Positions 1-33,434 of a stretch of DNA of 33,434 nucleotides are shown one piece after another. Numbering within the stretch: the stretch's first letter is position 1; the number at the start of each line of letters is the position of its first letter. Source of the stretch: Pelosinus fermentans (lineage in GTDB: Bacteria; Bacillota; Negativicutes; DSM-13327); contig DJJR01000070.1 of assembly GCA_002434245.1 (NCBI GenBank), forward strand, positions 2,536 to 35,969. Direction: 5' to 3'. The position numbers were made by a program, and so were the translations under genes. Under the pieces are notes generated by a model. The model saw only the letters and a program-made list of their open reading frames with translations. It was not told where the DNA came from and searched no databases.

Positions 1-19
1 CTTTTGTTATCTTATTATA

Positions 20-1339
20 TTACTTTTGATGACCTGCTTTGTAGGATCTGTCTAGGACTTGAATGACATGAAGAGCATCTTGATTCATGTTGTTTTGGAA
101 TAAACCATCTGTCAAATGCATTCGGCAAGTTCCACAACTGGTTACTACGGTATCAGCATTAGTAGATGCAATGTCCGCAATTTTCTTATCATTAATTTTA
201 CGGGAAAGTTCGTAGTTACCCAAGCTAAAGGAACCTCCTGAACCGCAGCAGCGATCAGGTGCTTTCATTTCGACAAAGTGTAAGCCAGGGATCGATTTTA
301 GAACTTCCCGAGGCTGTTTCGTGACTTTAATGCCTCGTGCCATGTGGCATGGATCATGCATTGTCACAGTAGCATTTACCGGACCTAGCTTTGTTTTATC
401 AATTTTTACAACATCAATGAGAAACTCACTAATTTCATAGGTTTTCTTAGCAAGTTTTTCCGTCATAGCACTCATTTTTGGATCATCGTGAAAAAGATGA
501 GGAAATTCAATGCGGAAAGCTTCTGTACAGGAACCGCAAGCGGAAACAATGTAATCAAAGTTGTAGCTGTCAAAGGTTTCGATATTGTGTTTGGCTAGTA
601 TTTTAGCAGAATCTACGTCGCCTGACATATACACTGGTGTGCCGCAGCAATGCTGCATACTAGGCATGGTTACTTCTATATTATTTTCTTTTAAAACATT
701 GATGACGGATTGTCCAACATCAGTATAGATATAGTTGATTGTACAGCCAGTGAAAAATCCAACTCGCATTGTAGGTCGGTCAACTTTGATTACTTCAGGA
801 TATTGGCTTCTAAGGGGAGTGGAGGCAAAAGGAGCTGTTACCCTTTTATAGTCCATTCCTGGCATTGGAAAACGAGCTAAGGCTGCCATTTTACCAGGGA
901 TTTTCTTAAAAGATAATGGACCAAAGATACCTGCCATTCGTAGAGAAAAGTCAAATAGATGTCTATTTTTTAAGAGGGCAAAAACTTTTTTCTTAATAGG
1001 GTGCAGACCACGTGCTTTTACAGCAGCCTGGCGTCCGCGTAAAATTAATTCATCAGCTGGTACGCCACAAGGGCATTTGGCAGTACAAGCTTTGCACGAA
1101 ACGCATTTGGACATAGCGGCATCAAAGGCAGCAGAAAGGGGAATTGAGCCTTTAAGGACTCCTTCCATTAATGATAATTTACCACGTGCTACCGCAGCTT
1201 CCTTACCAACTTCTTTATATACAGGGCAGACTTCCATGCAGTTGCCGCATTTCATACAATTGGCAAGAGCATCTTGAAGGTCAGACAATAAAGCTTTGTC
1301 TTGTTCATTTATATCCTTAGCTGTTATTTTTTCAGTCAT
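20..1339 (-). CDS. glcF: GlcF-type Fe-S subunit of a 2-hydroxyacid (glycolate/lactate) oxidase
   Basis: 439-aa cytoplasmic electron-transfer subunit that takes electrons from the flavoprotein encoded just upstream (GlcD-like). Two 4Fe-4S motifs are visible near the N-terminus (C28, C31, C34, C38 and C79, C82, C85, C89). Two cysteine-rich domains follow, each with a CCG motif (about residues 231-233 and 364-366), the layout of GlcF, LutA and heterodisulfide-reductase-like proteins. The start ATG lies 1 nt from the glcD stop, with GGGAG inside the end of glcD as ribosome binding site, so the two are translationally linked. The sequence cannot tell whether the substrate is glycolate or lactate. 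No electron-transfer flavoprotein genes are seen in the window. Confidence 0.9.
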   Translation of the reverse strand: MTEKITAKDINEQDKALLSDLQDALANCMKCGNCMEVCPVYKEVGKEAAVARGKLSLMEGVLKGSIPLSAAFDAAMSKCVSCKACTAKCPCGVPADELILRGRQAAVKARGLHPIKKKVFALLKNRHLFDFSLRMAGIFGPLSFKKIPGKMAALARFPMPGMDYKRVTAPFASTPLRSQYPEVIKVDRPTMRVGFFTGCTINYIYTDVGQSVINVLKENNIEVTMPSMQHCCGTPVYMSGDVDSAKILAKHNIETFDSYNFDYIVSACGSCTEAFRIEFPHLFHDDPKMSAMTEKLAKKTYEISEFLIDVVKIDKTKLGPVNATVTMHDPCHMARGIKVTKQPREVLKSIPGLHFVEMKAPDRCCGSGGSFSLGNYELSRKINDKKIADIASTNADTVVTSCGTCRMHLTDGLFQNNMNQDALHVIQVLDRSYKAGHQK

Positions 1340-1340
1340 A

Positions 1341-2723
1341 TTAACACTCTCCCACTAATTTTCCTGGGTTTAAAATCAAGTTAGGATCAAGTGCGCGCTT
1401 GATTGATCTCATCGCATTCATGGTTACTAGGCCATGTTGCTGTTCCATCCATGGTAGTTTGCCGAGACCAATGCCATGTTCGCCACTTAATGTACCGCCT
1501 AGAGCAATTGCCGCTTTAAACATTTCATCCATAGCTTGGTAAACTCGTTCCATTTCTTCTGGAATACGTATGTCACACACAATTGTAGGATGCATATTAC
1601 CATCGCCAGCATGACCGAAGGTACCGATTGTCACATTATGTTTTTTTGCAATGCTGCTTACTTCACGAAGGAAATCAGGTACTTTATTACGAGGTACAGT
1701 TGCATCTTCTACATAGGTGGTAGGACGAAGTTTAGCCAAAGCTGGCAAAGCAGCACGACGAGCAGCCCATAACTTATCGCGTTCAGCATCATCTTTAGCG
1801 ATTTGTACCAAATCAGCATGATTTGCTTTAAGAGCTTCCATAACTTTTTCAGCTTCTTTTTCTACAACAATGGGGTTGCCATCGACTTCAATTAAAAGTA
1901 CTGCTTCTGCATCTAGTGGCAGACCTACTTTAGCATAATCTTCTACGGTACGAATGGTAGCGTTATCCATAATTTCTAGAGTGGCAGGGATGATTTTTGC
2001 TGCAATAATAGAGGAAACTGCTTTGCCAGCATTATCAAGATCTTTAAAGATTGCCATCATAGCTTTTCTGGCTTCAGGTGCAGGGACCAGTTTGGAAATA
2101 ATTTTAGTGATGACACATAAGGTGCCTTCTGATCCAGTAAAGAGTTTGGTCATATCATAACCAGAAACATCTTTAACATTTTTTCCGCCTGTATTCATAA
2201 TATCCCCGTTTGCTAAGACAACTTCTAAACCCATAACATAATGTTTAGAAACGCCGTATTTTAGACCACGCAAACCGCCTGCATTTTCTGCTACCGTGCC
2301 GCCTAAGGTTGCAGTTGCCACAGTACCAGGATCAGGAGGATAAATAAGACCTAATGAAGCTATTTCTTTATTTAAGTCAGCCACAATAACACCTGGTTCT
2401 ACTACAGCTACTAGGTTTTCTAAATCAACTTCTAAAATTTTATTTAGGCGAGTCATTAATAATACAATGCCGCCTTTTGTAGGAACACAGCCTGCGCTAA
2501 GGTTAGTGCCTGATCCTCTGGTATATACTGGAATGTGATTTTCGTTAGCCAGTTTTAAAATTTTAGAAGTTTCTGCAGTATTAGCTGGTGATACAACTGC
2601 ATCTGGCATGTGAGCATGACCAGGTGTTGCATCATAGGAGTAACAGTATAAGTCCTCGGCACTTGTCAATACATTTTCTTCTCCAACAATCTCTTTCAAC
2701 GCATTGATGTGGTGTTTTTCCAT
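1341..2723 (-). CDS. glcD: GlcD-type FAD-binding 2-hydroxyacid dehydrogenase
   Basis: 460-aa flavoprotein of the VAO/PCMH family that oxidises a 2-hydroxyacid such as glycolate or D-lactate to the 2-oxoacid. The N-terminal FAD domain shows PDAVVSPANT, the RGSGTNLSAG loop, PPDPGTVATATLGG and GSEGTL. The C-terminal FAD-oxidase domain ends with the GHAGDGNMHP and SGEHGIG motifs typical of GlcD and D-LDH. An in-frame ATG exists 33 codons further upstream, but the start at 2723 is preferred: AAAGGGG lies about 10 nt before it and the protein then begins MEKHHINALKE as in homologues. It is co-transcribed with glcF. A perfect palindrome sits about 75 nt upstream, over the likely promoter. A broken paralogue lies at 21764-23087. 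Confidence 0.92.
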   Translation of the reverse strand: MEKHHINALKEIVGEENVLTSAEDLYCYSYDATPGHAHMPDAVVSPANTAETSKILKLANENHIPVYTRGSGTNLSAGCVPTKGGIVLLMTRLNKILEVDLENLVAVVEPGVIVADLNKEIASLGLIYPPDPGTVATATLGGTVAENAGGLRGLKYGVSKHYVMGLEVVLANGDIMNTGGKNVKDVSGYDMTKLFTGSEGTLCVITKIISKLVPAPEARKAMMAIFKDLDNAGKAVSSIIAAKIIPATLEIMDNATIRTVEDYAKVGLPLDAEAVLLIEVDGNPIVVEKEAEKVMEALKANHADLVQIAKDDAERDKLWAARRAALPALAKLRPTTYVEDATVPRNKVPDFLREVSSIAKKHNVTIGTFGHAGDGNMHPTIVCDIRIPEEMERVYQAMDEMFKAAIALGGTLSGEHGIGLGKLPWMEQQHGLVTMNAMRSIKRALDPNLILNPGKLVGEC

Positions 2724-2797
2724 TTTTAATAACCCCTTTATCTTTTTATTGGAACATTGATGATAAGATATAATACCTTTATTGTAACATGTTTGAA

Positions 2798-2818
2798 AAA
2801 TACAAACTATTTGTATTT
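2798..2818. promoter_or_regulatory. Perfect 21-bp palindrome, candidate operator of glcDF
   Basis: Two 9-bp arms, AAATACAAA and TTTGTATTT, flank a 3-nt centre. On the minus strand it overlaps a possible -35 (TAGTTT) placed 17 nt from TACAAT, ahead of glcD. Position and symmetry suit a dimeric repressor or activator site. The binding protein is unknown; the response regulator next door or a GntR-type regulator elsewhere are candidates. Confidence 0.45.
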
Positions 2819-2862
2819 TCACTTAAATATGAAAAAAAGTAAATAAGGCATATACAGTAAAA

Positions 2863-2910
2863 TCCTGTAGAGTTATATCCTACGCTCCTGTAGGGTTATA
2901 TCCTACAGGA
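2863..2910. repeat. Tandem 21-bp repeat containing a 9-bp-arm hairpin
   Basis: TCCTGTAG(A/G)GTTATATCCTAC occurs twice (2863-2883 and 2886-2906) with one mismatch. The second copy extends to a perfect hairpin, TCCTGTAGG / CCTACAGGA with a 7-nt loop (2886-2910). It lies just downstream of the response-regulator stop codon and upstream of the glcD promoter region. No T-run follows the perfect hairpin directly on the minus strand, so a simple terminator is not obvious; a pair of protein-binding sites is an alternative. Confidence 0.6.
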
Positions 2911-2920
2911 TAATGGCAGA

Positions 2921-3580
2921 TTAAATTGTTATTAATTTATATTGAATTGCATAATTCACTAAATCAGATTTCTTATGGATATTTAATTTATTCATGATAC
3001 GTGAACGATAGGTGTCAATGGTTTTAGGACTAAGAGAAAGAGTATTGGCAATTTCGCTGTTCGTGTGTCCAAGAGCCAGAAAGCGAAGCACTTCACGCTC
3101 ACGTACACTGAGCACTTTATATGGATGCTGCAGATCATACGTATCAGAGTCGGTATAAAGTAAATTATTCAATAAGGATTGGGAGAGTTTTTCACTTAAA
3201 TAACGTTTACCTTTATGGATCTTAATAATACTTTCGATTAATTCTGTATCTGCTGACTTTTTTAAGACATAGCTATTGGCTCCGGAACGCATGACTTCCT
3301 TAATATATTCTTCATCATCGTACATACTTAAAACCAGAATCGGACATGTTAGTCCTCGGGAGCGAATTTCTTTAATACAATCAATACCATTCATATCTGG
3401 CATTGACAAGTCAAGTATTAGAACATCAGGAACAAGAGATTTGACCAAGGAGATCGCTTCAATTCCATTTTCTGCTTCTCCTACTACTTCAAATTGAGGA
3501 TCACTATTGAGTAGAGACTTTAATCCTGAACGTAAAACAGCGTGATCATCAGCTAAAATAATACGGATCTTATTTATAAT
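2921..3580 (-). CDS. NarL/FixJ-type response regulator, probable non-ATG start
   Basis: About 219-aa two-component transcription regulator. The receiver domain has the acidic pair D11-D12 and the phosphoacceptor aspartate in LILDLSMPDM (about D57). It is followed by a C-terminal LuxR-type helix-turn-helix (LSVREREVLRFLALGHTNSE and PKTIDTYRSRIMNKL). The start is odd. The only good ribosome binding site, AGGGGGTG, precedes the in-frame codons ATT (3580) and ATA (3577), giving a protein that begins right at the receiver domain. In-frame ATGs further upstream (for example 3628) add a non-conserved tail and have no ribosome binding site. No sensor kinase lies next to it. It is followed on the same strand by glcDF, which it may regulate (inference). 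Confidence 0.82.
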   Translation of the reverse strand: MINKIRIILADDHAVLRSGLKSLLNSDPQFEVVGEAENGIEAISLVKSLVPDVLILDLSMPDMNGIDCIKEIRSRGLTCPILVLSMYDDEEYIKEVMRSGANSYVLKKSADTELIESIIKIHKGKRYLSEKLSQSLLNNLLYTDSDTYDLQHPYKVLSVREREVLRFLALGHTNSEIANTLSLSPKTIDTYRSRIMNKLNIHKKSDLVNYAIQYKLITI

Positions 3581-3762
3581 GACACCCCCTATTTTAAAGT
3601 ATAGAAGTTCTTGCTTATACTGTAACATATAAAAAAAAACACGTAAACCCAATTACATGATTGATTGATCAAAGGGTAATTGGTTAAAGCGATTGCAGGC
3701 AAAAGTATGTTGCTTGGAGGAACGTGAATACCATATTGCATACAATCCGGTTATAAGTGTTA

Positions 3763-3791
3763 TTGTCCGCGGAGAGTAAACATGTTAATAT
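3763..3791 (+). promoter_or_regulatory. Probable sigma-70-type promoter of the sda operon
   Basis: TTGTCC (3763-3768) and TAATAT (3786-3791) are separated by 17 nt, about 75 nt before the sdaAB start. This is the best promoter-like match in the 283 bp between the response regulator and sdaAB. Confidence 0.45.
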
Positions 3792-3863
3792 GATAATAGA
3801 TGAGCCGGTGAGTATATTCAAGAGTTTTAAGTTATATGCATCTTGAAGGAGATGAAATTTTAA

Positions 3864-4526
3864 ATGAATATTTTTGATGTAATTGGTCCAGTCATGATTG
3901 GTCCTTCCAGCTCCCATACAGCTGGCGCAGTTCGTTTAGGAAATTTAGCATTAGCAATTTTAGGGGAAGGCGTGAAAGAGGCAATGATTGGCTTGCATGG
4001 TTCTTTTGCTCAAACGTATCGAGGGCATGGTACCGATTTGGCTCTGTCAGCAGGTCTGCAGGGATGGGCAACGGATGATAGCCGTATTCCTAAATCTTTC
4101 GATTCAGCAAAAGAGGCAGAAATTGAAATCTCTTTTAAAACTATTAATCTAGGTGATCTGTCTCATCCTAATTCTGTTCGGTTCTGGATGACGGGTGTGA
4201 ATGGAAATAAGTGCACAGTAACGGGGGCCTCGATTGGTGGGGGCCGTGTTGTGGTTACGAATATAGATGATTTTCCTGTAGAATTTAGTGGTGACTTCCC
4301 AGCCATTTTGACAATGCACCGCGATCGTCCTGGTGCCATTGCCTTAGTTACAAGTATTTTATCTACACAAGGTGTGAATGTTGCGCAGATGAAGGTATTT
4401 CGTAAACAAAAAGGTGGTTTAGCGGCTATGATTGTTGAGACTGATCAACCAATTGACGATGCAGCATTTGAGGTCATTGGAAAGTTGCCTCATATACAAT
4501 CGGTGCGCCGTATTCAGTTAGTATAA
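3864..4526 (+). CDS. sdaAB: L-serine dehydratase, iron-sulfur-dependent, beta subunit
   Basis: 220-aa regulatory/structural subunit of the two-subunit L-serine ammonia-lyase (L-serine to pyruvate plus ammonia). The N-terminus carries the family signature IGPSSSHTAGAVRLG. The C-terminal 75 residues form an ACT domain (MHRDRPGAIALVTSIL, then VNVAQMKVFR). AAGGAGATG precedes the ATG at good distance. The alpha subunit follows after 28 nt, so the two are co-transcribed. In single-chain SdaA enzymes these two parts are fused; the split form is typical of Firmicutes. Confidence 0.96.
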   Translation: MNIFDVIGPVMIGPSSSHTAGAVRLGNLALAILGEGVKEAMIGLHGSFAQTYRGHGTDLALSAGLQGWATDDSRIPKSFDSAKEAEIEISFKTINLGDLSHPNSVRFWMTGVNGNKCTVTGASIGGGRVVVTNIDDFPVEFSGDFPAILTMHRDRPGAIALVTSILSTQGVNVAQMKVFRKQKGGLAAMIVETDQPIDDAAFEVIGKLPHIQSVRRIQLV

Positions 4527-4554
4527 GATGGTAAAGTGATGAGGTGAAAAAAGT

Positions 4555-5445
4555 ATGGAAGAAAAGCTATCTCTGAAAGAATGGATTGATCTAGCAGAAA
4601 CAAAAAATAAAAGTTTTGGTGATTTCTGTATAGAATTCCAAGCAAAAGAGTTAGAGATGGACAAAAAAGTCTTATTAGAGCGTATGGAGGAAATGCTGCA
4701 TGTAATGGAGCAGTCGGTTGTGATTGGCCTTACAGGTATTACTTCTATGGGAGGACTGGTTGGTGGCAATGGAAAAAAAGTAGAGACTTACAGGGCCGAT
4801 TCCGCTGAGAAGAGTGTTGTAGGCGGTGTGATGTCTAAAGCCATAATGATTGCTTTGGCTGTAGGAGAAGCGAATGCGTCCATGGGGCGTATTGTGGCTG
4901 CTCCTACGGCAGGCGCCAGCGGTACCTTGCCGGCTGTTTTATTTTCCTTGTCTGAAGCTCGTGGTTCTTCTATGGACGAGCTTGGGAAAGCTTTGATAGT
5001 AGCAGGTGCTATTGGCATGGTGATTGCCTCCAGAGCTTCTTTGTCGGGCGCGGCTGGTGGCTGTCAAGCTGAGTGCGGCTCGGCTGCCGCTATGGCAGCT
5101 GGTGCAGCTGTAGAACTATACGGAGGCAGCCCTGAGCAAGTTGGGCAGGCAGTCGCGATTACCTTAAAAAATATGTTGGGATTAGTTTGTGATCCAGTAG
5201 CCGGATTAGTGGAGGTACCTTGTGTAAAACGTAATGCAGGGGCCGCTGCTCAAGCGATGGTAGCTGCTGAAATGGCATTAGCTGGAATTTGCAGTGTCAT
5301 ACCTGTTGATGAAGTGATTGATGCTATGGCTGCAGTTGGGAATGCAATGTCTTGTACCTTGAAAGAAACCGCTCAAGGCGGGCTGGCTGTATCACCTACA
5401 GGAATTCTTCTAGCCAATAAGCTATTTGCCAAAGTGGAATCATAA
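4555..5445 (+). CDS. sdaAA: L-serine dehydratase, iron-sulfur-dependent, alpha subunit
   Basis: 296-aa catalytic subunit that holds the oxygen-labile 4Fe-4S cluster acting as Lewis acid in L-serine deamination. Cysteines at about 170, 174, 212 and 223 (in GGCQAECGSAAAM and VCDPVAGLVEVPC) are the cluster ligand candidates. The glycine-rich APTAGASGTLPAVL segment is characteristic of the family. GATGAGGTG precedes the ATG. It makes 2-aminoacrylate as intermediate, which fits the RidA gene 138 nt downstream. Confidence 0.96.
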   Translation: MEEKLSLKEWIDLAETKNKSFGDFCIEFQAKELEMDKKVLLERMEEMLHVMEQSVVIGLTGITSMGGLVGGNGKKVETYRADSAEKSVVGGVMSKAIMIALAVGEANASMGRIVAAPTAGASGTLPAVLFSLSEARGSSMDELGKALIVAGAIGMVIASRASLSGAAGGCQAECGSAAAMAAGAAVELYGGSPEQVGQAVAITLKNMLGLVCDPVAGLVEVPCVKRNAGAAAQAMVAAEMALAGICSVIPVDEVIDAMAAVGNAMSCTLKETAQGGLAVSPTGILLANKLFAKVES

Positions 5446-5583
5446 TACATACGATCTATATATGCTGCGGATGTTGTAATTTGAAATTTATTAAAAGTAA
5501 TTTTTAACCTAAATTACAGGAGTTTTTTTCTTCACAACGAAAATAAATAAGATATTAAAGTCAAAAATTAAAGGAGAATGAAT

Positions 5584-5967
5584 ATGAAGGCTGTAGTTAA
5601 TACTGATTTTGCTCCCCAAGCGATTGGACCTTATTCACAGGCAATTAAGGCCAATGGATTTTTATTTGTTTCGGGACAGATACCTTTAGAGCCGATGACA
5701 GGACAGATTGTTTATGGTGGAATTGAATCACAAACCTATCAGGTACTAAACAATCTTAAAGCAATTTTAGAAAAAGAAGGATTGCGCTTTGAACATGTAG
5801 TAAAAACAAGCGTATTTTTAAAAGACATGGAAGATTTTGCTGCCATGAATAAAGTTTACGCAGAGTATTTTAAAACAGAGCCGCCAGCACGAGCTTGTGT
5901 GCAAGTTGGCAGACTGCCCCGTGATGTAAGTGTGGAAATTGAAGTAATTGCCGTTTACGAAAAGTAA
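5584..5967 (+). CDS. ridA: RidA family 2-iminobutanoate/2-iminopropanoate deaminase
   Basis: 127-aa RidA/YjgF/UK114 protein that hydrolyses reactive enamine/imine intermediates such as 2-aminoacrylate before they damage PLP enzymes. Visible signatures are [15 protein letters not shown] at the N-terminus, FVSGQIPL, and [20 protein letters not shown] with the conserved arginine near the C-terminus. The second of two in-frame ATGs is chosen: GGAGA ends 7 nt before it, whereas the first ATG (5578) is almost inside the ribosome binding site. Its place behind the serine dehydratase genes matches its role. A strong terminator follows at once. Confidence 0.95.
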
Positions 5968-5968
5968 A

Positions 5969-6012
5969 AAAATACAGTCTCAAACCCTTTCGGTTTTGAG
6001 GCTGTATTTTTT
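5969..6012. terminator. Bidirectional rho-independent terminator between ridA and lgt
   Basis: The hairpin AATACAGTCTCAAA / TTTTGAGGCTGTATT (with small mismatches) has A-runs on the left and T-runs on the right, so it can end ridA on the plus strand and lgt on the minus strand. Confidence 0.85.
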
Positions 6013-6070
6013 AAAAATTGTATATTTAGTAGATTGAGAAATGATCTAAATGTTATACTATAAGTGATAA

Positions 6071-6877
6071 TCATTTTCTTTTCTTTTGTTTTTTAGGTTC
6101 TGGAGGTTGTGACTTTTGTTTTAAACCGCACCACACAAAAAAGATACTGCCAATAATGATTATGACAAGGCTGGTTAACTGAGCAGATTTTAAGCCTAGA
6201 AGCAGTGTTGTGCTATAGTCACCTCGCAAAAATTCTAAGAAAAAACGAGCAATAGAGTATAAAATGGCATAGAGAATAAACACTTGACCTTTAGCATGGT
6301 TGGTAGTGCGAAAGAGTAGTAATAAGACGAAAATGATAATGTCAATTTGTCCTTCCCAAATTTCAGCTGGCCAAAGAGGCTGATCTCCATAGACTTGATA
6401 AGCCAAAGTTGTTGCGGGATAGATAATACCAAAAGGACCACCCGTAGGATGTCCAAAAGCATCGCCATTTAATAAATTTGCCATGCGCCCAATGGATTGC
6501 CCCATGATGATGGCTGGTGCTACAATATCAGCAAAGGCCCAGGTATCAATGTTATGACGTTTCGTATAAATATATCCAGCAAGAAAACCGAAAAGGATGC
6601 CGCCTTGTATCGCCATACCACCTTGCCAAACGAAAGGGATTTCTAATAGATGATGCTGGTAATAATCCCAATCAAAGAAAAAGACATCCCATAAGCGGGC
6701 ACCCACAATTCCAGATAAACCGCCATAAATTCCTATATCCACAACATGTTCATGCCAGCGGCCATCTTGTTTTGCTAAAAAATATGCTGTGCCTGTTGCA
6801 AGAATAATGCTTAAGCTAAGTATTAAGCCATAAGCCCGAATTGGGAAGTCGCCGATAAAAAAAAGATATTGGTGCAT
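6071..6877 (-). CDS. lgt: Prolipoprotein diacylglyceryl transferase
   Basis: 268-aa integral membrane enzyme that moves diacylglycerol from phosphatidylglycerol to the lipobox cysteine of prelipoproteins, such as MglB of this window. The protein has about seven hydrophobic segments, IRAYGLILSLSII near the N-terminus, GIVGARLWDV in the middle and the Lgt signature GQSIGRMANLLNGDAFG. The C-terminal tail is rich in lysine (KSQPPEPKKQKKRK), as usual on the cytoplasmic side. AGGAGG lies 5 nt before the ATG. It is divergent from the tlpA-like gene across 112 bp. Confidence 0.95.
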   Translation of the reverse strand: MHQYLFFIGDFPIRAYGLILSLSIILATGTAYFLAKQDGRWHEHVVDIGIYGGLSGIVGARLWDVFFFDWDYYQHHLLEIPFVWQGGMAIQGGILFGFLAGYIYTKRHNIDTWAFADIVAPAIIMGQSIGRMANLLNGDAFGHPTGGPFGIIYPATTLAYQVYGDQPLWPAEIWEGQIDIIIFVLLLLFRTTNHAKGQVFILYAILYSIARFFLEFLRGDYSTTLLLGLKSAQLTSLVIIIIGSIFFVWCGLKQKSQPPEPKKQKKRK

Positions 6878-6989
6878 AAAGTCCTCCTAATGTGGTTCTA
6901 TTTTGTACATTCAGCTTGTGTCTATAGTATAACAAAATTTGGTTATTAAACACATCATAAGATAATATTAATGAGATGAGGCAGATGCG

Positions 6990-7517
6990 ATGAGAAAAAA
7001 ACTGTTTATTACGTTGCTGGTACTTTTAGTCTTTGCAGGAGTTTGGTACGTTGGGTTCTTCGAGAAAGAGCCAACACCACAACCACAGGCACCAGATGAA
7101 AAGATTGATGTAAAAGTGGGAAAGAATTCACCATCGTTTACTCTTAACAGCTTGGCAGGCAACCAAGTTACTGTTGGGAAAACCGGCAGGATTACTGTCA
7201 TAAATTTCTGGGCTACCTGGTGCCCGCCTTGTTTAGAAGAAATGCCTGAATTAGAGAAGTTTGCTAAGAAAAATCAGCAAAAGGTACAATTTTATGCTGT
7301 TAACTTGCAGGAATCTCAAGAAAATGTAAAGGGTTTTATGAATAAGCATAATTATACCATGCCCGTCCTATTAGATAAAGACGGCATGGTTGCTAAACAA
7401 TTTCAAATTACTGCAATCCCCACTACGATTATAGTGGATAAAAACGGTATTATCAAACATCGGCAATCTGGGGCGATGACCATGAATCAGTTAGATGGCA
7501 TCATAAACAGTTTGTAG
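6990..7517 (+). CDS. TlpA/ResA-type membrane-anchored thioredoxin
   Basis: 175-aa extracytoplasmic thiol-disulfide oxidoreductase. Residues 4-22 form a signal anchor, followed by a proline/glutamine linker and a thioredoxin fold of the TlpA type. The active site is WCPPC (C78 and C81), and the cis-proline loop is IPTTIIVDKNG. Such proteins reduce disulfides outside the membrane, for example in cytochrome c maturation, and receive electrons from CcdA, whose gene starts 8 nt downstream. The substrate here is unknown. Confidence 0.9.
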   Translation: MRKKLFITLLVLLVFAGVWYVGFFEKEPTPQPQAPDEKIDVKVGKNSPSFTLNSLAGNQVTVGKTGRITVINFWATWCPPCLEEMPELEKFAKKNQQKVQFYAVNLQESQENVKGFMNKHNYTMPVLLDKDGMVAKQFQITAIPTTIIVDKNGIIKHRQSGAMTMNQLDGIINSL

Positions 7518-7525
7518 GGGATGAC

Positions 7526-8251
7526 ATGGATTATAATGAAGTTACTTTAGTAACAGCTTTTATTGCTGGTACCATTTCTTTCTTATCTCCTTGCGTACTG
7601 CCTTTGCTGCCTACGTATATAGCTTTTCTGACAGGAGCAGAATCTGGGAATTTGCAGGGGGATAATCTTGTTAACACATGGCCGTTTTTGCTGCGCATAA
7701 GTTGTTTTCTAAGTGGACTTAGCTTAGTATTTATAATGATGGGTGCTACGGCTTCTTATTTTGGACAGCTGTTTCTGGATTATCAAGACGCGATTCGCCA
7801 AATCGGTGCAATCTTCATGGTGATTATGGGAATTCATTTATTGGGGATTGTAAAGTTAGAATGGTTAGAGCGGGAATATCGCCCGTTATTACAACATACC
7901 TTCCAGGGGCCGATTGGCGCATTTATTCTGGGAGTGGCTTTTACGGCAGGCTGGACTCCCTGCACGGGTCCAATCCTAGCTTCTATTTTAGTATATGCGA
8001 GTACCACTATCACTCTTACTCAGGGGGCCTTCTTGCTGTTTGTCTATTCATTAGGATTTTCAGTACCTTTTTTATTAATGGCTTTGTTCTTTAAAAACTA
8101 TTTTTTCCGGATCAAATTCGTTATGAAATGGCTGCCGTATTTACAGGGACTATCAGGTGTAATGCTTATTATCATTGGTATAATGCTTTACTTCAATCTA
8201 ATTCAAAGGGTACTGGGCATCTTTTTGGGATTTGAAGGATTTCAATCGTAG
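7526..8251 (+). CDS. ccdA: CcdA-type thiol-disulfide electron carrier, membrane
   Basis: 241-aa polytopic protein with about six membrane segments that moves reducing equivalents from cytoplasmic thioredoxin to outer partners. The two conserved redox cysteines are visible: C23 in FLSPCVLPLLPTY and C146 in AGWTPCTGPI. It starts 8 nt after the TlpA-like gene, forming a two-gene unit in which CcdA is the expected reductant of that thioredoxin. Confidence 0.93.
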   Translation: MDYNEVTLVTAFIAGTISFLSPCVLPLLPTYIAFLTGAESGNLQGDNLVNTWPFLLRISCFLSGLSLVFIMMGATASYFGQLFLDYQDAIRQIGAIFMVIMGIHLLGIVKLEWLEREYRPLLQHTFQGPIGAFILGVAFTAGWTPCTGPILASILVYASTTITLTQGAFLLFVYSLGFSVPFLLMALFFKNYFFRIKFVMKWLPYLQGLSGVMLIIIGIMLYFNLIQRVLGIFLGFEGFQS

Positions 8252-8370
8252 AACAAAGTACTAGAGCAGTTATTTAGTGGAAGGAATATTTACAAGAAGG
8301 TAGAAAAGATACACATAGATAGCGGTAATTGAATAAGGGAAACGGAGTTATTATTCTAGGAGGTGGTTTG

Positions 8371-9510
8371 GTGAAAAATAGTATTTTAATCGTTGATGAT
8401 CTGACTTTCAATCGGAAGCAGATTAAAGCAGTATTAAAAGATATGCAGCAGATTGAATTCTATGATGCGGAAGATGGATTTCAGGCGATTAAAGAAGTTG
8501 AAGATAATGATATTGATTTGATTATATTAGATTTAATGATGCCAGGAAAAGATGGATTTGATGTACTTAGAGAATTAAAAGCTGATGATAAATATAAAGA
8601 TATTCCAATTATTGTCTATTCAGGAATGGATAATATAGATAGCGTAAATCAAGCATTAGAATTAGGTGCTTATGATTATTTTTCCAAACCCCTGACATTG
8701 GAGCAAATCCAATTTGTCGTTCCGGTAAAAGTTAAAAATGCATTGGACAGTTATGTTCAGCGCAAAGCGTTACTGCGTATGCATGAAAAGATGAAGTTAG
8801 AATTAATGCTGGCAAATGTTTTGCAGCAAACATTAATAACAAGCTCAACAAAAGGACCACTGGCTGATATGTATGGTAAGTATCTTTCTTGTGATGGAAT
8901 TGGTGGAAACTTTTATGAGTGTGTACAATCTGAAGAAAGTATCTGGTTCATTATGGCTGATGTATCAAGCCATGGGGTAGCGGCAGCCATGATTGCCTCG
9001 ATGATAAAAGTGGATTTTACGAATTCTATTAAGTACTTATCATGTCCAGCAGAAGTTTTGCGTCATATGAATGATACTTTCTATTCTATGATGCAAGGGG
9101 ATTATTCTTTCACTGCTGTTGTGGGTAAAAGGCAAGGAAATGTTCTTGCATTCGCTAATGCTGGTCATAGCCATCCTATGGTTTATACACATGAAACAAA
9201 TCACGTACATGTACTCTATTCAAAGGATAAGCCTGTCGGCCTTGTGGAGAAGGCAGAATATAATTCCCATAAGATTAAAATTAGTACAGAAGATATTATT
9301 TTTCTTTATACAGATGGATTATTTAATACCCGGGAACAATATGATATGGAAATGAATTATCAGGATTTAAGCGGTTGTTTTATGAACTATAAGCATATCA
9401 TTGAAGAGAACCCGGAAGAGTTCTTTAATGTCGTGTTACGGTTATTTGCAGGAATTACGGATGAAAAAGTAATTGATGATGTTTCCTTGATGTTGATTAA
9501 AATCCATTAG
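8371..9510 (+). CDS. Response regulator fused to a PP2C-type (RsbU/SpoIIE) phosphatase
   Basis: 379-aa signalling protein. Residues 3-115 form a receiver domain with D9/D10 and phosphoacceptor about D54 (IILDLMMPGKDG). A helical linker (about 130-160) is followed by a SpoIIE/PP2C phosphatase domain with the metal-binding aspartates in IMADVSSHG, FLYTDGLFN and VIDDVSLML. Such proteins usually dephosphorylate an anti-anti-sigma factor when phosphorylated. The start is GTG 8371, behind AGGAGGTGG; a TTG 42 nt upstream has no ribosome binding site. No sigma/anti-sigma gene lies next to it, so it is an orphan here. Confidence 0.9.
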   Translation: MKNSILIVDDLTFNRKQIKAVLKDMQQIEFYDAEDGFQAIKEVEDNDIDLIILDLMMPGKDGFDVLRELKADDKYKDIPIIVYSGMDNIDSVNQALELGAYDYFSKPLTLEQIQFVVPVKVKNALDSYVQRKALLRMHEKMKLELMLANVLQQTLITSSTKGPLADMYGKYLSCDGIGGNFYECVQSEESIWFIMADVSSHGVAAAMIASMIKVDFTNSIKYLSCPAEVLRHMNDTFYSMMQGDYSFTAVVGKRQGNVLAFANAGHSHPMVYTHETNHVHVLYSKDKPVGLVEKAEYNSHKIKISTEDIIFLYTDGLFNTREQYDMEMNYQDLSGCFMNYKHIIEENPEEFFNVVLRLFAGITDEKVIDDVSLMLIKIH

Positions 9511-9565
9511 CTTGTGGATGAGTCGTATTTTAGAATTACCAGACACAAGTAATAAAGTGAATTGT

Positions 9566-9597
9566 AAAATAACTTAGCATTTTGTTAAGTTATTTTT
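9566..9597 (+). terminator. Rho-independent terminator after the PP2C gene
   Basis: AAAATAACTTA pairs with TAAGTTATTTT across a 9-nt loop and runs into a T-rich tail. The stem is AT-rich, so it is of moderate strength. Confidence 0.65.
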
Positions 9598-9831
9598 ATT
9601 TATAAAAAAGTTATCGGAAAAAACTGAAAAATACGGCAATGGAAAAGGAATTTACCAAAAAATAGCGAATACAGTATTTGACTTAATAAAACGTTTAAAA
9701 AAGTATTGTGATCATCCATAGAGAGACGATTTATTTTCCTTAAGAGATATACAGCGTATTCTCGTTCTTTGCTTGTAACCATATAGACCTGTTTTACGAG
9801 AACACAATCTATTCATTAGGAGGGGTTAGTC
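9598..9831 (+). other. Leader/promoter region of galK
   Basis: No gene is supported here. It holds TTGACT (about 9678) followed at a loose distance by AT-rich -10-like sequences, and the symmetric core AAACGTTTAAA that could be an operator half-site. The ribosome binding site AGGAGGGG lies directly before galK. No clear riboswitch was seen. Confidence 0.35.
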
Positions 9832-11004
9832 ATGAATATTCTTCAATTTAAGGATAGATTTCACAAAGAATATGGAAGTAGTAGCAATCAGCCAAAGCAT
9901 TGCTTTTTCTCACCTGGCAGAGTGAACTTAATTGGTGAGCACATTGATTATAATGGTGGTTATGTATTTCCAGCAGCCTTATCGTTAGGGATTTATGGTG
10001 CACTGCGTTTTCGTTCAGACAACCTAATTCAGCTGAAATCCACAAATACATCGCTGGAGGTTTCTGTTGATCTAAAAAAGTCCATTGCATTTAATGAAGA
10101 AGACCGTTGGACTAATTATCCTAAAGGCGTAATTAAGCAATTACTGGATGATGGATATTCGCTAAAAGGGTGTGATATTCTGGTTTCAGGTAACCTTCCT
10201 GATGGAGCAGGCCTTTCTTCTTCTGCAGCTCTCCTAGTGCTAATAGCCTTTATGTTGCGTTATGCTGGCGGAGAAACTACTATAGATAAGGTTGAATTGG
10301 CGAAGTTCTGCCAACAGGTAGAAAATCGATTTATGGGAGTTAATTGTGGAATTATGGATCAATTTTCAGTGGCGATGGGAAAGCAAGACCACGCTATATT
10401 ACTGGATTGTGATACTCTACAATATAAATATACTCCTTTTGTATTAGGAGAATATAGTTTAGTTATTATGAATACCAATAAGAAACGAGAATTAGCAGAT
10501 TCAAAATATAATCAACGCCGAAGCGAATGCGAAACAGTTTTAGGGATTATACGAGAGCATCGTCAAGTAATGAGTCTTTGCCAAGTATCTTTTAAAGATG
10601 TAGAAAAATATGTGAAAGATGATGTATTGCAGCGTAGGGCGCGTCATGTCATTTCGGAAAACCGTCGAGTCTTATTAGCCGTTGAGCTTCTAAGCCAAGG
10701 GGATATTATAGGTTTTGCGAATCTTATGACTCAGTCTCATATATCTTTAAAGAATGATTATGAAGTAACGGGTTTAGAATTAGATGCAATAGTTGAATGT
10801 GCTCTTAAGAGGGCTGGGTGTATTGGTGCACGCATGACAGGAGCTGGATTTGGCGGTTGTGCTATTGCATTGGTTGCAACTGATCAATTAAAAGAATTCA
10901 CAGTGACAGTAAAACAGGAATATGAACAAAAGACAGGTTTGAAACCGGACTTTTATGTGGCAAGAATTTCAGATGGTGTAAAAGCCATTGACTGCTCAAG
11001 GTAG
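9832..11004 (+). CDS. galK: Galactokinase
   Basis: 390-aa GHMP kinase that phosphorylates galactose with ATP (Leloir pathway entry). The galactokinase signature GRVNLIGEHIDYNGGYVFP is near residue 30. The ATP-binding loop LPDGAGLSSSAALLVL is near residue 125, and the third GHMP motif GARMTGAGFGGCAIALV is near the C-terminus. Length matches bacterial GalK. AGGAGGGG lies 9 nt upstream. galT and galE are not in the window. The downstream ROK regulator and mgl transporter point to a galactose regulon. Confidence 0.95.
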   Translation: MNILQFKDRFHKEYGSSSNQPKHCFFSPGRVNLIGEHIDYNGGYVFPAALSLGIYGALRFRSDNLIQLKSTNTSLEVSVDLKKSIAFNEEDRWTNYPKGVIKQLLDDGYSLKGCDILVSGNLPDGAGLSSSAALLVLIAFMLRYAGGETTIDKVELAKFCQQVENRFMGVNCGIMDQFSVAMGKQDHAILLDCDTLQYKYTPFVLGEYSLVIMNTNKKRELADSKYNQRRSECETVLGIIREHRQVMSLCQVSFKDVEKYVKDDVLQRRARHVISENRRVLLAVELLSQGDIIGFANLMTQSHISLKNDYEVTGLELDAIVECALKRAGCIGARMTGAGFGGCAIALVATDQLKEFTVTVKQEYEQKTGLKPDFYVARISDGVKAIDCSR

Positions 11005-11208
11005 AATTGGATATTGATAGTGACTACGCAAAGGATTCTCAATATTCTTAATTGCGAAAAAAATATTGCCGGTGATAAGAGCAGGAAGTTGCATAAATGT
11101 TAAATCAGGGGAGTGTTGGCATAGAATCTGAAATGATTTAAACATTGTGCTACACTCTTGTATCATAAGAAATTTAATGGTGTGCGCCACTAAAGGGTAG
11201 GGGATAGA

Positions 11209-12420
11209 GTGGAAAATATTATAGCAAATAGTTTTAAATTAGGAAGCAGTAATGATGCATTAACGCTGAATGTAATTCGACGCCAGGGGCCCATATCCAG
11301 GGTGGAAATTTCCAAAATGACAGGTTTAACTCCGCCGACGGTTACTAATATTACAACAAAGTTACTAGAATTAGGTTTGATAGCGGAAGATCGAATTGGG
11401 GAGTCCAGTGGCGGGCGTCGTCCATTATTATTAAAAATTAATAGTCTTTTGGCCACTGTTATTATTGTATATATTCGCTCTGAAAGAATGATCGGATATG
11501 TGATAGATCCTGAGTTTCAATGTCAATTAGAAGACAGTAGAAATATAAAAGGAAAAAAAGAAGATGAAATTTTAAAGATGTTGCTGGATATTATTAGTGA
11601 TTGTCGTAAAAGAGCTGTTGTTCCTGTGCTTGCCGTAGGAGTTGTGGTTCGCGGTCCAGTGAGAAGAAAAGATGGAATTGCTGTATTTGTGCCTAATATT
11701 GGCTGGCGGAATACACCCTTAAAAGGGATTATTGAGGAACATATTGGCTTACCTGCCTTTATTGAAAATGATGTGAAAGCATTAAGCAATGGTGAATATT
11801 ATTATGGTTCAGTAAAAGATGCCGAAAGTATGATTTTATTAAAAGTTAGTCATGGTATTGGCGGCGGTATTATCTTTAATGGCAGTCTTTATCGCGGTGT
11901 CAATGATAGTGCCGGTGAAGTGGGTCATACGACAATTGACATTGCAGGTCCTATATGCAGTTGTGGGAATTACGGGTGTTTAGAAGCCTTAGCTTCAGAG
12001 AATGCGTTGGTTGATGCAGTAGCGAAAGCGATTAAGGAAGGGCAAAGCTCTATTATTTACGACATGGTAAAGGGCGAGTTGAAAGATTTGGCTCCCGAGG
12101 TTATTTATGAGGCCGCAGATACTGGTGATGAGTTAGCGATTCGTATGTTAGGACAGGTAGCAAGATATTTGGGCATTGGCATTGCGAATCTTGTTAATAC
12201 TTTTAATCCTGAAATTCTTATAATTGGCGGAGGTATAGTGAGAGGACGTCAATATATTGAAGATATAGTTAGACAAACTGTTGAAGATCGATCTTTTGAA
12301 AGTTCTAGCAATGTTTTAGAAATTAGTTTTTTAACTACGACAACAGAAAATACACTAAAAGGTGCAGCTGATATTGTATTTGCTGAAATCACAGAATCAA
12401 TATGGCTGGGTCAGCGGTAA
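11209..12420 (+). CDS. ROK-family transcriptional regulator (NagC/XylR type)
   Basis: 403-aa DNA-binding protein. An N-terminal winged helix (about 15-75, ISRVEISKMTGLTPPTVTNI) is followed by a sugar-kinase-like ROK domain. The ROK zinc motif CSCGNYGCLEALAS is present, as are the HGIGGGIIFNG and GEVGHTTID segments. The start is GTG with GGGTAGGGG upstream. It sits between galK and mglB on the same strand, so it most likely senses galactose or a related sugar and controls this cluster (inference). A possible promoter, TTAAAC-17 nt-TATCAT, lies about 45 nt before its start. Confidence 0.88.
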   Translation: MENIIANSFKLGSSNDALTLNVIRRQGPISRVEISKMTGLTPPTVTNITTKLLELGLIAEDRIGESSGGRRPLLLKINSLLATVIIVYIRSERMIGYVIDPEFQCQLEDSRNIKGKKEDEILKMLLDIISDCRKRAVVPVLAVGVVVRGPVRRKDGIAVFVPNIGWRNTPLKGIIEEHIGLPAFIENDVKALSNGEYYYGSVKDAESMILLKVSHGIGGGIIFNGSLYRGVNDSAGEVGHTTIDIAGPICSCGNYGCLEALASENALVDAVAKAIKEGQSSIIYDMVKGELKDLAPEVIYEAADTGDELAIRMLGQVARYLGIGIANLVNTFNPEILIIGGGIVRGRQYIEDIVRQTVEDRSFESSSNVLEISFLTTTTENTLKGAADIVFAEITESIWLGQR

Positions 12421-12515
12421 TTTCTAATGGTGGCACTATTATAAGACCAAGAGTATGTATTCTGGGTTTTATAATCTGTAATATCCACACTAAATTATTG
12501 GAGGAGGGTTAAACT

Positions 12516-13541
12516 ATGAAAAAAAACTGGAAGGGACTTATGATGGCAACGCTCTTAGCTGGGGCATTGGTAGCTGGATGTTCGAGCTCAACGCCACCTG
12601 CAGCAGATGCAGACAAAGGTGGTAAAAATTTAATTGGTGTCGCAATCTATAAATTTGATGACACATTTATGAGTGGTGTACGAAGTGCCATCTCCAAGGC
12701 TGCTGAAGGCAAGGCCCAATTGGAAATCGTTGACAGTCAGAACTCCCAGCCAACTCAGAACGATAAAGTTGATTTATTTATTAACAAAAAAGCAAAAGCT
12801 CTTGCCATTAATCCGGTTGATCGCAATGCGGCAGGTGTAATTATTGATAAAGCAAAAGCTGCAAATATTCCTGTAGTATTCTTAAACCGTGAACCTTTGC
12901 CAGAAGATATGAAAAAGTGGGATAAGGTATACTATGTGGGAGCCAAGGCTGAGCAATCCGGAATTATGGAAGGTCAATTAGTAGTAGACTACTTTAAAGC
13001 TCATCCTACCAAAGATGGGGTTATCCGTTATGTTATGTTAAAAGGTGAGCCAGGTCATCAAGACGCTGAAATGCGTACGAAATTTGCTATTAAAGCAATT
13101 GAAGATGCAGGTTTAAAAGTTGAAAAAGTAGCTGAAGATACTGCCATGTGGGATCGTGTAAAAGGTCAGGAAAAAATGGCGGCTTTCCTAGCAGCTCATG
13201 GGGACAAAATTGATGTTGTTCTTGCAAATAATGATGATATGGCTTTAGGCGCTATCGAAGCATTAAAAGCTAAGGGGTATTTTAAAGATGGTAAATTCAT
13301 GCCTGTAGTTGGTGTTGATGCTACTGCTCCTGCATTAAAGGCTTTGGAAGAAGGTACACTTTATGGTACCGTTTTAAATGATGCTAATAATCAGGGCAAA
13401 GCTACTTTTAATCTTACTGATGTATTGGCTCAAGGTCAGACTCCTAGTAAGGAAAACACTGGTTATACGATTACAGATGGCAAGTATGTCTGGATTGATT
13501 ATAAGAAGATTACGAAAGAAAACATGAACGAAGCTAAGTAA
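12516..13541 (+). CDS. mglB: Galactose/methyl-galactoside ABC transporter, substrate-binding lipoprotein
   Basis: 341-aa periplasmic-binding-type lipoprotein. The signal peptide ends in lipobox LVAGC (about residues 18-22), followed by a serine/proline spacer. The mature protein is a type-1 sugar-binding fold (IGVAIYKFDDTFMSGVR, LAINPVDRNAA, NNDDMALGAIEALK, VVGVDATAPALKALEEG), closely resembling MglB. GGAGGAGGG precedes the start. It leads mglBAC; a strong hairpin after it probably limits expression of the membrane genes. Confidence 0.93.
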   Translation: MKKNWKGLMMATLLAGALVAGCSSSTPPAADADKGGKNLIGVAIYKFDDTFMSGVRSAISKAAEGKAQLEIVDSQNSQPTQNDKVDLFINKKAKALAINPVDRNAAGVIIDKAKAANIPVVFLNREPLPEDMKKWDKVYYVGAKAEQSGIMEGQLVVDYFKAHPTKDGVIRYVMLKGEPGHQDAEMRTKFAIKAIEDAGLKVEKVAEDTAMWDRVKGQEKMAAFLAAHGDKIDVVLANNDDMALGAIEALKAKGYFKDGKFMPVVGVDATAPALKALEEGTLYGTVLNDANNQGKATFNLTDVLAQGQTPSKENTGYTITDGKYVWIDYKKITKENMNEAK

Positions 13542-13567
13542 ATTTCTTTTTTGGGATCAAAATTTTT

Positions 13568-13616
13568 AAAATGGCAAGGGTTAAATTTATCTCGCATCGT
13601 ACCCTTGCCATTTTGA
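13568..13616 (+). terminator. Intra-operon hairpin/terminator between mglB and mglA
   Basis: AAAATGGCAAGGGT (13568-13581) pairs perfectly with ACCCTTGCCATTTT (13601-13614) across a 19-nt loop; the T-run is part of the stem end. Such a structure would let the binding protein be made in excess over MglA and MglC, by partial termination or by protecting the mglB 3' end. Confidence 0.75.
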
Positions 13617-13665
13617 TTACTAAGGGATAGTAAAATGCCTTTGAGAGAAAGAGAGGCGCTCAATA

Positions 13666-15183
13666 ATGACAGAACTTGAATTTTTACTTGAAATGAATAA
13701 CATCTCTAAAGAATTTCCGGGTGTTAAAGCTCTTGACGACGTAACACTTAAGGTTAGGCCTGGTACTGTACACGCTCTCATGGGAGAAAACGGTGCAGGC
13801 AAATCAACGCTAATGAAATGCCTTTTTGGGATTTATAAACAAGATGCTGGTGAAATTATCCTAAATCAGCGAAAACTAGAAATACATAATTCTAAAGATG
13901 CATTGAATTATGGTATATCCATGATTCATCAGGAATTGCATCCTGTTCCTCATCGAGATGTGATGGAAAATGTATGGTTAGGACGTTTTCCTATGACTGG
14001 TTTTGGTCCTTTTCAATTTGTAGACCATAAAAAAATGTATGCTGATACTACTGCTTTATTTCAACAATTGGAAATTGATATTAATCCTAATGCGCTGGTA
14101 AAAACTCTATCAGTATCGAAAGTGCAGTCTATTGAAATTGCTAAAGCTGTATCCTTTAATGCGAAAATCATTGTGATGGATGAACCAACATCTTCGTTGA
14201 CTGGTAATGAGGTGGAACAGTTATTTAAAATTATACGTGACTTACGAAAAAGAGGAGTTTCGATCATTTATATATCTCATAAAATGGAAGAAATTCTCCA
14301 AATATCAGATGACGTTACGATTATGCGGGATGGTAAATATATTGGTACCTGGAATGCTTCAGAGCTGACTACTGACTTAATTATTTCTAAGATGGTTGGA
14401 CGTGATCTTACCCAGCGCTTTCCAGAGCGCAGTAATGTACCTGGTGAAGTGGTGTTGCGGGTAGAAAATCTTACGTCACCTAATCCCCGGTCCTTTAAAA
14501 AAATCACCTTTGACCTGCGAAAAGGCGAAGTACTTGGAATCAGCGGACTTGTAGGTGCCCAACGTACGGAGCTGGTAGAAGCAATTTTTGGATTGCGTAC
14601 TATAGCAGAAGGCAAATTCATTTTGAATGGAAAAGAGGTTAAAATTAAGTCGCCGGCAGATGCCAAGAAATATAAAATTGCTTTACTTACGGAAGAACGA
14701 CGTGTTACGGGAATCTTTCCGGTTTTACCGATCGTGGAAAATACAGCGATTGCTGATCTGAATGCGTATCAAACTTCGTATTTCTTTCTAAACGAAAAAA
14801 AGATGAAAGAAGATACAGCAAAGAGTATTGAAAAACTTAGAATAAAAACACCTTCGATCAAGGAGCTGATAAAGAATCTGTCCGGGGGGAATCAGCAAAA
14901 AGTTTTAATCGGACGATGGTTGCTTACTGATCCGGATATATTGCTGCTTGATGAGCCAACCCGTGGTATTGACGTTGGTGCAAAATTTGAAATTTACACG
15001 ATTATTACAGAGCTTGCCAAGCAAGGGAAAAGTATCATTATGATATCTTCTGAAATGCCTGAAATCTTAGGAATGTCGGATCGAATCATGGTAATGTGTG
15101 AAGGACGACTTACGGGCATATTGGATCAAAAGAATGCTACTGAGCGAGAAATCATGCGCCATGCAACCTTATATTTGGCGTGA
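13666..15183 (+). CDS. mglA: Galactose/methyl-galactoside ABC transporter, ATP-binding protein
   Basis: 505-aa double ATPase of the sugar CUT2 class. The first half has Walker A GENGAGKSTLMKC and Walker B IIVMDEPTSSL, but a degenerate signature (LSVSKVQSIEIAK). The second half has a degenerate P-loop (SGLVGAQRTELVEAIFG), the intact signature LSGGNQQKVLIGRWL and Walker B ILLLDEPTRGIDVG. This asymmetry is normal for MglA/RbsA. It follows mglB after the hairpin; mglC starts 16 nt downstream. Confidence 0.95.
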   Translation: MTELEFLLEMNNISKEFPGVKALDDVTLKVRPGTVHALMGENGAGKSTLMKCLFGIYKQDAGEIILNQRKLEIHNSKDALNYGISMIHQELHPVPHRDVMENVWLGRFPMTGFGPFQFVDHKKMYADTTALFQQLEIDINPNALVKTLSVSKVQSIEIAKAVSFNAKIIVMDEPTSSLTGNEVEQLFKIIRDLRKRGVSIIYISHKMEEILQISDDVTIMRDGKYIGTWNASELTTDLIISKMVGRDLTQRFPERSNVPGEVVLRVENLTSPNPRSFKKITFDLRKGEVLGISGLVGAQRTELVEAIFGLRTIAEGKFILNGKEVKIKSPADAKKYKIALLTEERRVTGIFPVLPIVENTAIADLNAYQTSYFFLNEKKMKEDTAKSIEKLRIKTPSIKELIKNLSGGNQQKVLIGRWLLTDPDILLLDEPTRGIDVGAKFEIYTIITELAKQGKSIIMISSEMPEILGMSDRIMVMCEGRLTGILDQKNATEREIMRHATLYLA

Positions 15184-15199
15184 AAAAGGAGGTTTAAAA

Positions 15200-16213
15200 A
15201 TGAACTTTGATACGAAAAAATTGAATGAATTCTTTTTGCAATATGCAATCTATGGTGTCCTAATCGTTCTTATCATAGCAATTGCCATCTATAATTCAAA
15301 TTTTTTATCAATTAATACCCTGCGTGATATTTTAATGCAGTCTTCCACTCGGGTAATCATTGCTCTTGGTGCTGGATTTGTATTGATAACAGCAGGTGTT
15401 GACCTTTCTGCCGGACGTGTTGTAGGTTTGGCTGCTGTATTATCCGGTTCTATGCTGCAAATCGCAGATTACTCGCGACGGTTTTTCCCAAACCTGCCTG
15501 ATTTGCCAATCTGGATTCCAATTCTTGTGGCTGTTATTGGTGGTCTGATTGTAGGTATACTCAATGGATGGATTGTGGCTAAATTTAGTGTACCACCGTT
15601 TATTGCAACATTGGGTACTTATGTTATGGTTTATGGCGTAAATTCGATTTACTTTGATATGAAGCCTAATGAATCACAGCCAATTGGTGGTCTACGGCCT
15701 GACTTTACAATCATCGGTTCGGGATCAATCGGTACTGGTCCCTATTCGATTCCCTATATAGTACTGATAGCCCTGATCGTATCGTTTGTAGTTTGGGTAA
15801 TCTTTAATAAAACAAAACTAGGTAAAAATATGTATGCTATTGGCGGTAATATCAATGCTGCAAAAGTTTCAGGAATTAATGTTGGTCTTAATTTGATTAT
15901 GATCTATGCAATTGCCGGGGCGCTTTATGGTTTTGCTGGTGTATTGGAGGCTGCAAGAACAGGTGGCGCGACTAACAATTATGGTAACATGTATGAATTA
16001 GATGCAATTGCTGCTTGTGTCGTAGGTGGTGTTTCTACAACCGGCGGTATTGGCACAGTGCCAGGTATACTGGTAGGAGTTGTAATTTTTACTGTTATTA
16101 ACTATGGTTTAACCTTTGTTGGAATGAACCCTTATTGGCAGCTTATTATAAAAGGTCTCATTATTGTCTCAGCGGTTGCAGTAGATATTCGAAAATATAT
16201 TTCCAAAACCTAA
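15200..16213 (+). CDS. mglC: Galactose/methyl-galactoside ABC transporter, permease
   Basis: 337-aa membrane protein with eight to ten hydrophobic helices of the BPD_transp_2 family. Visible signatures are ITAGVDLSAGRVVGLAAVLSG, the loop GKNMYAIGGNINAAKVSGIN that contacts the ATPase, and CVVGGVSTTGGIGTVPGILVG. The start at 15200 is behind AAAGGAGGT. An upstream in-frame ATG would overlap mglA by 86 nt and lacks a ribosome binding site. Last gene of mglBAC. Confidence 0.94.
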   Translation: MNFDTKKLNEFFLQYAIYGVLIVLIIAIAIYNSNFLSINTLRDILMQSSTRVIIALGAGFVLITAGVDLSAGRVVGLAAVLSGSMLQIADYSRRFFPNLPDLPIWIPILVAVIGGLIVGILNGWIVAKFSVPPFIATLGTYVMVYGVNSIYFDMKPNESQPIGGLRPDFTIIGSGSIGTGPYSIPYIVLIALIVSFVVWVIFNKTKLGKNMYAIGGNINAAKVSGINVGLNLIMIYAIAGALYGFAGVLEAARTGGATNNYGNMYELDAIAACVVGGVSTTGGIGTVPGILVGVVIFTVINYGLTFVGMNPYWQLIIKGLIIVSAVAVDIRKYISKT

Positions 16214-16305
16214 GAAAAACGCTCTGCGTCCTTTAAAAAGAAGACCTTTTGAACTGCGAAGATATGAAGAATAGGAAGAACATGAAGTAAATTATAAATG
16301 TTTGT

Positions 16306-16355
16306 CAATAAAAAACAAAGTGACTACCGATTGGCAGCCACTTTGTTTTTTATTG
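16306..16355. terminator. Bidirectional terminator after mglC
   Basis: CAATAAAAAACAAAGTG (16306-16322) pairs perfectly with CACTTTGTTTTTTATTG (16339-16355) across a 16-nt loop. A- and T-runs in the stem allow termination of mglC and of the opposing unknown gene. Confidence 0.85.
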
Positions 16356-16383
16356 ATTGTATTTACATGTGTTACAGTTTATA

Positions 16384-16680
16384 TCAAAAGGGATTAAAGG
16401 AAAAAAGGCTGGAAGTAGAATTAACATAAAGAACTTTCTGCTTACGTTTTTTTGTTACTGGTGTGTGTCTAGCATAGTTATACAACAGCTCAGTTGTTAT
16501 TTCAGGATAGAGTGTACCGTCAGGTCTTTGGATATGATCTTCTGCCATCCATTTTTTTATATCTGATATGGTAAATTGGGTAGGTAACATTTCAGCATCA
16601 ACTGCTAATTTCATATCCTCAATCAGAGATGCTTCACATAATACAAGAGACTCTGCTTTTTTGTCCTGATTTAATTCCAT
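16384..16680 (-). CDS. Small hypothetical protein, 98 aa
   Basis: I do not recognise this family. The protein is soluble, has no signal peptide, begins MELNQDKKAESLVLCEASLI and contains the segment ISDIKKWMAEDHIQRPDGTLYPEITTELLYNY, cut here for length, which looks like a helical domain. AAAGGAGAA lies 9 nt before the ATG, which supports real translation. It follows the 150-aa zinc-ribbon gene by 35 nt on the same strand, so the two probably form one transcript. Confidence 0.7.
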   Translation of the reverse strand: MELNQDKKAESLVLCEASLIEDMKLAVDAEMLPTQFTISDIKKWMAEDHIQRPDGTLYPEITTELLYNYARHTPVTKKRKQKVLYVNSTSSLFSFNPF

Positions 16681-16715
16681 AACACGAATTCTCCTTTCTA
16701 GTAAGGGTTCTTTTA

Positions 16716-17168
16716 TTAATAAATGATACGAATACTGCCATCTTTATATATTTCTATATCATTATAGCTATCAAATATTCTTTTTGCTGTATCGCTGCCT
16801 ACGGTGCTAAGTTCAATGTTGCCATAGATAATTTCATGATAATGATTGAAAGTCCCTAAGTTGTTAATTGCCATATAACAATGAGCATTATTTCGATAGC
16901 CTGTAGGTGCTAGTTTCACGCCATGTTTTTGTAGCCATTCAACGGTTGCCTCGTGATTTGGAAGGCTTTTGGTTAGGTGGGCAATAGCATGGCGGTCTGT
17001 ACCGACATGTCCTGCTTTAAAATGATCCAGACATTCTTGGCAAATACCTTTTGTACCGACAAAAGTGACTGCTACAGGTTTATCCTCATAGCAATAAAAA
17101 CAGGTACCATTATTATGACGATGCCATTTATAAATATCTTCATACGTTTTTTTCCTGCGAAAGGTCAT
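16716..17168 (-). CDS. Hypothetical protein with N-terminal zinc-ribbon-like cysteines
   Basis: 150-aa protein of unknown function. Two cysteine pairs, C23-x2-C26 (GTCFYCYEDK) and C43-x2-C46 (GICQECLDHF), look like a four-cysteine zinc knuckle. The basic start (MTFRRKKTYEDIYKWHRHNN) and several histidines could favour nucleic acid or metal binding, but this is speculative. AGGAG lies about 10 nt before the ATG. It is the first gene of a probable two-gene minus-strand unit. Confidence 0.7.
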   Translation of the reverse strand: MTFRRKKTYEDIYKWHRHNNGTCFYCYEDKPVAVTFVGTKGICQECLDHFKAGHVGTDRHAIAHLTKSLPNHEATVEWLQKHGVKLAPTGYRNNAHCYMAINNLGTFNHYHEIIYGNIELSTVGSDTAKRIFDSYNDIEIYKDGSIRIIY

Positions 17169-17579
17169 GAGTTCAAATCTCCTATGTATTTTATAGTATA
17201 AACCCTAATGGCGCAGGTGCAATGTTCTCGCCAATATTCACAAGTATAGGGATGATGCTGTACTAGTATACCTGTTTATCTTCATCTTGTATACACGAGT
17301 TTTTGTAAGAAAGCAGCGTGATTCGGACTATTCACGAGTATCGTCTAGTATGATACCCATTCTAAAAAAAATATAGGGTAGGAGATGAGGTATGCAGGAT
17401 ACTTCTGTCCTATTTGGCGAATAGTACAAGAAATGATGATATGAATCCTCATTGTATTCATTCAAACTTCTTCTTTCATTATTTTACATTGTTATTTGAA
17501 GATAGTAAACATGCTAGTTAAAATTTGCAGGTGTGATTATAAAGAAGCAGAAAGCCACTTTTTAAGGAGGAAATTAGTT
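17169..17579. other. Intergenic region without a supported gene
   Basis: 411 bp between a minus-strand and a plus-strand gene, so it should hold promoters for both. I see AT-rich stretches, the small inverted repeat GTATC/GATAC near 17340-17355, and a 10-codon ORF at 17392-17424 (MQDTSVLFGE) behind GGAGATGAGG. That ORF might be a leader peptide but cannot be supported further. Confidence 0.4.
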
Positions 17580-18092
17580 TTGTTAATACCATGGGAAATT
17601 GTAGCCGAGGATAGTGAAGAGGCACGTAACCTTGTAGAAAAATTATTGGAGGTTGCGGCTAGCGATCCTCTTATTTTGAGTGAAATCATGCGGGGAGTAT
17701 TGCACGAAGATCCTTGTATTCAGATGCAAGCTGCATCTATGGTAGAAAAGGTGACACGTGTTCGTCCTTTATTTTTGACGCCTTATAGAAGGATATTACT
17801 CAATGAAATCTCGAAGATCAAACAGCCTGGAGTACGCAGGCAAGTTGCAGTGCTCTATGGGCGCATGATGTGGGATGAATGGGAAATGAAACAAGTGGTT
17901 GCTTTGCTTAGCCAATGGATTGAGACACAAGAAGATGAAGATAGTGTTAAGAATTCCATTGAGTCTCTTCATAAGCTGGCTATGCAAAAGGAATGGATCC
18001 TTCCTAAATTTAGGGAGTGCCTGGTAAAGACTGCAGAACATGGCAATCCTGGCATCAGTAATGTAGCAAATGAATTTCTTCATCGCACGTAG
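17580..18092 (+). CDS. Helical repeat protein (HEAT-like), unknown function
   Basis: 170-aa protein made almost wholly of amphipathic helices with a spacing of 30-40 residues (DPLILSEIMRGVLHEDPCIQ; QPGVRRQVAVLYGRMMWDEW; DEDSVKNSIESLHKLAMQKE), resembling HEAT/ARM repeats. The start is set at TTG 17580 because AAGGAGG lies 9 nt upstream. A longer reading frame reaches back to TTG 17496 and ATG 17511, but neither has a ribosome binding site. Family unknown to me. It lies directly before the first nitrogenase-like transcription unit, though that unit has its own promoter. Confidence 0.65.
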   Translation: MLIPWEIVAEDSEEARNLVEKLLEVAASDPLILSEIMRGVLHEDPCIQMQAASMVEKVTRVRPLFLTPYRRILLNEISKIKQPGVRRQVAVLYGRMMWDEWEMKQVVALLSQWIETQEDEDSVKNSIESLHKLAMQKEWILPKFRECLVKTAEHGNPGISNVANEFLHRT

Positions 18093-18154
18093 CGGCTTCT
18101 ATTTCTAGCAGTCGATGGAAGTCTTAAAGCAGTTTAGTTCTTTAGATAAAAAAA

Positions 18155-18183
18155 TTGACTATTGGAAAGTTTTATGTTAAAGT
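18155..18183 (+). promoter_or_regulatory. Probable promoter of the first nitrogenase-like pair
   Basis: TTGACT (18155-18160) and TAAAGT (18178-18183) are spaced by 17 nt. Transcription would start near 18190, about 18 nt before the leader element. Confidence 0.6.
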
Positions 18184-18207
18184 AGAACCAAAAATTAGTA
18201 TTGTGTG

Positions 18208-18266
18208 GCTGATCAGGAGACTGAAGGCAAAGAAAATGAATTATTTTCTTTGCCTTCAGTCTTTTT
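18208..18266 (+). promoter_or_regulatory. Leader attenuator element, copy 1
   Basis: GCTGA (18208-18212) is followed by the mini-hairpin TCAG-GAGA-CTGA (18213-18224) and AGGC (18225-18228). A near-perfect terminator stem has its 5' arm at 18219-18237, its 3' arm at 18243-18261 and then five T. The terminator's 5' arm contains the 3' arm of the mini-hairpin, so the two structures exclude each other, as expected of an attenuator. A further small hairpin, CAAATC-AGAAA-GATTTG, lies at 18267-18283. It sits about 95 nt before the D-like gene. Confidence 0.75.
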
Positions 18267-18361
18267 CAAATCAGAAAGATTTGATCCAAGCAGTATGTTT
18301 CTTGTATTTGCATTATAGATTGGCTGGTGGGTTAAAGAACTTTTAATATGGAGGATACGTG

Positions 18362-19849
18362 ATGAGTTACTTTTTGCAGAAAGAACCGCCAAGGCGAGAA
18401 CAGCGCTTAAATGCATGTATTGCTAGCGGTGGAAATTTGTCGGATATGACGAATCGGAAAATGAGATGTTGTGTACCAGATGGAGAGAGGACATTTACCC
18501 AAAATAATATCTGCTTATTGCTGCCAGCTTTAGGGATGATGAATAGTATACCGAATAGTGTTGTGCTGATGCATGGAGCAGTGGGGTGTGGATCTTCCTC
18601 TCATGGTGGAAATGTAGGAGTTCGAGCTGGAAATAATCACCGCTGGGGTGTGATTAAAGATGGTACATGGCTTTCGACGGCTTTAAATGAGAGCGATGTA
18701 ATCTGTGGGGGCGAAGAGAAATTAGAAGCTGCTATTCGTGAAATTGATGAACATTATAAGCCGATGATTGTCTTTGTTGTAACTGGCTGTGTACCAGGGA
18801 TTATCGGTGATGACGTTGATGGTGTTGTTCAACGTATCCAACCGGAGATCGCTGCTAATATTCTTCCAGTACATTGTGAAGGATTTAAAACAAAGATATG
18901 GGCTACAGCCTATGATGCGGTGTACCATGCTATCGGCAGGGTCATGCTGCAGGATACATCTGAAAACTTAGCTTTGAAAAAGCCGGAAAAGGCTACCGTA
19001 AACCTTATGAATGTTTCTTCTATGGGGCGGGTAGATGAACTTGAATTGGAACGGTTACTGCATACTTTAGGATTAGAGGTTAATATCTTTCCCGTATTTT
19101 CTAAACCTGAGAAAATGTATGCCATGACCCATGCAGATCTTTCGATTAGCACATGTCCCACTCATGATGATTACTTATTAAAACATTTGCAAGAGAAATA
19201 TGGGATTCCTTTTGTGTTAAAACATATGCCGATCGGTATTGGCAATACGAGTGAATGGCTAAGAAATGTAGCTGCCTTTTTTCAACTAGAAAATCAGGTA
19301 GAAAAAATCATTGAAGAAGAAGAAGCAGAGTTAGAAACAGCACTGCAAGAATTTAAAGCATTTTTTAAAGGCAAAAAAGTTTTTGTTAGCGCTGGTGAAT
19401 TTCGGGCATTGGCTACGGCTATCTTATTAGCAGAACTTGGCTTTGAAGTAGTAGCTGTCCGATCCTTTCATCATGATGAATTTGCTGATTCTGAATATGA
19501 GAAATTAAGTAAGATTACGGCAAAGGATTTCCCTTTAAATATTGCAAACTGCCAGCCTTTTGAAGAAGCAAATCTCATACGCCGTGTAAAGCCCGATCTT
19601 TTTCTTGGGCATATGAATGGCAATTCTACAGCCGCAAAATTGGGGATTGCAACGAATGTAATTTATAATGTCGGACTGCAGTTCGTTGGTTATCAGGGAG
19701 CCTATCAGCTAGCCCGCCGTTTATACAGGCAACTAACCAACCCGGGATTTAATCAAAATATTAGTAAATGGGTACAGCTTCCCTATTCTGAAGATTGGTA
19801 TCAACAAGATCCATTTGCACATATCAAACAATCGGAAGGGGAAGTCTAA
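18362..19849 (+). CDS. Nitrogenase-like component 1, D-like subunit (pair A)
   Basis: 495-aa member of the nitrogenase component-1 family. Three cysteines match the NifD P-cluster ligands: C51, C76 (HGAVGCG) and C143 (TGCVPGIIGDD). C265 in SISTCPTHDDY aligns with NifD Cys275, which binds the active-site cofactor. The place of NifD His442 holds no obvious histidine (IYNVGLQFVGYQG). CEGFKTKIW is the usual family segment. ATG 18362 is preferred over GTG 18359 because GGAGG lies 7 nt upstream. It overlaps the K-like gene by 1 nt (TAATG). It is not a normal NifD. A reductase for a substrate other than N2 is inferred from its sulfur-gene neighbours. Confidence 0.88.
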   Translation: MSYFLQKEPPRREQRLNACIASGGNLSDMTNRKMRCCVPDGERTFTQNNICLLLPALGMMNSIPNSVVLMHGAVGCGSSSHGGNVGVRAGNNHRWGVIKDGTWLSTALNESDVICGGEEKLEAAIREIDEHYKPMIVFVVTGCVPGIIGDDVDGVVQRIQPEIAANILPVHCEGFKTKIWATAYDAVYHAIGRVMLQDTSENLALKKPEKATVNLMNVSSMGRVDELELERLLHTLGLEVNIFPVFSKPEKMYAMTHADLSISTCPTHDDYLLKHLQEKYGIPFVLKHMPIGIGNTSEWLRNVAAFFQLENQVEKIIEEEEAELETALQEFKAFFKGKKVFVSAGEFRALATAILLAELGFEVVAVRSFHHDEFADSEYEKLSKITAKDFPLNIANCQPFEEANLIRRVKPDLFLGHMNGNSTAAKLGIATNVIYNVGLQFVGYQGAYQLARRLYRQLTNPGFNQNISKWVQLPYSEDWYQQDPFAHIKQSEGEV

Positions 19850-21195
19850 TGAAACATTTTATTGAAAGACCACGATTTACTTGTGCCTTAGGAGGTGCCA
19901 TCGCGACAGTTACGGCTTTGCCGCGAGCAATACATATATTACATGCTCCTCCTGGTTGTGCTGGGAACACGGCTTGGACGCAGATGGGAGGATGTGGACT
20001 TCAGGTAGGCGGATATTGTGGCGGTATTAGTATACCTGGGACGAATGTTCAAGAAAGAGAAGTTGTTTTTGGTGGCTCAGATCGACTTCAAGAACAGATT
20101 CAAAATACGCTGAAAGTAATGGATGCTGACTTGTATGTCGTCTTAACGAGCTGTGTGACAGAGATTATTGGTGATGATGTGGATTCTGTCATAGCTCCTT
20201 TTCAAAATGATGAAACCCAAATTATCTCTGCTGAGACAGGGGGCTTTAAGGGCAATTCATACCTAGGATATGAAATTGTTCTTGAAAGTATTTTAAAAAA
20301 TTATGTAACTCGTGGTGAAGCAACTGTTAAAGGCAGGGTCAATCTATGGGGTATTGCTCCATCTTTTGATGTCTTTTGGCGAGGTAATTTAGAAGGGCTA
20401 CGCCAGCTTTTAAGCAGATTGGGACTGGAAGTAAACACATTCTTTACGATGGATGATCATCTTGATGGAATTCGTCATGCAAGCAGTGCCCAGCTCAATA
20501 TCGTGGTTTCCGATGTATTTGGCTGGCAAGCTGCTAAGATCAGCCAGGAAGTACATGGAATTCCCTATGTAGTGAGCCCCCTGCCGATTGGACCTAGTGC
20601 GAGTGATTTGTTTCTGCGAAGGGTTGGTGAAGCGTTAGGTCTAAGTGAGGAATTGATTGAAGCGGTTATTACTACTGAAAATCAACGCTATTATAAACTG
20701 CTTGAACCCCTAACTGATTGCTACAATGATATGGATTTGCAGCGATATGCAGCTGTAGTGGGAGACTCTAATTATGCAACGGCCATTACTGCCTTTCTTG
20801 AAAATGATTTCGGATGGCTGCCACAGGTAATCGTCATTACGGATACATTAATGGAGGAGCAACAAGAGCGCATAGTGAATCGATTATCGAGTCTGAAATC
20901 AGGACGTATACCTAAAATTATTTTCAAAGGTGATTTGACAGATATTGCAAAAAGTATTAAAGAACATTGGGAAGGCAGCCAAACGCGATATGGAAAATAT
21001 GTAAATGCATTATCACCTGCATTTGTTGTTGGCAGCTCATTAGATCGCCCATTGGCACAAGAGTTAGGTGCTGCTCATTTAAGTATCAGTTTTCCTGTAT
21101 CCAATAGAGCCGTAATTGACCGAGGTTATACTGGCTACCAGGGCGGTTTGCGGCTGATCGAGGATCTGATTAGTGCCATTATCGTAAATCGTTAA
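19849..21195 (+). CDS. Nitrogenase-like component 1, K-like subunit (pair A)
   Basis: 448-aa partner of the preceding D-like subunit. P-cluster-type cysteines are C12 (FTCALGG), C37 (HAPPGCAGN) and C102 (TSCVTEIIGDD). AETGGFKGNSYLGYE and the C-terminal SNRAVIDRGYTGYQGGLRLIEDLI are typical of K-like proteins. The N-terminus is short, beginning only 11 residues before the first cysteine, unlike NifK with its long extension. The start is the ATG overlapping the upstream stop, which ensures equal synthesis of both subunits; a longer frame from 19795 would lie inside the D-like gene. Confidence 0.88.
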   Translation: MKHFIERPRFTCALGGAIATVTALPRAIHILHAPPGCAGNTAWTQMGGCGLQVGGYCGGISIPGTNVQEREVVFGGSDRLQEQIQNTLKVMDADLYVVLTSCVTEIIGDDVDSVIAPFQNDETQIISAETGGFKGNSYLGYEIVLESILKNYVTRGEATVKGRVNLWGIAPSFDVFWRGNLEGLRQLLSRLGLEVNTFFTMDDHLDGIRHASSAQLNIVVSDVFGWQAAKISQEVHGIPYVVSPLPIGPSASDLFLRRVGEALGLSEELIEAVITTENQRYYKLLEPLTDCYNDMDLQRYAAVVGDSNYATAITAFLENDFGWLPQVIVITDTLMEEQQERIVNRLSSLKSGRIPKIIFKGDLTDIAKSIKEHWEGSQTRYGKYVNALSPAFVVGSSLDRPLAQELGAAHLSISFPVSNRAVIDRGYTGYQGGLRLIEDLISAIIVNR

Positions 21196-21230
21196 ATTCT
21201 TTTTCTCCAGCTGCACTCGTAGCTCATAGT

Positions 21231-21292
21231 GCTGATTAGGTGAAACCTAAAGGCAAAGAAGTTTCCTTTCAGGAACGTTCTTTGCCTTTTTT
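21231..21292 (+). promoter_or_regulatory. Leader attenuator element, copy 2 (between genes)
   Basis: GCTGA (21231-21235), mini-hairpin TTAGGT-GAA-ACCTAA (21236-21250), AGGC (21251-21254), then a terminator with arms AGGCAAAGAA and TTCTTTGCCT plus an inner GTTTCC/GGAAC stem and a T-run. No good promoter is seen in the 35 nt between the preceding stop codon and the element, so it probably acts on transcripts from pair A as well as ending them. Confidence 0.75.
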
Positions 21293-21340
21293 ATTTTATG
21301 TAATATAACAAAATCGCACTTAAAATTAGGAGGGATCTGT

Positions 21341-21712
21341 ATGCCGACATACCTTAAAAAGGAACCTAATTCTACCGAATCTCAGCCAATTCAAGTTTTA
21401 GAAATTATTAATTATTTTTTACACACTGCTTATAGTGGATTTTTGATCGTATCAGTACAAGATGGATATGTTGTTAAAATGGAGAAAACAGAAAGATTTA
21501 CGATTACAGCCAAGAGCCGCCAGGGAAATTATGTGAAAATTGAGAAGCCTAAAGAGAAACATCCTCTTTGCGTACGGATATTAACAGAACTGCAAGATAT
21601 TCGTTATGGTCAGCTGATCATTCGTTTAGATAGTGGGCAAGTGGATCATTTGGAGAAAACAGAAAAAAGACGCATTCATGAATTTGAAGGGACTGATGGA
21701 GCGGGCATATAA
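21341..21712 (+). CDS. Tandem YezD/DUF2292-like small protein
   Basis: 123-aa protein that seems to hold two YezD (DUF2292) units. The first, about residues 20-56, contains FLIVSVQDGYVVKMEKTERF. The second, about 77-114, contains IRYGQLIIRLDSGQVDHLEK followed by TEKRRI. Single YezD proteins are about 55-60 aa, so this is a duplication or fusion. The function is unknown; such genes are often found beside sulfur assimilation and transport genes, which fits here. AGGAGGGAT precedes the ATG. It is the first gene behind leader copy 2. Confidence 0.75.
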   Translation: MPTYLKKEPNSTESQPIQVLEIINYFLHTAYSGFLIVSVQDGYVVKMEKTERFTITAKSRQGNYVKIEKPKEKHPLCVRILTELQDIRYGQLIIRLDSGQVDHLEKTEKRRIHEFEGTDGAGI

Positions 21713-21763
21713 AGAAGGCTTGCTGGATAGACATGAGAGCTGCTTTAGGAGGTTAGGATTAAA

Positions 21764-23087
21764 ATGTCTAATTATAAAAAAGTAACATCGAATATAATTG
21801 TTAAATTACAGATTATTGTTGGTGTAGAGCATGTATTATCAGGATCGGCAATTTTGGATCATTATGCTTATATGCGGGTACAAGGAAAGATATCTTACGT
21901 TACCCTGAAATCGTGGCCTGCCAGGAAGCTCCCAAGAAGTGGCTGAAATAATGAAATTAGCGAATAAACATTTAATACCGGTTACGCCTAGAGGGGGAGG
22001 AAGCGGTCTTGCGGGAGGTGCTGTGGCGTTAAAGGGGGGCATCCTCCTTGATTTAGTTCGTATGAATCGCATTATTCATGTAGATATTGCAGCAAAATAT
22101 ATGATCGTGGAAGCTGCTGTTCGAACTTTAGATATTCAAAATGAAGCGAAAAGACATGGTCTATTATATGCTGGAGATCCTTGCAGCAGCGACGATTGTG
22201 TAATTGCAGGAAATGTTGCTACTAATGCTGGAGGAAATAAAGCGGTTAAGTACGGCGTGACCGCTGATCAAATCTACGAGTTGGAGATCGTGACTCCGCA
22301 AGGGAAAATTCTTACTCTGGGAGGGCGGTTGAAAAAGAACTCTACTGGATACAGCTTAATTAAACTGATTGCCGGATCAGAAGGGACGCTGGGTATTATT
22401 ACTAAAATTACACTTAAATTACAAAAACTTGCTCCTTTATTGCCAAACTTCTTAGCGATATTCCCAAATCTAGCTGCAGCTGTTACTCTGGTGGAAGCAT
22501 TACTAGCAGAAAAAAATGCATTGGAGATGTTTTGCTAATTCAGTTAGAGGCTCAAAACCAAGAAGATGTAAGATTCAAGGAACTATACTTAAGAACTTTG
22601 CAGTTTACACAATTGTCTGGATATCAGGTCAATAGAAGGAGAAGCTATCTGGCGGGGGCGCAGACAGTGGGGGAAGGCACTTGAAGTAGATGAGCCTATA
22701 GGAGCATCAGAAGATCTAGTTGTGCCAGTAGATCTTATTACCCCGTTTATTCAAAACTTAGAATCATTAGCCACTTCTTTTCAATTTGACTTTCGGATAG
22801 CAGGGCATGCTGGTGATGGCAATCTGCATTTGCGTATTTTGCCTGGGACAGTGCCGATAGAGGAATGGGAGAATAAGCTTAAGGAATTCAGAGAGGTGTT
22901 GTACGCTGTTACCTATTCTCTTGGTGGGCGATTATCAGGAGAACATGGAATCGGTTTTAAACGCAAGTATTTTTTGCGTTCCGTAATACAGCCAGAAGAG
23001 CTTGAACTTATGAAGAATTTAAAGAAGGCCTTTGATCCTAATTTTATACTAAATTCAGGAAAAATATTTGATATTGATGCTAGTTAA
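21764..23087 (+). pseudogene. Decayed GlcD-type FAD-binding oxidase
   Basis: Remains of a protein of about 440 residues like GlcD of this window, spread over different frames. Recognisable parts are MKLANKHLIPVTPRGGGSG through GSEGTLGIITKITLKL (21939-22500), IEGEAIWRGRRQWGKALEVD (from about 22633), and AGHAGDGNLHLRILP plus SGEHGIGFKRKYF (to 23087). Frameshifts fall near 21885, 21917, 22530 and 22630. The original ribosome binding site AGGAGG still stands before ATG 21764. With at least four lesions it cannot make an active enzyme. It lies within the unit that begins at leader copy 2 and does not obviously block the downstream genes. Confidence 0.88.
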
Positions 23088-23117
23088 ATAAACAGTAAAA
23101 GTAAATGAGGTGATACA

Positions 23118-23954
23118 ATGAAAAATCCTTGCTTTAGCAATATTCCCCTTCATATTTTAGAACAGACACAAAAACATCCCTGCTATTCTGTAGAAGTGCA
23201 TCAACAGTTTGCTGTGATGCATTTGCCAGTTGCACCGACGTGTAATATGCAGTGCAATTATTGTAATCGCAGCTTTGATTGCATCAATGAAAACCGCCCT
23301 GGCGTAACGAGCGAAAGCTTAACTCCTGCTCTTGCTGTCGCAAACTATCGTAGCGTAAAAGGCAAAATCGCAGAACTTGGCGTGGTAGGCATTGCAGGTC
23401 CGGGAGATGCCTTAGCGGACTGGCAGCAGACAAAAGAAACCATAGAAAAAATACAAAAAATAGATCCGGACATTGTATTTTGTTTATCTACAAATGGTTT
23501 ATTATTAGCAAAATATGCATCAGAGATTATTCAGTTGGGAATTCATCATGTAACCGTTACCATAAATGCCGTGAACCCTCAGATCGGTGCGCAAATTTAT
23601 AAATTTATACTCTACGAAGGGCAGAAATATGAAGGATTAGAAGCAGCGCAGCTGCTTTATGAACAGCAGTTAGCAGGTATTGAGTATCTGGTTGCTCATG
23701 GTGTATTGATAAAGATCAATATTGTCATGTTAAAAGGCATTAACGATCAGCATATCCCAGATGTAGTAAAAAAAATGAAAGAGCTGGGGGTTTTCATTAT
23801 TAATATTATTCCGCTTATTCCTGCTACTGGAAGCCGCTTTGCAGAAAATTTTCAAGTGAGCGAACAAGAAATTAACGAAATGAGAAAACGTTGCCAATTA
23901 GACCGGCAGCAGGTGCGAGATTGCGAACAGTGCAGAGTTGATAAGGTAGGGTGA
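23118..23954 (+). CDS. nifB: NifB-type radical SAM protein (cofactor synthesis)
   Basis: 278-aa radical SAM enzyme matching the NifB core, which joins two 4Fe-4S clusters and inserts carbide to make NifB-co (L-cluster, Fe8S9C). Visible signs are MHLPVAPTCNMQCNYCNRSF with the SAM-cluster cysteines C42, C46 and C49, ENRPGV, VGIAGPGDALAD, CLSTNGL, VTVTINAVNPQIGAQIY and the C-terminal CEQCRVDKVG. There is no NifX-like C-terminal domain, so it is the minimal form. Presence beside three component-1 pairs suggests they carry an L-cluster-type cofactor. GAGGTGA precedes the ATG. It follows the pseudogene by 30 nt and precedes pair B by 63 nt. Confidence 0.92.
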   Translation: MKNPCFSNIPLHILEQTQKHPCYSVEVHQQFAVMHLPVAPTCNMQCNYCNRSFDCINENRPGVTSESLTPALAVANYRSVKGKIAELGVVGIAGPGDALADWQQTKETIEKIQKIDPDIVFCLSTNGLLLAKYASEIIQLGIHHVTVTINAVNPQIGAQIYKFILYEGQKYEGLEAAQLLYEQQLAGIEYLVAHGVLIKINIVMLKGINDQHIPDVVKKMKELGVFIINIIPLIPATGSRFAENFQVSEQEINEMRKRCQLDRQQVRDCEQCRVDKVG

Positions 23955-24017
23955 TTTGAAAAATGACTCATTAATAAATTTGTAATCTAGTAGAAATTTT
24001 AAGGATGGTGAGTATTA

Positions 24018-25484
24018 ATGTCGATCAATTTAAACATTTCTGAAGTTGCTATTCGGGAAAATCGCTTAGGGTCGGTGACGGGATACCAAGGGTCTATCAA
24101 AGAACTTGCTGCGCAAGCATCGAGTTGCTCTTTAAAGAATAAGGAAAGATGCTTTAGCCAGTCCAGCGCTTGCAGCTCCGGTTGTGCGCAAGGGTATCTT
24201 TCGAGAATTGTAGATGCTGCTATTGTTGTTCATGCGCCAATCGGTTGTGCGGCAGATAGTGTTTACAGTAATACACAAAATAAATGGGGCGAAAAGGTTA
24301 GAAACTGGAAACATAGAAATATCAATGTGATTAACACGAACATGGTAGAGGAAGATACTGTGTTCGGTGCCGTAGCTAAACTTAAAGAGGCTATACGAGA
24401 AGCATATCGGCGGTTTAATCCCAAGGCGATTTTTGTGACAACTTCTTGTGTGTCAGGAATTATAGGGGAAGACATTACGAGTGTCCTTGATGAATTAGAA
24501 GAGGAAATTCCTATTCCCTTAGCGCCGGTGTTTTGTGAAGGATTTAAATCTAAGATATGGGCATCTGGTTTTGATGCGGCGTTTCATGCAATCTTGACGA
24601 AAATTGTAAAACCCCCTCAGCGAAGGACAAACAAAGTCAATATGATCAATTTTAGCGGCAGTGCCCGAAAACAAATTGTTGAAACTCTTGCACGATTTGA
24701 CTTGGAGCCTGTATTTGTGGCACCATACAGTACGGTGGAAGAACTATCAAAGATGTCCGAGTCTGCTGCAACCATCAGTATTTGTGGAACATTAGGCAGT
24801 TATATCGGCAATGGATTGGAAGAACATTATGGAGTTCCTTATGTAAAAACCTTGCAGCCTCATGGAATTGTAGGAATGGATAGTTGGTTGCGGGGATTGG
24901 GTGCAGTAACTGGCAAGGAGCAAGAAGTAGAGGCTTATATTCGGGAAGAAAAAGAGAAGATTGCTTCTGATCTAGCAGAAATCAGGGAAAAACTCCAGGG
25001 ACATACAGCCGTTGTTGGCATGGGACCTAGCTTTGGTCATAATTATATTAGAACCATTCAAGAACTTGGGATAAAAGTGATATGGGGGGCCACATGGCAT
25101 TTTGATCCTCAGTATGATAATGGGAAAACTCCGGCGTCTACAGAACTATTGGCAAGTCAGGAAGTCGATATACCTGTTAGTGTGGGGGATCAGCAAAATT
25201 ATGAATTACTTAATTTATTGAATCGACTAAAACCTGATTTATATGTAGCACGTCATGGCGGCTCTACGGTATGGGCAACAAAATTGGGAATACCTTCCGT
25301 AATGGTTGCTGACGAGTTTAGTGCTTTTGGTTACCACGGACTCATTGATTTTGGTTATCGGCTCAGTGACGCTCTTACAAATCGCAGTCTTGCCAAAAAT
25401 TTATCCTCGCGAGTAAAAATGCCTTATACAGATTGGTGGATGGCACAAGATAGCTTTATATTCTTAGAAAATGAGGTGGTATAA
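24018..25484 (+). CDS. Nitrogenase-like component 1, D-like subunit (pair B)
   Basis: 488-aa protein, the most divergent of the three D-like subunits. P-cluster-type cysteines are C52, C77 (HAPIGCA) and C144 (TTSCVSGIIGED). C256 in TISICGTLGSY aligns with the cofactor cysteine of NifD. The region of NifD His442 reads MVADEFSAFGYHG, with acidic residues. It lies next to nifB, so a cofactor-scaffold role (NifE-like) is an alternative to an enzyme role. Retention of all cysteines in both subunits speaks somewhat against a NifEN identity, because NifN usually lacks some of them. AAGGATGGTGAG precedes the ATG. The stop overlaps the next start (TAATG). Confidence 0.87.
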   Translation: MSINLNISEVAIRENRLGSVTGYQGSIKELAAQASSCSLKNKERCFSQSSACSSGCAQGYLSRIVDAAIVVHAPIGCAADSVYSNTQNKWGEKVRNWKHRNINVINTNMVEEDTVFGAVAKLKEAIREAYRRFNPKAIFVTTSCVSGIIGEDITSVLDELEEEIPIPLAPVFCEGFKSKIWASGFDAAFHAILTKIVKPPQRRTNKVNMINFSGSARKQIVETLARFDLEPVFVAPYSTVEELSKMSESAATISICGTLGSYIGNGLEEHYGVPYVKTLQPHGIVGMDSWLRGLGAVTGKEQEVEAYIREEKEKIASDLAEIREKLQGHTAVVGMGPSFGHNYIRTIQELGIKVIWGATWHFDPQYDNGKTPASTELLASQEVDIPVSVGDQQNYELLNLLNRLKPDLYVARHGGSTVWATKLGIPSVMVADEFSAFGYHGLIDFGYRLSDALTNRSLAKNLSSRVKMPYTDWWMAQDSFIFLENEVV

Positions 25485-26806
25485 TGAGCCAGTATTCAGA
25501 ACAAGTACGACATGTATGTTCTCTTGGTGCGCTGCAGTCTGTACTGGCTATTGACAGAGCTGTTCCCATACTTCATGCAGGGCCTGGCTGCGGGCAAAAA
25601 CTCTGGGGAGCCCTAGGATTTCAAAATGGATGCCAAGGATCTGGCTATGTTGGCGGGCATTCAGTGCCGTGTACCAATATTGGTGAGAAAGAAGTCATTT
25701 TTGGCGGTGATGATCGACTGAAAGAGATTGTTGGCAATTCACTTAAGATCATTGATGCTGATTTATTTGTTATATTAACAGGTTGTACCTCTGATATTGT
25801 TGGCGATGATACAGGGGAAGTAGCTCGTCGATTCCAAGAGCAAGGCAAACCCGTTATTTATGCCGAAACGGGTGGTTTTAAGGGAACAAATCTATTTGGG
25901 CATGAACTGGTAGTGGATGCTATTATTGACCAATATTTAAAACCTGCAAATACCGTGGAACCTGGTCTTATTAACATTTGGTCTGTTGTGCCTTATCAGG
26001 ACCCTTTTTGGGTTGGGAATTTAAAAGAAATAGAAAGTCTGATTGCCCAGTTGGGGCTGACACCCAATGTTATCTTTGGACCAGGTCCAGAAAAAGGATT
26101 GGAAGCTCTTGGAAAAGTACCGAAAGCACAATTAAATGTATTGATTTCTCCCTGGGTCGGGCTAAAGAATGTTCAGCATTTGGAGGAAAAATTTAACACG
26201 CCTTACTTACATTACCCCGTATTACCCATAGGACCGACAGAGACGGCTAAATTTTTAAGAACCGTAGGACAAAATGCGGGAGTAGAAGAAAAAAGAATTG
26301 AAAAAGTGATCCAGAAGAATGAAGCGGAGTATTATTATTACATTGAACGATCAGCAGATGTTCTACTGGAGACTCGGCTGCTTCCTAGACGTTTTATAAC
26401 GATTGCAGATAGTTTTTATGCACTGGGAATTTCCAAATTCTTAATCAATGATTTAGGACTTCTTCCTGAAAAACAATATATAACCGATGGTGTTTCCGAA
26501 GAATATCAAGACAGTATAACTGCCCAGTTTAAAAATTTTGCAGACGGGATTACTGCAGATGTAGTTTTTAACAGCGATGGCGGCTCCATACATGAAGATA
26601 TTCGAAAAATGAAGTTTCGCAGCAGACCATTGATTTTAGGAAGTGCATGGGATCGAGTACTTTCGGATGAAGTGAATGGATATCAGTTATCCGTTTCCAT
26701 GCCAGTAAGCGACCGTTTGGCTTTGAATCGTTCTTATGTTGGCTATCAAGGCGCACTGCGTTTAGTTGAAGATATCTATTCTATCGTTTTGTCAGATTTC
26801 CAGTAA
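25484..26806 (+). CDS. Nitrogenase-like component 1, K-like subunit (pair B)
   Basis: 440-aa partner of the pair B D-like subunit. The cysteines expected for the P-cluster are C12 (HVCSLGA), C36 (HAGPGCGQK) and C101 (TGCTSDIVGDD). AETGGFKGTNLFGHE and the C-terminal SDRLALNRSYVGYQGALRLVEDI are family marks. The 1-nt overlap with the previous stop repeats the layout of pair A. It is the last gene of the unit starting at leader copy 2; the next promoter follows 9 nt after its stop. Confidence 0.87.
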   Translation: MSQYSEQVRHVCSLGALQSVLAIDRAVPILHAGPGCGQKLWGALGFQNGCQGSGYVGGHSVPCTNIGEKEVIFGGDDRLKEIVGNSLKIIDADLFVILTGCTSDIVGDDTGEVARRFQEQGKPVIYAETGGFKGTNLFGHELVVDAIIDQYLKPANTVEPGLINIWSVVPYQDPFWVGNLKEIESLIAQLGLTPNVIFGPGPEKGLEALGKVPKAQLNVLISPWVGLKNVQHLEEKFNTPYLHYPVLPIGPTETAKFLRTVGQNAGVEEKRIEKVIQKNEAEYYYYIERSADVLLETRLLPRRFITIADSFYALGISKFLINDLGLLPEKQYITDGVSEEYQDSITAQFKNFADGITADVVFNSDGGSIHEDIRKMKFRSRPLILGSAWDRVLSDEVNGYQLSVSMPVSDRLALNRSYVGYQGALRLVEDIYSIVLSDFQ

Positions 26807-26814
26807 GAAGACTC

Positions 26815-26842
26815 TTGACAAGAAAATTAATTGCTGTATAAT
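26815..26842 (+). promoter_or_regulatory. Strong promoter before tandem leader elements
   Basis: Consensus TTGACA (26815-26820) and TATAAT (26837-26842) with a 16-nt spacer. Transcription would start near 26849, about 17 nt before leader copy 3. Confidence 0.8.
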
Positions 26843-26865
26843 GAAATAAATGTTATTATATTCTA

Positions 26866-26933
26866 GCTGATCAGAGAAGCTGAAGGCTAAAGTATTTTGC
26901 TGTTAGCAGAATACTTTAGCTTTTTTATTTTTT
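26866..26933 (+). promoter_or_regulatory. Leader attenuator element, copy 3
   Basis: GCTGA (26866-26870), mini-hairpin TCAG-AGAAG-CTGA (26871-26883) and AGGC (26884-26887). A long terminator stem follows (GCTAAAGTATTTTGCT with AGCAGAATACTTTAGC, loop GTT) and then six T. First of two elements in tandem before pair C. Confidence 0.78.
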
Positions 26934-26974
26934 AAATTAGGTATTAGCTAGAAAAATAATAAGGAAATTTAATC

Positions 26975-27059
26975 TATAATGAAGTTGACTGATCGGCAGA
27001 CCATGCCGAAGGCAAAGATAGTTCTTTCTGTATAGAAAAGAATTTTCTTTGCTTTTTTT
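26975..27059 (+). promoter_or_regulatory. Leader attenuator element, copy 4, with possible second promoter
   Basis: CTGA (26989-26992, preceded by A instead of G), mini-hairpin TCGGCA-GACCA-TGCCGA (26993-27009) and AGGC (27010-27013), then a terminator with outer arms GCAAAGA (27012) and TCTTTGC (27046) and seven T. A TATAAT stands at 26975-26980 without a good -35. If it is used, the RNA would start almost at the element, so read-through from copy 3 seems more likely as its source. Confidence 0.72.
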
Positions 27060-27092
27060 AATAAGTTAGAAAATAGTATTTTCTAACTTATT
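27060..27092. repeat. Perfect 16-bp inverted repeat before pair C
   Basis: AATAAGTTAGAAAATA and TATTTTCTAACTTATT are separated by one G. It begins right after the T-run of leader copy 4 and ends 32 nt before the ribosome binding site. In RNA it would be a long AU-rich hairpin at the new 5' region; in DNA it would be a dimer-binding palindrome. It is not followed by a T-run. Confidence 0.7.
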
Positions 27093-27136
27093 GATGCGAA
27101 CCATTTGCAGATAGTAATGATTATGGAGGCAAGTAT

Positions 27137-28477
27137 ATGAGCAATTTTATCGACAGACCACGTTATTTATGTACTATGGGAGGGGCGGTTTCAACGCTAA
27201 AAGCACTGCCGAGAGCGATCTCGATTATTCATGCAGCCGCTGGCTGCGGCGGTAATATCGGCAATGCATTAAACGGCGCTGCTGGCTACTTGGGAAGCGG
27301 ATATTGTGCTGGTCTAGCATTACCCAGTTCCAATGTTTATGAAAGAGATATTGTATTTGGTGGTGAAGAGCGATTAGAAGAGCAAATTGCCAGTACATTA
27401 GAAATTGTTGATGGAGATCTGTATTTTGTTGTTACAGGGTGTATGGTGGATATTATCGGCGATGATGCAGTGTCCGTAGCCAGACGATTTAATCAGCAGG
27501 GAAAACCGGTTTTTGCAGCTGAAACAGGGGGATTTAAAGGAAATGCATACAATGGATATGATATTGTTCTGAGCACATTATTTAGAGAATTTGTGGAAAA
27601 AAAACCAGTAAAAAATAAAAAGATTGTAAACTTATTCGGTTTGGTTCCTATCCAAGATGTATTTTGGAAGGGAAACTTAAATGTATTAAAGGATTTAATT
27701 CAAAAATTAGGATACAAAGTAAATACCTTTTTTGGTGAAGGAGAAACCATTGAAAATTTAAAACAAGCTGGTGAAGCTCATTTTAATATTGTGGTATCTG
27801 ACGTCTATGGAGTTAAATCGGCGAAAATATTTGAAGAAGTTCATGACGTGCCCTATATTGTTGCAAACTTGCCGATTGGTCCTGCTGGTACAAAAGAGTT
27901 CTTAGAGACAGTAGGCAAAGCGCTAGGGGTTGATGAGCTGCTGGTTTCAAATGTAATAGCAGAAGAAAAAGCCCGTTATTACAGCTATGTAGAACGGTTG
28001 GCTGATGTATACAATGATTTGGATTTTCAGCGTTATAGCGTAGTGGTTGCAGATGCAAATTATGCTCCAGCACTAACAAGATTTATTGCTGATGATTTAG
28101 GATGGCTGCCGGAATTAGTTGTAATTACAGATATTCTTTCCGAAGATGAGGAAAAGCTGGTCGCAGAGAAATTTACTGCGTTTTCATCCGGTGTCACTCC
28201 CAAAGTGGTGTTTGATACGGATACTTCCAATGTAAGCAAACATTTTAATAAAGCATGGCCGCGTAATAATAATAATCGCTATTTTAATGCTTTTAGTCCA
28301 GCATTTGTTTTTGGCAGCAGCTTGGACAGAGAATTTGCCGATAGCCTAGGAGCTGCTCATTTAAGTGTATCCTATCCCATATCCAACCGGGTTGTTTTGG
28401 ATCGTGCCTATTTAGGCTATAGCGGATCCTTACGTTTAATTGAAGATGTCATAGGATTATTAGTAGGAAGCAGATAA
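27137..28477 (+). CDS. Nitrogenase-like component 1, K-like subunit (pair C)
   Basis: 446-aa K-like subunit, clearly closest to the one in pair A (compare NFIDRPRYLCTMGGAVSTLK with HFIERPRFTCALGGAIATVT). P-cluster-type cysteines are C12, C37 (HAAAGCGGN) and C102 (TGCMVDIIGDD). Here the K-like gene comes first and the D-like gene second, the reverse of pairs A and B. GGAGG lies 8 nt before the ATG. It is the first gene behind the two tandem attenuators. Confidence 0.88.
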   Translation: MSNFIDRPRYLCTMGGAVSTLKALPRAISIIHAAAGCGGNIGNALNGAAGYLGSGYCAGLALPSSNVYERDIVFGGEERLEEQIASTLEIVDGDLYFVVTGCMVDIIGDDAVSVARRFNQQGKPVFAAETGGFKGNAYNGYDIVLSTLFREFVEKKPVKNKKIVNLFGLVPIQDVFWKGNLNVLKDLIQKLGYKVNTFFGEGETIENLKQAGEAHFNIVVSDVYGVKSAKIFEEVHDVPYIVANLPIGPAGTKEFLETVGKALGVDELLVSNVIAEEKARYYSYVERLADVYNDLDFQRYSVVVADANYAPALTRFIADDLGWLPELVVITDILSEDEEKLVAEKFTAFSSGVTPKVVFDTDTSNVSKHFNKAWPRNNNNRYFNAFSPAFVFGSSLDREFADSLGAAHLSVSYPISNRVVLDRAYLGYSGSLRLIEDVIGLLVGSR

Positions 28478-28492
28478 GAGGAGGATTTTTAT

Positions 28493-30001
28493 ATGGATTA
28501 TATTAAAGAAAAAGCACCACCTGTGCGGGAAGAACGATTGCGGGCTTGTAATGCATATGGTGGCTCTTGTGGAAATTTAGTAGAGAAGTCTAAAAAAGGA
28601 TGCCTGAATGGGATTAAAAGAAAGTTTTCCCAAACCCAAGGGTGTCAACTGAATCTAAGCTTGGCAATTATCAATACCATTCGAGATGCTGTCGTCATTG
28701 TTCATGGTCCTGTTGGCTGCGGCGGTGCTAGCCTGGCCCAGGCCGGTGTGAATAAGGGGTTTCAAAAACTACGGGATAGCAGTGCCCGAGGACTTCTATG
28801 GGTGAATACAAATATGGGGGAAAACGAGGTTGTCCAAGGGGGAGAGTCTAGGCTAAGAGAAGCTATATTGCATGCAGAAAAGGAGTTTCGCCCCAGTGCG
28901 ATTATCATTGTAAATAGCTGCGTACCAGCGATTATTGGTGATGACATTGATGGAGTTGTTGAGCAGGCACAAAAGGAAGTCAAAGCCAAAATCGTCCCTG
29001 TTCATTGCGAAGGATTTAAGACCAAGATCATGGCCAGTGCTTATGATGCTGTCTATCATGGCATACTTCGTAACTTAGTTCCTCACGAGAAAATCGTTCA
29101 GGATGAAAAAAGTGAATTAGAAGCATTGCAAGAAAAGTACCGCACAAGTCGCACAGTTAATGTATTGAATGTATCTTCTATGAGTCGTATTGATGAGTAT
29201 GAATTAGTCCGTTTATTGAAAGCAATTGACTTGGAATTAAATATTCTTCCTTGTTATGCTCATCCAAATGATTTTCAAAAAGCCACTGAAGCTGCTTTAA
29301 ATGTAAGCATTTGTGCTACTCATGATGATTATTTTGTAGAGCACTTAAAAGAAAAATATGATATTCCTTTTATTCTTCGTACGATTCCCATTGGTGTTAA
29401 ATATACCAATCGATGGATTTTAGATATTGCTAAATTCTTTGGAGCTGAAGAGGCTGCTCAGCGTTTTATTGATCAAGAAGTAAAACAGCTAGAAGAAGCC
29501 ATTGCTCCCTTTAGAGATATATTCAAAGGGAAGAGAGTATTAATTGGCGGTGGTGAAATTCGCGTTGTTGCCAATGCAGAACTATTACATTATTTGGGGT
29601 TTGAGATTATCGGACTAAGAGCATATCATTATGATCAATTTGCCGATGAAATGCTCGGTGAACAGGATATTATTACACAAATTCCTTTTAATGTTGCAAC
29701 AGGTCAACCTTTTGAACAGGCAAATCTAAATCACAATTTAAAGCCGGACTTATATGTTGGTCATGTGAATACGAATGTGTGGGCTGCCAAACAAGGAATT
29801 CCAGTAATACCTTTGTTTCACCAAAGTCAACTATTCTTAGGCTACACTGGAATTTACGAATTTGCCAGACGTTTAGCCAGAATACTGCGGAATCCTTCTT
29901 TTAATCGCAATTTAAAAGATAATGTTCATCTTCCTTACTTTGAAGAGTGGTATGACAAGGATGCCTTTTCCTATATTGATGAAAGCGAGCTGCAGGCCTA
30001 A
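28493..30001 (+). CDS. Nitrogenase-like component 1, D-like subunit (pair C)
   Basis: 502-aa D-like subunit related to that of pair A ([20 protein letters not shown] against SSMGRVDELELERLLHTLGL). P-cluster-type cysteines are C51, C76 (HGPVGCGG) and C143 ([11 protein letters not shown]). C274 in [10 protein letters not shown] aligns with the cofactor cysteine of NifD. Near the C-terminus [14 protein letters not shown] offers a histidine in the area of NifD His442, which the other two D-like subunits lack. GAGGAGG precedes the start, 15 nt after the K-like stop. The cysteine synthase gene follows by 19 nt, so they share a transcript. Confidence 0.88.
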
Positions 30002-30020
30002 AAAAAAAGGAGTGGTATAT

Positions 30021-30950
30021 ATGTCCAAAATTGCAAATAGCGTAACAGATTTAATCGGTCAGACACCTTTGCTAAAGTTGAATCGAGTGGCAGAGGGAAC
30101 GGCAGCTGAAGTTGTCGTGAAACTTGAATTATTCAATCCAGGCGGCAGTATCAAAGATCGTATCGGTTTTAGTATGATCAAAGATGCAGAAGAAAAAGGC
30201 CTAATAAAAAAAGATACTGTAATCATTGAACCAACCAGTGGTAATACAGGGATTGCTTTGGCCCTTATTGCAGCAGCCAGAGGATATCGTTTAATCTTAA
30301 CCATGCCAGAAACAATGAGTACAGAAAGACGCAGCTTACTTAAGGTTTACGGTGCTGAATTGGTACTGACACCGGGCGCTGAGGGAATGAAAGGTGCTGT
30401 ACGTAAAGCAGAAGAATTAGCAGCTCAAATTCCAAATTCTTTTGTACCTCAGCAATTTAATAATCCTGCAAATCCTGAAATTCATCGAGCTACAACCGCA
30501 GAAGAAATTTGGGAGGATACGAATGGAAAAGTTGATATTGTCGTGGGAGGCGTGGGTACTGGTGGTACAATCACTGGTGTAGGTGAAAATCTAAAAAAAC
30601 GGAATCCCAATATTAAAATTGTGGCTGTAGAGCCTTTTGATTCTCCTGTTCTTTCGGGAGGCCAGCCGGGACCTCATAAAATTCAAGGGATTGGTGCTGG
30701 ATTTTTACCGAATGTATTGAATCTGGATATTGTAGATGAGATCTATAAAGTCAAGAATGAAGAAGCGTTAGAAATTGCTCAGCGATTAGCAAGAGAAGAA
30801 GGAATTCTCGTAGGCATTTCATCAGGAGCAAGTGCTTTTGCAGCGCTGCAGATTGCCAGTCGTCAGGAAAACCAAGGTAAGCTGATCGTTGCTGTACTCC
30901 CGGATACAGGTGAAAGATATATTAGTACGGCTCTGTTTGAGGATAATTAA
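30021..30950 (+). CDS. cysK: Cysteine synthase family PLP enzyme
   Basis: 309-aa O-acetylserine sulfhydrylase-type enzyme that joins sulfide (possibly another thiol) to an activated serine. The PLP lysine lies in [12 protein letters not shown], the substrate loop is [12 protein letters not shown], and the phosphate-binding loop is [13 protein letters not shown]. The C-terminal [10 protein letters not shown] and [10 protein letters not shown] segments match CysK. The start at 30021 is behind AAGGAGTGG; a longer frame lies inside the D-like gene. Sitting 19 nt behind a nitrogenase-like pair, it could capture the reduced sulfur product (inference). Confidence 0.93.
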
Positions 30951-30977
30951 TACTAAGAATGAATAAGAATCAGTGGT

Positions 30978-31007
30978 CAAGTTTCTAATTATGGGAACTT
31001 GGCTTTT
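30978..31007 (+). terminator. Possible weak terminator after cysK
   Basis: CAAGTTTC pairs with GGAACTTG (one G-T pair) across an 8-nt loop, followed by GCTTTTGGTTT. The T-run is interrupted, so partial read-through into metN is likely. Confidence 0.5.
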
Positions 31008-31058
31008 GGTTTAGATTATGGAGATTACATCATTGTTGGTAAAGTGAGTTGAATACAA

Positions 31059-31838
31059 ATGATAAGGATTCAAGAATTAAGCAAGATGTATATAACACCC
31101 AGTTCCAAAACCGTTGCACTGGAAAATGTAAATCTGCAAATTCAGCAGGGGGATATCTTTGGTATTATCGGCTTTAGTGGCGCAGGAAAATCAACTCTAA
31201 TTCGCTGCTTAAATCGTTTAGAAGAACCTGATTCCGGAAAAATAATGATTGCGGGTCAAGATATTACTGCTATGAATAAAAAAGAATTACAATTGGCAAG
31301 AAGAAAGATCGGGATGATTTTTCAGCAATTCAACTTATTAGATGCGAAAACAGTATTTGAAAATGTAGCTTTTCCGTTACAGGTTTCGAATTACCCTAAA
31401 AAACAAATTAAAACTCGAGTAGAAGAGATTCTGGAGCTGGTTGGTTTAGCGAATAAGTCCAAGGCATATCCATTGCAGCTCAGCGGAGGACAAAAGCAAA
31501 GAGTCGGTATTGCACGTGCTCTTTCTAATGAACCGAGTGTGCTGCTTAGTGATGAAGCTACTTCGGCCCTTGATCCTCAAACAACCTATTCCATTTTAGA
31601 ATTATTAAAAGATATCAATCAAAAATTAGGGTTAACCATTGTTTTAATTACCCATGAATTAGACGTCTTAAAACATATTTGCAATCATATGGCTGTTATT
31701 GAGCATGGAAAAATAGTTGAAACAGGAGTAGTGGAAAAGTTCTTTTTAAATCCTGAAAGTGATACTGCTAAACGCTTTATTAGCATTCTTCAAGGGTTCC
31801 AAGAAAAAAGAGTATATAAGGAGGGAGAGGGCATTTGA
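31059..31838 (+). CDS. metN: Methionine-type ABC transporter, ATP-binding protein (short form)
   Basis: 259-aa importer ATPase. Walker [16 protein letters not shown], signature [15 protein letters not shown] and Walker [14 protein letters not shown]; the phrases [12 protein letters not shown] and [13 protein letters not shown] are typical of MetN. It ends at about 259 residues, whereas most MetN proteins have about 340 with a C-terminal NIL/ACT domain for methionine feedback. That sensor domain is absent, so the transporter may be uncontrolled by methionine or carry another sulfur compound. The ribosome binding site is weak (AAAGTGAG). It overlaps metI by 4 nt. Confidence 0.88.
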
Positions 31839-32503
31839 ATGATGATGTATTAGACCTATTGTTTACTGGTCTTGGCGAAACTCTTTATATGGTATTATTA
31901 TCGACTCTTATTGCCTTGATTCTTGGATTGCCCTTGGGAATTATATTAGTTGCTACTGAAAAGGGGAACATTCTTGAATCGCCTAGAATTAATAAAGTAT
32001 TAGGTACCATTATTAATGTGGTACGATCCTTTCCTTCTATTATTTTAATTGTTGTGCTGCTTCCTTTGGCTCGATTTATTGTGGGGACGACATTGGGGGC
32101 AACAGCAGCTATTGTTCCCTTATCCATTGGTGCAGCGCCTTTTATTGCAAGAATTATTGAGAATAGCCTTAAGGAAGTCAGCTTTGGTAAAGTTGAAGCT
32201 GCGATGGCTATCGGAGCAAATCCTTTCACCATTATTACAAAAGTATTAATTCCAGAAGCTTTGCCATCTCTTATCCGTGGTCTAACGATTGCTGTTATCG
32301 GAATTACTGGCATGACGGCGGTTGCAGGAGCGATTGGTGCAGGAGGTCTGGGGAGTCTTGCTATACGATTTGGGTATATGAGATACCGAGATGATATTAT
32401 GCTGGCCACCATTGTAACGCTAGTTATTCTTGTTCAAGGTGTGCAATTTGCTGGAGATTATTTGGCTACCTGCATTAATCGGAAACGATACAAATTTGAT
32501 TAA
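31835..32503 (+). CDS. metI: Methionine-type ABC transporter, permease
   Basis: 222-aa membrane protein with five to six helices of the MetI type. [20 protein letters not shown] at the N-terminus, [20 protein letters not shown], and the ATPase-contact loop around [23 protein letters not shown] are visible. The start is TTG, overlapping the metN stop by 4 nt and preceded by AAGGAGGGAG. ATG codons just after are in another frame. The substrate-binding lipoprotein MetQ, normally next, is missing in the window. Confidence 0.9.
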
Positions 32504-32699
32504 AGAGGCAGCGTTCAGTAAATTCAGTCCCCATACGATATGGATTTTTTGCAGGGTATCTGCTTTCGCCTTTTTTGGCTGGGGATCTTTGGTGTATGGC
32601 TAAAGGAGGACGGGGATTTGCAGTTATCTATGCCCTGTTGGAGTGCTGCAAAGTGGCAAAAGTAGATGACCAGGAGTCGTGATAAGGAGATTTGCAAGT

Positions 32700-33203
32700 A
32701 TGAAAGTAAAACAGGTTTTTTCAGCATATAATTTTCAAGAAAGAAATTCTTTGTGTAATCGATATTGCTCAGTATGCGGTGAAAAATGTGTGAAAAAAGA
32801 AGCGGGTGGAAGAGAAAGAGATAGTTGCCCTGCATGTGGCTTTGTTCATTATGAAAATCCTTCGCCAGCGGTATCCGTCTTGTTGGTAAAGGATGAAAAA
32901 GTACTTTTAGGCAAACGAGCTCATGGCAGCTTTAAAGAAGGGTTATGGTGTTTGCCTTGTGGATTTATTGAATTTGATGAAGATTTTCTAACAGCTGCAA
33001 GACGGGAAGTTCAGGAAGAAACAGGTCTTATCAGTGAGATCGAATCAATTATTAGCGTAATGTCTAATTATTTAACTCCTAATTTACATACCGTAGTAGT
33101 TGTTTTATTAGCTCATGTTATTGGTGGTGAACTTTCAATTGCATATAGCAAATCAAAATCGTATATAATGATTGTTAGGTATAATCTATATCTGAAGAAG
33201 TAA
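32700..33203 (+). CDS. Zinc-ribbon Nudix hydrolase, C-terminus apparently shortened
   Basis: 167-aa protein. An N-terminal zinc ribbon (C23, C26, C43, C46 in YCSVCGEKC and SCPACGF) precedes a Nudix domain with a complete Nudix box at about 88-110 (G, E94, R102-E103, E106-E107, G109). It would hydrolyse a nucleoside diphosphate linked to another group; the substrate cannot be told. After HVIGGELSI the usual D-x2-E and W-F segment is absent and the end (SKSKSYIMIVRYNLYLKK) looks unrelated, as if the last 20-40 residues were lost. Start ATG 32700 has GGAGA 9 nt upstream; a GTG at 32679 is less likely. Confidence 0.75.
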   Translation: MKVKQVFSAYNFQERNSLCNRYCSVCGEKCVKKEAGGRERDSCPACGFVHYENPSPAVSVLLVKDEKVLLGKRAHGSFKEGLWCLPCGFIEFDEDFLTAARREVQEETGLISEIESIISVMSNYLTPNLHTVVVVLLAHVIGGELSIAYSKSKSYIMIVRYNLYLKK

Positions 33204-33222
33204 AATAAAAAGCAAAGATCTA

Positions 33223-33251
33223 TTGACAGAATGTATATAGTCGTTTATAAT
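33223..33251 (+). promoter_or_regulatory. Strong promoter at the right edge
   Basis: TTGACA (33223-33228) and TATAAT (33246-33251) with a 17-nt spacer, a consensus promoter. Transcription would begin near 33258, about 38 nt before leader copy 5. Confidence 0.8.
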
Positions 33252-33295
33252 TCGAAAAAAGAGATAGTACTTTTAAACGATAATAACAAGAACTT

Positions 33296-33360
33296 GCTGA
33301 CTGGATAAACTAGAGGCAGATTTTTTCACTTTGAAAACTTCTGCCTCTAATTTTATTTTT
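33296..33360 (+). promoter_or_regulatory. Leader attenuator element, copy 5
   Basis: GCTGA (33296-33300), mini-hairpin CTGG-ATAAA-CTAG (33301-33313) and AGGC (33314-33317), then a terminator with arms AGAGGCAGA (33312-33320) and TCTGCCTCT (33340-33348), an inner TTTTC/GAAAA stem and a T-rich tail. The gene it should control lies beyond the window. Confidence 0.75.
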
Positions 33361-33385
33361 ATTTTCAATGCGCGAGGTAAAAACC

Positions 33386-33402
33386 CCCGACTTCCAGTCG
33401 GG
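33386..33402. other. GC-rich hairpin, possible IS200/IS605-type end or minus-strand terminator
   Basis: CCCGACT-TCC-AGTCGGG is a perfect 7-bp hairpin, followed by GTAG. On the minus strand it is followed by GGTTTTT and so reads as a terminator. Its form resembles subterminal hairpins at IS200/IS605 (tnpB) ends as I remember them. No transposase sequence is within the window, so this is tentative. Confidence 0.35.
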
Positions 33403-33434
33403 TAGCTTCCAGCAAAAAAAGAAAGAAATGGGGA

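Follow-up and report, generated by a model that had tools for sequence, protein, structure and literature searches.

Introduction

The S-box (SAM-I) riboswitch regulates methionine and cysteine genes by termination. In the RAT systems of BglG, SacY and LicT, a hairpin bound by a protein that contacts its internal loops blocks a terminator, and several operons share one antiterminator. The RNA targets of ANTAR proteins such as NasR and AmiR consist of two tandem hairpins with conserved hexaloops. In the LoaP system, a small leader hairpin, the UNCG-tetraloop dfn element found upstream of its terminators, is described as letting a dedicated protein pass terminators (PMC12691694).

This article describes a leader element of 21-26 nt that occurs five times in the window, a stretch of 33,434 nt from Pelosinus fermentans (contig DJJR01000070.1). 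Judged by its sequence, the element is an undescribed cis-regulatory RNA, and the five copies in the window are genuine members. We consider it likely that it acts as the antiterminator of a sulfur-starvation regulon, that YezD/OscA (DUF2292) is its RNA-binding antiterminator, and that YezD relays a low-SAM signal where an S-box precedes it.

Structure and covariation of the element

The element has the consensus GCY-GA-[4-6 bp hairpin]-A-GGC, in which a lower (outer) helix of 3 bp, GCY:GGC, and an internal loop underlie an inner helix capped by a variable, A-rich apical loop, mostly of 3-8 nt. The first-pass annotation, made on the window alone, had overlooked the lower helix, as well as some two dozen copies elsewhere in the genome. 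It had described mini-hairpin arms that differ between copies yet remain complementary, which is what they are, and the further covarying copies that it expected in related genomes were found in large numbers. Across groups, the inner helix is paired in 100% of 112 distinct rows, with two-sided changes at three of four pairs; in the same alignment the outer helix is 99.1% paired, changing from G-C to A-U in four rows (A-U forms occur also at loci L370, L382 and L387) and, one-sidedly, from U.G to C-G in ten. Both helices covary in these alignments, with two of five measures (pairs with a two-sided change and number of pair types) not above shuffles in the 112-row set and one (pair types) not above them in another alignment. 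The internal-loop G is kept in 111/111 rows and the internal-loop A in 108/111, and the opposing A and the next two G are kept in all 111. The commonest arms, TCAG/CTGA, are present at 82 of 220 sites. RNAfold predicts the element hairpin for four of the five leader starts in the window, and all but the outermost pair for copy 4, with free energies of about -5 to -10 kcal/mol for the hairpins and -15 to -22 for the terminators.

The five copies in the window and the genes behind them

Model R2 finds exactly five matches in the window (E 3e-7 to 0.007; next best 0.86), all of them on the + strand where the copies had been reported; the R2 seed excluded copies 1, 3, 4 and 5, and its rows were gathered with model R1, whose seed held all five. 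By this sequence comparison, a chance origin of the five copies is excluded. All features given below lie on the + strand.

Copy 1 (18208..18228; GCT-GA-TCAG-gaga-CTGA-A-GGC; dG -6.4; R2 30.1 bits) has the predicted structure (((..((((....)))).))). A promoter-like site (18155..18183; TTGACT-17-TAAAGT, TG before the -10) lies 25 nt upstream and scores 9/12 in a consensus scan in which the chance mean for 9/12 is 1.0 per region. The terminator (18219..18261; 20 pairs, T tail; -15.7 kcal/mol from AGGC) reaches into the mini-hairpin's 3' arm and is followed by two nitrogenase-like component 1 genes, one of NifD/E type (18359..19849; PF00148, 1.5e-82; under every listed nif/vnf/anf/bch cut-off) and one of NifK type (19795..21195; PF00148, 2.5e-69). 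Copy 2 (21231..21254; GCT-GA-TTAGGT-gaa-ACCTAA-A-GGC; dG -6.8; R2 24.1 bits) starts 35 nt past the upstream stop codon; a consensus scan found no promoter for this intergenic copy. Behind its terminator (21250..21288; -19.7 kcal/mol from AGGC) lies a gene for a tandem YezD/OscA-like protein, the proposed antiterminator (21341..21712; PF10055, 1.2e-9, above cut-off, and alignment), followed by genes for a NifB-like radical SAM protein (23118..23954; TIGR01290, 363.6 bits against a cut-off of 343.65) and a second nitrogenase-like D/K pair (24018..26806, comprising 24018-25484 and 25484-26806; PF00148).

Copies 3 and 4 stand in tandem. Copy 3 (26866..26887; GCT-GA-TCAG-agaag-CTGA-A-GGC; dG -5.1; R2 33.0 bits) lies 24 nt downstream of a 12/12 promoter (26815..26842; TTGACA-16-TATAAT) and leads into a terminator at 26882..26924 (-22.1 kcal/mol from AGGC). 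Copy 4 (26988..27013; ACT-GA-TCGGCA-gacca-TGCCGA-A-GGC; dG -9.7; R2 17.9 bits) leads into another at 27010..27054 (-17.2 kcal/mol from AGGC). Of the (G)CTGA start ascribed to all copies, the form GCTGA is borne out in copies 1, 2, 3 and 5; copy 4 begins ACTGA, with A and C at the would-be outermost pair. Since there is a weak promoter-like site (9/12) between copies 3 and 4, it is uncertain that polymerase passes through both attenuators. Behind both lie a third nitrogenase-like pair (27137..30001, comprising 27137-28477 and 28493-30001; PF00148), next in the same gene run cysK for cysteine synthase A (30018..30950; TIGR01139, 483.8 bits, above cut-off), and genes whose translation, read by eye, indicates a MetN-like ATPase and a MetI-like permease of a methionine-type ABC transporter (31059..32503). 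Copy 5 (33296..33317; GCT-GA-CTGG-ataaa-CTAG-A-GGC; dG -4.9; R2 26.3 bits) lies 45 nt downstream of a second 12/12 promoter (33223..33251; TTGACA-17-TATAAT) and has its terminator at 33311..33349 (-14.8 kcal/mol from AGGC); its gene lies beyond the contig end, where the window also stops.

The nitrogenase-like genes of the window are probably relatives of methylthio-alkane reductases, by inferred assignment, and those enzymes are described as serving sulfur salvage (PMC12552129).

Overlap with the terminator

An intrinsic terminator follows the element directly, and its 5' arm starts at AGGC. The terminator begins at most 2 nt from the A of AGGC at 114 of 120 distinct sites, against 11 of 101 controls taken 250 nt upstream; in a second site set the terminator lies at AGGC in 108/114, against 7/108 controls. 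In keeping with the first-pass annotation, all five window copies lead directly into a terminator hairpin, although a simple pattern scan detects it for copies 1 and 3 only. Part of the mini-hairpin 3' arm is itself drawn into the terminator in copies 1, 3 and 5. Because the GGC that closes the lower helix (GCY:GGC) is also needed by the terminator, the two structures compete, and the arrangement is that of an antiterminator/terminator switch.

Distribution, regulon and association with YezD

The genome from which the window comes carries about 29 copies of the element (R1 gives 31 matches at E<=1 in 4.55 Mb). Model R2 is positive in 70 of 300 Negativicutes genomes and model R1 in 19 of 348 Bacilli genomes, 18 of them credible; a pattern scan places the element also in Heliophilum and in Deltaproteobacteria MAGs. 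In all these groups the genes downstream serve mostly sulfur uptake, assimilation and salvage: the element precedes cysK, metY, MetNIQ, sbp, ssu, cysH, sulfite reductase and nitrogenase-like genes, and DUF2292 is the third commonest first gene behind it (9/98). Of the sulfur or nitrogen signal first suggested, sulfur fits the downstream genes, and nitrogen looks wrong, the nitrogenase-like genes falling under every listed nif/vnf/anf cut-off.

DUF2292 is encoded in 70/70 R2-positive Negativicutes genomes and in 113/300 overall (Fisher 9e-39, not corrected for phylogeny); by genus, it is found in 38/38 element-positive and 6/53 element-negative genera. It is present in 61/62 R1-positive Negativicutes genomes, in 26/28 named element carriers, and in 18/19 R1-positive Bacilli genomes versus 120/329 R1-negative ones. 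The element often lies about 60 nt or less from the yezD stop codon. In R1-negative Bacilli, 22 of 40 yezD genes have a copy just downstream and 18 loci have none nearby; element matches near yezD in these genomes number 26 sense and 0 antisense, where shuffles predict 0.5. R1 finds no match in 120 of the 138 Bacilli genomes with DUF2292, and 43 of the 113 DUF2292-positive Negativicutes genomes are R2-negative; among 20 yezD loci read in the latter, three have a copy 27-125 nt past yezD and most have none. Five plasmid loci carry DUF2292 (two in Novosphingobium, the others in Paenibacillus, Priestia and Niallia), and only that of Niallia has the element. Since many yezD loci lack the element, YezD presumably has further roles or binds other RNA elsewhere.

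The YezD domain has about 50 aa and is predicted to form one helix and two strands. Comparison of its sequence with solved structures gave no match, and fold comparison yielded nothing significant, with a weak MADS-box resemblance at most. A literature search on YezD/OscA found no RNA or antitermination role. OscA is described as a sulfur-starvation protein whose gene, in Pseudomonas, shares a transcription unit with that of a sulfate-binding protein (PMC2996968, PMC3596284); the Pseudomonas oscA-sbp order recurs here as yezD-element-sbp at loci L328, L329, L355 and L361, sbp being named by eye.

The order S-box, yezD, element is seen in many Bacilli and at three loci of Negativicutes; among 66 yezD ORFs from selected loci, 21 are flanked in this way, by an S-box on the 5' side and the element on the 3' side. 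Neither the window nor the 20 loci scanned in its genome, two distal yezD genes among them, yielded an S-box.

Proposed mechanism

Sequence shows the hairpin and its covariation, the overlap with the terminator, the regulon, the co-occurrence and the operon order; that YezD binds the element, in which direction control runs and what the signal is are what we infer. Soon after initiation, the nascent RNA would fold into GCY-GA-[hairpin]-A-GGC. Without help, this weak hairpin would lose its GGC to the stronger terminator, and transcription would halt when sulfur is ample. Under sulfur limitation, an RNA-binding protein, most likely YezD/OscA, would grip the hairpin, probably by contacts with the conserved G.A/A internal loop and with the helix on either side of it; AGGC could then not nucleate the terminator, and polymerase would enter the operon. 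At the S-box-yezD loci of many Bacilli and a few Negativicutes, low SAM would allow YezD to be made, which would act on its own operon and on stand-alone copies elsewhere. Two yezD genes of the present genome are themselves preceded by the element, an arrangement that predicts positive feedback.

Alternative explanations

It is unlikely, but conceivable, that the hairpin is recognised by a different RNA-binding protein, for instance DUF2325 or one yet to be named, with YezD as its partner or an always-controlled target. The co-occurrence could mean that YezD is an obligate partner or target, NusA or another general factor could be involved, and DUF2325 genes stand beside yezD or behind the element (L011; G067 contig 58; L336, L340, L342). 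DUF2325 nevertheless co-occurs more weakly: it is found in 47/70 R2-positive Negativicutes genomes and is absent, at its cut-off, from 23, DUF2292 being absent from none. LoaP is encoded behind one copy, but the genome of the window (83.5% complete) has no close relative of it, the NusG relatives there all being distant (31% identity at best), and one of ten family genomes searched has a relative, at 47%.

Of the two options first offered, a riboswitch or an antiterminator target, the second is favoured, YezD co-occurring almost strictly. There is only a small chance that the element works as a tiny riboswitch for a metabolite or ion, in which a ligand reporting sulfur status (O-acetylserine, a thiol, a SAM precursor or sulfide) directly stabilises the GA/A hairpin while YezD is merely a constant regulon member. 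Conservation is strictest at the internal loop and neighbouring GG, the hairpin-terminator overlap resembles riboswitch expression platforms, and the form is unchanged across distant groups; yet about ten positions are strongly conserved, the apical loop is not fixed, and we know of no natural aptamer as small. The frequent abutment of yezD and element and the presence of DUF2292 in every R2-positive Negativicutes genome would also be left unexplained.

A DNA operator for a sulfur repressor, next to an incidental terminator, is very improbable. The commonest element form does contain CTGATCAG, a perfect DNA palindrome, and a -10 box stands about 25 nt before copies 1 and 3; however, the palindrome is lost while pairing stays in CTGATTAG..CTAA, CTGACCGG..CCGG, CTGACTAG..CTAG and others, the element almost always enters a terminator starting at AGGC, all 26 matches near yezD are on the gene's strand, and copy 2 is intergenic with no promoter found. 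That each copy is no more than the terminator of the gene before it, preceded by a fortuitous hairpin, has a negligible probability: some copies do lie close behind a gene (copy 2 and the yezD-element order), but conserved sequence and covariation are seen 5' of the terminator, 12/12 promoters immediately precede copies 3 and 5, copies occur in tandem, and sulfur genes lie downstream.

Implications

If YezD is the antiterminator, a widespread protein family of so far unknown function gains a role, a global RNA-level sulfur-starvation regulon is defined in Negativicutes and many Bacilli, nitrogenase-like sulfur-salvage genes acquire a named control, and a riboswitch signal is relayed in trans by a tiny antiterminator. 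The pair of an RNA of about 24 nt and a protein domain of about 50 aa could become a compact transcription switch. We lean, by a narrow balance, towards the wider view that YezD/OscA founds a class of very small RNA-binding antiterminators, that S-box-driven yezD turns a riboswitch read-out into a diffusible signal opening many terminators, so that one riboswitch commands a trans-acting regulon, and that comparable pairs of YezD and RNA may occur in any setting where oscA precedes sbp, as in Pseudomonas.

Comparison with known systems

The covariance models of Rfam release 15, against which a scan for a known family had been suggested, gave no gathering-score match over the element; below gathering, only microRNA-family or NsiR1 matches fell there. 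RF00162, the S-box with an aptamer of about 108 nt, is not matched by the element, which is about one fifth of its size, and S-box matches sit upstream of yezD. ANTAR systems are alike in that a leader RNA, together with a protein, controls a terminator overlapping it; as an ANTAR target the element was rejected, being one hairpin of 4-6 bp with a 3-8 nt loop without fixed sequence. Compared with dfn, the element has a variable loop, lacks a UNCG tetraloop and overlaps its own terminator. The RAT systems differ in RNA consensus, in governing a sugar rather than a sulfur regulon, and in their binder, a PTS-regulated CAT/PRD protein where the candidate here is YezD. They are alike in a short hairpin that overlaps the 5' arm of the terminator and excludes it, a likeness computed here as one of working, not of membership.

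Structure of the element and its copies in the window

The five copies of a leader RNA element claimed by the first-pass annotation were all found at their positions on the plus strand (18208-18228, 21231-21254, 26866-26887, 26988-27013 and 33296-33317). Each consists of (G/A)CTGA, a mini-hairpin of 4-6 bp, AGGC and a terminator; the start had been given as (G)CTGA, and copy 4 reads ACTGA, without GCTGA. The mini-hairpin arms are as previously described, those of copy 5 including one G.U pair. The hairpin and constant flanks were thus correctly recognized, but the pairing of the flanks with each other had been overlooked: 5'-GCU is complementary to 5'-GGC (through U.G or C-G), and G-A faces a single A. 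Unprompted, RNAfold folds the opening 21-24 nt of copies 1, 2, 3 and 5 as (((..((((....)))).))) or an extended version of it; for copy 4 it draws this structure without the outermost pair.

The lower helix and the terminator are mutually exclusive because the 5' arm of the terminator begins at AGGC. Among the window copies, folding energies are -4.9 to -9.7 kcal/mol for the hairpin versus -14.8 to -22.1 kcal/mol for the terminator; the terminator is the stronger structure, and termination would therefore be the default unless something holds the hairpin. In two larger sets of element sites, A3 and A7, the terminator begins within 2 nt of the A of AGGC in 114/120 distinct sites (controls, 11/101) and 108/114 distinct sites (controls, 7/108), respectively.

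A promoter scan places copies 1, 3 and 5 at 25, 24 and 45 nt 3' of promoter-like -10 boxes, and the promoter-like sites of copies 3 and 5 match the consensus at 12/12 positions. Copy 2 lies 35 nt past a nitrogenase-like gene's stop codon, and the scan found no promoter for it within 21150-21345. Copies 3 and 4 stand in tandem, separated by a region with a weak promoter-like site (9/12), and copy 5 runs out toward the contig end. Just 5' of copy 1 is a 198-aa ORF (17496-18092), helical-repeat-like by eye, for which Pfam and NCBIfam gave no match.

Covariation and conservation

Covariation was assessed on a core-only alignment, without terminators, in a cross-group set of 112 distinct rows and a Negativicutes-led set of 111 rows, each compared with 500 shuffles. 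Across the 112 rows the inner helix is 100% paired and the outer helix 99.1%, percentages that lean upward because most loci were chosen by their match to a model holding the inner pairs; pairing drops to 19-54% when the register is slid. Two-sided changes occur in three of the four inner pairs (39, 37 and 22 rows), while in the outer helix G-C becomes A-U in 4 rows and U.G becomes C-G in 10. Paired cells, cells with a two-sided change and the covariation score all exceed 500/500 shuffles; the number of pairs with a two-sided change (112/500 shuffles as high) and the count of pair types (500/500 as high) do not rise above them. For the Negativicutes-led set, four of five measures are above every shuffle, the exception being pair types (250/500). 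A further, separate covariation analysis rests on hand-picked copies.

The outermost pair is broken in five rows of the Negativicutes-led set, copy 4 included, and three more copies (L370, L382 and L387) carry AACUGA...AGGU(U), with A-U replacing G-C. The internal-loop G is present in 111/111 rows and its A in 108/111, the opposing A and the next two G are found in 111/111, and the apical loop is A-rich without a fixed sequence. When no condition was placed on the arms, complementary 4-nt arms were present in 153 of 220 flank-plus-terminator sites versus 66 on average when partners were shuffled, some of the failing sites being true copies read to the second AGG.

Distribution

The search for further covarying copies proposed in the first-pass annotation found them in many related genomes. 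Two covariance models were used: R1, built from 15 core sequences, and R2, which includes both helices. On the 4.55 Mb genome R1 gives 31 matches at E<=1. Of the 30 listed, 28 are followed at short distance by a same-strand ORF, the remaining two being copy 5, which meets the contig end, and the weakest match, inside an opposite-strand ORF. All ten genomes of the family, its own included, hold the element (1-25 matches each at E<=0.01). Class searches, in which stricter filters lose weak matches, scored 62/300 Negativicutes and 19/348 Bacilli genomes as R1-positive, and 70/300 Negativicutes genomes, from 38/91 genera and with up to 21 copies, as R2-positive. One R1-positive Bacilli genome (G560), with a phage-like gene alongside, is probably a chance match.

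A pattern scan of named genomes for core plus terminator returned at least 116 stretches, and 80 loci of these were read; the match lies within a same-strand ORF of at least 100 codons in five, and some matches, e.g., in Butyrivibrio, are probably due to chance. Carriers among the matches listed include Pelosinus, Sporomusa, Propionispora, Anaerospora, Heliophilum and Deltaproteobacteria MAGs, and, in Bacilli, Priestia, Peribacillus, Lysinibacillus, Niallia, Metabacillus and Fictibacillus. Loci in the named Pelosinus records closely resemble those of the window's genome, which is thus probably a Pelosinus as well. One search took 100 loci within L010-L146, omitting L022, L033, L039-L066, L074, L075 and L142-L146; another took 100 chosen loci, among which the Bacilli yezD loci are mainly ones already known to hold a copy.

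Genes behind the element

First genes were tallied in the Negativicutes-led set as 98 distinct genes, 6 short spurious ORFs of 104 having been omitted. The Pfam matches, several of which may fall on one protein, comprise PALP (CysK type) and ABC permease (10 each), DUF2292 (9), class I/II aminotransferase fold (8), Cys/Met PLP enzymes (7), NifH, SBP_bac_3 and NMT1-like (4 each), and sulfite reductase, nitrogenase component 1, URO-D and NIL-domain (MetN type) proteins (3 each). By eye, we take others to be MetNIQ, MetY, cystine-type transporters, a sulfate-binding protein, sulfonate ABC, a TauE-like permease, ThiS and LarE-like, and in Bacilli presumably CysH, SUMT, SbpA and SsuD-like. Genes without an obvious sulfur role are LoaP (L096), a ROK regulator (L112), Nudix (L029) and a TonB receptor (L030). 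A cobalamin riboswitch (RF00174) occupies the opposite strand at L030 1857-2040, beside the weak element match before the TonB-receptor-like gene.

Control by nitrogen, part of the signal first guessed, was rejected, the downstream genes being mostly sulfur genes. The window run comprises nitrogenase-like pairs, yezD, nifB-like, cysK, metN and metI. Its nitrogenase-like genes score below all listed nif, vnf, anf and bch cut-offs and are probably methylthio-alkane-reductase relatives; homologues of MarHDK are linked with methyl-sulfur genes in a passage of one report (PMC10418091). NifH was not seen in the window, where 18359-30001 holds three nitrogenase-like D/K pairs and the NifB-like gene, and NifH-like genes stand elsewhere in the genome behind element copies (L017 and L019). 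Two adjoining plus-strand ORFs (21939-22538 and 22722-23087) look by eye like a single GlcD-like FAD-linked oxidase gene in two pieces, either broken or divided by an error in the sequence.

YezD as the candidate binding protein

The DUF2292 protein YezD (OscA) tracks the element closely. DUF2292 is encoded by 70/70 R2-positive Negativicutes genomes versus 43/230 negatives (Fisher 9e-39, without phylogenetic correction) and, by genus, by 38/38 versus 6/53. It occurs in 61/62 R1-positive Negativicutes, the exception (G028) having one weak match that R2 does not confirm, in 18/19 R1-positive versus 120/329 negative Bacilli genomes, and in 26/28 named carriers, the exceptions being a genome of 1.7 Mb and Butyrivibrio, whose match falls within an ORF. 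In R1-negative Bacilli a copy, often variant (GCCGA, CCGG arms), lies just 3' of 22/40 yezD genes; these 40 loci gave 26 sense and 0 antisense matches, shuffles expecting 0.53. Among 66 yezD ORFs from selected loci, the element lies within 260 nt downstream of 52, and within 61 nt of 41 of these.

Most YezD proteins in the Negativicutes loci seen carry two DUF2292 units in tandem and have a conserved G-D/E-G-I tail; Bacilli proteins mostly have a single unit, and the window gene is at 21341-21712. The predicted YezD fold (pLDDT 85.6) has one helix and two strands, and the protein contains a conserved stretch, QDGKVIQIEKxEKxR; this modelled fold and the stretch are compatible with nucleic-acid binding. 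An AlphaFold model of tandem YezD, made with 6 sequences, has a mean pLDDT of 51.5. Foldseek with single YezD gave 305 matches at E<=10 and none at <=0.001; MADS-box domains are among the 50 listed (TM about 0.4-0.5, not significant). A PDB sequence search with YezD gave 0 matches. OscA is described, in parts of two papers, as a small protein of unknown function forming one unit with sbp and tied to sulfur starvation (PMC2996968; PMC3596284), and a passage on Bacillus subtilis reports that yezD deletion did not lower viability in deep starvation (PMC6385201).

DUF2325 would also be a candidate binder, being present in 47/70 R2-positive Negativicutes genomes; its absence from the other 23 led to its rejection, and it is treated as another regulon member, possibly a functional partner. 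In the window's genome a DUF2325 gene separates the tandem element from yezD (L011 1654-1947); in some Bacilli one follows yezD directly (L336, L340 and L342). LoaP as binder, with one copy preceding loaP, was rejected, the window's genome having no close relative. In that locus (L096, from the Negativicutes genome G025) the element is at 255-282, and a true LoaP gene (524-1027) begins about 240 nt further downstream. Readings of the element as a DNA operator or a plain terminator were considered and rejected.

Link to the SAM riboswitch and proposed mechanism

The SAM riboswitch (S-box, RF00162) lies upstream of 23 of the 66 selected yezD ORFs, 21 of which also have the element downstream, in a partly redundant, non-random sample (L162 = L289; L184 = L293 = L303). 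It is directly 5' of yezD in L317 (1778-1883), L301, L324, L329, L081, L179 and others. The order in such loci, S-box, yezD, element and sulfur operon, suggests a low-SAM relay through YezD: low SAM would permit yezD expression via the S-box, and YezD would open terminators, both adjacent and distant. At L081 1054-1530, S-box, yezD, element and ABC transporter form one compact cassette; its genome, G076, is alone among the sampled members of the genus in having yezD or the element, which is suggestive of horizontal transfer. The window's genome has two yezD genes behind element copies (21341-21712 and in L011) and a third 5' of one (L024), and the Rfam scan found no S-box in the window or 20 loci of this genome. 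Here positive feedback is predicted, in which YezD would act on the element ahead of yezD.

Comparison with known systems

Scanning with Rfam, as the first-pass annotation had proposed, gave no family reaching gathering score over the element in the window and loci scanned, and its identity with a known Rfam family was rejected. Searches of the open-licence PMC literature brought up no description of the element, nor any account of YezD acting on RNA. Although not placed as a member of RAT/LicT or any family tested, the element works in a manner like RAT/LicT attenuation.
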